NCBI RefSeq assembly: GCF_018143015.1
Contig: NC_054744.1
Span: 1,488,001-1,552,000, forward strand
Reading direction: 5' to 3'
DNA length: 64,000 nt
DNA from: Lytechinus variegatus
Lineage: Eukaryota; Echinodermata; Echinoidea; Temnopleuroida; Toxopneustidae
In this document: positions 1-64,000 of the stretch, one piece after another
Layout: the number at the start of each line of letters is the position of its first letter
Numbering within the stretch: the first letter of the stretch is position 1
Made by a program: the position numbers and the translations under genes
The notes under the pieces: generated by a model
Databases searched by the model: none
Seen by the model: only the letters and a program-made list of their open reading frames with translations
Told to the model about the DNA's origin: nothing

Positions 1-400
1 TGAGAATGTTCAAGTTATCTCAAAAGGTATCTTTTAAGACCAGCTATTTATAACACACAGTCAATGAGAGGTCACACACAGTATTTGTCAGTTTGCTCCC
101 CTTTAATACTATGTATACATTCAAATTATATGACATAAATATGATCAACATATTTGAAGTCTTCTATTCATGTGAATTATTCAATATGCTACAACATTTC
201 TCTGATGTATCTATCCATCCCACAAATGGGATTTTTTTTTCTTTCAGCTGGGGAATCCTTGATCAGGATATGCTGTAATACAAAATAAAAACTCAGTGTT
301 TTGTATGGCATCAGTCAATGGTAATGGTCTAATTATCACAATACACCGGCTGCTTCTTGGGTTTCTAATTCTCTGCTTGGTTCATGAATGTGACAGTTTA

Positions 401-957
401 TACCCTTTTTACACAGGATTTTCTTAACCCCGGACTATCGCTAACCCCGTACTATCCTTAACCCCGTACTATTTTTTTTTCCTTTTCACACATGCCAAAT
501 TGTTATTGCTAACCCCGGATAAGGAATGCTTGCTTTTTACACGCGAAACTCGCTAACCCCGGACTAGTGGTTTTTGTCGATCATTCGTAGTACAAGTACT
601 TCACTCGTACACTTTTTACACATGCTAAAATTTCCTTAACCCCGTACTATAGGTGGGGCTAAATTGCCATTTAGCCCTACCTATAGTACAGGGTTAAGGT
701 TAGCCCACTTTCGTTTTACACTAGCAATCTTAACCCCGTACTATCGCTCTTAGCACCGCAATTGCTGGGATAACTGTGCTTTTTTGCAGGGCCAAATAAT
801 CCTGTACTAAAGGTGGGGTTAGCCCACTTTGCAAAAATGCTGTGTAAAAAGAAAGTGGGCTAAGCTTAACCCCGTGCTATATAGGTGGGGCTAAATGGCA
901 ATTTAGCCCCACCTATAGTACGGGGTTAAGGAAATTTTAGCATGTGTAAAAAGGGTA
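401..957. mobile_element. MITE with TACCCTTTTTACACA ends and nested hairpins
   Basis: The left end TACCCTTTTTACACA (401) is mirrored by TGTGTAAAAAGGGTA (943-957). Flanks are TTA and ATA, a plausible three-base target duplication of Harbinger type with one change. Inside lie two long near-perfect hairpins, 634-699 and 865-931, both built from CTTAACCCCGT..TATAGGTGGGGCTAAA and its complement. Bases 612-640 match the complement of the right end, so one copy seems to be nested in another. It has no coding capacity. Confidence 0.8.
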
Positions 958-1176
958 ATAGTGGCTCATTTCATTAATAAGGATCCCGTACACAAAGCTT
1001 AGCGATCGATTGTATGCTAGGTTGTTACAATCGATTGTACCTTGTAGTCTCTGCAATCTATAATACTTCTGTGATCATTGCTGATCTTTATGTTACAGGT
1101 TCCTTTAGATGCATTCAAACCCACCCCATCACAAGAAAAACTTGGAATTTAGGAGGAAAAAAAATTCAAGCCTCTA

Positions 1177-1338
1177 TACCTTAGTCACATTTGCTCTACG
1201 CCGGCCAAACGGCAAGTCGAAAACAGACGTTTTATTAATTTTAATTCAAACCACCTATATGTAGTTGGTACAAAAAATGATAGAACCGCTGTTTTTGACT
1301 CGTCGTACGGTGGCCTTAGAGCAAATGTGACCAAGGTA
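1177..1338. mobile_element. Short palindromic MITE, family of 54955-55118
   Basis: Ends TACCTTAGTCACATTTGCTC and its complement GAGCAAATGTGACCAAGGTA, with TA on both sides as the likely target duplication. The inverted repeats run about 40 bases (through the ACGCCGGCC / GGTGGCC stretch). A second copy of the same length is at 54955-55118. No coding capacity. Confidence 0.82.
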
Positions 1339-1514
1339 TAAAGGATTAGTTTTCCACATTTACGTCTGCCTGAACAGGATAATGTTCTAGCCTGCAACAG
1401 AACTTGTATTTCCTATAACAAATGATGCATATTTTTCTTTCCTCACCCTAAAAGTTTGCATCGATAAGCTTACAATTGGTAATGGGGAAAAACTCATGAA
1501 AGGGGTATAATTCT

Positions 1515-1720
1515 CAAGGGCTGTGTTTACCTTTTTTCAGCCCTAGAATCATGATATGAATCAGTTTGAAACATGTTTCTGGAGAAACAGTTGCATTCAG
1601 GTAAAAGTAAATGTGTTACAAATGACAAACATGAAAAACGGTGCGTTTTTAATGTTTCTTCAGAATCGTGTTTGAAAGAGGTTGATTATGAATCATGATT
1701 CTAAGGGTTTTGATAGGCCT
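1515..1720. repeat. Weak inverted-repeat element
   Basis: AGCCCTAGAATCATGATATG near 1540 is partly mirrored by ATGAATCATGATTCTAAGGG near 1688-1707. This resembles a degraded MITE of about 200 bp, but I see no clear target duplication. The following stretch to 2515 shows a C-run near 1879 and nothing else recognisable. Confidence 0.35.
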
Positions 1721-2520
1721 ACACATCCATGGAAAGTGGACTTAGGCCAGAGTCAGCTAAACTTGTGTGTAACTCACCCCTTTTTGCAAAAACGGACTGA
1801 CGCGGGCCTCGCTCAGACTGAGTCCACCTCTGGATGTGGTTTGATGCTGGCATCACAGCGGCTTCAGTCCTCTAATCACCCCCCCCCCCCCCCGTGGAAT
1901 CAGGCCTGCTTATAGCTTATGAACCGTGCAAGGACATTGAAATATCAGGTGACTTGTGTCATGTGACTAGGTGATTTGAAGTAGATGCACAATCACAGGT
2001 TCCGGACCATGGGTAGTAGGGGGTATCTTGAGGCAGCTTCAAATTGTGGAGAGGAAGGTGGCTCTAATGCTGGTTTTAGCTGGCTTCAAACCCAATGCAT
2101 GTGTGTCAGAGCCAAGTAGCTCTCTAAAACTCATAATTTTCGCTACCTTGAGGGAGTGCATTGTAAGTTTGATCCTTTGATATCAGTCTTGATCAAAAAT
2201 GCTGTTCAAAAAGAGAACTTCACCTGTATATTGATCCATAGGAATATTTCACATGATAATATTGGGATATGGTCGACTGTCAAGTACATGAAAGGGATGC
2301 TAAAATTTTTATCTAAATGAATAGAGTAAAATTCACTGAGCAAAATAATGAACATTTCATCAAGGTTAAGCAATATTTTGTGAAAACAGATATGCATGCC
2401 CTCCTGACTTATGGTAAGGTTGCAATAGGTGGGCGGATGACATCATATCCCCACTGTCCTTTTTCTTACGTTATTACTAGTATGTGGAATCAAAATTAGT
2501 TCACATTTTCATACATGTTT

Positions 2521-2945
2521 GTCTCGCCCAACAGAGTCAGAGATGAAGACGAGACTTACGGATCCAAATGTCGTCCGTCCGTCGTCTGTTGTCTGTCCAT
2601 CGTCTGTTGTCTGTCCATCACAAACCTAATGACACATAACTCCACAACCGTAAGTCGCTTTTCAACCAAACTTGGATGGTAGATGGACTTGGGGACCTGC
2701 ATGTTATGCTGCAGTTGGAGGTCACATGGTAAGGTCAAAGGTCATTTTCAGGTCAACTTTAAAGTTTACATGCAAGACTCTCCTATGACACTTAACTCCG
2801 CAACCGTAAGTCACTTTTCAACCAAACTTGGATGTTAGATAGACTTGGGGGACCTGCATGTTATGCTGCAGTCGGAGGTCACATGATAAGGTCAAAGGTC
2901 ATTTTCAGGTCAACGTTTAAGTTTACATGCAAGACTCTTATGACA
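2521..2945. repeat. 157-bp-period tandem repeat with GTCTCGCC start and DR1 motifs
   Basis: Starts with GTCTCGCCCAACAGAG and the near-complement GAAGACGAGAC, then short GTCTGTTGTCTGTCCATC duplications, then two units of about 157 bp beginning near 2630 and 2787 (ACTCC(A/G)CAACCGTAAGTC.CTTTTC). Each unit has AGGTCAAAGGTCA (2732-2744 and 2889-2901). Related in plan to the repeats at 22512 and 59168. Confidence 0.75.
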
Positions 2946-3417
2946 ATTGTTATTCCATCCCAGTCATTTCACAAATTACAATGAAGTTTCGATATAATTC
3001 TCTTGCTTGCCCTCGCAAATCACGATATTTCTGGTTATTTTCATAAGTGGTTGAGACACAAAATCGCTTTTGCCTTGTTTATCATTAAAATGTGAAGTAT
3101 AAGCCCACACCATTTTTTTTCTTATGTATTATGTTTACATCTTTTTTCTAATTATGTATTATGTTTATATTGTATACATTATGGATTATTTTGTATATTA
3201 CAAACAATGTAAATATTTCTTATATTGTATTGTGAACACAAAATAAAAATAAAACAAAGATCATCTTTAGTCATGAACCATTGAAAATTGAAATTGATGC
3301 ATTTTATATTACATAACATATGAGGCAGCTGCTCGTATACATGTATGACGTCACAAATTAAAAACTTAAAAGTTTAATAATATTATTAAATAGGTTCATT
3401 ATTGCGGATTGAAATAA

Positions 3418-4560
3418 TTGCTAGAGGGTATTCATTTGTCTCGCAATCTACTATGGTCAACAAGGAAATTTGTGATCACTCTCGCAAAAAGTGTTCACTG
3501 GCTTTCTAGGAAACTTGTGATCACTTTGCCCAAGTGCCCTTCCACATGCCGCCCGCGGGTGTGGAAGAGATACGTCGATGACACTTTCATAGTTGTAAAA
3601 AGTTCCGAAGAAGACAGCCTACTCGCATACATGAACAACCAGCAACCGTCCATCCAGTTCACTCTGGAGACTGAACAAGGAGGGAAATTAGCATTCCTTG
3701 ACACGCTAGTCCAAAGACACGAGGGCGGGAAACTCGCCACCTCTGTCTACCGCAAGCCCACTCATACAGACCAATACATACCATATGATTCTCATCACGA
3801 CAAATCAGTCAAGAAGGGTCTTGTTAAATGCCTGTTCAACAGAGCAGCACGTATTATAACTCACCCATCTGAACTCCCGAAAGAAAGAGCACACATACGT
3901 GGCGCCTTATACAGCAACGGCTACCCACGCCGTTTTATCAAGAATACTTTCAAGAAAAAACAACCACCAAGGGATCAGAAGGTTTTCAAGACTTGTACAG
4001 TCTTGCCATACATAGATGGCCTTTCACAACAACTTAAACGCCAATTAGAAGAAGGTCACGGTATCCGAACGGTTTTCCGCTCGGACACCACCTTACACAA
4101 ACAGCTTGTACACACCAAAGACCCTATCCCTGATCACAGACGTGATGGCGTAGTATACAACATTCCTTGCCAGGGATGTGACGGGTCTTACATCGGAGAG
4201 ACAGCCCGACCGATAGTTGAACGCATTTCTGAACACAAGCGCGATGTTCGGTTACAGCGAACCGACACATCCGCGGTGGCAGAACATGCTTGGGAGAAGC
4301 AACACCACCCAGATTGGGAGGGTGTACATTGCATTGCCAAAGAAAGACATCGGTATACACGCAGGATTAAGGAGGCTATTAGTATACGTCTTTGTCCTAA
4401 CAACTTCAACAGAGACAGCGGGATCGACATCACCGATTTCTGGATGCGAACCATCCGACAGCACAATACCCCCTTACCTGGCAGTGCACGCCGACCCGAT
4501 CGTTCCCGGCCCCGAACCAGGGACCGCTCAGCTAGTCAACCCCCGCCCACGGGAAACTAG
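3418..4560 (+). CDS. Penelope-like reverse transcriptase/GIY-YIG endonuclease, C-terminal part
   Basis: The 380-codon frame starts inside the inverted repeat, so its first 40 or so residues are not part of the original protein. After that come RYVDDTFIVV (reverse-transcriptase catalytic box, YVDD at residues 52-55), the thumb-like FLDTLVQR..SVYRKPTHTDQYI region (about 93-121), and a GIY-YIG endonuclease: VVYNIPCQGC (about 245-254), YIGET (258-262), RISEHKRD (269-276) and the catalytic glutamate in RIKEA (about 319). This domain order is diagnostic of Penelope-like elements. The fingers and part of the palm are missing, so this copy cannot make a full enzyme. The remaining frame is uninterrupted, suggesting a fairly recent insertion. 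Confidence 0.9.
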   Translation: MLEGIHLSRNLLWSTRKFVITLAKSVHWLSRKLVITLPKCPSTCRPRVWKRYVDDTFIVVKSSEEDSLLAYMNNQQPSIQFTLETEQGGKLAFLDTLVQRHEGGKLATSVYRKPTHTDQYIPYDSHHDKSVKKGLVKCLFNRAARIITHPSELPKERAHIRGALYSNGYPRRFIKNTFKKKQPPRDQKVFKTCTVLPYIDGLSQQLKRQLEEGHGIRTVFRSDTTLHKQLVHTKDPIPDHRRDGVVYNIPCQGCDGSYIGETARPIVERISEHKRDVRLQRTDTSAVAEHAWEKQHHPDWEGVHCIAKERHRYTRRIKEAISIRLCPNNFNRDSGIDITDFWMRTIRQHNTPLPGSARRPDRSRPRTRDRSASQPPPTGN

Positions 4561-4920
4561 CGAGCCCGCCAATTTTGGTCGCATTTGCATATTGCCGACC
4601 CACGGTGTACATGTATTTGCATATACCCCCGGCTTATTTGCATAAACTCCTGACCAATCACACAACTGATCAATGCCCACCTTTTGTTCTCGCGTTCGTG
4701 CGTACAGTCCTGGAGATTAGTATAAATAGAGTACGATATCAGACAATTTTCTTCACTTGATAAAGAGATAAAGAAAGCTCGTGAACTTGTAAGCTAGTGA
4801 ACACTTTTTGCGAGAGTGATCACAAATTTCCTAGAAAGCCAGTGAACACTTTTTGCGAGAGTGATCACGAATTTCCTTGTTGACCATAGTAGATTGCGAG
4901 ACAAATGAATACCCTCTAGC
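3420..4920 (+). mobile_element. Penelope-like element, 5'-truncated, with inverted terminal repeats
   Basis: Bases 3420-3530 and 4810-4920 are inverted copies of each other over about 110 bp with very few differences, both outer ends reading GCTAGAGGGTATTCATTTGT. Inside is an open frame with Penelope-type reverse transcriptase and GIY-YIG signatures. The right end also holds a 45-bp direct repeat (GTGAACACTTTTTGCGAGAG at 4798 and about 4843). Flanks gattgaaataatt and gatttgataatatt are similar and may be an imperfect target duplication. Penelope-like elements are known for terminal repeats in direct or inverted arrangement and for 5' truncation. Confidence 0.88.
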
Positions 4921-5629
4921 GATTTGATAATATTCTTTGTCTTTAATGGATATTCCTCAAACATTCTCCAATATTTCCCCTGTAAGGTATTTTTGGCAGG
5001 CCCAAAAATGTATGGAGATGATGAATGACCATTGTCATGTCATCTTGAAAAAATGATGGAGGGGGGACTCCCTCACATTTTGTATACAAATAAATTGTGA
5101 GGGAGTAACAAAACAAGTTAAAACGCTTTTGTACATTTTATTTGAATCTTAAAATATCTGAAAATGATTGTGGATAAAAGTTTCACTCAAATTGTAATCT
5201 TTTTCAAATAAATGACATACAGAGAGCGTTTTAGGAAAAGGGGAATTTAATTGACACTGAAAATACTGTCCCAGAAACATTGCATTTTCTAACCCCTTGA
5301 GCAGTGAGGGAAATGAAGCGATGTTCACGTATGTAGATTTATGCTTACATGTCTTGGAAAGTGGTTGCCAATAGCAACCACAGAGCTTGCCTGAGGATTA
5401 TCCATGGTAACGCTGCACTACTAGTGGGTTACTTTCATGCAACCCTTGTTCACATAGAAAAGATAATCACATGGCAAAAAATGATATGAATTTATCACTG
5501 ACATTGTGACCACTCTGACTTTGATTATTTAAAGGAACCCATACCCAAGAAATTTGCAATATATGTCTTGCACTTTATTGTTAAATTGTGATTGCTTACA
5601 TGTATCTGCTCGTTGCAACAAACAATGTA

Positions 5630-5901
5630 CACTGTTAAAAATAATTTAAACAAGTGTTTAAAACCTTAAACAACCTTGTTTACATTATTGATAATTAAAT
5701 GTTTGAATTTAAACTTTGTTGTTTGAGATTTCAAACAATTGTTTAAACAAGTGTTTAAAACCTTAAACAACCTTGTTTAAATTATTAATAATTAAATACT
5801 TGAATTTTAACTTTGTTGTTTTGAGATTTTAAACAGTTGTTTAAATGACTACTGTGCAATTAACACAGAAAACAGTGTTGTTTAAATTATTTTTAACAGT
5901 G
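5630..5901. mobile_element. TA-flanked MITE with internal 96-bp duplication
   Basis: Inverted ends CACTGTTAAAAATAATTTAA and its complement ending at 5901, with TA on each side (5628-5629 and 5902-5903), as in Tc1/mariner-type non-autonomous elements. Inside, the block starting ACAAGTGTTTAAAACCTTAA occurs twice about 96 bp apart (near 5650 and 5746). Very AT-rich, no coding capacity. Confidence 0.82.
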
Positions 5902-6864
5902 TAATCTCATTTGGTACAGCTAGAAATAATTTAACTGTTGTTGCAACAGAATATTTGCGATTGATAGCTTATATTCTGTTGGAAAATCCTCTGTGAAAGC
6001 CAAGAAAAAAAAGAAGGGACGTCATCTTTGTGCCATTAAAATCCACTAAATAGTGTTGGAGGATAAGGAATTCATTCCCCACCCCCTTTTTTTGGGGGGG
6101 GGGCTAGCAAACATGTACGTGTATAGTGATATCAAATTTTCCTGAAGTATGATTTTATTTCTGATTTTGAATGATTACTTGAATTCTGTTGAATACCCCT
6201 CTCCATCTTTGTGTTTTTCTCAGTCGGTTGGACAGGAGAAAGTCTTGTGGCCGATTTGTTAGTTAGCTCACGGGGACTTGCAGTATTCATGGCATCAAAT
6301 TTTCATCCATGCATGACCGCCATAGAGCACAAGTGATCCACCAGTTTAGACACAACAAATCTAGTCTTCTTATCAACCCTGTTATATTTTTATAATCATA
6401 TAGTAATCAGAGGGGTAGTGAATACATTGATAATTTCTAAAATCTTGAGTTATTATTATTGCCTGCTCAGAAGAATGCCATTATCTACCTTTCTCTATTT
6501 TCTTGCCATTTTTTATTGCAAAAATGGAGAAAAAAAATTATGTCATAAGTTTTCGTCTGGTTTATTTCTTTGACCTCAATGTGACATAATGACGTAATAA
6601 GGAAAAAAAGAAGAAAAACCTATATGACCCTGCATATGAATTTCAACAAGCTATGCACAAAGACAGATTCACTACATCATCTTTTCTCTGTATGGAAACT
6701 GGATTGCGCATTTTTGTTACCTGAAGAAAGGCATTTCTATATTAAGATCAGAAAATGTTCATTGTTTGAAATTTCACAAAATATCATTGAAGAAACGATC
6801 TTGCTCTCTCAGAAAGTTTGAGTGTCAGTGTGTAAAACCTAATATTACAAGTAAGGTCATATCT

Positions 6865-7490
6865 TCATGGGTCCGTATTCTGAAGTCGGGTTTAACTTAA
6901 ACTCAGGTTTAAAGTTGTGGTTTAATTATGGACAGCCAATCGTTACATAATCACTGACAATAGAGATATCATACTTCAGCTCATTCTGCTATCAAATCAT
7001 TCATAATTGTCTAGGAAGTATAAATAGATGATTGTCTTCACCATCGATGAACCAGAAAAGAGCACAGTGAAAAATTAGAAACATACAACTTACTAAAAAT
7101 TTGACACTTTTGGCTTCCCATAATTTTAGCACAGAGTTAGACCGTGGTCTAAGTTAAACCTGACTTCAGAATACGACCCATTGGCCCGTATTCTGAAGTC
7201 GGGTTTAACTTAGACCATGGTCTAACTCTGTGCTAAAATTATGGGAAGCCAAGAATGTCAAAATTTTTATTAAGTTGTATGTTTCTTATGTTTACTCTGC
7301 TCTTTCCTGATTCATCGATGGTGAAGGCAATCATCTATTTATACTTCCTAGACAATTTATGAATGATTTGAGAGCTAAATGAGCTCAAATATTATATCTC
7401 TACAGTTAGTGACTTATGCAACAAGTGGCTATCCATACTTAAGCCACAACTTTAAACCTGAGTTTAAGTTAAACCCGACTTCAGAATACG
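6865..7490. mobile_element. Two MITE copies head to head forming a ~620-bp foldback
   Basis: Copy 1 (about 6869-7181) and copy 2 (about 7184-7485) both end in CCGTATTCTGAAGTCGGGTT and its complement but lie in opposite orientation, separated by a few bases. ATATCTTCAT occurs directly before copy 1 and directly after copy 2, so the pair as a whole is flanked by a ten-base direct repeat. A degraded half copy (CTGGTTTAAAGTTGTGGTTT) is at about 39370-39440. Confidence 0.78.
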
Positions 7491-9044
7491 GCAATATCTT
7501 CATTGTGTTTTTCTAAAAAATTAACCTTCTGTGCATATCTGCCATAGGGGCGTTTTTATGGTGAGACAACATAATCTACAAAAGAAAGCCACACTGTTGT
7601 GTTGAAAGTTCAACAAACTGCCTTTGTCCTAATAGGTTTTGTGTGTTCATCTTCATCTCTGACAAATAACCCCAACTTGGGGTAATTTTTGATAATTTCT
7701 TCTAAAAGGAAATGTCATTTAATCTGCTTGTTGCCATGTCAGACTAATTTTTGCTGGCATTTCTGAAAAGTTAAGTCTTACTAGATATATGCTGCTCCCA
7801 AAGCCTGCTTTTTTATAACTCTGTAAAACATTAAATGTATGTCACTTCATGCCACTTATTACAAGCTTCTTCAGGTATATTGTGTTTATTTTCTTCTTTT
7901 TTTAGTTCATTTTAATTCAGTTTTAATTATTGCTTTCTCAATATTCCATCATCCATGCAATTCACTTTATCATGGTATTTCATTCTTAATTACAATTTAT
8001 TGATGTTGTGAAAATGTTCATGAGAAATATCAGAAAAGGAATATTAAGTGGGAAACTACATAAATAAAGCCCATGTCATATCATGGTTTCTTATCAGGTA
8101 TGACATATTATCAATATCCTGTAAACAATAGATTAAAAGTTTATAGATAGAAAATAGTTGTAAAGCCAAAGAATAAATTTGTAACACAATTTAGAGAAAA
8201 TAAGACGTTTTTCTTTTTTTTCTTCTCAAGTTTATGCGATAACTTACTGATCAGAACAAAATGGAATTCAAGAAGTGGAATTACTTCTATTCCATATGCA
8301 AAAAAAAAACAAATTCCTATACTCTGGAGTATCATAAAAAAAATCTTACAAAATGACAAGATGGTTCTGTATCCATCTTAAAATATGACAATAATAACAG
8401 ATATTTAATTTATGAGTGCTTGATGTGAGGCTAGAGTGCCAGTGGCTTGAGGAAGTCTGTAGAAAGTCGTTTTTTCCCTCGAGTTTCTCGCCTCTGAAAT
8501 ATTCATGAAATTGACACGTACTGATAATAATGCCTGGCAAATAATGTATAGTGCAAAGGCAGATTTCAAACCTTCCATTTTACTGTTTTCTTGGCAAGGT
8601 CTTCTTGTCACCCCCTTAATAAGGAAAAAAAAAATACTTAATATCATTCTTCAATTACTGTAATTGTGAGAAAAACACATTATTTAGGGAGGGGGGGGAA
8701 TGTTCAAGTGTGATTTGATTTGATTTTGCCATTTCAATGTTTTTTTCTTAGGTTAGAATTACAAACATAAATCACACATCAATACATAAACATGCATGAG
8801 CTGCAAGGACTTAAGAATTTTCCTCCACTTGAATTTCAAATTTTGAACAGCATAGCATATGGACTATGGAACAGTGTTACCTATTACCCTTTGCAATGGA
8901 GTTAGTTATTGCAGATTATTATGTGCATTAATTCATTATATTTATCTAAAAGAATTATTTTCAGAAAACTGCAAAATGTTTTGTGAGTCTCTCTATAATA
9001 TCTGAATGTTTATTTATATTCCTTGACTGAATAACACGAAGCAG
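7491..9044. other. Upstream intron sequence, nothing recognised
   Basis: AT-rich sequence with short A and T runs and a G-run near 8691. I searched by eye for earlier CRTC exons (the RTTRHHGLVDRVYRERGR and SLPNVNQIG blocks) and saw none here or in 1-7490. Confidence 0.6.
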
Positions 9045-9096
9045 CGCCATACAGTGCACCCTACCTATCACCGCCAAGTGACACAAGTTGGAGAAG
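9045..9096 (+). CDS. CRTC: CRTC exon a (PYLSPPSDTSWRR)
   Basis: The exon codes for PYSAPYLSPPSDTSWRR, matching the vertebrate CRTC block PYGTMYLSPPADTSWRR just before the main SIK phosphosite. The donor is gtacgt. The acceptor is a tandem NAGNAG (aag then cag at 9039-9044), so use of the first AG would add three bases. It starts in phase 1 and ends in phase 2, splitting the second arginine codon. The polypyrimidine tract upstream is weak. Confidence 0.88.
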
Positions 9097-12000
9097 GTAC
9101 GTAAAAATCATTTTTATATTTTCAAATTTTAAAACAGGACGTTCAACCTGACAATAAGTTGATTCTAATTAAAAGCAGCAAAATGAGAGAGAAAATATTA
9201 AAGGATTGGTGAAAATCAATCACAGAATAGGAAAATTGTAAATTGTTAAATTCATAAGTCTATGGGTGTGTTTATGCTTCCATTGCGAGGACAGAATCAG
9301 CATTTTCAAACGTCGATTCAAAACGCCGATCGTAAACGTGGTTCTGGGAGTGCTGTTTATGCTTAACTTTTCAGAGGCGAAATCACGATCTCCAGCTGGC
9401 TTCGCATTGTAATTTTCATTGAGCAGGAAAGCGAGGTAAAATTTGGCGCGCCTTTTTTCCGAGTGTTGTTATTACGTGGAGATAACATGAAGCAATGCGA
9501 CTGTATTTGCCAGCGGATTTTCATCTCACCGGAAGCATGTACCAAATGACGTCATTCTGTTTATACTTCCCCAGAAAGCCTGATTCTGGTCAAATGACGT
9601 TTACGAACGCATCTTTTTGTGAGTTTACGATCGGCGTTTTAAAACAGCGTTTAAATGAAAGTAAGCATGGACGCAACCGTGTTTTGGACTAATCGCGTTT
9701 GGAAACGCTGATTCTGGCTTGTAAAGTGGAAGCATAAACACGGCCTTAGACATCATATGTGAGCAGCTACCCATATATCATATAACACAAATTATATTTT
9801 TTAATAGAACATGATGAATACGAATATTATTTTAGAAGAGGTATAAAGTAATCAGTTTCCTCATTTCCCTACTGTCCATATTGTGTGTATATAACTGTGA
9901 AATAGTTTAAAATGTTATATTTAAATCAATTTTTAATTAAAAATTTCTAATTATGCTTGTCTGATATTTCTCGGTATATTCAAATAGACACTTGGCCTTT
10001 AACACCAACAACAACAAATATCTTCATATACTTTTGTTTAATGCCCATCTTTAGTGTTTGGAAACGCTCCAAAACCATATGTCACCATTTCAGTGCATTT
10101 TTTTTATTTTATGAATTATTTGCCCTTAAATAGTTATGTGGAGGTATGAAATAAAAAAATGTGCTTTACTGGATAAATTCATGGTTTTAACATGAAGATG
10201 TGCTTTACTGGATGAATTTGTGGTTTCACATGAAAATTGCATTGTTTTAGATTTTATGAATTATATGCTCTGAAATAGTTATGTGGAGGTTGTGAAATAA
10301 AAAATGTGCTTTACTTGATAAATTTGTGGTTTTACATGAAAAATATTTTTTTCTTATCAAAATTTAATATCTGTATCTGCATTTATTTTATTTCATATTA
10401 AAGAAGTTTTTATTTTTTTTACAAATATTTTCAATACTTGTTATGAAATTGAAGTTCAGGCCTGTGAAATCTCCGCTATTTAGCGGAAATCCGATATTTT
10501 CATTTTTAAGACCGATTTCAATTTCCGCTTTTTTCCTGTGTTCCATTTCCGTTTTTTCTTAGTCAAAATTCCGCTATTTTATCCAAAACGGCTGGAAAAC
10601 AAGTCTAGGTAAATGGATGCGAGCAGAATGTGTGTGTTGTGAATATACACGTTACGGGGCCTTGTATTTTGCCTTCGCGAAGTTTCGAATTTTTAGTATA
10701 TGTAACTATATGAAACTGCTGCGGATCACACCGTGCACCGTTGCCGTTGTTGGCATACAAGCGCAAAGCAGCAGCTAAGATAGCGATATTTTGCGACTGG
10801 TAAATACGTCTGTACGGATGATGACGTCATCCAAGATGGCAACTTACGTTGACCAACGAAAGGATCGAAGATGACGATGTTTCAATCATTTTTTCAAAGG
10901 AATTAGCGGTAACTGCGGTCTAAGGTATGATATTTCTGAATTTTAAAATTTTTTTCGTAAATATGGATGTGATTTCTTTTTCATAATGTGACATTTTATG
11001 TACAAAAAAAAAGATCGGAAAATTGGGTTTCCACTGTTAGATCTAACGTTACTGCTAAAATACGTTGTCTGTACGTACGGGCCTCCAAGCTCTTCAGTCT
11101 ATGCATTGGTGAGTGAGCCAACGCAGTTCAGCGGAACAACCAAAATACAGAGACTGAAGCTTTTGGTCTAGAATACACCGTGAATCGTGATGGGCAAATG
11201 CAGCGGCTTGGCGATAGTAAATAGGTAAATTTTCAGATTTTTCTGCTATTTTTTTGAAACCCCACTCACAGGCCTGGAAGTTGAATAATTCTCTGATAAT
11301 TTTTATTTAGGATGAATAATTATTCTAAATTTTATTCCAATAAAACTTTTTTTTTTTTTGGTCAAGTCAAGCAATGTTAAAGCGATATATATTTCCTTTT
11401 ATTAACGATGACTTTTCCATTCCTTGCAAATTTTTATAAACCATGGTTATGGTAAAGAAACAAAACTCAAATTATGTTCTATAAATTCAGGCTTACATTA
11501 CAGTGTACCAAAGGTATTGAGTACGGTATTCAAACTACGGTTTTAGTAAAACACATGTCTTTGTATCGGTCCATTCACATGAATAAGTCCTAGATGAACA
11601 GATTAGGGTATTGAAATATTATATTCTATAAAAGACCCATTTGTGAAGACCAACAAAGTAATGCACTTATTAAAGAGCTTTCTTGATATCCCTGAAATAT
11701 ACATAATACAATACCATTCATATGCATTGTATGGTATAAACAAATCAAAATAGAGGAAAGAAAATCAATAAAAAACACACCATCCATTATTTTTCTCTGC
11801 TATTGATTAGTTAAGGTGATTCTGTGGGAAATTTGTTCAATGATTTTTGCTTGGATATTAGGCAGTATCAATAATTGGATAAATATTTACCAGTCTCTAT
11901 GTTAAAATGAATTGAACACTATATTTGTGGTAGAATACGGAGTAAAACACAATGGATACAAATTGTGTACTTTAATCTACTTTATTGTAATAAGTGGTTT

Positions 12001-15000
12001 ACTTTAAACTTGTTATAATATCGGTGTATCAGCAGAAACTTGAAACTTGATCTCTGTCAACACGGTGAAAGTTAACAAAATTGACAGATATACTGTATAG
12101 TTGGAGAATTACAAACAAGTGTAAGATTATCAAAGTGATGCAATGGAAATTATTTTGAAATGATATTGTTAAATGATCCTAAAAGATTGATCCTTCCAAC
12201 AGCCATGTTCAAGGTTTTCTCATGATCAGAATATGTTCACAACTGTGCAGTTTGTGACCTGAATAACTTATTTCATTCATATTTTTTTTAATGTTTGAGC
12301 AATTATCATCTTGATTGGATATGTTTTGATATTATGTTTACAATGTTGATTCATGTCTTTAAGATAGTACTTTATTTTTTTCATTATGACGCTGTTTGTT
12401 TAAGTCACATTATTGTCATTATTATTATTAAATTTGAAACTCATCTTTTAGGGAAAATCCCTTCCATAACCAGCATCATAGATAGACATCAATTGTAAGT
12501 CAGTTCATCCATCCCTCTATCAGCGATGACAAATAGATCTTGAGGTTTGGAGTTGTGATTGCATCTCCGCTCGTCTGTTCTCAGAAAGTCAGGATGACAT
12601 TTATAGAATGCTAAGCAGTGGTCGGTCAGAGCCCAGAAATAGCCAAGTCTATTATTATCATCAGCCAGAATACAGTACATACTGTACGCTAGAATACATG
12701 TATTCAACTCTGGCATCGTTAGTCTATGATGCGTTCAACTCAGTCCCCGTCTTTGATGGATTTATGTTGTTAGGCACTCTGCCAAAAAGCAAGAGCTGCA
12801 TTGCACAAATCCTGGAAGCAGCTTTTCATTATAAATCATCAGAGTCACCATAGATAACCATAGGGACTGCAGGAAAGCTAGACCAATAGCATCATTATTG
12901 GAGGATTCCTGATATAATAGTCATTGAAATAGGAGGGAAAGAGATGTACATGTGTGGAGGGTGTAAAGACACGCAAAGTTTCAAACTATACATCGATTTT
13001 ATAATCCAGTTTTGTACATTTTATCAGTTATTTTTACAAACTGTCCTAAACCCGGCTGGTCTCCAACACACGATTTTGAGATGATCGCGCAACGTCTAGG
13101 ATGGGTTTATGATCCCTGCATACTATTTAGGAGGTTGCTATAGTGTAGCACTATTATGATATTGTAAATTTTGTGTACAAACACCTAAACAGTTTCAAAA
13201 ATATATTCCTAGATTGGATTGAATATCTTGGAGGTTAGGGTTAGAGCCAAACTGAAATTGCATGGTCTTTATTATACCCTTTTCATAAACCTATCCTCCA
13301 ATTAGCCGCCTAAGAGTAATGCGGATAATTCAATAAAAATTGCGTTCATAAACTCCGAAAATAAGCCGCATTATTTTTACGAGCGCCCGTCCTGAAAAAG
13401 GCGGATAATCGTCATGACAACTGGACACGCCCCCTCCGATGCGGTTGTGTTGGAAAAGGGTGACCTTGTGACCGCACCATGGCAATTATCCGCATTATTT
13501 GGAAATGCGTTCATAAACTCCAAATCTTATCCCGATGCTGCTATTATGCGGATAATAGCAGCATCAGAGTAATGCGGATAACTCTTGTCCTCCAATTTTA
13601 CGACCAAATTATGCTGCTATTAGGCGCCTAATTCATAGTAATTGGGTTTATGAAAGGGGTATTAAAAAGTAGTATAATTTTGAAGACTAACACTTCAGAT
13701 CTCTTAAGAAAATTAATATGATAGTAGAAGGAATATATGTTTGACCATGGCGTGCATACGACTTTTTAAACCTTTATGCAGGAGATCATAGGAGAATACA
13801 AAGAGAGAAGATCCACATGAAAATCTCAAACTGAATTTTAAAAATTATATGACTATGTACAGCCAAGTTGGTTACAGAAAGAAATGATTGTTGCTATTTT
13901 TATAGTAGAATTTCTTGTTTTTTGTAATTTTAGGTGTGTCTCCCATTGCTTCTTTGTGTGGGAAGGTGGGATTGTGAGAAGGATCTCCTATATTTATTGA
14001 TATGATCAACTTGAAGCTTTGCATGGTTATAAAAAATATTGGGTGTTGACTGTGTGTGAAAGAGAGAGAGTTAATATCATCATGGTTATCAGTAGGTGAA
14101 TAAAATGAACTATTACTATATCATGATTTGAACTTTGGAAGGTAAATAGAAACTCTGAACAATGAATGATAGTTGATATTGACATTTAAACAAACATGTT
14201 TCTAAGCTTAGCATGAAATCAACAGAAAAATATAACCCCTCTCCCCAAAATCTGATATCATTCTTCCTTACGCTATTAAGCAGTTTTCTAGCATTTTCTT
14301 CTACAGGACATGATTTTTCTCAATAAGTTAGAGAGAGGGTACCTGTAAAAACATGTAGGCCTATACATGTAGCTATTTCTATTTTTTTGTCATGAATAAT
14401 GCTTCAAATTATTTTTATTTCATTGAAAAATATATCAAATAATTTAATCTATTTGTCATTTATAATTTGAATCTTTTCAAAAATAAGATAAATTGAATTG
14501 TATTTGTACTAGCTTTGAAATTTGTTCTATTATATTTAAAGGTAAAGTCCACCCCAGAAAAATGTTGATTTGAATAAATAGAGAAAAATCAAACTAGCAT
14601 GATGCTAAAAAAATCGGATGTAAAATAAGAAAGTTATGACATCTTAAAGTTTTGCTTATTTTTCACATAACAGTGATATCCACAATTCAGTGACATGCAA
14701 ATGAGACAGTCGAGATGTCCATCACTCAGTATTTCTTCGTTTTTTTATTATTTGAATTATACATTATTTCATTTTTTCCATATTTGACAATAAGGACAAA
14801 CTTGTCAGAACCATATTATATTAAAGAATGCCAATTCCACATGTTCAGGGAGGAATTAATCGTTGTATCACTTGACAATGAGGAGAAAATTAGAATATTT
14901 CATATAATAAAATACAAAAGAAATAGTGAGTGGATGACATCATCAGTCTCCTCATTTCGCATACCGACCAGGATGTGCATATAACTGTTTTGTGAAATTA

Positions 15001-18000
15001 AGTAAAATTTAAAAATGTCATAACTTTCTTATTTTACATCCGATTTTGATGAAATTTTCAGTGTTATGCTAGTTTGAGTTTTCTCTATTTATTCAAATCA
15101 ACATTTTGCTGGGGTGGACTTGACCTTTAAGGTTTGAGGCAGGCTTAACCATTTAATCATTAAAGTTTAATTGAAACCACTGTGTATTGGAGAAATGAAG
15201 ACATGGATTTTACTATAATGAAAAAAAAACATGATAATTATGAATGTATGGTACTACTGTGTAAGTTTCTATATTCATTTGTGTATGCAAGGCCTGGCTA
15301 ACACCTAATGCTGACTTTTATGTGAACCCGGGAGTCTGTTGTCTGATCAGGCGTACCTCAGGAAGGGCTTAGGGGAAGGGGAATGTTATCACATGACCAC
15401 ATCAGTCTGATTTTATAGCAGGATTTATCCCTTTGTTGTCCCACATTCAACACACCTTTTACATCAAATACTCAAGATATGTAAACATTTCTTATGCAAA
15501 ATAACATGAAAATGTTTGATTGATTTGATATAAAAAGAAAAGTATGATTTTTGGGGGGTGATATGTAGGCCTTAAAAAAGCATTTCTTTATAGTTTGCTC
15601 TCATTTCAAAATAAAAAACCCAAATGTCCTAAAGTATATACACAATTTTAGTCTATTAATTGAAATAAAGAGCATGTGAGAAGCAAAGCATTTGCCCCCC
15701 CCCCCCCCCGGTTAAATGTTCTGCCATTCTCTCTTCATCTTTCCATCCTGAATTCGGTGTTCTCAAGTGGCATTGTGGGTGTGTTGCCATGGCAACTGTA
15801 GGAGCCTGGGCTCTGTGTCAAGCCTTCAGCAGACACCCATCTGAATGTTAAAAATGCTACTTATTGGATGCAGAGATACAACCTGTTGATTGATTACTCT
15901 ATCCCTCCCCCCCCCCCCCCTCTCTCTCTTTCTCTGTCCCCTGGCCTGCTTATCATTTTTTTTCTCTCCACTTTTCCTTTTTTATTCTTTCTTTTCCTTT
16001 TTTTTCTTAAGACTCCCATAGCAGAGACTTTTCCTTCCCTCTCTTTTCTCTTCCCCTCTTTACGATATTCCATCCACTCTTGATTTTAATCCAACCTGAT
16101 AAATATATTCATTTCTTGAGAGTATGAAAAAAATAATAATGGACTCATCATTTTTCTGCTACCCCACCTATATTACTTCCTCCATAAGTAATTCTCCAAT
16201 GTGAATTCTTTCATCTTATACTTGTCTAAGAAAATTGGTAATGTATAAGTTACAATTTGATAAGTGACTTTAATAAAGGCCTTACTGAACCATATAGCTG
16301 TAATTTCCAAGAAATTTGTATAAACTAATAAATGAAACAAGCTGGACACCTAGATCTTTTGTTGAATTCACAAAAGGTGGTTTCAAACCGCCTCGATCAC
16401 AAGAATCCCCGTTAAATTACGAGAACTTTTTTAGGCTGAAAATTACCCATTAATTATTCCTGCATTCACACCGCCCTGAAACATACCCTTCGGGATAAGT
16501 TCCTGAAGTTTTTCTGCTACCCCACCTATATTACTTCCTCCATAAGTAATTCTCCAATGTGAATTCTTTCATCTTATACTTGTCTAAGAAAATTGGTAAT
16601 GTATAAGTTACAATTTGATAAGTGACTTTAATAAAGGCCTTACTGAACCATATAGCTGTAATTTCCAAGAAATTTGTATAAACTAATAAATGAAACAAGC
16701 TGGACACCTAGATCTTTTGTTGAATTCACAAAAGGTGGTTTCAAACCGCCTCGATCACAAGAATCCCTGTTAAATTACGAGAACTTTTTTAGGCTGAAAA
16801 TTACCCATTAATTATTCCTGCATTCACACCGCCCTGAAACATACCCTTCGGGATAAGTTCCTGAAGTTACGAGCATGCGCATTATGGTCTGATAAGCAGG
16901 CAAGGCGCGAGATTCAAAATCACTAGCCCAGCAGCCACCCACAGCTCCCGCGCCCAACGACACCCAAAGACACACGGGGCGAAAAGTTCCCGTAATTTGC
17001 TTTCACATCGCCAAAATACCTGCGACCTTGGAAAAATCACCGCGAAAGTTCTTGTAATTTCACCAAGTACCTACTATTTAGAAGGTATTTTCTTTCGGGG
17101 AAATTACGTATAGTTTGCTTTCACATTACCAAAATACCTGGTATTTTCTGATTGGGGTAAATTTCCCGATCAGAGAATACCTGGAACTGGCGAACTTCGA
17201 GGCGGTCTGAAACCACCTAAAGAGGTGTCCTTTCCAATTTCCTTTTATTGCTTGTTACAAAGCAACCAAGCAGGGCTAAGAGGGTTGGTGCTATATTTAA
17301 AACGTTATTTCCAAGTTGCTTCTATTACATTGCTAGATTAGGGATTTCCCCTGCATTGTTTAGTCTTGTCAAGTTATCTCACTGCTCCGTTTCAGTTAAA
17401 GGTCTCTCATTAATCTATGTTTATTGTTGTTTTTCAGATTATGACATTTTTTGTAGATAGAGTGGAAAATGCATGTGCATTATCAACATAAGGCGGTTTC
17501 AAACCGCCTCGATCACAAGAATCCCCGTTAAATTACGAGAACTTTTTAAGGCTAAAAAATACCCGTTAATTATTCCTGCATTCACACCGCCCCGAAACAC
17601 ATCCTTCGGGATAAGTTCCCGAAGTTACGAGCATGCGCAGTATGGTCTGATAAGCAGGCAAGGCGTGAGATTCAAAATCACTAGCCCAGCAGCCACCCAC
17701 GCCGCCGCGCCCAACGACACGCTGGGATAAAAGTTCCCGTAATTTGCTTTCACATCGCCAAAATACCTGCGACCTTGGAAAAATCCCCACGAAAGTTCTC
17801 GTAATTTCGCCAAGTACCTGCTATTTAGCGGGTATTTTCTTTCGGGGATATTACGCGTAGTTTGCTTTCACATTACCAAAATACCTGGTATTTTCTGATC
17901 GGGGTAAATTTCCCGATCAGAGAATACCTGGAACTGGCGAACTTCGAGGCGGTCTGAAACCACCTATAGAGGCCTGCATATTGATGATGATAACTGGATA

Positions 18001-21000
18001 GAAATATGTCGACTATATAGACTTGGATTTTCCATTTACTTGGTGTTCAAAATATTTGTTGGACATCAGTAGTGTCCTGTAATCCACATAACACAGTAGG
18101 GACTAAGAAGATGAAATAAGCTTATAACTACTAAAATCAAAACATTTAAACTTGATGGCATAAAATGAAGACTTTAGGCAGTGCTGCACCATCCCGAGAT
18201 TGCTCAATCTCGAGATTTTAGCCCGATCGGTCCTCTTCGCGATTAATCTCAAGATTCAAGAAACCCGTCTCCACCATCGCAAGAAGAGCGATTCCTGCTC
18301 GAGCAAGGCATCGATGCATTATGCTCTGACGCCATGAATAAATAATCCTGAGTGCGTCTGCACCTACGAATTAGCGCGATAATTCGTGAAATAGCGCGCT
18401 ATTTTGCAAATAATCCCAAGTTGACTTGGGATTGCAATCTCGAGATTAATCCTATGAACTAGCGCAATAATTGCATCTCCATTACAAATAATCTCGAGAT
18501 TAGATCAGGATAATTTGCCGGATCAGAAATAGCGCGCTAATTTGAAATTGGGGATGTTGCAGACGGCCCTTATGTTTCCAACGATATCCACCTCTGTTAC
18601 TCAAAACTCAAGGTCCCTCAATTATATTCTGATGTTGATCAATTATCTGATTTTTATCAAATGTGGATGTAGTCCATTATACAGTGCGTATCAAAAAAAA
18701 AGTTTACACTTTGAAAAAGCCCTGGGAATTTAAAAATATACAACATGTGGGTAATTTTTTCACATATTATGTTGGGTTTGGGTCTCATCTATCCAATGAA
18801 AGTAAAAATTTTGACGGAATGTTACACTTGAATGAGCACTGTCCATTTTTGTAAAGCTCGCAGAAATTTGTTTGCGCAGAAATGCCCGTTTGTACGTTGT
18901 GTCAAGGGGAAAGGGTGAAATCAAACTTACCCTGCGAAACATTTCTCATACATTTCCCTTGCACTTTTAGTCAATTGAAATGAAACGGATAGATTCAAGT
19001 ATTTTCTAACAATTTTGCCACCCAAATTGAAATTTTAACACTTAGTATACACAACTTTTACCCTTTTTGTGCCTGCTGGATCTGAGGATATAACCGAATC
19101 TCAACCAAAGTTTATATCAGACATCTCTAGCATTTTTTCACTAAGTTTTTATCATTTAAAGTGGGTTAACATTTCATTTTTTATTCAATACTTGTTTCTC
19201 CACACTTTTCCCAAGCTTGACAATGATTAACAAAATGAAAATCAAGCCTAAGCCATTTCATGTAAATCACAGCTCAGTGTAAAGCAAATATCGTCCCGAT
19301 GGCCTCGGTGTGAGGGGGAGGGGGGTGGGGCGCAATGCACTCCTCGAAGTGGTTTGGGCAATGAAACAAGTTAAATAGGTAAAAGATATCTTCAGATCAA
19401 TTTTACTAGCTAAATTCCACGTATTATTCATGATTAAGGTCTACTTTTATTCGCATAACTATTTCAAAGTTCTGCGCAAATCATTTTTCACTAACTTTTC
19501 AAAAGTAAGTGTTGCTCACTCAAGCGGAAATATTTTTCGACAGTTTTATCGTCATTTGCTTAAATGGACCTGTACCAATGTTGAAATGTGGAAAAACCAT
19601 CAGGATATTACAAATGTATAATTTTACAGGATTTTTTCTAAGTGTAAACTTTTTTTTGATACGCACTGTAGAATTGAGCTGACACCGCATAAAATGTTGA
19701 TTCTGTGAATATTACCAGTTCTCATCAATAATTTTTCCTTCTGTTTCAGAACAAACTCTGACTCGGCGCTTCATACCAGTGCAATGGTTCCTGATGTTTT
19801 TTCGGGGCCTGCATCAGTTCCCCCTCATAGGAGAGGTAAGATTACATCTTATCTAATATAGTTTATAAAATCAGATAAATGCTAACGTTGGAACACTACT
19901 ATTTCCTAGTTTACTTTTGAGAAGATTATCGTACAATGAATTATGCAACAATTTTAATAGAAATCACAGGATACTGCAGACTGCAAATTTTATGATTTTA
20001 CATTTTACATGCGGTCATCTTATAATGCGTTTAGTGATCATTGATGGCTAAATACAAATCTGTACAGAGACCGGGGGGGGGGGCACTTATATTGAGTGGA
20101 TACCAGGCACGACCAAAGAAACGCATAAAAAGGATCTCTTTTCAAGATTGGGTATGTTACGTACATAATGTAAGAAGGGTGTCAAAAACACTGAAATACT
20201 GAAAAGAGGGTATATATTTCGCTCGGATGGCTACGTGTTTACGGTTAAATTTGCGAAGGATGCTTGAAAGTAAAACATGATATTATACTTATGTATTTGT
20301 ATATGGGTTTATTAATATTTAGGTATACATGTGTATGTATATTGTATGCATTTATGTATCTCGCATCTAACATTGCATCCAAGATTGGTATTTTTCTTCT
20401 GTTTTTTTTTTTTTACTTTTTTTTTCTTTTTTTTTAATACCTCGTTGTCACTATGTTATGTTTATGTTGTATTATTATTTTTTCTTATGTTTCTTTGTTT
20501 TTGATGATGATCCTTATATGTCAGGATTTTATATTAATAAACTTTTGAATTTGAATTTGAATTGTATGTACTTTTTGCCCCAACACTGTTTAGGGTCCGA
20601 TTTGAGCGAGGTGGGGTGGTACTAAACCCAATGTAATTAGCCCAAAGTAAAGCCGACGTCAGATCACGTCCATGAGATAACAATTAAAATATCACTGTAG
20701 GCCTACTTGTTTAGAGGGTCAATTCAGGGAATACTTGCTGAGGGTACCATTTTGTTTCCAATACTTGTTAAGGGTAGGGTTTCACACGCCAGTACTTATT
20801 AAGGGGTGCATTTTCAGAATATAGAAAAAACTTGTTTGGGGTGCTTTTCGAAACCCCATGGTCGCGTCTGGTATCTACTCGTCAATGGAAATGCCCCCCC
20901 CCTTGGACTGCGCTGAATGTTTGATGATCCTTAGGGTGTGTTTTGTGTTGATATTCAAATTTAAACAGCAACATGAATCATTAAAGGTCAAGTCCACCCC

Positions 21001-24000
21001 AGTAAAATGTTGATTTGAATCAATAGAGAAAAATCTAACAAGATAACACTGAAAATTTCATAAAAATCGGATTGAAAATTAGAAAGCAATGACACTTTCA
21101 AGTTTCACTTATTTTTCACAAAACAGTTGTATGCAGAACTCAGTGACATACAAATGAGAGAGTTAGTGAAGTCCATCACTCACTATTCATTTTGTTGTTT
21201 ATTGTTTGAATTAATATTTCAAATTTCACTGTAAGGAACAACTTTACTGAACCACAATAGTTTATAACAATGGTAATACCACATGTTCAGGGAGGAATAA
21301 AACTTTGTTCCACATGACAAAGAGGAAGAAATTGGAATATATGATATTTCCTATAATAAAATACATACAAAATAACATACAAAATAGTGATTGGATGACG
21401 TCATCGGTCCCCTCATTTGCATACTGACCTGGATGTGCATATAACTGTTTTGCAAAATTAGGCAATATGTCATAACTTTCTTATTTTACATCCGATTTTA
21501 ATGAAATTTTCAGTGCTTTGCTTTTTATTCAAATCAATTTTTTGTTGGGTTGGACTTGTCCTTTAAATGTGCAATTACACTACTCATTTTAATACATTTG
21601 GCATGCTGTTAGTCTTACAAAGCGTACCCTTTTCAGCATATAAATTTTCCTCTGAATCACAATCTGAAAAGCGTTTACTGTTCCAACCAGGAATGGGCGA
21701 CATTGAACACATGCTTTGTTTCTCTTTATATTTTATCTGCATTTTGTTATTGGGTTTTGAATCACGATCCATGTTGCCATATGAAATAAACAGTGAACAT
21801 TGCACATATCCCTTTGTTGATTGTATGATGCCTGTATGATATTTTAAGGGATATGATCTTATAATTTTGAAGAAATTATATAACTCTACACTAAACAAAG
21901 ACTGTGATCATGAAATCGTAGAGTAATCATGGTGCGCCAGGATAGTAAGGCTGGTGAAATTCATACTGAAATATTGTATTTGTAATCAGACTGGGATATC
22001 TTCAGTAATGAGTCTGTTATTTTTTATGTAAATAAATGCATACCCACTTAGAATCCCTTTTCACCACCAGACCTTGCTTTTGACTTTGTTCATAATTAAT
22101 AATTGTCCAAGTAATTTGCAAATTATAATGAACCAATATTAGTGACATTTAACAGTATAAAAAGCTCTCTTTTTCCTGGATCTTAATTTCCATTTCAAGT
22201 AGATTTGAAGAAAAAAATAATTTCCCCAGGGGATAATACTCTTTGGTCCAATTTATTAAAGTCAATTATTGTGGGAAGAGGTCCCTTCAATTCAATTACA
22301 ATTTTTCGTCTCTTGATTACGGATTTGGAATACAATCTCACTGGAGATTTACCAAAAGTGAAGATTTCTGGACTTTTGGGGAGTCAAAGAAAGAGTGTGA
22401 ATGAAGAAATGTCTTAGGAAGGTGAAATTCTGAATTGAATAGCCAGTGCAACATCAAAAGACACCAGTTCATAAAATTGTATGAAATCTATACTTTTCTA
22501 TTGTAATATTTTTGTCTCGCCTGCAAAGGAGAGCGATACTATAGGCACCGCTTTTCCGATAGCGATGGCGGCGGCGTCAACATTGAGTTTCTGAAATGTC
22601 ATCATAACTTAGAAAAGTATATGGACCTAGTGCATGAAATTTGGACATAAAGGTAATCAAGTATCACTGAACATTGTGTGAATGGTTCCGGTCACATGAC
22701 CAAGGTCAAAGGTCATGTAGGGTCAATGAACTATGACCAAGTTGGGTGTATCTGTTGAATTACCATCATAACTTCGAAAGTTTATGGATCTGATTCATAT
22801 AACTTGGATATAAGAGTAATCAAGTATCACTGAACATGTTTTGCGAGTTTCAGGTAACATGACCAAGGTCATTTAAGGTCAATGAACTTTTGCTAAGTTG
22901 GGGGTATTTGTTGAAATACCATCATAACTTCGAAAGTGATTTTTAAATCTTGGAACATAATAGTAATCGAGTATCACTGAACATCGTGTGCAAGTTTTCG
23001 GTCACATGATGAAGGTCAAAGCCTGAGACTGAAAACCTACCAGACTGATAGTCTGTGAGACTGACAGCCTAAGACACTGAAAACCCACCAGGCTGACAGT
23101 CCGCGAGACCGACAGCCTACGATACTGACGACCCACCTGACCGATAGCCCGCAAAGCCTGGGAGCGTAGGAGACTGGCAACCTTCCAGACCAACAGCCCA
23201 CAAATCAGACAGCCATACGGCTTACAAGATCGACACTGTCAAAGACACCGTCCTACTACTGTCCTAAAACTAGTTTCCTGGGAACTAGTACGTGTGATGA
23301 GAACAGTCAAAGTGGTCTTTGAAGCGATCTTCCAAACTGGTTCAGAAAACCACCTTGCCATGTAGTTTTGAAGATCGCTTTGCCTTGTTAAACTGGTTTT
23401 AGCATAAGTGAGGAAATGACCATTCTTCGGGAAACAATCTTTAAACATTTCAAGCGTGCTGCTCCACACACTGTGTGTGGAATGCCTACGCTGCGGTTTC
23501 AAATTTTGCGCAAAACATGTCACCCCACTGAGAGTGTTCGCAAAGCAACAAGACCACTATACAAAAAGTGGTTTTGAAAACCAATTTCGGGTGATCGAAT
23601 GGGAACGCCAGCAATGCAATCTTCCACACTGGTTTACTGAACCGGTTTCCAGTAAACCAGTTTTAGAAAGAATAATGAGAACGGTGTTTTATAGGCCAAT
23701 GAGATAGACAATGAACAAAAAAAGCCCATGAATCTAATAGCCTACAAGAGATATTAAGCAATAAAGGTCCATCAGACAGACATTAGATAAAAACCGACAG
23801 AATAAACAGCACCATCTTGTCTTGTTATCAATTTAACTAATCGTACCTTTCAGAATTTTCAGTTTTCATTTCGGTTTGGTAGGCTTCTTTTGTGTGGTGT
23901 TTATCTCGATTCGGGGGGGGGGGGGGTTACTCAGTAAAATGTATGATGCTTATGTGCCATGGTCGAGATCCCCATTTTGAGTCTAAATTTCTGTTCCTGA

Positions 24001-27000
24001 GCATTACCAATTTAGAAAGCCATAGAAATTCCTATTTTTCCCCCGTTCCAGAGACCCTCAAGTTTTCCAGCGCACGCCCATCATGAACTACTCAGCCGGT
24101 CGAGGAGGTGAGCTCGATCAACGAAGAGTCATTTGAGTTTCGGAGACCCCCATTTTCTATGTGTTTAGTTCCGATGCAATTCATTTTCAGCAATGGTTGG
24201 TTCCAGGGCCATCCAGAGACCACCATTTATAAGAATATTTATATTTTGTCTATTGTCAATCTCGTGGGTTAAGGCTTAGACCCAAGTAATTGACAACAAG
24301 TTGGTCTTGAGACAAGTCCAGCGAAAGTTTTCAGTACTTCAGACCATGTTAGTGTGTCTGGGGATTGTACCAAGAAACAGTCTAAAGGGTTATCTTTGAT
24401 TTACTTCTTTTTTTTTTCCATAGACACGATAGACAACATGGGTGACCGGTTGAAGCCTGGTCATTGGGACCCAAAGAAGGTAAGTTTTATTACTATCATG
24501 AAGAATCAACATCTTTTTCTCTTGAATTGAATCTATGAATGATTATTCTTGATTTATTTTCTGCACATATATTTAGTACACATTGGAATGACCACCATTG
24601 AACACATGGTCTTCCATCCAAGTACTGATCAAACTCTATACCAATTGACTTTTGCAGTAACTTAGTGCTTCACTTTGCCATGTTGCAAAACTTCTGCACT
24701 CCTTAAGCCCCTTTTACAGTCTTCACGGGACCAACACGGATCATCACGGATTGTCAATCCGGGGTCATCCCTGTACAATCCGGGATTACTTTGTACACAC
24801 CGGCTACTCATCCGGCACCATCCTTGATGTAGCGGCATATCCGGGAGAATAATTAAACATGTTCAATTTTTCATCCCTGAGTACACAGACAGATAATCAT
24901 CAGTGTTTATCATCGTAGCCACCTTGTATATCCGTGTAGCTACCACTATCCGGGAGGCTCCTTGTAAGAACCGGGCGCTCCTTGTTAATACCGGCTTTAT
25001 CCAGGGTCAAAAATTTTCCATTGTTTGCGCACATAAACAATAGTCCGTGTTCATGGCCATGTCTGTGTATGGTTCAGACGTTGCCAAGATGAAAGAAACT
25101 TCGATCTTGGCCAAAGCTCTAGAGATATCCCAGTAGAGACCATAAAGTTCTGTGTAACATCCGTGTATTCCGTGTTGATTCCGGGTAACTTGTCAAGCAG
25201 GTCCCTAGTGCTACCTTGTCTATCCTTGTAAAAACCGCACTTTTTTGTTCACTTCCGTGTAAATACCCAGTTAAATACGTATTGACTCCGGCAATGGTTG
25301 AAAAATACCAATTTGGCACCCCGGAGTACCACCGACTGAGATTCATGATGATCTGTTTTGCATCCTTGAAGGTGTAAAAGGGGCTTTAGTGTGGAGGCCA
25401 GTGTGTGGTCCACCGCAGAGGCTGTGCTGAATAAGTCAATTCTTATATTCACAATGTGTGGATTCAGTAATCATAGCATGTTTGTGGCCATGCTCACTAC
25501 ACATAAATAACAATGATCACTATGGCAGTTGATGATCCTTAAATTTGCCTTAAAAGTGCTGCAAACGATGTACAGTGTATGAGGCTTGGACAGACTCGAT
25601 CATATAACCATGCTGTGAATATTCTTGTAGCAATGTGTTGAAATTTATTTCTTCCTCCAATTCCAGCGCCTATTCATAAATTAATGTACTAATATGAATA
25701 TCTAAACAATATTCCAAAGAATTCATATTTCTCTGAACAAGACTCTTCAAAAGAATATCTTACATTAGTATAGATATTTTATTAGAAAAAGCATTATTTT
25801 GGACACAAAGAAATAAATAAGAAAGTTATGAAATTTTAAAGTTTCACTTATTTTTCACAAAATAGTGATATACACAACTCAGTGACATGCAAATGAGACA
25901 GACAATGTCCCTCACTCACTATTTCTTTTGTTTTTATTGTTTGAATTATACAATATTTCAGTCTTTACATATTTGACAATGAGGCACAACTTGACTGACC
26001 CATATAGTATTAAACAATACTAATTCAACATGTTCAGGGTGGAATTAATTGTTGTTTCTCTTGACAATGAAGAGGAAATCAGAATATTTCATATAATAAA
26101 ATACAAAAGAAATAGTGAGTGATGATGTCATCAGTCTCCCCATTTGCATACCAACCAGGATGTACATATAGCTGTTTTGTGAAATTAAGCGAAACTTTTA
26201 AATGTCATAACTGTCTTATTTTGCATCCGATTTTGATGAAATTTTTAGTATTATGCTTGTTGGATTTTTCTCTTTTTATTCAAATCAGCTTTTGTTGGAG
26301 TGGACTTGTCCTTTAATTATATGCCATCACTGTTCATGTATTCCTATAAAAGTCAACAATTCTGTCAGATATATGCCTAAATATTTCCAGAGAGACATTC
26401 TTGTTTTGAATGCGTCCTCATTCTGATCTGAACTCTTGTCATTTATCCATCCTTCCTTCCTTCGCCTTCAAAAGGATAAGTGAGAGGGATCATTTTTTTT
26501 CTCTCCAGGGCAGCTTATATCTCATTGCATATTCACAACCAGTACTATTAACAAGGATTTCTCCATGCATAACACTCCAAGAAAACATTTCATTCCATCT
26601 CTATACTTTAGACAACAACATGACATCTATCCAATGAAAGGGATTTTTTTTACAATTGATTTTTATTATCCAGAGTTAGCCCTTGATTTTATTATATTGG
26701 GTCAGATGCATAAAAATTTAAGTAGCAATTGCTTTTGCTTGATTCATCATGTCTAAGGAAAAGATGTTACAGGAGAGCAGTATTTTGCACTGCCACACTT
26801 TGCATTTGAGTCCCGCTTTTGTTCTGTGATTCGTGTTCGCACAAGCGTGACATTGCTATTGTTCAAACAACTAGCAATTGCTTTTTGAAGGCAAGGAAAG
26901 GGTTAAGCATGAGCAAAGGGTTGTACATACAAAATAAAGTCATTTCTAAGGCATGTTCTTTTGCTTGGCTAGCTATTGCTACTTTTTATGCATCTGACTC

Positions 27001-30000
27001 AATGTCTAAGGAAAAAATGTTACATAAGAGAAGCGGTATTATATCTTTCACTGCCATGTCAGGAACCCCTTTGCATATGAGTCCTACCTTCTGTGAGTGG
27101 TGTTCACACCAGTGTGATGTCGCTATTGTTCAAACAGCTAGCATTTGCTTTTTGAAGGCAGGGAAAGGGTTAAGCAATTGCTTGGGTTTTGTCAAGCTCC
27201 GTTAGAGCAGCTTTAGCATTTGCTTAATAAAGGCATTCACGTTTTGTAATCATATTTATAAATGTGAAAGAGAACCCCATGGCAAGGCTCCACATTAACT
27301 TTTTTTGGTGGTGGCCCATTCGGGCCACCAAAACCTTCAAATAATTTTTTTTGATGGCCCACTAATAAAGTTTGGTGGCCCGAAAAATATAAAGAAAAAC
27401 ATTAATTAAAAATGAATAAAACAAACTGAAATATATTCTGCAATCACTAACACGTACCACTATTCTTTGCACATCTTGTATATAAATCGTGCTTGCTGTT
27501 ATTTTACTTTGCATAAAACAAAACAAAAAGTGAAGAAAGAAAAAAACAAAGAACAGGTCATAAAAAAAATTGTGAGAAAAACAGAAGAAAATTTAAGAAA
27601 AATAAATAAAACAAAATTATCAAAAAATGGGGAAAATTATTATTATTCAGTAGAAACATGTTCTTTAATCAGGTATTTTAAATGGGAAGGGGTATAAATG
27701 GTTTAATCACTGAAAAAAAATGAAAGAAAAAAATAAAATGGCAAAAGTTATCTGGAAAAAACAGTGAGACAATTCCTTCCATATATTTGACAAAATGATG
27801 GAAAAAAAATCACATGTCATATCAATGAAATGCATTCCCAAAGTATTTACTTCCTTAAGAATGGTTTAAGAAGTCATTTGTAAACAAGAAAGAAAGAGCG
27901 GCCTATTTATTTTTGGCTCAAAGAGACACAGCTTCGAAATAAACCAAATATCAACATACATACAAATGCACATATGGGACTGTGATGTACTCACCTATGT
28001 GTATTAATGCATTTGGAAATCGGTCTTTTTGAGTCAAAAGAGAGGTCATAATTCCTCCTTTTAATGCTTGCAATTAATCAGGTTTCAGTAATATGGACTG
28101 TAGAAGGGCATTTCATTGGTGTAAAATGTGACTTTGACGTAGATTTCCAAAGTTCTGGGGAAGATTTCTTAGCAGTAACATTTCGTATCGCAGCTCCCTG
28201 GGTCTGAATAGTCTGCTCGTGCACAGCTAGCTGCATTGGTTTCATGCATGCAAAGCTCAGCCAGACAGCCGGCGTGGCCGGCTGAATAATAGGTACTGTA
28301 TGCTAGCGGTAGGCCTACATACTGTCATGACTATGCACTCTTTGTGTGTGTGTAGATTAACAAAAAAGGCGCATGACGAATTGGCTTGCAATTTTAACTG
28401 TAGAAGGTTGATAAATGCATGCAAAATCGGGAGAAAAATTGCGCTACTTTGAAAATTATTGGTTGCCCGATTCGGGCCACCAAAACTTAACATTTTTTCA
28501 ATAATGGTTGCCCGAGATGAATTTTTGGTGGCCCCGGGCCACCGCTAATGTCGAGCCTTGCCCAAGGTGTACAGTAGCGTATATGAACATCTTTTCTTCC
28601 TAGTAATTGCAAACATAATGTCAAGTATAACAATTTATTAATTAGAAACAAGTTTGAGGAATAGTTAGACACCACGTCTAAGAAATTTTTTACTTGAGAG
28701 AAGCGATCTATTTTGCACTGACATGTTAGGAAACCTTTGCATATGGGTCTCACCTTTGTTCGATGAGTCGTGTTTGCACCAGCAATTACTTGCTGAAGAC
28801 AAAAAAAGGTTTAAGCACAAGCAAAAGGTATATGAAATAAAGCAATTGCAGAGGAATGATTGCTTGGCTAGCAATTGCTTGCCACCAATATGCATCTGAC
28901 CTTTTGTTTGAACTAGTAAGAATTTTCTTAACCCCCGCGCATGTTTCTTAGGGATATTATAATATGCCTTATTTTTATTGGCCTTATTAGTAACTATAAA
29001 CCAAATGTTAACTCCATTTCTAGGTAAGATATTTCAAGAACAACATAATATCGATTTAAAATATTGACTCAGATTAAACAATTTAAGAATACTTTCTTTT
29101 GATCTCAAAGAATGAGACTTTCAGATTATTATTTTTGAATTAGGATTCATATGTTTATACCACTTTCAGGTATCGGAATGGATTTTTTTTTTAAATCTTA
29201 TCTTAATGTGACGATTAATTTTTCATAGCTCACAACAATAAATGGTGGCAGCAGTGGGATGTTTTTAGGAGCTACTCAAGGATTTATCATGTCAGCTACG
29301 CAAAGATAATTAATGTAGTACTAGAAACAGTCACCAGTCGTGTGCAAATATAGGAAACCTACAAACAACTTTAAATGAAAAAAACCCACCTGGTTGGATT
29401 TATCATGAGTGCATCGATCATCTTGTGCTCATTGAATCTATAAATAAACATTACACTAATAAATGTAAACCATTGATTTGTGTTTTAAACCCAGGGCCAT
29501 CAGTCGCTTCAATCCAGACCTAGGTCATGTGAGGTACCTGGTATTAAGTAAGTTTTTTCTTCATGCATTTCTAACCTACAATTTCTTAAGTTCAGGGATC
29601 ATACTATTAATACTATACATAGATATTATGCCTGGGAATGTTTTTCAAGTGATTGGGGAAAAAAATATGAATAGTTCTTCTTTGAATATCTTCCAATTTC
29701 AATACTGATGTTAGTATATAAGATATGTTGCCAGTCATGACAAAGTATATTCATTAGGTCTACACAAAAACTTTTATATCACAGAAAATATGTAAACTCA
29801 AAAACCTTATCCTTTCAAAGTATTTGAGGCATTGTCTAATTTTAGTTATATCAAATTAACTATAAATCTTTTCCAAAGAGGAGTCATTACAACAATACTT
29901 CAATAATATTTGTTTCTTATTTTTCTCTCTCTCTTTTAGTATTTGTCCATCAGCGGAGCAACCATCGGAGGCAAGCAACCCGATACCTATTTCAAGTAAC

Positions 30001-33000
30001 ACCGGATCTTTACCAGACCTTACCAACCTTCACATCCCCTCTCCGCTCCCAACGCCTTTAGATCCTGAGGATCAGGCGTATAATCACAGCGGTAGTGCCA
30101 CAAACCTCTCACAAAGCATGCCATCGGGAGGCCATCTTGGTGTCGTTGGTAACCATACATTACCACAGGTGAGTTGAAGGATGTGCTTATACTTGAAATG
30201 TGAAATTTGTTAGAACCTGCTAAAATTGTACAATCTGGATAGGAAGGTGTTAGATAAGGAATTAAGAGAGCCAACATTGCGTATCATCATAGATGACATG
30301 TGCAAGCTGTCAAATTATAGGTCTTGTTGCTCACTTGTGCATTTTTACGGTTTATTTCAAATTCGTCTAATTTGCCAACTTGTCTACTACTATCATATGG
30401 TCTACCACCAGTTCATCCATTATCCACATGGTCTAATTGCCAATTCATCCACTCACGATTTCGTATAATAACCAGTTGGTCCAATTGCCATTTAGGCCAT
30501 AAACCATTTGGTCTAATTCGATAAGTGTTAATTGGGCAAAATGGATAAAAAGAAAGTGGGTATTAGACCAACTGGTTTTAAACGAAATGGTCATAGACGA
30601 ACTTGTGATTAGACGAAGTGATGATTGGACCAGATGGTTGTTAGACAAAACGTTGATGGACAGAATAACATAAGAGTTGGTGGTGAGTTGACGAGTTACC
30701 AGTAGACAAATTGGTATTTTACCCATTTTTGCTACCATATGAATTGTGTTTGATGGGTACATGTTTCAAATCACCTTTCCTATCTCAACCCCACCCATTA
30801 ATGGATTTGCAACATACCCATTCTGTCTCCTGTTGTGGTTGGTTTATCGTGACAAACCTCTTTCACTTGTGCCAAGATCTGAGGGCATTTGTGGTATACA
30901 TGAGTCAGTCCAAAGCTGTTCATTTGATGCATGGCTTGTTCTGCTAATCTACGCAAGTTAAAGCTCCATTTTGAATCTTGGTAAATTTCCTGAAAGTATG
31001 TGTCACTCTTCTAGTTCATTGCTACATTATATAAATGCATTTGTTCTAAAAATGTGGATGACATGAACTAAAATAAAAGCATGTTTCATTAGACGTATTT
31101 CATGATTTTTACAGGAACAGTTATGTAGTATTTTTTATGCCTGATAAAAATAAAGTTAGTGTATCCAGGTATTTTGGGGTTTGTTATATAAATATGTTTC
31201 TCAATTATGGAATGGGCTGAAATTTTTAGGTAGGCCCCTATTATCTTTGTGTGAGGTTTTCTGATATTTGATTACTAACTTTGTAAAATAAGTGCTGAAA
31301 TGTCCTTTCAAGAACTAATATAGTGAAGGAAAAAAATCAAATTCACATTTGTACAAAGAATAAATGGCTATGAGAAAGATTGGAATTGGATAAGATTAGA
31401 ATGTTAGGTGGTATGCATATATAATTCACTTTAACAAAGCCTTAAACAGGCTTAATGGTGCAATTCATTAGTACCATTAGTTCCTTTTAAAAATCAATGA
31501 AACATAATATGTTTGATAAAAAAAAAATTGTTAAATAAGCCAAAAGATCACTTTGGTCAGCCAAAATATATTTCATCCGGGTCTTTCTACTGCCAAGATT
31601 TTGGCTTGGCAAAGGTTTCTCACCACCATCATAATTTGGGCGGGCTAAAACACATTGTGTCATGTATGTGTGATCTTGGATTTAGGTTTCCAAAATGCTT
31701 GTGCCCTTTCCCACCATATTAAGTCTGGTCCTGGTCTAACATGAAACACATTGCATATGGTCCATATTCTGGACCAGTCCTAATGATCTTGATGGAAAAC
31801 GGTTAATAAATCACAATGTGCAATCTAACATGGTCGAAATCAGGGAAAATTATTTTACTTTTTTCCAGTCAGGGAAAAATCAGATAAATTTGATAGCAAA
31901 CACCTCAAATCAAGGAAAAATGCCTCAAATGAGGGAAAAATCAGGGAATTGTTATCATCTCAAAAGTTGAAAGCACGGTAGTCAGTCTGACTCTTATATT
32001 TTGTTGCATATCAATCTCTTTCTGTATAAGGTGAGGAAAGGGTGGCTGTATGGGGAGAAGGGAGGCCATTACATACTAGTACCAACTTAGTTTTACATTA
32101 TTGTTTTTATACTGAAAATACATGTAATTCACGGCAACAACTTAGAAAACATGCGAACCTGGGAATGGGTTTGAATAATTATTAGAAATTTTTAAACTTC
32201 AGGGAAAAAGCAGGGAATTTTGTTTTCTTGAAAAGCTGGGAACCCTGTCACTGATGAGCATTCTTGTTTGTGTATCAGGTTACTACACACAGTCCACAGG
32301 TCAGTCCTCAGATGAGCCCTCAACCCCAAAGAAGACAAGTGATGAGTAATCCGGGTAGTCCTGTTGTCCTTAATCAAAGAAGACATTTAGCACCTAGTCC
32401 ACAGGTATGGAGCATTCTTACCAAAAGCCCATCCCCGCACTAACTAAATCACTAGTCCACAGCGATGCAGCATTCTAAACCAACATCCATTCCCACACTA
32501 ACTAAGTCACCTAGTCCACAGCGACGCAGCATTTTTACCAAAAGCCCATCTCACAAACTAAAGAAATCACTTAATCCACAGGGATGTATAGCACTGTAAC
32601 CAAAATCTCATCCAATACTAACTCTTGATTAAGTTAACAAGTTGCAAGTTATGGTAACAGGGAGATAATAGAGGAAAATATTACAGCAACTATTGTAGGA
32701 AGAGATGAAATGGTGTTTATTTTGCAACATGATATAGAAAGTTGGAGTTATAGCCTGGAGGGGTTTCAAGAAGTGTATGAGTAGAAGTTTTGATGGAAAT
32801 GTCAATTTTGATTGACCATCTTTTTAACAGGGTATCCCATTAGACCAGACCCCTAGCATAGTAGTTGATCATCATCAAGAGCAACCTAATCACCATTCAC
32901 AACAGCAAGTTACGCAGGTAGCCCAACAGGTTGCCCAGCAACAACAGCAGCAACAACAACAACAGCAGCAGCAATCACAACAACAACAAATGGCAAACCA

Positions 33001-36000
33001 AGGTAATATATTCCATCAACAACAATCACAGCAACAGCAGCAACAACAACAGCAATCCCAACAGCAGCCACATCATCATTCAAATCCAGCGAGTCCGCAG
33101 CACAACGTTCCTCCTAGCCTCACATTAGACATGTCACAAATGGTAAGTCACCAACTACAATTTCAAACATGTATTTGAAAATGCAGGTTTAAAATTTGTC
33201 AGCATTTTTACGTGCTTTCAAAGACACCAGATCAATTATTCAAACCATTTTTTTTCACAATTTGAAATTATTTATGAAGCACAGGTATGCATTTTAGAAA
33301 CTTTTTATTTTTAAGAAAAAAAAGTGATTTAGATCACTTCGTAAACCACGAGTATCTTGCGCATAGACTTTAGTGACATAGTTGCAGTTTGTAAAATAAT
33401 TTACTGCATACATCAGCATCCAGGTCTTTTTTCTGCGGACCATTCCAGAGGGTTGTTCTGGAGAACTGGTGCTGTAGTGAGAGAATGGTTTATGCCACTC
33501 TTGAAATCCAAGGAGGGGGTTGTGCCGGTTCATGTGAAATTAAGATATGCACCTATTCTTTAGATATCAAGAACTTTGATCTGAAATTTGGTAATTCTGT
33601 ATAGATAATGATGGGCTTTTAGATTATGCAATAAAAAAACTATGTTTACACTGGATTATAAAAATCACTGATGAAGTTTGACCCAAAGTATTACCATAAT
33701 TGCTCAGATTTTTATTGTAATTTGTTGTAAATGTCATTTTATTTCATTAGACTTAACTTCCATTTAATCTCAACAGCATGTGTTTACCAAGTATAAAAAC
33801 CAAAAGACATCACCCCCCCCCCAAAAAAAAATAGTTGGGTCTCCTTTTAAGAGCTTTTATTTGATATGATAAAAAAGAAGTAATTCTAGAGTGTACAAAA
33901 GAGGAAGGAAGTACATGTAGTAGGCTATTCACATGTGGTGCTTGTAAAACAATAATACAAACAGTCAGTTTCATCATTGAGGTTGATATTTGATGAACAG
34001 TCTTTCTGAATAAATTTCGAAAATTAATGTTTTGAGATAGTACATGTAGATAGGAAGTTGTTTTGGTTTTGACTCTACCCAAAATGTAATAAATGATAAG
34101 TGATTATGAAGAACAGGAAACAAGCGATGTTGACTTTCATTTCTCATTTAATTCAAGGACATGTATACCTCAGTAGTTTACAAACAGTTTGAATTTGAGA
34201 TTCATTTCCTATACTAATTAAACAAGAATGGACAACATTGAATTTTTTAAGGATATAAAGAAAAAAACCTTCATAACAATTATGCTATTGACTAGGTATT
34301 GACATATAAGGGCTATATTACTTAATATAGTTGTTAATGTACTTCGAGTGACCATCCACCTTTGAATTAAGATAAATGCACATAAAAGGCTCAACGGTCC
34401 TTCCTGATGAGTCTTAACTACATTTAGTTCTTCTTTTGGGAGGTATCCTGGGGTGTGTATTACAAAGGCTAATGATCAATAATACATATATATATGTTTG
34501 ATGTATTGCACATAGTTATCAATGTAATTGATCATAAAAATCTGCCTTATAATGATTTGTTCTGCTTTGTGATACCTGCCCTTTGAAACACATCCTCTTA
34601 ACATAAGATTCGCTGAGTATATTTCACTAAACTTGTTTTTATTTTTCATCCAGCTAATTTATCTCACATGCAGCTTTCACATGAACTTTTTTAAATATTT
34701 GGTTTTCATCTCTCCTCTTCTATGCATTTCTGCATTCTTAAAATAATATTTTTATGACTTGCTTGGACTAACATCGCATAACACAACATGATCCTATTTT
34801 ATTAACTCCTGTTGTCAAATACTTTGTATTATTTTTCAATGATAAGAAATTATTGTATAGCAGTGAGATTTGGTAATAAATTCACTTCAAATTGAAATTA
34901 AGATTGTAATATTATTGGTATTAATGATGTATATGTTCCTTGTCTTTTTAGGCTGTATTACAGGCTCAGATGCAGCATTATAGAGACAAAGGACAGTTTA
35001 TGGGTTCTAACGTATCCTGTTCCTCACCGACTTCACCTGTATCCAATCCTAACAATTCTCCTCTACCATCTCCTGGTGGCTCCATGCCAGTTGGATCTTG
35101 TTCTCCTGGCTCCACATCACCGGTTCCAGGTAACATGGGTTTATTCAGTGATGCTTATTACCAACAGCAGCAGACCAATGCTCTACAGTACAAGTTTGAG
35201 CAGTTCAACATGATGCAGAACTCAGAACAGAAGCAGAGAACGACGTCAACGCCGACGTCACCGACGTTTGTTCTCTCGCAGAATGAACACGACATGCAAT
35301 CGGGTTTGGTGAGTTTACTTCACATTTTTATCATGACCCAAGTCTTTTGGTCTTCATATGAATGAGTAAAGAAGTAGAAAAACACAGTAATTTCAATGAT
35401 TAAAGACAGCCTAATTGTCTACCTTTGAAGTATATTGTCAGTTTTAGTAAATGCCCATATTGAGTACTTGTTATTTAAAAAAAAATGAGATGATAAAGTA
35501 TTTATGGTGGCAGTGGTGGGATAATATCACAATGGATTAATAATGAATATGATTTCATCAACAGGGTTTCAACCCAGCCTGTGATGTCAAGCCAAGTACT
35601 CTATATCAGAGATATACTGCAAGATAAATCAAGATTATTTTTTGTAGTACTGTTACCCAAATAACCTGTTATTGTAATTTCTCAATGTTCATGTATTTTA
35701 TGCTTTCATTTTCAATTCAGAATAAAGAGTATGGTTTTATCTGAAGAGATGTTGAGTAGTCATGCTAGTTACTCAAACAACATGAAGATTTACAGAGGTT
35801 TGAGAAATTCAGCTTTTGGGCAAACTTTCATTCCCTTGCTTATTTCCTGACTGCTTGATGATATAATACTATACCATAATCATAAATAGAATATCTTTCC
35901 TGTCTGAGATGTGTGTGTGGGTGTGTGTATGATATTGTCTAATCTTTTGTCTTACAGGGTCTTTCATATGGTGCTGTGTACAGCCACAATCTAGGGGGTA

Positions 36001-36950
36001 GCCAAGAATTAATTCATCATGGGAGACCACCTCCATCTTATCAGCAAACTCTTATGCAAATCCCTCAACACTCGCATCCCAGCAATATTCCAGATATTAT
36101 ATTCACAGGTAAAAAGCACAAAACAACTTCATACAGATCTCGCAATTTCTTTAATTTTTTTTCTCAGGATGTAAAGAGCCAGGGATCATCATGTAATGTG
36201 TCAACTTCTTATGAAAAGCCATAGCAAATAATTATCACAACACAATGTTGTGTACCAAAATATAAAAAGAAATACCATGTGGTTATAATTGTTTGCATGG
36301 TCAGCCCCCTCCCCCTTTCCCCTATCTTTCATCATTTTCGTAAAAAAAACATGTTGAGATATACGTTTGTTTCATTGTTCTGCAAGGGCAGTGTGCATTT
36401 TGTTGTAGAATATAGCTTGGGGGATATGGTTTGGAGTATCAAAGAATACCATTTTTAATTCCCAGAGGCTGATACATCCATCTTACTGTCACAGGTAATT
36501 AAAACAAGGAAAATATATTTGAATTCTCAGTTGACCACTTGAAATCAGTAAGAAGGTCCTTTATGCTCAATATGACCAAATGAAGTTTATGGAAGAATAA
36601 AAAAAATAAGATACGGAGAAGTTTGAATGACTTGACCAATATTATGTTGATCATCCTGAAAAATGTATTTGACCAAATTGAAAAAGCTTGAGATGCTCCT
36701 TTTGTTATTTGTGTTTTTTTTTAAATCTTTGCCAGGTGCAGGAGAGTCACCGCCAAGACAAGAGTTAGCTCGTGAAATCAGCAACGCAATGGCAAGTGTA
36801 GACAGTAACTTTGAGCATGATCTTTTGTTTTCGACGGACTCATTGAACGTTGATCCTCTTGACCTTGAACACCTTCAGATGCTCTCAGACAATGACATAG
36901 TAGCTGACCAAGCCACAGAGGATTCTTTCAGGCAGGATCACCGGCTCTAG
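9045..36950 (+). CDS. CRTC: CREB-regulated transcription coactivator (CRTC/TORC), 3' ten exons, N-terminus missing
   Basis: The protein family binds the bZIP domain of CREB and boosts transcription of cAMP/calcium-responsive genes; it moves between cytoplasm and nucleus according to phosphorylation by SIK/AMPK kinases, 14-3-3 binding and calcineurin. Ten exons are read here: 9045-9096, 19750-19835, 24424-24479, 29495-29547, 29940-30168, 32279-32404, 32831-33142, 34952-35308, 35958-36108 and 36736-36950. All introns are GT-AG and all phases match, giving one frame of 544 residues plus stop. Family hallmarks seen are YLSPPSDTSWRRTNSDSAL, RPRSCEVPGINI, SLPDLTNLHIPSPLPTP, a Q-rich region, SPTSPVSNPN, FEQFNMMQ, NIPDIIFTGAGESPP and the end EDSFRQDHRL. 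The N-terminal CREB-binding domain and the exons after it are not visible in 1-9044 and presumably lie upstream. Vertebrates have three paralogues and invertebrates usually one, so I give the family symbol only. Confidence 0.96.
9258..9751. mobile_element. MITE with GTGTTTATGCTTCCA ends
   Basis: Left GTCTATGGGTGTGTTTATGC and right complement of GTCTAAGGCCGTGTTTATGC; the inverted similarity goes on through AGAATCAGC.TTT.CAAACG. Contains a CRE palindrome TGACGTCA at 9547-9554. No coding capacity. Confidence 0.78.
10100..10345. repeat. Local AT-rich duplication, unit about 150 bp
   Basis: The block TAGTTATGTGGAGGT..GAAATAAAAAA..TGTGCTTTACT.GATAAATT occurs near 10131 and again near 10278, with a third partial copy (GATGTGCTTTACTGGATGAA) near 10197. 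Diverged tandem copies in intron sequence. Confidence 0.7.
10457..11276. mobile_element. 820-bp element with CAGGCCTGTGA ends and GAAGTT target duplication
   Basis: Left end CAGGCCTGTGAAATC, right end complement (CTCACAGGCCTG), flanked by GAAGTT on both sides (10451-10456, 11277-11282). Sub-terminal inner sequence is rich in TTTCCGCTATTTT-like repeats. Holds TGACGTCATCCAAGATGGC at 10822, a CRE palindrome followed by a YY1-like AAGATGGC. No transposase seen. Confidence 0.75.
13275..13661. mobile_element. Harbinger-like MITE with TACCCTTTTCATAAACC ends
   Basis: Inverted ends TACCCTTTTCATAAACC(T/C)A at 13275 and 13661, flanked by TTA on both sides (13272-13274, 13662-13664). The interior is full of ATGCGGATAA and its complement and folds on itself. 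A three-base TWA target duplication is typical of PIF/Harbinger elements. Confidence 0.82.
14540..15126. mobile_element. TTAA-flanked MITE, copy 1
   Basis: 587 bp. Inverted ends AGGTAAAGTCCACCCCAG and CTGGGGTGGACTTGACCT, both next to TTAA. The inverted repeat runs roughly 115 bp, through AATAGAGAAAAATCAAACTA and AAGAAAGTTATGACAT. The centre carries ACCAGGATGTGCATATAACT and, at 14937-14944, TGACATCA where other copies have TGACGTCA. No coding capacity; the TTAA target is typical of piggyBac-related elements. Confidence 0.9.
16153..16868. repeat. Nearly identical 358-bp tandem duplication
   Basis: 16153-16510 and 16511-16868 match almost base for base; I noticed only a single substitution (ATCCCCG against ATCCCTG). 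The unit covers plain intron sequence plus the left end of the Harbinger-like MITE that continues to 17218. Either a very recent duplication or an assembly error joining two haplotypes. Confidence 0.9.
16733..17218. mobile_element. Harbinger-like MITE copy A (AGGTGGTTTCAAACCGCC ends)
   Basis: 486 bp with inverted ends AGGTGGTTTCAAACCGCCTC and complement (GAGGCGGTCTGAAACCACCT), flanked by AAA on both sides. Interior rich in TACCTGGTATTTTCTGATCG-like short inverted repeats. Its first ~135 bp also occur at 16375-16510 through the tandem duplication. Confidence 0.85.
17491..17965. mobile_element. Harbinger-like MITE copy B
   Basis: 475 bp, same family and orientation as copy A, 272 bp downstream of it, flanked by ATA on both sides (17488-17490, 17966-17968). 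Open frames across it are a by-product of its higher GC content. A worn relative is visible at about 62450-62600. Confidence 0.86.
18177..18569. mobile_element. MITE with GGCAGTGCTGCACCATCCC ends
   Basis: Left end GGCAGTGCTGCACCATCCC, right end complement of GGCCGTCTGCAACATCCC, with TTA near both sides. The interior repeats AATCTCGAGATT and AATAGCGCGCTA many times in both orientations, so it would fold extensively. Confidence 0.7.
18682..19668. mobile_element. Non-autonomous Tc1/mariner-type element
   Basis: 987 bp. Inverted ends CAGTGCGTATCAAAAAAAA-AGTTTACACTT, with TA at both sides (18680-18681, 19669-19670). CAGTG-type ends and a TA target are characteristic of Tc1/mariner. No transposase frame longer than about 65 codons. 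Confidence 0.87.
19750..19835 (+). CDS. CRTC: CRTC exon b with SIK/14-3-3 phosphosite
   Basis: The exon codes for TNSDSALHTSAMVPDVFSG and continues to PHRR. Together with the preceding WRR it forms the conserved kinase site around the serine equivalent to mammalian CRTC2 Ser171 (RTxSDSALH). In the family this serine, when phosphorylated by SIK or AMPK, binds 14-3-3 and holds the protein in the cytoplasm. The acceptor is ctgtttcag and the donor gtaag. It enters in phase 2 and leaves in phase 1. The kinase consensus is split by the preceding 10.6-kb intron. Confidence 0.95.
20073..20902. mobile_element. Inverted-repeat element with G-run ends, interrupted by a LINE tail
   Basis: Left end G-run then GCACTTATATTGAGTGGATA and CCAGGCACGACC; right end complement (GGTCGCGTCTGGTATCTACT, then AATGGAAATGCC and a C-run). 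The middle holds an unrelated plus-strand segment, about 20283-20563, ending in a (TTTGAA)n tail. Confidence 0.65.
20283..20563 (+). mobile_element. LINE 3' end with (TTTGAA)n tail
   Basis: AT-rich sequence with long T runs, AATAAACTTT and a short 3' microsatellite TTTGAATTTGAATTTGAATT. Short 3' microsatellite tails are typical of CR1/L2-type LINEs. No protein-coding part is present, so family assignment is tentative. Confidence 0.5.
20985..21562. mobile_element. TTAA-flanked MITE, copy 2, with intact CRE
   Basis: 578 bp, ends AGGTCAAGTCCACCCCAG and GGTTGGACTTGTCCT, TTAA at both sides (20981-20984, 21563-21566). Same family as 14540. The central site reads TGACGTCATCGGTC (CRE palindrome at 21396-21403). 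Confidence 0.9.
22512..23030. repeat. 160-bp-period tandem repeat, copy near exon c
   Basis: Starts TTTTTGTCTCGCCTGCAAAG with near-complement GAGAGCGATAC (hairpin), then CGGCGGCGTCAACA, then units of about 160 bp whose CATCATAACTT lies at about 22601, 22764 and 22921. The first unit has the exact DR1 motif AGGTCAAAGGTCA at 22703-22715. Same family as 59168-60000. Confidence 0.82.
23019..23215. repeat. 48-bp minisatellite
   Basis: Degenerate units of 48 bp of the form GAGAC(T/C)GACAGCCTA...ACTGA..ACCCACC...GC, seen near 23066 and 23114 with partial units around them. It directly follows the 160-bp-period repeat. Related words (GACAGAC, CCGACAG) reappear after 23700, so a later element (about 23247-23695) may have split the array. 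Confidence 0.65.
23247..23695. mobile_element. Inverted-repeat element with ACACCGT ends
   Basis: Left ACACCGTCCT..CTAAAACTAGTTTCCTGG and right complement of ACACCGTTCTCATTATTCTT, CTAAAACTGGTTTACTGG. Several internal ACTGGTTTA / TAAACCAGT pairs. No clear target duplication seen. Confidence 0.55.
24424..24479 (+). CDS. CRTC: CRTC exon c (MGDRLKPGHWDPKK)
   Basis: A small exon of 56 bases coding for DTIDNMGDRLKPGHWDPKK. HWDPKK matches the conserved (A/H)WD(T/P)KK block that precedes RPKSCEVPG in vertebrate CRTCs. The acceptor is ttttttccatag and the donor gtaagt. It enters in phase 1 from 19835 and leaves in phase 0. Confidence 0.9.
24706..25385. mobile_element. Harbinger-like MITE with AGCCCCTTTTACA ends
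   Basis: 680 bp; inverted ends AGCCCCTTTTACA and TGTAAAAGGGGCT, TTA on both sides. Interior made of CCGGG/ATCCGTGT-type short repeats. Begins 226 bp after CRTC exon c. Confidence 0.82.
25805..26312. mobile_element. TTAA-flanked MITE, copy 3, left end lost
   Basis: Matches the TTAA family from AATAAGAAAGTTATGA onward and ends GGAGTGGACTTGTCCT next to TTAA. The central site reads TGATGTCA, a decayed form of TGACGTCA. Confidence 0.82.
26700..28901. mobile_element. Repeat with GGTCAGATGCATA ends, split by a hAT-like insertion
   Basis: Left GGTCAGATGCATAAAAATTT and right complement (TATGCATCTGACC at 28889-28901). Inside, two related ~250-bp units (near 26750 and 27000: ATGTCTAAGGAAAA, GCATATGAGTCC, TGTTCAAACA.CTAGCA) and a third (near 28670) on the far side of the hAT-like element at 27293-28560. 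Confidence 0.65.
27293..28560. mobile_element. hAT-like non-autonomous element (CAAGGCTCCACATTA ends), long copy
   Basis: 1268 bp. Inverted ends CAAGGCTCCACATTA and complement TAATGTCGAGCCTTG; flanks CCCATGG and CCCAAGG form a near-match seven-base target duplication. Near both ends lie GGTGGCCC / GGGCCACC hairpins. The middle is A-rich low-complexity with no transposase. A 214-bp relative is at 39572. Confidence 0.72.
29495..29547 (+). CDS. CRTC: CRTC exon d (RPRSCEVPGI)
   Basis: Codes for GHQSLQSRPRSCEVPGI, the invariant RPKSCEVPGI block of the family. The donor was chosen at gtaagt (29548) rather than the GT seven bases upstream, because only this choice yields PGIN-ICPS in frame with the next exon and agrees with vertebrate PGINIFPS. 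It enters in phase 0 and leaves in phase 2. Confidence 0.93.
29940..30168 (+). CDS. CRTC: CRTC exon e (SLPDLTNLHIPSPLPTPLDPE)
   Basis: Codes for NICPSAEQPSEASNPI, then the most conserved central block NTGSLPDLTNLHIPSPLPTP followed by LDPEDQAYNHSGSATNLSQS and a glycine-rich end. The acceptor has a good pyrimidine tract (ctctctctcttttag) and the donor is gtgagt. It enters in phase 2 and leaves in phase 0. Confidence 0.97.
30349..30722. mobile_element. Foldback element made of GTCTAATTGCCA-like short repeats, copy 1
   Basis: Left arm is an array of degenerate 11-14-base words (ATTCGTCTAATTTGCCA, ATGGTCTACCACC, ATGGTCTAATTGCCA); right arm is the same array in complement (GTAGACAAATTGG, TTGGACCAGATGG). 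The arms fold on each other over about 170 bp each. Second copy at 53810-54179. Confidence 0.78.
31829..32250. repeat. Worn hAT-like repeat (CAGGGAAAAATCAGGGAA words)
   Basis: Repeats of TCAGGGAAAAATCAGG type and a right end GGGAACCCTG at 32238-32247, like the end seen at 47194. The left end is not clear. It stops about 30 bp before CRTC exon f. Confidence 0.45.
32279..32404 (+). CDS. CRTC: CRTC exon f, ends inside a minisatellite
   Basis: A 42-codon, phase 0-0 exon coding for VTTHSPQVSPQMSPQPQRRQ and ending RRHLAPSPQ. This SPQ/RRQ-rich stretch corresponds to the low-complexity segment (SPTLSP, RRQQASPT) after the central block of vertebrate CRTCs. The last 14 bases and the donor (gtatgg) are the first unit of a 58-60-bp tandem repeat that runs on into the intron. 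Because it is phase 0-0 it could be skipped without a frameshift. Confidence 0.9.
32391..32625. repeat. 58-60-bp minisatellite across the exon f splice donor
   Basis: Four units begin with CCTAGTCCACAG or a variant, at about 32393, 32452, 32510 and 32570, each followed by (G/C)(G/A/T)..GCAGCATT..ACC(A)AAA..CCATC. The first unit is the end of exon f and its donor (CCACAG-gtatgg). The same position in the next units reads cgatgc, cgacgc and ggatgt, so none can serve as a GT donor. Confidence 0.85.
32831..33142 (+). CDS. CRTC: CRTC exon g, glutamine-rich
   Basis: A 104-codon, phase 0-0 exon starting GIPLDQTPSIVVDHHQEQ and ending SLTLDMSQM. It holds two glutamine-rich tracts of mixed CAA/CAG codons (about 32935-32990 and 33016-33070) separated by MANQGNIFH. 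Glutamine-rich regions are typical of CRTC transactivation segments. The codon mix argues against simple CAG expansion, but the tracts should vary in length between alleles. The acceptor is tttttaacag and the donor gtaagt. Confidence 0.95.
33143..34951 (+). other. CRTC intron between exons g and h
   Basis: Plain AT-rich intron with a C-run near 33811. I recognise no repeats or RNA genes. The same applies to introns 35309-35957 and 36109-36735. Confidence 0.6.
34952..35308 (+). CDS. CRTC: CRTC exon h (SPTSPVSNPN, FEQFNMMQ)
   Basis: A 119-codon, phase 0-0 exon. It codes for AVLQAQMQHYRDKG, then SPTSPVSNPNNSPLPSPGG, SDAYYQQQQTNALQYKFEQ, FNMMQNSEQK and a Thr/Ser/Pro-rich end. SPTSPVSN, DAYYEQQ and LEQFNMME are recognisable in vertebrate CRTCs in the same order. 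The acceptor is tgtctttttag and the donor gtgagt. Confidence 0.96.
35958..36108 (+). CDS. CRTC: CRTC exon i (NIPDIIFT)
   Basis: Codes for GLSYGAVYSHNLGGSQELIH, a PPPSYQQ segment and SNIPDIIFTG. Vertebrate CRTCs have SGIPNIILT(V)TGESPP at the same place. PDIIFT fits the PxIxIT-like calcineurin-docking pattern loosely (F for the second I); that role is inference here. It enters in phase 0 and leaves in phase 1; the donor is gtaaaa. Confidence 0.94.
36736..36950 (+). CDS. CRTC: CRTC last coding exon, C-terminal activation region
   Basis: Codes for GAGESPPRQELAREISNAMA, then an acidic, leucine-rich stretch with LNVDPLDLEHLQMLSDND, and ends EDSFRQDHRL before TAG at 36948. The family's C-terminal activation domain has the same plan (DPLxLDxLxML...DPATEDTFRxDRL), which recruits TAF and CBP/p300 in mammals. 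The acceptor is tttgccag. The 3'UTR follows directly. Confidence 0.97.
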
Positions 36951-39281
36951 CCATCAACGACCCGATGAACGATCCAATCCTTCCCTCACGGGATGCCGTT
37001 CCGCTATGAGTGTCATTGTTGGGTCGCTGGTGGTGTGTCTGACAAGGAATGCGAGTGCCAGGCTCGCGTGTGTGTGCATAGAAATGACTTCATTGGTTGT
37101 ATCCAAGCTACTGAGCCAGTGCTGTGATGCACAGATTGATTTATTGAGCAATGGATGCTGCAGAGCTATGGGAGAGTGCTGATTTCATTTATGATTAATA
37201 GATGCTGGTGTGTGAAAATCATCAAGGAGACATTGGATGTGCTGCTTATCCTCATACAGAAGGCGACAAAAATGGGGCAACGTGGAACGGAGCAATTCGT
37301 CACACTAACATGTTGGTACTTGTCAAGCTGTTTGGAGAAAAGAATTAATGGAAAGTTTCTTAAATCTTCAGAAGGTAGAACCCTGAAATGGATATTAAGT
37401 GATGTTGTATCTTGAATGCCATATTCTATTGTTTGTAGGAATCAATTAAGAATAAAATAACATATTTGGTAGACTGTGCGGGAAAAATACAGCTCTTTGT
37501 GATGTAAAAATATTGTCCCAAACTTAGGTACCATATGGGGGCAGGAGTTTTTCATGAAGCTGCTTGTTGAATTACGAATAGCCTTTTAGAACAACTGGAA
37601 TGACATGAGAAAGCATTCTTTTATCACAATCACCTGTTTTCATTTGCAAGGCTTCAAGCTTCATCAAACCGACGTAGTTGCTGCTGCACAGCGAGGCATT
37701 AGAATGAGATCGTACTTCGGTCTCTATGTAAAGGGGGTTCTCTATTGCCGTGGGTAACCTCTGTAATCCATCTGGAGCAAGTATGGAACTTTCATTCCAA
37801 TAAGAGCAACATGACCTCTAATAGCAGTCTTGCAAGTGAAAGCTTGTCACAAAACAAGTTGATTGTGACCGTTTTTTGTGCTAGATGGAATACCAAAATT
37901 ATCTCTTTTTTATGTCATGGGAGTAATGAGAATTCCACGTATAATCTTTACAAACAACAACCTGCTTTAAAATGTACGGAAGCAAAAAAAGTGCCATTGA
38001 CTTGACAAGATCACAAGGTATTTCATCTCGCTATGTCATCACAACAGGATACGCAGTGGATATATCTTGCCATGTCAATGTAAAAGTTTTTATCAACCAT
38101 GTTGGCAAGACAACTATCTCACCATGTCAGCATACAATTACTGTTCATATGTCAACATGGCGCAACAAAATGTCTTGCCATCTCATCAAATTGATGGTAC
38201 TTAAAAGCTTCCGTACAATTTAATCCAAATTATTAACAGCTTTATAAACCAGAATTCTGGTCAGACCTATCTTCAAGTTTAGTCCCAAAGTAAAATGACC
38301 ATTTGGGTATACGGTAATGTAAATCAAATTCATTTTCTCAGACTAATAACATAACAGATCATCACATATACATCTTATATACTTTTATACTTTTTTGTGT
38401 GAATTTCAAAAGTGTTACTCAACTTGGTTGTAGTGTATATGATGGGATAATAAATTCTTTATAGATATTGCAAATGAACTTTTCCAATGTTTTCATCACA
38501 TTTAGTTCATAATAGTGTACAACAGGTTCAACAACAATTCGGTCTGTTTGTATCGTTGGGAATACTTTCATCCGATTTTGTTGACAGAAAGAGCAGATTT
38601 CAGAGAAAGCGTCTAATAGAAGAGCCCTTTCTGTTGTGGAAAGTCCAACCGGGATCTGAGTGTGGCATTCTGATTGTAAAGAGTTTGTGATGGTCCATAC
38701 TGTTTAAATCATTCTATTCAAACTCTTTGATTAATGTTTGTTTATTGTTTTGTTTATTGTGAGTATTGTATGAAACCGAAGGTTGGCGGGTAATGTTATC
38801 TATTATGTAAAGAGATGAGTGCAATTGTACATTCCAGAAGCACATGTGTAAAACATAAAAATAAGCTGTGGAAGCGATATTTCCCGACCTTGCTGCATTT
38901 TTTAGTTGATTTTTATTTGAGCTGCATTTCCAGTATTGCTACATTATCAATCAATTTCAATGTGCCACCATAAATAGATATTCACTAGTTATTAACACAA
39001 CACAATCAAATGAAGGTATTTTATATATAGAGAGAAGCACTTTTAAAGTTGTATATCCTAATTCCACTTTCCTGGTTTGTTCATAAATCTCAGCATTAAG
39101 CATGTATCAATTTGATCTGATACAAATCCAATGGTTGAACTATGAAACAAGCAAGTTTAACATATTTGTTTTTATCGAATTGAAGTTGTTTTTAAGCAAT
39201 CTAAGCATGGATAGTTGTTCATCGATGAAAACAAGAGATATCGACTGTGAAAATTTATCCCAGTAAATTTGAAAGAATAAA
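36951..39281 (+). other. Presumed CRTC 3'UTR, end not determined
   Basis: No coding frame follows the stop. AATAAA hexamers occur at 37451, 38449 and 39276, and later ones at about 41184 and 42383, so the transcript could end at any of these; I cannot choose without RNA evidence. The stretch includes an inverted-repeat element at 37966-38222. The end coordinate given is only the third AATAAA. Confidence 0.4.
37966..38222. mobile_element. Foldback element in the presumed CRTC 3'UTR
   Basis: Ends ATGTACGGAAGC and complement GCTTCCGTACA, with TTTAAA / AATTTAA around them. The interior is an array of words such as TTGCCATGTCA, ACCATGTTGGCAAGAC, CACCATGTCAGCAT and TGTCAACATGGCG, similar in plan to the foldback arrays at 30349 and 53810 but of a different word. 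If transcribed with CRTC it would form a long hairpin. Confidence 0.65.
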
Positions 39282-39571
39282 GACAATTTAAGAAAAGAAA
39301 TCAAGGTGTTCTATCGTCTAATTGGGATTAAGCGATGATATCATCAGTTTACTTTTATAACACTCAAGCCTGTTTTCTGAACTTTGGTTCAATTTAAACC
39401 CTGGTTTAAAGTTGTGGTTTAACTATGGAAAGCCAATTGTGGCAAGAAGAATTTTAAAAGACTGTAGATCAATAGAACCTTTCAATGCCAGTTTGAAAGC
39501 TTGTTTATGCAAGGATAAATAAGAATGTCACGAATTGAAGGTCAAATATTTAATTTGACTGTATGATTAGT

Positions 39572-39785
39572 CAAGGCTCCACACTAACTTTTTTTCTTGG
39601 TGGCCCAAACAATCTACCAAAATCATCAATTTCATATTTTTGGTGGTCCTAAAACAATAGAAAACATTACAATTTATCAAAACTTTGGTAGCCCAACCAG
39701 GCCACCAAGTGTTGGCTTTTACAAAATTTTGGTGGCCCGACTCTCATTTTTGGTTGCCCCGGGCCACTGCTAATGTCGAGCCCTG
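39572..39785. mobile_element. hAT-like element, short copy with GATTAGT target duplication
   Basis: 214 bp, ends CAAGGCTCCACACTAA and complement TAATGTCGAGCCCTG, flanked by GATTAGT on both sides (39565-39571, 39786-39792). Contains the same GGTGGCCC words as the long copy at 27293. Confidence 0.85.
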
Positions 39786-40329
39786 GATTAGTCTTTATAC
39801 TTTTTCTCTATCATATGTTTAACTGCATTGACATAGGTATATCAGTGTGTAGTCTATATAAAAGTTGGCAGGTGTGTTAGCTTAAATGACCAGAGGATAG
39901 AAATGTCATCAAAACTTTCTGCATTCAGCAACACAAAAGTATCTATTACTTGTAACTTATAGGAGACAAGCATGATCATTGTTGTATGCACACATTCAAA
40001 TGCCTGACCAGTAAACCATTGAGAACTATTTAAATTTGTAATTGATCTTAAACCCCTCACACAATGCTCAGTGTTTAATCGTACAGTTGATTTTTATGAT
40101 GGATTGCACATTATGATCAATGCAATCATTCATAACATCAGCCTTGTGATCAACCACAGGCTTTGTGTTAAGAGGCCCTTGAAATTTACACCCCCCCCCC
40201 ACCGTAAAGATAAATATTTTGATCAGATATACCGGTATGTATTAATATACTAAATCTTCTAAAATTACTTGTTAGTTCGTGATAATTATGACAGGACTGA
40301 TGCAGTTGGTGAAAGAGCAAATCATATGT

Positions 40330-40805
40330 CAATTCAGAAAAAAAAATGAAATGTTAAATTTTCGCTTATATTTTTCACAAAACAGTTATATGTACAACAC
40401 AGTGATTTTTTTATTACCGGTACATATGAAATATAGTATATTTCATTTTTTGTAGATTTAACATTAAGGAAATGTCTTGACGAATCACAATAGGTTGCAA
40501 CATTCATTTCGGCGTTCCCACTTTTTAAAACAGGGTTCAAGCCTTGTTTTACATTTTAATGAGGACAAAATTAAAAGAATATTTTATATAATAAGATACA
40601 AAAAAGTGAATTTTTATCTTCATCAGTTCCTTATTTTTAATACCAACGAGGTTGTGAAATAGCTGTTTTGTGAAATTAAAAGAAACCTTCAAACTGTCAT
40701 AACTTTGTAAGTTTGCATCTGATTTTTATTAATTTATCACCATTATGCGAGTGTGATTTTCCTATTTTCATTTAAATCAACCGTTTGAATATGTAGACTT
40801 GCCCT
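40330..40805. mobile_element. TTAA-flanked MITE, copy 4, worn
   Basis: Recognisable by ATTTTTCACAAAACAGTTAT, AATACCAACGAGG, TGAAATTAA and the end GTAGACTTGCCCT next to TTAA (40806-40809). The left end is lost and no CRE-like site remains. Confidence 0.7.
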
Positions 40806-40809
40806 TTAA

Positions 40810-43800
40810 TTCTGTTTTGTTTTTGTTATCTTACCCTACCCCCTTCCCTTAAACATGTAACAGTGTTGTCTTTTCTCTTCTTTTAGAATGGAGTCTGTGC
40901 GTAAAGAATATTTTAAAGACATACCATGAGTAGAGTGAAACTATTCTTATCTAATCTCTATTGGTTTTTGCTGCAAAGAAATGTTTGTCCCAGTCAGGAA
41001 TGATGCTTTGTTTTTACATGTTCGTGTATTACCCGCACAGAAATTTACAGCAACCCACTAGCAAGTCACTAATTACTTGCTAGCTAGTGACTAGCAAGCA
41101 GATGATTTGATAAGCTTGTGTTAGGCATGCTGAGAAATAATTAATCAATGTTGTCAAGACTATGTAATTTTCATTTTCAAATAAAGTGAACCATCAGCTA
41201 GTTACAAGCTTGGAGCATGCCTAGATTTCTGTCAGGGTAAGATCCATACAGATGAATGAAACAATGTGTAGTCATGCTATCAGACATCCATCCCTGAGCA
41301 ATTGGGATACGTGTCACATAGAAAATTCATGGTGTTGTATTTCCGTGAACATCATTTAGAATGGTTCTCATTTATATGAGCACGCAACAATTCCCTCAAT
41401 CATGCAGAATTTGAAGACATCTCAAACGAGTTATATCATGTAGAAAATGTTCCAATGTGAGCTCTAGAAAAAGCTCAAAGCTCATGCTTTCCGTTGAAAT
41501 AATTTGAATAACAAACTATTACAAGCCTCTGTGTTGTAATTCATAGTATGTTTTACTGCGCTGTGATATGTCTGTCAAACACTTAGAGTCAAGCATACCG
41601 AGTGCTACAGAATTTGCAGTCTACATCTAGCTTTACATATATTTTGCCAGTCAACTAAAATTAACAAGTTATTGGTTCTGTCTTAAAACAATCTAAAAAC
41701 ACATTTGCACTGTAGAAACATTTGATAAGTCATTTGTAAACAAAACTTTTTTAGTAATTAATTTACTTGTAGGCATTATTTACATCACCTTTTTTTTAGA
41801 AGTTTGACACTCTACAGGTGTGTAGTAAGAAAGGGTTTTTTTTGATGGTTTGCATTAAATTTGATTGTTGGAAACTCAACCCGTCAGGGTTCTAATGAAT
41901 GCCTTGCCTTTGATTATATTGATTAGATCTTAACTATAGATCAATTTGAATTTTGAGACGATATGAATACTCTATGTTAAGATGTCGGTTAGTGCCGTAC
42001 TAATGGCTGACGGGCTGTAGAGAAAGAATTGAATTTTGTGTACAGAATTTTATTGTCCTGAGCAGACACCACTGACCCAAGTGATTTGGGTTGTATGTAA
42101 TATAGAGAAGTTTACACATTTGTATAAAATGTACAAATCACACAACTGTATATTAATGTTCTAATTGATATATTACCATTGGCCACCTGTAATCTATTCT
42201 ATAAGTTTCTTTTTTATCACAAAAGTATGTGTATAGTAATCTTAACTTGGAGGATTTGTTTGCATGAAATATCTCAAACAGATTGAGGTGGATGAGAAGA
42301 ATGTCTATGGTGTGTTTTTTTTACTCTATTTAGGGCTGCTGTGTAATAGGGGTAAGACTATTGAGTTTTATTTGAGTTTCTGAATAAAAAGTAATTAATA
42401 TACGGTTATGAATGGCAGAAATGAGTTGTATTGCCTCGTAATAACCAACTTCGCCTTTACAACCAGTGGATATCTTTCTTACCTAAAAAATGTAACAGGT
42501 TTTTGTATGTCAAAGTCAGAATTATTTCTTTATAAATGAAACAAAGCGATAACTCTATGCAGCTTATAAAATAGAATCATTTGAAATGGTATTCATTGGG
42601 ATATTAACTAGTCGTCGGCCTTATGCCAAAAGGGCCTTAACCCGATTTTAGGGGTTCTGAATTTTTTATAATAAATTTAACACATTTCATATAAAACTTA
42701 ATAACTTAACACGTTTATCGAAATTGGCTTCAAAAGCAAAAAAACGACCACAAACTTTTGATTATTAGAGAGGCCAAAACCTTTATAAACGCCATTATCT
42801 CGGAATGGCCAAAAGCAGTTAAGGCCCTTTTGGCATAAGGCCTACGTAGTGGTCTTTTTGACTACTTTTTAATCTAAATTTTAATTGTAATTGAAAGGGA
42901 TTCTTTTCATTTCCTCTTTTCATGCCAATGATGTATTCAAAATTAAAGGAAGGATTGTTTTGGTTAAAGCTTATCACTGAGAATATATATATATTGCCAT
43001 CAACAGATCATGCTATTTACATGTGGCAAAAGCAGTGATTTAAATGGTTTGAAATATATTTTCACATGCAACATTGATGTGATCAACACTTCATTCAGAA
43101 ACTGAAATATGTCAGACAAAGGGAGCATGAAAAAAAATACACAAATACTTGAGTGTACATATCAGTGATCATATACACTTTTTGTAGTTAGATGCATAAC
43201 AGAGAAGTGTACCGATGGGGTAACAAAAATCATTTATATTTTTAACTATTTCACCTACAATGAACTCATTATTCTACTCAATGTTCATGTGCATGTATAT
43301 TATAGTATCTCTGTAGGAATATATTCCTATTCTATCATTCAACCTGCATTCCTTTAATTTGATTTTCCTTCTTTTTTGTAGAATGAGTTTATTTGTATTT
43401 TTTCACTGAATGTGTTGTTCATGCTGGCATGCAAACTTCTCCTCTTATTATTTCTCTAGAATGTGCAAATGAGTGATACATTTTGCCATCTCTAATCTCT
43501 TGTGTGTTATTTATTTGATTGAGATACATATAGTGTATTAGCATCCTAAAGATGAAAAAGTGCCACTTTACATCATAGTTGTATGTAAAATGGTTTGTCA
43601 ATCTGCAGGGGGGGGTATCTCTGATAGAAGCTTAAAGTACATTTTCTAGTCTGTAATACTAAAATCTGACTGAGTTCACTATTAATTACATATTACAGTA
43701 AATTGATTTCAAATAAATATTTTAGATTCTTGTTATATGTCCTCATAATAATACATCATATTCCCAAATTCTGGTACAATAAAAATCTTTAATACTCTTC

Positions 43801-45466
43801 ATTGACAGATAAGTTATTTCCTGTATACCCTGTTGACTACCATCTGTCCACTTTGCAGTGTTTTTTTTTTTTTTTGGGGGGGGTTCTTTTTTTTTTTGCC
43901 TCATTGCTATACATGTATTTCAGGATTTAAGAAAGATCTCACAGAGGAAAAGTTCAGTGAGTCCAGGTTTTTATTACCATTAGTCGATGGTAAATATGTT
44001 GTAGAAGTTTTGTATTTTGGTATTTTTTTAAGAAGTCTTTATATGATGGGCCATGATGGTTAAAGAGAAAACCATTCTTACTATTTGGAACACAATCTCC
44101 CTCCCTCAGCATAAGCTCTTTTTTTCTTCAGATTATCCATTTACTCTTTAATGTCTCCCTTTAGACACCTTACTTTCTTGGATGAAACATTTATTAGAAG
44201 TTATTTCTCATTCTGTCATCAGTATTTGCAAACATCATGTCAATTAATATGGTGGTTACTTCTCGTTATCACTATGCCTTCCAATTATTATTTTTCCATC
44301 AATGCAAAAATTGTTTTCTGCATCTAGATTATTTACTTTGTCTTTCTACTTTTTAAGTTGCTTGATTCTATGTTGCTGATTATTCAGTGTGGTATGTCAA
44401 TTGTTATGAAAACAAGTGTTTCAATCGAAAATATTCTGCACATTTCTTGTCCCCTTTTATCGCGTAATTTGTTTTTCAACAGTTTTTTACCACCCATTTT
44501 TGGTGAAATGACTCAAGATTTGCAATATTGGAGCGAAAGAAAAATCGAAAAACAATTTTTCTAAATCATGCCTCCAAGCATATCAGGCATTAGCTTATTT
44601 GATTTTTCCAGGATTCTCATCAACTTCATTATTATTATCATTAATTACAGATAAAGGCCATGACAAGTATTACCAAATGCCCTTTTTCAATACCATACAA
44701 ACATATTATCTTGGGAAGCCATATAATTATGATAATACTCGTAGCATAAAAGACAAAATAGATCATAATATAGTAATTTTTTTCATAATTCTTGCATGTC
44801 TTCACCATGTTGAATGTTTCATGTCAAACTCAGTTGTGTCACTTCTATTTCTTATTCACCTGCCCAGCAAGATCTCTGTATCAACTATTTTTGCTATTTC
44901 TTTTTTTCATCAAGAGTCATTTTCAGAAAATGATCTCATCCTATTTGAGCTGAATTATGAATCACATTTCTCTGTTTAAGCACTCATTGTATTTGCTCCT
45001 TTTCTCTCTGTTATCACATGATCTTAATTTGAATCTATTAGAAAATAGAAAAGTATGTGCTACAAAGACAAAACCAGATGATTAATAGTAGTTATTGTAG
45101 TATACCAGATTTTGATATGTGAGTATTGTACATTGAGATTTTTTTTCCTTTTTAAGATGTTTGCTTTATCTACATTCTATGTGTAATTAACTTTTTATGT
45201 TCTGTATAATTATATGTCTGGTATTAAATGCAAACGAGTGTAAAACTTTAATTGATTTGTGTCTCCTTTTTTTACTGTTAAGTTTGTTTGATGGGATAAT
45301 GTCTGAATTTCAAGGTCAGCATTCAGTCTTTTTATAGTGACCAATAAGGGACTAGCCCCAGCTAAGTTTCTGATGAATTCAGTTTCAAATTCTAATGAAT
45401 AAACATAATAATAATAGGCATCTATGTAGCACCATCTATCTAGAAATAAGCTATTCCAAGGTGCAC
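40810..45466. other. Flank downstream of CRTC, no gene seen
   Basis: Mostly plain AT-rich DNA. It holds the MITE at 42617, a small palindromic patch of CTAGCAAGT/ACTTGCTAG words at 41058-41100, and T- and G-runs near 43861-43900. A 126-codon frame at 44599 is AT-rich and matches no family I know, so I do not call it a gene. Confidence 0.5.
42617..42842. mobile_element. MITE with GGCCTTATGCCAAAAGGGCC ends
   Basis: 226 bp with inverted ends of about 26 bp (GGCCTTATGCCAAAAGGGCC then TTAA). The target duplication is not clear. No coding capacity. Confidence 0.78.
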
Positions 45467-45471
45467 TATTA

Positions 45472-45933
45472 CAGGGTTTCCACAGAAATTTGAAAACAGA
45501 ATTCCATGACTAAATTGCTGCTTTCCATGACTTGCTTTCTGGCACGGTTTCCAAAATCAGACACATGATTTCCTCCATAACCTCGCCTCACAGCCATCCA
45601 TTCCATCCACTACCTTACTCATGACATGTACATCTACATGTATTCTGTTTCTGACCAGGGTACAGTACCATTTTCGTTTCACCAACATCAAGATTCAAAA
45701 TTGTCTTGAACACGAACTCATGTAATTTCTTGAACTGACAGATATCCATGAACTATTTCCAAATTTTCAGAGCATAGCATGCAGATCTTGTCACAAAAGT
45801 GGACTATACAATAGATGTAAATGTCAAATTATCCAGGCATATTCTTGAAATTAGGATCCTGAATTCACCTTTACTACAAAACTTCCACATAAAAGTCATG
45901 GAATTCTGTTTTCAAATTTCTGGGGGAACCCTG
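45472..45933. mobile_element. hAT-like element with CAGGGTTTCC ends
   Basis: 462 bp; inverted ends match over about 38 bp (CAGGGTTTCCACAGAAATTT GAAAACAG...). Flanks TATTA and AATTA. A second end of related type (GGGAACCCTG) lies at 47185-47194 and is followed by TATTA, an exact match to the left flank, so the outer span 45472-47194 may be the original insertion with an inner copy. Confidence 0.68.
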
Positions 45934-47194
45934 AATTATATGAAGATGAAACACTTCAAATATGTCACACATGAGCCAATTATTACAAAAGAGTGACATT
46001 TAAGTTTTACAATAAGGTGACATGAAAAAAAGGCTAACAAAGACATCTTCATCCTAAAATTCTCAACATAGTGCTGCATTTCACTCTACATTACAAAAAA
46101 ATGAGGCCATTTGTGATACAACTTGAGGACACCAGCTAAATCAACAAGTGTATTTCTCTATATGCTCCAAAAATAATGAGGATATCTTGAAAATTGGACA
46201 TTTGATGCTTATTTTGGTATTTCATTAGACTTCATTTTCAAGTAACTTTTCCAGTGAGGACACATTATTTAACGCTAAAATAGCAATTGAAACATCTTGT
46301 GTAACAGATATTCAGAGCCTTTTGAATGTATTGTGTTTTGATAGCCATGCTGGTAGTGCTTGATCAGTTGTGACTTGATATGTCAATTAATTGCCATGAA
46401 TGAATGTAAAATTGTACAAAACTTTAAATTTAATTTCTCTAAGAACAACTAAGAATGTAAAACTGGTTACAAAATGTGACATATTAAAAATACATTGACT
46501 GATTGGCATCTTATATCATTGCAAATAAGCATAACATTTTCTGTAGTCTGGTTGTCCGAATTTAATGTCAGGAGCAATCAATTTATTCATGGCCATGAGT
46601 ATTTTGAGTGAGAATGTGGATTGTGGCTTTGTTATACATTTATTCACAAAAACCTTTTTCATTAAATGTTATTTCAACCTTGCTAGCCCTAACACTAAGT
46701 CATCTTGGATTTTTGAACATACAGACAACTGACTGGTCTTGTAACTAACCCTAGTGTATCACTTGACCCTTTAAACCATGGTTTAGACATCAAAACCATG
46801 GTTTAGACATCAAAATCATATTACCCAGACAGGTATTGAACAAACAATATCCTTTTATTAAAAAAAAGTAACTTCAGACATTTTGTATTCCATTTTTGGA
46901 AGCCATCTTGGAATTTTGAACATACTATATAGACCAATGAGTGTCATTGTAACTTGTCCTTATATATAATTTGACCCTTGAAACCATAGTTTAGACACCA
47001 AAATCATATATCACCGTTGGATATAATTAAGTATGAGAGAACTTTGTGAGACACGACAAAAACGGAAAGCTGCCATAGCCATGAGGTAAATGCAATCCCA
47101 TGACTTTTCACAAATTTTCCAAAGTCCTTGATTTTTCCCTGACTTTCCAGGACCACAAATTTTTCCAGGATTTTCCATGACCATGGGAACCCTG

Positions 47195-48985
47195 TATTAC
47201 GATTACCCCGGCTTGAGCCGGGGGGGGGGGTCGGCTGCTAGGACACTTTAAACAGAGATTTTGTGCCTGATTCTGGGAAAATGTCCCAAATGCGAAAATT
47301 ACATATGGTACCCTATATTATTTAGGTTTTTTTCCTCATTATTTACACTATTCATCTGTGCCAACAGCGAAAATGCTCTTTTTTCCATGTTTTTTTCCTT
47401 TCTTTTCACGGATGCTTTCCATTGTCCAAAGGTAGTGACGCCCCCGGGGAGCTTGAGCTAGCCATTTCCAGTGCTCAGTGCATTCATGGAATTCTGCCAG
47501 CTATCCATTTTCTTCACCTTGGTCAACTGAAAAAATAAAATAATTCTTCATTTCATTTTGCTCATGATATTTTGAACAAGACTTTTAAGGGACTCCTTGA
47601 TTAAATCATTGTTTTCTTAATAGCAAACTTCCTGATTTCAGATAAATTGGGATGTAACTATGGTTTACCCTTGCCAAATAAAAACCCTGTTGAATAAATA
47701 AATTATTTTAAAAGGCTGAAATATAATATAACATGCATAAATTCTGTGAAGAAAACCTCCGAAATTAAATCAGTATTATTTTAACAATGATTGAGCTAAC
47801 GGCTAGGTTTCAAATGTATTAAATCAAATTTTGGATGAAAGTTAATGTTTGCATATCTAATAATTAATCTTTCTTTGTAAGATTCGAATGCCAGTACAAA
47901 ATACTTTGAAAGAATGAGGTTTTATTGAACCAAGGTTGATATAACCATGTATTACTTAAAAATAAATAAAATGAATCTTGTGGTAATAATCTAAAATGCG
48001 TTCATACAGATTCCAATCAAATTACCACCTAGGTGTACGTATGTATAGAGAAAAAATATGTGGCAAATAATCTTAGTAGGAAATGTGTAATTTGCTGAGA
48101 AATTTACAAAAAGAGCTTGGCATTCCAGAGAGTGGTTAACCAGATCTACCATAGTGTAATGAAAATTAACCTTGATTTTTAATAATTGAGTTTGGAGCAT
48201 GTTCCTTTTGCTTTTTATATTTCTCTTTATCTGTTGATTTGAAAAAAATTTCCATCTTCTGCTTTTATGAATTTCAATATTTTATATTTCAAACAAAAGT
48301 GCAAACTAAGATGTTTCTGGGTGGATGATCAATGTGTAAAAATTATTGATTACACCAATTTTAAATTGCCGAATTTCATATCATTCACATTACAAAATCA
48401 GATGCCGAAGGAATTTCATAAATACAATGCTTAGAAATATGACAAGCATAAACTTACAATGCAATAAAACAATTCATACATTTATAAACCATTATTTCAA
48501 TATTTCAACAGTTTTGATGACAGTGATGATGGTGATGATGATGATGATTATTATTATTATTGTGATAATCATATTTTTTATGGGAAATTTATCTTGACAA
48601 AAGCTGTCTAAAGTAGTGATATTAAGCAAAATAATTTTCATCGATTAAAGTAAAAGAAACAACGGTCTCATCTGACTGCCCATATTAAACAATTAATTTA
48701 AGCCTTCCTAGATATTTCATTAAGTCAAATGAATTGTAATGAAGATACCCAAGATTATATTATTCAGTTGAATATCCATATATTAAGGGACTTGTTTGTA
48801 CATCTTTTATTTCTTCCTCTTAATATGATTTTACAATTTCAAAAATTACAAAACAAGATATATTAACAAAGTATCGCATATAGAAAATTCCATATTGTTT
48901 TTTTTGTTGTTGTTGTTTTAAATTATATCTTATTTCTTCCTCTTAATATGATTTTACAATTTCAAAAATCACAACACAAGATATT
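47195..48985. other. Intergenic, low-complexity patches
   Basis: 47207-47228 has CCCCGG/CCGGGG words and a G-run; 48515-48570 is a GAT/ATT microsatellite; a 60-bp block (TTCCTCTTAATATGATTTTA) occurs twice, near 48812 and 48936. No gene recognised. Confidence 0.5.
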
Positions 48986-48986
48986 C

Positions 48987-49186
48987 ACAAACATTTTTTT
49001 TTTAAACAAGTGCACACCTAGTTACCAATAATGCATATAGCATTGCCATTTATTTGAAAGCAGGATAAAAGAGCATTGTAGATTAAATGCCTTGCTCACG
49101 GGCATAGCTGCCGCGGCCGGGGATCGAACCCCGGACTTTCCATGTATAGGCAGGCCACTTAGACCACTCGGCCACGGCACCTCCAC
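48987..49186 (-). mobile_element. tRNA-derived SINE
   Basis: On the minus strand the head reads GGAGGTGCCGTGGCCGAGTG, with an A box TGGCCGAGTGGTC (49163-49175) and a B box GGGGTTCGATCCC (about 49119-49132). This is followed by the SINE-type tail GAGCAAGGCATTTAATC and an AT-rich body to about 48987. The head looks like a Leu/Ser-type tRNA, but the continuation of the tail past the tRNA end identifies it as a SINE rather than a tRNA gene. Confidence 0.85.
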
Positions 49187-51170
49187 AATAATAATTGTTC
49201 ATTTGTATTTTGAGTGAATAGCGCCAGCTTTAGCCAACTCGTTGAAAATTTGCCCAGACACATCCCTTTCTTCTACTGAATGATGTAATAACTCTCCAGC
49301 GAAATGTGTTTTTTTTTTATCATTCATTGGCGAGCTTCTGTGTACCAAAAAAAAATCTCATTGATATTTTAAGTCATGCATAGGTCAGCATGCATTTAAA
49401 GTCGACCGTCATTTTTCCAAAAACAAGGGCCATTTATTGTAAACATCAGTCAAATAATGGTATCGTTTAGATAGTTGGATGTCACCCCCTTTGCCATCCG
49501 AGTCTGTGATGACCTTACTATTCTTAAACACATTGGTTAAGATCCATTTGATTAAACAAATCTAAGTTGTAAGATTTTGAGGGAGCTTGATATGGTGTAT
49601 TGCATAAAATTTATTTTTAAAAATTGTGAATGAGCAAAAATTTCAACATTTTTATTCCAAAAATCCAATTCAGAAATAATATCATATTTCACCATTCTCT
49701 CTTTTATTTTCTTTCCTTTTCTGTTTTTTTTTCTTGGCAGTGAAAATAAGCCCCCCTCCCTTATCTGTACGCCAGGGCTGTAAGATTAAGTTTGTCTAGG
49801 ATATGCTGCTAAGATTATGAAGCCCTAATAAAATCTACTCCAAACGGTGAACAAAAAGCAAAATATTATATATAAATATAATCACAGGAGATATACAATA
49901 ATATTTTTAAATTCATAGAATTCTGATCAGATCTGTGCACGAAAATAGTTTATTCTTTAACCTATATAATTGAGCATTATTGCCCCGATTGGTAGTTTGA
50001 CAATAATAGAAAAGAAAATGTGAATTGGAAGCCTTTTTTCCCGTATCTGGAGCCCTTCAGATAAAAGGTTCCCATTTTTCTAAGAGAACTAAATGGTTTT
50101 GAAAAGAACCTAAAACATTTCCCCAAATAGGCCGTTTAACGTAATTTGTAACATTTTCGGGAACTTTGCAATCTTCCAAACCTTGAACTACTCTCCCATA
50201 ATGTGTACACGCTGTCCTGGAGAAGGTTGTGCTTTGTCAGGTGCTGCCAGTGCTTCAGGTGATGTGGTGATCCCCGCCCCCGGTGATCCTGTGATGGTAT
50301 TCTTGGTGCACTATATACAGTGTGCTAATATAGCATACAACCATCTAAGAACCCTTTTTTAAGAGTGGAGAGTCACAACTAATTTATAATAATTAAAGGA
50401 CACATTCTGAAATTCTTTTCACAACACTAATATAAACTGATCATAGCAAAAACTGATGAGGTAATAAAAAATATCTGTAGTGTTCAGTAGTTTTGTCACA
50501 GAGATACGATCTTACGTTTTGTATGCATTAGCGCCACCTAGCGACAAAGCAAACATAATGGGTTGGTACAGTGAATAAAATCGAACAATTCAGTCGTGAA
50601 CAATAGAACACAGTTGTTGTTTTTTTTTTATAAAGTTTAATTTCTTCAACTATGTGAATTCCAAAAGTTATTAATGAAAATTTGATTGTTGTCCCTTCTA
50701 TTTTTAAATAATGCTTTCTCTTTCGGAGATAGTAATTTGTTAAAAAATTACAAAATGATACACTTTTTTTATTGGAAGTTTCTTTGAAAATAATTTCTGC
50801 AGTAAATAATATATAACATGAACAATGGTGATTGTACGAACCCCATTATGAACAGAAGTGAATCTATTCTTGACCAATGAGGGGCGGGGGATATTTTCAT
50901 TCACTTTTTGCCCGATTGGTAGCCAAATGCAGATTTTTTTTGTTGTTGTTGTTTTTGTTGTTGTTTTAGGGAGTAACTAAAGACTTAAGTGTTTTGTATA
51001 CATCTTAGATTTATTCAACAAGACAGGATATCTCATATGGCCTTAATGAATAATGCAAGCAAAAAGCGAGGCTCCAGATATGAGATATTTCATCTTTCTA
51101 GACATGAAAAGTTAAAATTCTAAATAGTTTGTGTAATTATGAACAAAATAATGTGTAACTTACTAAACAC
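49187..51170. other. Intergenic, nothing recognised
   Basis: AT-rich sequence with T-runs and (TTG)n patches near 50935-50965. No coding frame, RNA gene or clear inverted-repeat element recognised. Confidence 0.5.
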
Positions 51171-51171
51171 G

Positions 51172-51500
51172 GGTGCGTAGTGCGAACTCCTGAAGACGGA
51201 CAGTCAACCTGTCCGAAACGTCGAGTCTCTCTACTACTCATCATCTCTACTCGCTGACTCAAGCCAGCATCTCCTCATCAGCTTTACTACTCAAGCTGTT
51301 CTCACTCATCAATTCCTTCTGGTTTACAGTCCTTTTCAGGACTACTTTCAAGAAAGAATACTCTACTCTCAATCTCCACTTTCTCGCCTATCCATTTCTT
51401 CTCTTCTTCTATCCACTGTTTCTATAACACTCCACATGGTGTACCTTAAACCACATCAGCAACAGCAAGAGCTTCAATTTGTTGGCAATCTTAGACCTAA
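51172..51500 (+). mobile_element. Probable Penelope-like element 3' tail
   Basis: Pyrimidine-rich CTCATC/CTACTC sequence after the hammerhead-like motif, including ACAGTCCTTTTCAGGACTAC, a hairpin I associate with tails of Penelope-like copies. No coding part is present. Assignment rests on the motif and on memory of related elements. Confidence 0.4.
51186..51226 (+). ncRNA. Hammerhead-ribozyme-like motif
   Basis: Order: ACTC, CTGAAGA (fits the CUGANGA core), one extra C, stem GGACAG / CTGTCC with loop TCAAC, GAAA, CGTC, GAGT. ACTC pairs with GAGT as stem I. ACGT is self-complementary, so two molecules could form stem III, as in the minimal hammerheads described in Penelope-like retroelements. 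The extra C before stem II departs from the consensus, so activity is uncertain. Confidence 0.55.
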
Positions 51501-52014
51501 AAAGGAATATTTATATAAGCACATTTTGTTTAATCATGAACACGATGCGTATTAACAATTAATGCAAATGCAAAGCTCAAGTTCAAAATATTCATTTCCC
51601 TTTACTGACCTTAAAGGTCATTCCATCCAAGAAAACTGTAGATTATAATCAATAGAGAAAAATCAAACAAGCATAGCATTGAAAATTTCATCAAAATCAG
51701 ATGTAAAATAAGAAAGTCAAATAAAGCATCGCTGATTTTTCACAAAACAGAGAGTCGATGATGTCCCCCACTCACTATTTCCTTTGTTTTTATCGTTTGA
51801 ATTATATAACATTTCAATTTTTACAATAAGGACCAATTTGACTGAACCATAAAATGTTAAAACAATGGTAATACCACTTGCTCAGGGATGGTAGAACTTT
51901 GTTTCACAGGACAACGGGAAGAAAAGTTAGAGAATATTTCATGTAATAAAATACAAAAGAAATAGTGAATGAGTGATGTCACCAGTCCTTCGTTTGCAAA
52001 CCGACCAGGATGTG

Positions 52015-53480
52015 AATTGAATTGAATTGAATTTATTACAGAACGTCACCGGCAATTGCCAACATTTTGTTCAAAAGAAGAAAATATATACATAAACAGA
52101 TAAACAAAGACAAAATAGTATTTTTTGTCAAACAAAAACAAAATCAAAACAAAATATAACAAAGCAACTTATATATAAAAATATACACTATAAACATAGG
52201 CATTATTCGGGTACTCATTTTAACAATGAGTAAAAAAGAAAAAAAAAAAAGCTGATGTCCAAGAGAGGACAAGGAAAACACAAGGAAAGTGGGAGAGGAG
52301 AGGGAAATAAAGAGGAAAGAAGTTCGAAAATAGAGAGGGCGGGAGAGAGGAAGAGTGAGAAGAATGGCATCACATGTAAACTTATTGTGTAAGAATATTG
52401 CGAGTGTATAAATTCAAAGTGTTTGCCGGTTGATATTTTTAGTACTCAGAATTCCCCCCTAATATTAATTATGTTTTGGACAAAAGAACAAAATAATTTA
52501 ATCAATGCATCAGTTTCCAATTTCATGATGTAAATAAATTTTTCCTGGTACTCCATTTCAGAAAACCTAATATTAAGGGTACTTATCTTTTCAAAAAAAT
52601 CTTTGCGCAAATCATTATATTTGTTACATTTCATTATAATGTGAAACTCATCCCCCACCAAATTCAAATTACAATCCTCACAAAATCTCAGGTTAGATGG
52701 TATCTTCTCCGGTCTTTTGTACCTCCCTGTTTCTATTGGTAGATTATGAGCGCTCAGTCGGAGCTTGGTTATATTTTTTCTCAAATTGACATTGTGTATT
52801 GAACATAAATAATTTTCTTGCCTTATATTGAGTTTGAATTGCCTAAAAGTTCTTAGTTTATTTCCTTCCCTACTGTCCCTGTCGTTAAATAAATCTAATT
52901 TAAACTGTTCATCAAATCTCCGTTCCAAGGATGTTTTGCATATATTGTAATAAATTCTTTTTGGGAAATTGGTATATTTTCTGGATCGAGTATGGGGGTG
53001 TAATTTTTCCGACAAATATCTAATATGTTAAAAATATCCTGGATTGTCTTAAGCCAGCAATTGTTTCCGTTATTCAATAGACTTACATTTTCTACAAAAG
53101 CTTTGTAAACCAAACTATCTTCGTCCATATTACGTATTCGAATCCAATATTTAAGTATATTTATTGCATTTTGGATGACTTTTGGATATCTACCAATTTC
53201 AGCTGTCGCTGCTAAGTTACTGCATTTGCGGTTTACCCCAAGAATATATTTACAAAATTGAATGTTCACCTTTTCAGATTCATGTTTAAAATATAGCCCT
53301 GTTTTCCCATCAATTAATTGTAGATTTTTTTCCATGTCTATAACATTTGTACCCCATATTTCAGATCCATAAAGTAATATCGGCTGTATCGTTGCATCGA
53401 AAAGATGCAACAGGTTTTAGTGCTAGGAGTATATGAACCAAAAGATTTGTACAATTTGAATGTACAATTTGAATGTACAA
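52015..53480 (-). mobile_element. CR1/L2-type LINE, 5'-truncated, inserted in the MITE
   Basis: Runs on the minus strand with its 3' end at 52015, a tail (AATTC)n-like on that strand (TGAATTGAATTGAATTTATT on the plus strand). ATGTGAAT is present at both junctions (52010-52017 and 53480-53487) as an eight-base target duplication. The 5' part, including most of the reverse transcriptase and any endonuclease, is missing. Confidence 0.85.
52446..53410 (-). pseudogene. LINE ORF2 C-terminal part, in two overlapping frames
   Basis: The first frame (53410-52895) has IQPILLYGSEIWG, then QFCKYILGVNRKCSN, AEIGRYPKVIQNAI and ILKYWIRI: the end of the reverse-transcriptase and thumb region typical of CR1/L2-like LINEs. 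The second frame (53015-52446) continues with LRLSAHNLPIETGRYKRPEK and a zinc-knuckle-like CEDC..DEFHIIMKC..Y motif, the usual C-terminal end of these proteins. The two frames overlap by about 120 bases, so a single shift separates them; otherwise the reading is clean, suggesting moderate age. Confidence 0.85.
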
Positions 53481-53809
53481 TGTGAATATATAACTGTTTA
53501 ACGAAATTAAGCGAAATTTAGAATGACATGACTTTCTTATTTTACATCCGTTTTTGATGAACTTATCAGTGTCAGTCTGGTTGGATTTTTCTCTTTTTTA
53601 TTCAAAACAATTTTTTGTTGGGGGTGGACTTGTCTTTTAAAAAGAAACATTGCAAGGACTGTTTATTGGAGTTCATAATGAGGATACGTATCTCGGTAAT
53701 CAAATAATTAAAAGCGCGTAGCGCGAGCTGATTTTTTTTTTTAGATATTCAGCACTTTTTATGTAATCTCGCTAAAACAAAGTAATGAAAAAAATTATTT
53801 TCAAACGGT

Positions 53810-54179
53810 GTATTTGCAATTGATGTATTGCCAATCCGTCCAATTACCAACTCGTCTACTATCATTTGGTATACCATCAGTTTGTCCTCTCTCCACATGG
53901 TCCAATTTCCGTTTAGTCTACTCACCATTTCGTCTAATCAGTTGGTCCAATAACAATTTAGTTGGTACCATTGGACTAACTGTTAATTGGGCGAAATGAA
54001 TGAAAATATATTGATATAAGACCAACTGGTTATGAGAAGAAATGGTCATAGACGAAGTGATGATTGGATTAGACCAAATGCATGTCAGACGAAATGTTGA
54101 TGGACGGAATGGCATTAGACTAAATGAATGGATGTGGTGAGTGGACAACGTTGGCATGTAGACGAATTGGCAATTGACC
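53810..54179. mobile_element. Foldback element of GTCTAATTGCCA-like words, copy 2
   Basis: Left arm words ATTGCCAATCCGTCC, AATTACCAACTCGTCTA, ACATGGTCCAATTTCC; right arm complementary (GTAGACGAATTGGCAATTGA). Same length and plan as 30349-30722, including the central TTAATTGGGC(G/A)AAATG. Confidence 0.78.
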
Positions 54180-54578
54180 TTTCAAACAGAATATATTATG
54201 TTTATATTTGAGCAGATTAATGGGAGAGATTTTTTGGATTAATTTTTATTATAGGCCTAATGACATGAGAATTATCATTTTTTTCAACTATATGTTCCCC
54301 TCTCATTTTAACAGGCAGTAAAATTACTTATATTGGAGGAATATTGTGTTCTAAAAAAAGGTCTGACTTGGTCGCTTTTCTCACTCGTTTTAGTTAGGAA
54401 TGTATTTTGTCCCTGACGATTTTCATATGGCTTCGTTTCAAAGTCACGAGAGTATCCTAACCGGTGTAATGAATTATTGTTGAATAGAAATTTTATAATA
54501 AGTTTAATCGAAAATTTGATCACAAAACATGCTCATCTGACCCTAGTAGGCCTACCCTACATATTCAATTTTATTTTA

Positions 54579-54582
<4 letters not shown>

Positions 54583-54613
<31 letters not shown>
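54583..54613. repeat. (TA)n microsatellite
   Basis: An uninterrupted alternating AT run of about 30 bases followed by TTTTATTATC. Confidence 0.95.
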
Positions 54614-54616
<3 letters not shown>

Positions 54617-54954
54617 ATTATCATTTTTTTGGAGGGGGCTGTAAATTTGCTTCAAGTATGAATTACTAATGAAATGTCAAAAGCCGAAAACAAAAAGAGC
54701 TGAGAAATTGAGAACTCCGTATGGCACCATTGATCAGATTTTGTCTCTCCCCCTCTGTTTTGTTCGCTTCCCCAAAAAATCTTTAAGACCAAATTTTCTT
54801 CATCATTGGTGTTGGCATAAAAAAGTCCCGATCATATTTTTGTTTCTTCGGCCTGCATTCTTCAAAGAAATACAAGAGGGGTCTAAATAGTCCTTTAAAA
54901 CCGCTTTTTAGTTCTCGGGGGAAGTAAGATAACTCATACAATAACACCTCGGTC

Positions 54955-55118
54955 ACATTTGCTCTACGGCGGCCGTACGGCGAGTCTAAAACTGCCGTTT
55001 TATCAATTTTTATTCAGACCGACCACGTATTATTATGTAGCTTTTACCCCAAAATGTTAAAACGGGCTGTCTTCGACTCACCGTATACGGCCGCCGGAGA
55101 GCAAATATGACCGAGGTA
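54955..55118. mobile_element. Short palindromic MITE, family of 1177-1338
   Basis: 164 bp, ends CACCTCGGTCACATTTGCTC and complement GAGCAAATATGACCGAGGTA. Inner inverted repeat TACGGCGGCCGTACGGCGAG-like. TA follows the right end. Less CpG-decayed than the copy at 1177, so probably younger. Confidence 0.83.
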
Positions 55119-55151
55119 TAGGGGATTCTTGATGCTGAAAAGAATGTTTAA

Positions 55152-55700
55152 AGGTCAAGTCCATAATGCTGAAAATGTCATCAAAATAGGATGTTAAATC
55201 AAAAAAGTTCTGACATTTTAAAGTTTCGGTTATTTTTCACAATTAAATAGTTATATGAACAATTTAGTCACATTCAAATGAGAGAATAGATGATCTCCTT
55301 CACTCACTACTTCCTTTGTTTTTTATTGTTTCAATTATACAATATTTCATTTCATTTGACAATAAGTACCAACATGACTGAAACCATAAATTGTTAAACA
55401 ATTGTAATTCGATATGTTCAGGGCGAAATAAAACTTTTTTTCGCAGGACAATGAGGAGAAAATTAGACTATTTTATATCTCACATGCTAAAAAACAAAAG
55501 AGATAGTCAGTGCATGACGTCATAAGTCCCATTAGCACATCGACCGGGATGTGCATAAAACTATTTTGTGAAATGAAGGGAAACTTTAGAATGTCATAAC
55601 TTTCTTGTTTTATATCTGATTCATGAATTTTTCAGTGTTGTGCTTTTTTATTTTTCCTCTTTTTATTCAAATCAACTTTTGGTTGGGGTGGACTTCTCCT
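55152..55700. mobile_element. TTAA-flanked MITE, copy 6, with intact CRE
   Basis: 549 bp, AGGTCAAGTCCATAATGC at the left and GGGGTGGACTTCTCCT at the right, TTAA at both sides (55148-55151, 55701-55704). The central site reads TGACGTCATAAG (CRE at 55515-55522). Confidence 0.88.
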
Positions 55701-55974
55701 TTAAATAACAATTTGGCAGGGTTCCTGCCACACATCAGTCCCAGAGTAAGACTTTTCAAAACTATTTTAAACATTTCTGCTTCATTGAATCCAGGCATTC
55801 TAAAGGGGGGGGGAGGGGGTCCAATAAGCATCTTTCTTTGTGTAGTCATGCATAAAATTAGTGGGTCATATGGTTCCCAATTAACCCTTTCAAGTATATT
55901 TCTTGTTCATCGGGAAATGTACTATCCAATGATATCTAGTGAATACGTTCTGTAAGTTCACTCTCAAATTACTC

Positions 55975-56310
55975 CAAATAGAGTGATCCTTGAAGTTGAC
56001 GTCACCGGAAAGGGGAGAGAAACTTTTACTTTTTAGAATATTTTTGGAGTATCTCGTATCATGTTAATGAAAATGTTTCGACTAAGACTTTGATCTAATT
56101 ACCTGTAAGATCAACTCTGGATATTGTGTCTAATCGCTAGACGCGGACCAAAACAACTTGGAGGAGGAGCAAACAATAAAATGTAACCACAAACTTTGTA
56201 AACAGCACCAGAAACCTTCACCAGCAATTTCGAAAACCCAATCTCTAAAGATGTACACAAAAGAGTTTTGAGTGACGTCAACTTTCAAAAGACCAGTCTC
56301 TGTGCGAAGT
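55975..56310. mobile_element. Inverted-repeat element with CREs in both arms
   Basis: Left arm GTGATCCTTGAAGTTGACGTCACC (written in parts: CCTTGAAG, TTGACGTCACC) at 55984-56006; right arm GAGTGACGTCAACTTTCAAA at 56270-56289. Each arm has TGACGTCA (55997-56004, 56273-56280). Outer ends and target duplication are not sharply defined. Confidence 0.6.
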
Positions 56311-59167
56311 AATGGCGTCGCGGAATACCATTGCAGTAGTACACGGAAACTGACTGGACGTGTTTCGCTGTATTTGTGGATTTGATAAATAAAGGATAAT
56401 TTTTACCATTAAGTCAACGAAGATAATAATTATTATAATAGATCACCAGACATTACAGTATCAGTTCGGAGGTAAGTTGGATGCCAAGAAATTGAGATGT
56501 GCTCGAGTGGTGTGTAAGTTTTTACGACCGTCTTGTGGATATTGGATGGTGGTGGTATTTGGTTCATGAACTTTTTGGTAGAAAGAATTGATACCACCGT
56601 GTATTGACTGGGAGTCAATTGGTGAGTCGTGCCACGCCGCATCCCCGGGCGTGCGTGGTCGAGGCCCTTGACTTGTACCTGTATTGGCATGCCAGTCCAT
56701 TGCGGGGGAATGACTAACTGCATTGAGTACAGGCGAATTGCAATCCAATGTGTGTAGGATGGTTTTGGAACCTGTTGCTCTCTTCTAGTACAACTATACT
56801 GCAGAGCTACCAAGTCTCACGCATTATGCGTGAGACTCAAGCATTTTGGACTCTTGTTCATCCCTTCAAATCTCTGTCTCGTGCAACTATCACAGTCTAT
56901 CCCCATATACATTGTACACAATGTCTGTGATCTCACTCAGATTCACAGAAAATCTCACGCAGAACTGGTCTTTGAACTTAGCATCTCTGCTAATCCCGTC
57001 TATAGGTCGGTCCTAAGATAGTCTTAGAAGAGTGCACATTTGGCACTCATCCTACGAACGAGGTTACTTATATTTTGGGTATTTAAGACATGTAATCCCT
57101 GTTATTGTTTTTTTATTTTATTTTACCCGATCATTCCTTCAAAAATTGAATTCAATTGCAATTCTCATTTCAGTTCTTTGTGTGTGTAGTGAATTATTGC
57201 CTTAGAGGGGGAAGGAAGTTCACTCTGACAAAATATTTACTGTAAAAAGAAAGAAATTATTAAAAATATTTGTAGATGTTTTAGGAATATCTATCATTTT
57301 TCAATTACAATTACCAATTACTTTTACAATTCTTTCTAAAAAGTCATAATATTCATTTATATTTTGTGTAGCACCACTCATTCAATGAACAAGGTTATGA
57401 TATAACCACCCATTTCAACATTATTTCAAGTTAGAGAGAAACTGACAAAAGGAAGAGAGCATTGATCATTATTGACATTCTCAATAATATGTACATGTAC
57501 CTGTATATCTGCTTGCTTGTTGTTGTTTTTCGTTTGTTGTTCGTTTGCTTGCTTCATTTGTAGAAATCATGATGTATGACATGTAAACTGAAGGGAAAAG
57601 AGAAATAAGCAATCCAGAATTTTACTGTAATTAATTAGTAATCAATGTTATGTAATTAAGAATAGTTGATAGAATTAGAATTATTTTCTTTATATACCTT
57701 TATACCGCATCTACTGGAAAAATACAGTTGTGTCTGCAGTCAAGTTTCCAGGTCTATCTTGTACTGTACGTTGTCTTCCTAGCTTGGATAAATCGCTATC
57801 TGTGCTATTTGTCCTTTTTGCTATTTTCCCTTTAACAATTTCGATTACAAATTACAATTACATATTCTACTTTAAAAAAAATGTAATTATATTTGATCAA
57901 TTGCTTTGTAATTGAGCATAAGTGCCATAACCCTGATGAGAGTAATAAAAAACTTAAAAATTATAAGAACTTCTGAATAGGTATACGATGCAGGGCCCTC
58001 CTGGGCATAAACGCATCTGGTATTTGACCTGGATTTTGCCGGGGACCGGCAACTTTCTTTAACTTTGATGTATTTTCCTCAAAATCTTCTCCAATATTTG
58101 TTTAAATATTTTTTCTGTTATTTTTACAAAAACTTTTTGTCAGGGTGAACTTCCCCTTTAAATAGTAGACACAGATCTATTAAAACAGGAGGGTACATGT
58201 ATGCCCTTCCCTGTCCCATTTTAACAATGTTGCTTGTGCAACTCCCTACCATACTTATGAAAGTAACTAAAGGTGACTATTATGGTTACTTTGAATACTG
58301 GGTCTTGTTCTTTCTAACAAAATGTTTTTAACAATGAATTTGATTTCATTTATGATATGTTAAAATAAACCCTATTTCCCCTGTTATTAATACTCTATTT
58401 GTGTTTGATAATTCATCTCACTATATTTTACATGTAATCAAACTTTTAATGATATTAAAAAAAACATTCCAATTAGTTTTGAGTGAATAAAGAGGGTCCC
58501 TTGACAAGTTGAAAACAGACCTTCTAATTATACGTGTACAGGTTTTTTCCTTTTGCTTCACCAGTGTACATTGTACTACTATACTGACTTGCACAATTTA
58601 TAAAAGGTAAATTAAATCAAGAATACACATTTGTTTACAAATCTCTAAAACTTACATAAACTACTGTAGGCTTACATTGCAATGAAAAGTCTTGTATATT
58701 GGAATGGTGACATGCATTTTTGAAAATAATTAAAACTCGAAAAATAATGCAAGTTTGAAGTCAAACTAACCTAAAAAGACCAAAGCCATGTACAAGTATT
58801 GTAATGTTTGCTACTCTTTCAATCATTTCTTGTTTTCACAGTCACACAATTCATGTAAATTGATTTTTTTTGAAATGTGAGATTATGATGTGCCTTCATT
58901 TGAAATTTTTGACACCATTCAGATATTTGTTAGAACAAGATTTATGACCAGCAGTCATTATTTAATGCCACTGGATATTCTCAACTGTCTCCAACATCAG
59001 TAACCCTACGGTTTTGGCTTAGGAATATTTCGGTTGTACACTGGGTTCACCCCCCCAGTCTGTCTCTGTTACAGGTATTTCCAATGCTTTTCAGCTTTCA
59101 CAAAATCTTGGGGGGGGGGGGGGGGGGTCAACAAATAAAAATAGCAGGGCCTGCTGGGAGAACAGTT
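56311..59167. other. Intergenic, one GC-richer patch and repeat scraps
   Basis: 56500-57010 is less AT-rich and has an exact hairpin GTCTCACGCAT / ATGCGTGAGAC at 56812-56834; I cannot assign it. 58062-58157 ends GGTGAACTTCCCCT next to TTAA and looks like a relative of the TTAA MITE right end. An 18-base G-run is at 59110-59127. Confidence 0.45.
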
Positions 59168-60000
59168 TTTGTCTCACCTACATAGCAGAGTGAGACTATA
59201 GGCGTTGCTTTTCCGACGGCGGCGGCGTCAACATCAAATCTTAACCTAAGGTTAAGTTTTTGAAATGACATCATAACTTACAAAGTATATGGACCTAGTT
59301 CATGAAACTTGAAAATAAGTTTAATCAAGTATCAACAAACATCATGCATGAGTTTCACGTCACATGACCAAGGTCAAAGGTCATTTAGGGTCAATGAACT
59401 TTGGCAGAATTGGGGGTATCTGTTGAATTACCATCATAACTTTGAAAGTTTATGGATCTGATTCATGAAACTTGGACATAATAATCAAGTATTACTGAAC
59501 ATCCTGTGCAAGATTCAGGTCACATGATCAAGGTCAAAGGTCATTTTGGGTCAATGAACTTTGGCCGAATTGGGGTATTTGTTGAATTACCATCATAACT
59601 TTGAAAGTATGTTGGTCTAGTTCATAAAACTTGGACATATGAGTAATCAAGTATCACTGAACATCCTGTGCGCATTTTAGGTCACATGACCAAGGTCAAA
59701 GGTCAATGAACTTTGGCCATAATGGGGGTATCTGTTGAATTACCATCATAACTTGGCAAGTTTATTGATCTGACTTTTGAAACTTGGACATAAGAGTAAT
59801 CAAGTATCACTGAATATCCTGTGCAAGTTTCAGGTCACATGATCAAGGTCAAAGGTCATGTGAGGTCAATGAACTTTGGCCACATTGGGGGTATTTGTTG
59901 AATTACCATCCTATTTCTGTAAAGTGTATTGGTCTAGTTCATAAAACGTGGAAATAAGAGTAACCAAGTATCACTGAACATCTTGTGCGAGTTATAGTAG
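59168..60000. repeat. 160-bp-period tandem repeat, long copy
   Basis: Starts TTTTTGTCTCACCTACATAG with hairpin partner AGAGTGAGAC, then CGGCGGCGGCGTCAACATC, then five units of about 158-160 bp; CATCATAACTT lies near 59268, 59430, 59588 and 59742, with a changed fifth at 59907. The exact DR1 motif AGGTCAAAGGTCA is at 59371, 59531, 59693 and 59846. Same family as 22512-23030. Confidence 0.87.
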
Positions 60001-61879
60001 TTTTCAAAGTCAGCACTGCTGCTATGTTGAATCGCGTGATGCAGGTGAGACGGCCAGAGGCATTCCACATGTTGGAACTGAAGTGGCTACACTCGATAAA
60101 TAAACTGTTATTATAATTATTATTATTACAAATAATTATCGACTTGCCATATGGAAACTGACACATGACTTCAAAGACAAAGCTGTATTAGAGATTTGAC
60201 TAATGCATTGTTAGCTGTAGGCCGACATGTACATGGGTATGCACATTTTTAGTTGAACATACAGTATGTCAATTTCTGACGTTCAGCATTTCAAATTCTG
60301 TTTCATTAAGCATTGAATGGCAATGATCAATTCAGATTAAACCAGTCAATATCTACATTGTGTACTGCATGAATTGAAGTCAGTGGGACCAAGGTCACTC
60401 CATCACAATAGGAGCACAGTCTGTTTCATAGAACCATGGACAGAAGCCATGCATAACATCTAATTTGAGGTTAAGAACCCCCTGCTATTGAACTCTATGA
60501 TAAACTTGTAAGCAAACAGCATGGGTCCTGAATACATGTATAGTTTCTTTTCTCTCACATTTTTTCTGTCTGTAGGATAGTTGCACCGCCCCGCAACATT
60601 GTAAACTACATGTAAATTCCATTTTGTCTGTCCCTCCCTGCTCCCTTTTATCTGCTCTCTCTCTCTCTTAAAAAAATTCTTCCAGGTGTTCTTACAAAGC
60701 CAAGGGGGGTTGCATTTGATCATTCAACTGTATATTTTGTGAATCACACTGTTATTCAGCTCTTTAGAAGGTCAACAGTAGATTTTGTATATATACATGT
60801 AATATAGCTTTTCCATGTGTTTGGTGCAGTTTCCATCGTGCTTTAAGAAAAATCAGTTTCCCTTGACCCTTCAGGGCTCATATGAGAATTACAGACCCCC
60901 TTTCACTCATGTGTTAAATCATAGCTCATCATAAAATCATCATAAATCAATCCCACAATAGATTTTGCTTTAATTCACTGACATTAGTCACAATTAACAG
61001 TACATCAGAACTAGATACTTTAATCGGGAACTTGTCCAGCTCAATGAAAAGTTAAATGGCCTGAAATAAAACTTACCATAATTTTGGTTAGTTCATTGCG
61101 TGAAAAACCGGAACTGCATTGTGGATAATGATAATTGAAATGAAATACAAAAATGCATTCCAGCCTCCCCAAAGGCCTTAATTATGAAAGAGTATGAGCA
61201 TGACATTGTTTCTATCATTTACATTTTGATATACAAACATTTTGTCTATTTTTAATGAATTATTTTAATCCATTAAGTCATGTGATCTTTACTTACACCT
61301 GTCCGGCATCATGTATAACTTTCCTGGTAAACTCCAAACAAGATGCCATAGATTTTCTTTTCTCTTTGGGATTCCCAGTTTCCCCAAATATTTAAAATGC
61401 AGAAAAAAGTATGATATTCTTGTACTACAAATCTTGTTCTTGTAACGTACATGTTGTACAGGCATGCGTCTATCCCACATGTACACCTACATTGTTGGTA
61501 TTTTTACTGCTCTATGGTTCATGGGTTTTAAAATGTTAATATGTATTATCAGCTTACCATGAAAAATCTGGGAAAATAGAAAAATAGGAATTTAGTATAT
61601 TTGAAGACATTCATGGTGAAGTTGAACAGTCAAGTGTTTTCATGTAAGTGTGAGACGTAACTTTCGATATCCTTTAAACTGAGCTTCTCTGATTTCATCT
61701 TGTGAAGGGTTCAAAATGAGAGGATTGTCAGAGAAAATCTATCTTGTTAAAAATCATAGATGTACATGGTATTTGAGGCTAACTGCCATTAAAAATGAAA
61801 GTAGGCAGTATATTATATCTATCATGCAGTGTACATGTGGATAGTGAGTGTGCATGTTTGGTACGTGTAGGGAACGCTG
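60001..61879. other. Intergenic, nothing recognised
   Basis: AT-rich sequence with a CTCTCT run near 60655. No coding frame or element end recognised. Confidence 0.5.
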
Positions 61880-61883
61880 TTAA

Positions 61884-61980
61884 AGGACAAGTCCGCCCGC
61901 ACAAGAAGTTGATTTGAATAAAAAGAGAAAAATCCAAGCATAATGCTGAAAACTTTAATATCAAAATCAGATTTTCTTAC
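61884..61980. mobile_element. TTAA-flanked MITE, copy 7, left end only
   Basis: TTAA then AGGACAAGTCCGCCCGC, AGTTGATTTGAATAAAAAGA and AAATCAGATTTTCTTA. The family match stops near 61980; the rest is missing. Confidence 0.8.
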
Positions 61981-62329
61981 AATTGCATGTATGGCCATGT
62001 GTTATGAGGTCGCCTACTTTTTGCGTTACATTACATGGTGGTTTTTGCTTTTGGACAGCCTTTTTAACTTCATAAGTCTTTATCTCACTATACATCCTTT
62101 GATAGTAAAAGTATATATTTTCTGAAAGGATATTGCTCACCTATCCCAAATATGCATTAAAAATAGCATTAGGTGTAAGGCATTAGTGTTATATTTTGTT
62201 GAAAAGAAAAATATTAATATTTATTGGGTTTATAGTAAAAAAAAATTACTTCAAAATTTACGAAAAATGTTCTGGCTTCAATTCAATCCAAATTGCAATT
62301 CCGCATAGTGCATAATGCAGAGTCTGAAG

Positions 62330-62600
62330 TAGTGAGACCACTGGCAGATCCAGGGGGGGGGGGCACTGCCCCCCTTTTGATAGGCACAATTAAAATGTGT
62401 AATGTAAAAATGCCATTAAAACACTTGTATGCCCCCCTCAGAAACAAGCCCGGTAAAAGTTGTTGTAATTTTCTCAAAGTTTTAGTAAATATCTTATTTT
62501 CAGGGATATTTAAATCAGAAAATAAAGTATTTTCTGATTTAGGTAAATGTTGCTAAAGTAAATTCCCGATCGGAGAATACAACGAGTCTGGTATTCTTCA
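62330..62600. repeat. Fragment with G-run hairpin and worn Harbinger-like end
   Basis: GGCAGATCCAGG, G-run, GCACTGCC, C-run forms a short hairpin (62342-62376). From about 62450, GGTAAAAGTTGTTGTAATTT and ATTCCCGATCGGAGAATAC resemble the AGGTGGTTTC-ended MITE family at 16733 and 17491. Both are fragments. Confidence 0.45.
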
Positions 62601-64000
62601 ACATTCAGTCTGTTTGATATATGCCCATCAGTCTTTTGCATCTTAATATGTTGTGGTCTATGGAACAGCAACCAGGACATAGATTCAAGAGGATTCTAGT
62701 TTATTTCCTGGTAATGTTAAAGATACTTTCTCACTATTCAGACTTTGATGCATCAGATCAGGAATACAAAATCATTGATGTTATTATTATGTTTTATTCT
62801 TCAGAATTAAAGTACATTACTGTTTAATAGATACAGTATGTTGTGCAAATTTCCGATTAGTATTATTGCAATTGCAGTGTACATGTATTTCATTTTGTGA
62901 GTAGAAAGAGAGAGATAGACAGACAGAACGAGTGCGTTTTATGAAAATAATTTAGTTCTTTAATTTGATGTTGGAGGAAATGCAATGCAATAAAGATTGA
63001 TAAAAATGAATGAGAGAGAGAGAGTGAGAGAGTGAGAATATGAGAGGGAGAGAAAATAGAAGAAAGGAAAAAAAAGAGAAAGAAGAATTACCCAACAGAG
63101 TCATTTAACAATACAGAAACCTACCATCATGTTTATAAGCTTGTAAATGAATACTCTTTTTATACCCACACTTCACTACTACGTGTCATAGACTTCAATA
63201 CATCTCTGTGTCATTTATAGGAAGAAATACTAACTGGCGTTGCATTTTTAAACCAAAGGACTCTCTGAGAAATGCTTTGTACTTTGTTTTGAGACAATTT
63301 AAATTTGTCACTCTTAAAAGGAGCAAATGAGCTCTGAATGGTTCCATCCATTAGGCTTCAAACTAGTCCAGTTAATCAACAATAGCCATCTTCTTGTGGA
63401 TTTATAAAAAAGGAGAGTGACTTCCATTTTCTTTTGAGATTATTTCTGTGGATTATTGATCATGACCCAGTCATTTAGAGAAATAACTTGTGTAGAATGG
63501 TGTTGAAGTGGTATTGACATGCTTGGATGGGTGATCTTTTACCCCCCTCCATTTCCGTCCTGCCTGTTATACCTACGTCAAGTATGGATTTTGAAGGAAA
63601 TCAATAATGCTTTGACAATTATTTGTGAGGAATGGTAGTCAAAATGAACTTCCAAGGTAAGTGGTAATGAAGATTCTTAGGAAAGTGAAGATATTCCATC
63701 ATTGTACTAACAATGTCATGAAAGTAATGTATAATATAGTGAATTAATGTGTTCATGCTATTCAAATATATTAAAATTTCTCTGGTTACATAGAATTGGA
63801 AATAAGAATACATTGGTGGATTATTTTCACTTTATAAATTTATCTATTAATTTGTTTGTTTATTTATTAATTAATTTATTAATTTATTATTAATTAATGA
63901 ATTTCATTCAGCCATTCACTCACTCACTCCAACCTTCATTTAAGGTTCTCAAGAGGTTTACTCTGAAAATTTTGGACAGAAGTATTAATATCTGATAATT
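62601..64000. other. Intergenic with simple repeats
   Basis: GA-rich simple sequence at about 62905-63090 and TTAATTTATTAA-type sequence at 63836-63900. No gene recognised. Confidence 0.6.

Follow-up and report, generated by a model that had tools for sequence, protein, structure and literature searches.

Ends of piggyBac elements typically begin CCC after TTAA, and MITEs derived from piggyBac share a TTAA target-site duplication with the family described here. The ends of this family begin AGG, unlike those of piggyBac, which speaks against membership in that group.

In the Xenopus account (PMC6004289), T2-MITE/Kolobok elements are defined by termini that start RR, which read AGG in T2-MITEs. 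Our family resembles them in its TTAA target, AGG-start ends, high copy number and subfamilies of different age, and its right end (AGGACAAGTCCACCCC) has 14 of 16 bases in common with the end of Xenopus XKol A3 (AGGACATGTCAACCCC). It departs from the T2 elements in folding back over its full length, in carrying a CRE in the arm, and in ends that read AGGTC and AGGAC rather than strict AGGRR (position five is C at either end, and position four is T on the left). Judged from these ends and the target site, a transposase of Kolobok type is the probable mover of the family. Kolobok elements are mobilized by a DDE transposase that has a THAP domain and shares their ends; the genome contains 122 THAP matches, and no transposase bearing the ends of this family was found.

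Decay of the CRE has been described in mammals, where TGACGTCA changes to TGATGTCA or TGACATCA by CpG transition; TGATGTCA is a functional CRE of lower affinity, and this TG form still works in some genes, according to that study (PMC1796609). The same changes are found here, with the difference that the mammalian sites are orthologous, whereas ours lie in many mobile-element copies of one genome.

We propose, with a probability of about 0.76, that the window (the whole 64-kb stretch of Lytechinus variegatus DNA analyzed here) contains copies of a non-autonomous TTAA foldback MITE family, probably Kolobok-moved, whose arms derive from an element end bearing TGACGTCA. The end of a parent element carrying this octamer would have given rise to both arms. 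In the right arm of an older subfamily the motif then decayed by ordinary CpG transitions, and a younger subfamily, part of which is carried inside a larger composite repeat, inherited TGATGTCA.

Structure of the element and its copies in the window

The consensus is ~610 bp long and forms an imperfect foldback flanked by TTAA; both ends start AGG (AGGTCAAGTCC and AGGACAAGTCC), which agrees with the purine start (RR) of Kolobok termini. Exact left ends occur 11,821 times in the genome, and of 82 copies aligned from end to end 53 show TTAAAGG...CCTTTAA without a mismatch. By its short length (<~800 bp), TIRs, target-site duplication and high copy number, the element is a MITE. The copy at 14536-15130 aligns to its own reverse complement end to end at 72%, and its predicted RNA fold, at -250 kcal/mol, is more stable than expected from 100 shuffled sequences (mean -111.6, sd 5.7). 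An earlier sequence-only reading had described ~115-bp inverted ends; the ends are inverted, but their length was understated, since the self match spans this whole copy. The element is apparently non-coding. In a six-frame list of the window, one frame inside the first copy (14694-14981) is 96 aa long. A search of the window against Rfam gave no matches, and Pfam gave no families for window frames 3418-4557, 4217-4642, 52449-53027 and 52898-53416.

Joined flanks matched other sequence across the joint in 4 of 28 queries (L011, L014, L018 and L020), and an empty-site alignment was made for L011 alone of the four. There, the joined flanks of the copy at L011:7887-8495 match L011:690-837 (85% over 164) and also 9537-9683 (82% over 165), straight across one TTAA. 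This is the one empty site examined for the TTAA duplication of Kolobok elements; being paralogous and having a single TTAA, it argues for insertion at the L011 locus. The matches for L014 and L020 are one weak 60-bp match, and among those for L018 are the L018 locus itself and the terminus of a further MITE copy.

Sequence alignment located seven copies in the window: two full, one split by an insertion, one with a deletion and three truncated (Table 1). The repeats are real rather than chance, and the earlier count of at least seven holds. At intact left ends, the starts then given lie four bases inside the TTAA; those at 25805 and 40330 belong to copies whose left ends are gone and which consequently do not sit between two TTAA. 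Exact AGGTCAAGTCC occurs in three places in the window (20985, 55152 and, on the minus strand, 15116). The copy at 55148 retains TTAA and ~11 end bases before its deletion and is alignable from 55162, and ~1.47 kb of other DNA separates the two parts of the split copy. Five readings of the CRE site made from the letters alone proved correct within 2 bp (14935 versus 14937, 26123 versus ~26124, 51974 versus ~51976).

Table 1. Copies of the foldback element and pieces of the CRTC gene in the window
Feature	Position	Strand	Basis or context	Identity to older / younger consensus (%)	CRE site
CRTC exon piece EAAPYSAPYLSPPSDTSWRR	9038-9097	+	tblastn with a vertebrate CRTC N-terminal part, E 1.5e-4		
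Full-length foldback MITE copy	14536-15130	+	TTAAAGG...CCTTTAA; between CRTC exon pieces	90.8 / 82.5	TGACATCA, 14935-14942
Probable CRTC exon piece RTNSDSALHTSAMVP	19748-19792	+	tblastn, E 0.014; weak alone, order and strand right		
Full-length copy	20981-21566	+	Between CRTC exon pieces	81.2 / 76.0	Intact TGACGTCA, 21396-21403
Copy without left end, from consensus base 96	25815-26316	+	Between CRTC exon pieces	91.1 / 82.4	TGATGTCA, 26123-26130
Open frame with CRTC middle domain	29866-30174	+	Pfam TORC_M, E 2.4e-15		
Open frame with CRTC C-terminal domain and stop codon (36,948-36,950)	36660-36950	+	Pfam TORC_C, E 3.1e-17		
Degraded fragment, pieces 40319-40405 and 40427-40809	40319-40809	+	Downstream of CRTC stop codon		
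Left part (consensus 1-460) of insertion-split copy	51611-52017	+	Consensus alignment		TGATGTCA, 51974-51981
Right part (consensus 459-610) of the same copy	53488-53640	+	Consensus alignment		
Copy with TTAA at both ends, deletion near left end	55148-55704	+	~18.6 kb past CRTC stop codon	83.6 / 79.7	Intact TGACGTCA, 55515-55522
Terminal fragment (consensus 518-610)	61880-61972	-	Consensus alignment		

Distribution of TGACGTCA in the genome

TGACGTCA is unusually common in this genome and often lies within repeats. It occurs 56,547 times against 5,303 for the permuted palindrome AGTCGACT, a 10.7-fold difference measured on one permutation. Nine other CpG-centred palindromic octamers were found 0-7 times each against 15 for TGACGTCA in a total of 264 kb that comprises fetched sequence and the window, a set chosen in part for containing MITEs. 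Among the matches listed, 44 of the first 100 TGACGTCA could be assigned to repeats, which include a sister foldback MITE with TGACGTCA in both arms. In the sister families L110 and L126 the corresponding alignment columns also read TGACGTCA, positional homology being less sure for L110, which aligns only with a gap of 54 columns next to the site, than for L126. Arms of the L110 type read CG in 89 of the first 100 among the matches listed (counted by eye), with intact sites in both arms.

The motif may have had no binding factor at all. It is a perfect palindrome in long inverted arms that exchange sequence with one another, and the foldback itself could have kept or made such an octamer as a by-product. 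We consider this unlikely: the permuted palindrome is not enriched, the nine other palindromes stay below TGACGTCA in the partly MITE-chosen set, and further repeats (L113/L114, L115 and L122, scored for presence of the motif alone) contain TGACGTCA too. Under our preferred reading, in which the arms come from an element end with TGACGTCA, the CRE may have served the parent element. It could have belonged to the transposase promoter, or have let host CREB/ATF factors dock on the element, helping the parent before being left to decay in dead copies.

A broader version of this idea is that TGACGTCA functions in several TTAA foldback families and other repeats, which would profit from recruiting host CREB/ATF through it in germ line or early embryo, and that these repeats raised the genome count of the octamer about tenfold. 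We offer this tentatively, as a possibility that we ourselves find doubtful. If true, most potential CREB sites would be supplied by transposons and would constitute a pre-wired, decaying CREB network. A MITE with a decaying transcription-factor motif is ordinary in itself; what merits attention is that one regulatory octamer is ~10 times commoner in the genome than one palindromic permutation of its letters, and that it lies in several kinds of repeats, including TTAA foldback MITE families whose arms are related. It is an old question whether host factor sites are found in transposons because they help the transposon. This question is directly testable in this genome, in which each class of a single family (intact, TG or CA) offers hundreds or thousands of copies for comparison. 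Titles and opening lines of abstracts yielded no report on this MITE family or on TGACGTCA excess in echinoderm repeats, which is not proof of absence. The best case for CREB/ATF-recruiting repeats is the sister L110 type rather than the family in the window.

CRE states in the older and younger subfamilies

Samples of the two subfamilies were taken from the top of the lists of places with exactly matching flanks, and fetched loci with no match over >400 consensus bases were dropped (8 of 60 older, 1 of 20 younger). The matches listed follow contig order from its start and so come almost entirely from C1; they are not a random sample. The right arm of the older-subfamily consensus reads TGACGTCA at the CRE site. 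Sites with older flanks (first 100 of 2,308 among the matches listed) read CG in 49, TG in 22, CA in 21 and other states in 8, and the near equality of TG and CA is the symmetric pattern expected of deamination. Across a 38-copy set, transitions affect 0.18-0.19 of CpG cells versus 0.05-0.06 at other C or G. We saw no signal of selection for keeping the CRE: its CpG was retained in 23 of 52 older-subfamily cells against 176 of 382 for eight other CpGs of the element (P 0.88, pooled Fisher test treating cells as independent).

The younger subfamily is commoner and behaves differently. Its right arm reads TG in 91 and CA in 0 (first 100 of 4,121 among the matches listed), in a context that is shared by copies of the C11 array and so not strictly subfamily-specific; CG is found at 158 of the 4,121 sites. 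The left-arm context, in the same sense, reads CA in 91 of 100 and TG in 2 among the matches listed, which include some right arms bearing left-arm sequence (e.g. 2696628). An internal control CpG of this subfamily is kept in 85 of 100 among the matches listed; states in these younger-subfamily sets were likewise counted by eye. If sites had decayed independently, TG and CA should be equally frequent; the skewed states are therefore inherited ones, and the younger subfamily carries TGATGTCA by descent. In a tree of 114 copies built with the site excluded (FastTree, midpoint-rooted; 10 of 114 rows with other states stand outside the state counts), a single clade with SH-like support of 100 unites 49 younger copies, 41 of them TG. 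The intact-CRE copies at 20981 and 55148 fall on a supported branch (96) shared with this clade, outside the main older body.

Right arms of L010, L014, L020 and L021 bear the left-arm sequence GACATCATCGAC; at the sequence level, arm-to-arm copying is shown as a second source of TGACATCA for some younger-subfamily sites. L003, in the arm-copied subclade, has CG with left-arm flanks. Both flanks are held in common with L001 by 10 of 20 younger-context copies versus 0 of 60 older ones, and flank homology of this composite repeat extends at least 2.4-3 kb. We had considered that the younger subfamily consists of passengers of one composite repeat, and cut this back: the junction is exact in only 186 places, compared with 11,821 for the left end, and spread as passengers can therefore account for no more than a part of the subfamily. 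Twelve of the first 100 listed junction places lie within the first 13.5 Mb of C1, the sampled region.

These data bear on the ancestral state. A plain majority consensus of the 38-copy set reads TGATGTCA (21 of 38), as does the younger subfamily, and one could suppose an ancestor with TGATGTCA whose CG copies are back-mutations. We regard this as very improbable, given that CG is modal in the older subfamily with TG and CA equal, that TG cannot become CA in one change, and that CG stands at the corresponding place of the sister families. The majority consensus was rejected as the ancestral state because the subfamilies differ in their modal state. For the older lineage, the nearest to the window copies, an ancestor with TGACGTCA, lost by CpG transitions, is supported by the pattern of states. 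The earlier proposal of an ancestral CRE decaying by C-to-T change therefore stands for the older subfamily, although the plain family consensus falls under the condition named beforehand as refuting it, and TGACGTCA is returned only after the split into subfamilies. Its wording that the site was kept in two copies and lost in three matches the site readings but overstates the loss, TGATGTCA being described as functional in PMC1796609.

Relation to the CRTC gene

TORC_M followed in order by TORC_C identifies the gene in the window, on its predicted domains, as CRTC (TORC). Neither a motif search nor tblastn with a CRTC N-terminal query revealed a TORC_N exon in the window. The copies had been placed inside the gene; three do lie among CRTC exons, but those at 40.3, 51.6, 55.1 and 61.9 kb are past the stop codon.

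A mobile CRE source inside a CREB-coactivator gene had been called a notable coincidence; given 11,821 exact family ends and 56,547 TGACGTCA genome-wide, two intact sites near such a gene are not notable. Compared with expectation from genome density, the window has 3 exact left ends (0.87 expected), 2 internal arm patterns (1.23), 1 older-subfamily site context (0.17), 0 and 0 of two younger-subfamily contexts (0.30 and 0.43) and 7 TGACGTCA (4.16). On these counts, a local excess of copies at CRTC is not convincing.

A regulatory loop, in which CREB/CRTC would feed back on CRTC by way of the two intact CREs (21396 and 55515), has in its favor the identity of the gene and one intact site between its exons with another downstream of its stop codon, yet we give it almost no credence and find the earlier suggestion unsupported: retention of the CRE CpG is no higher than that of the element's other CpGs, the 7 TGACGTCA seen compare with 4.2 expected per 64 kb, four of the seven copies lie outside the coding span, and both intact-CRE copies are diverged (81-84% to consensus). 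Most likely, the window copies do not affect CRTC at all.

The MITE family and the CRTC gene

Each of the seven places noted in the window (C5:1488001-1552000) by the sequence-only reading holds a copy of one MITE family, and its five readings of the CRE site were correct to within 2 bp. Two copies are full, one has a deletion, three are truncated or fragmentary, and one is split by ~1.47 kb of other DNA. The consensus spans ~610 bp and forms an imperfect foldback along its entire length. Copy 14536-15130 aligns over its full length with its own reverse complement (72%), and its fold is far more stable than those of 100 shuffles (z -24.5). Exact TTAAAGG...CCTTTAA bounds 53 of 82 end-to-end copies in fetched loci, and exact left ends number 11,821 across the genome searched (869.57 Mb, 33 contigs). 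When the flanks of the copy at 7887-8495 of the fetched stretch L011 are joined via a single TTAA, they match two insert-free paralogous repeat units of the same locus (85% and 82%), indicating that TTAA is duplicated at insertion. Both ends start with AGG, and the right end, AGGACAAGTCCACCCC, matches the Kolobok A3 end of Xenopus described in PMC6004289 at 14 of 16 bases. The element is classed as a MITE, probably a Kolobok-type one. No transposase bearing these ends was found.

The insertion that splits copy 51611/53488 (window 52018-53487) has AATTG repeats at its start. Two frames on the minus strand, 193 and 173 aa long and neither matching Pfam, overlap this insertion, which is possibly a LINE fragment. 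At window 3416-4924, inverted repeats of 110 bp (97% complementary, spacing 1,289 bp) enclose most of a 380-aa frame that has no Pfam match. This stretch is perhaps another mobile element.

The TORC domains and weaker exon pieces identify the gene as CRTC, as had been noted. The copies were also said to lie inside this gene, which holds for those at 14.5, 21.0, and 25.8 kb, located between exons, but not for the other four, located beyond the stop codon. A proposed regulatory loop between the MITE CREs and CRTC is unsupported, given those four copies and unremarkable densities of MITE and CRE patterns in the window.

Features of the CRTC gene in the window
Feature	Position	Strand	Basis
TORC_M	near 30.0 kb	+	Pfam
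TORC_C	36.7-36.9 kb	+	Pfam
CRTC stop codon	36,948-36,950	+	
Weaker CRTC exon pieces	9.04 kb, 19.75 kb		

Ordinary decay of the CRE in the older subfamily

The family was proposed to descend from an element with a full CRE, TGACGTCA. Taken alone, plain counts at the right-arm site of 38 full-length copies, many of them chosen by exact end, would refute this proposal (TGATGTCA 21, TGACATCA 5, TGACGTCA 4, others 8), but the family has subfamilies, and the consensus of the older one bears the proposal out for that lineage. Flanks of the older subfamily, GTGAGTGGATGANNTCATC, occur at 2,308 places, the first 100 of which read CG (49), TG (22), CA (21), or other (8) at the central dinucleotide. Sixty loci were fetched; the consensus of the 52 that aligned across >400 consensus bases is TGACGTCA. 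The CRE CpG is retained in 23 of these 52 loci, compared with 176 of 382 cells at eight other consensus CpGs (28-62% each; pooled Fisher P 0.88). Transitions in the 38-copy set affect 18-19% of cells at CpG sites versus 5-6% at other C or G. Judged from the consensus, the retention counts, and the transition rates, the older site was a full CRE that decayed in the ordinary way, as the element's other CpGs did; the same retention counts leave special preservation of the CRE unsupported.

Inherited states in the younger subfamily

Median identity to own consensus is 95.2% in the younger sample and 91.7% in the older. Right-arm flanks of the younger subfamily, AGTGAGTGANNTCATCAG, occur at 4,121 places, and the first 100 include TG 91 times, CG three times, and CA 0 times. 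CG totals 158 in this context, with 24 of the first 100 such places in a single tandem cluster on contig C11. Read in the sense used for the right arm, the left-arm context (5,842 places) gives CA 91, CG 5, and TG 2 in the first 100. Independent decay cannot explain why the right arm reads TG but the left CA; thus, these are inherited states. One internal CpG that the two arms share (16,720 places) is retained in 85 of the first 100.

A tree of 114 copies (FastTree, midpoint root), from which the CRE site and its surroundings were excluded, places 49 younger copies in one clade with SH-like support of 100 (TG 41, CA 5, CG 2, other 1). The remaining 65 copies are mixed (CG 27, TG 15, CA 14, other 9). 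Window copies 14536 and 25815 fall among older copies, whereas 20981, 51611, and 55148 share a branch (support 96) with the younger clade but lie outside it; the older consensus is the closer one for each window copy compared.

All five CA copies of the younger clade group with L003, a CG copy, in one subclade of six rows. Left-arm sequence is present in the right arm of the four readable CA copies (L010, L014, L020, and L021), and L003 likewise has left-arm flanks. Arm-to-arm copying is therefore a likelier source of CA in this subclade than deamination of the CRE, although the four copies are not independent cases, since L014 and L020 come from 98% duplicates.

Both flanks are shared with the fetched stretch L001 by 10 of 20 younger-context loci but by 0 of 60 older ones; this homology extends at least 2.4-3 kb. 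Some young copies thus travel inside a composite repeat with tandem units of 49 bp and ~152 bp, which accounts for part of the younger subfamily and not the whole, because its exact junction occurs only 186 times. In L001, L002, L005, L013, and L025, the MITE is flanked by arrays of these units, duplicated as a whole. By eye, the ~152-bp units seem to have a short stretch in common with repeats at window 22578 and 59246. The C11 tandem cluster mentioned above is an array with units of ~1.1 and ~3.1 kb at C11:28.97-29.33 Mb; in 5 kb of it (L029, C11:28967800-28972800), the CRE is intact in four MITE copies, adjoined by what appear by eye to be repeated Ser/Thr-rich exon pieces.

Sister families and age of the motif

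L110 represents a sister family, a ~505-bp TTAA foldback whose arms (82% complementary across 145 bp) can be aligned to those of the MITE. TGACGTCA is found in each arm of L110 and in the right arm of the older subfamily, whose left arm has TGATGTCC there; the alignment requires a 54-column gap immediately before the CRE site, making this position less sure. A nearer sister, L126 (67% across 187 columns, small gaps), carries TGACGTCA at the same place. From these aligned sites, the motif probably predates the MITE family. The CRE at window 3346 lies within a stretch 70-80% identical to L110, L111, and L112, all of the L110 family.

Genome-wide excess of the CRE

TGACGTCA occurs 56,547 times in the genome, where its base composition, taken at the G+C of the window, predicts ~9,100. 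The reversed word has 11,421 occurrences and AGTCGACT, a CpG-centred palindrome of the same letters, has 5,303 (a 10.7-fold difference). In the 264 kb of fetched stretches plus window, a set partly selected for MITEs, TGACGTCA has 15 occurrences, and nine other palindromic octamers centred on CpG have 0-7 each.

Forty-four of the first 100 places, on contig C1, could be assigned to repeats of several kinds. Ten form five pairs spaced 222-229 bp apart; the three pairs fetched proved to be L110-type foldbacks, and the remaining two coincide with matches to the L110-arm pattern. Spacing assigns 19 to a second kind, marked by two sites separated by ~50 bp and frequently another ~587 bp further (two fetched, L113 and L114; six of seven groups coincide with its pattern matches). 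Four lie in a 71-bp tandem array (L115) and four in the MITE family studied here (L003, L007, and two by spacing from internal-CpG pattern matches). Among 14 further sites, hand-picked from the first forty listed, seven match other fetched stretches across the CRE, four of them solely stretches themselves fetched for a CRE.

The L110-arm pattern has 6,700 places. Of the first 100, 89 read CG, and were that rate to apply throughout, the pattern would supply roughly one tenth of all TGACGTCA. The second-repeat pattern has 845 places, and 94 of its first 100 read CG. The MITE had been described as a mobile CRE source. It is a real source but a minor one, estimated from exact contexts at 3% of TGACGTCA, and the genome has larger ones. 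The part worth following is the genome-wide excess, much of it in repeats. In the window, TGACGTCA at 9547 lies inside another repeated stretch, 82% identical to L127 across 296 columns.
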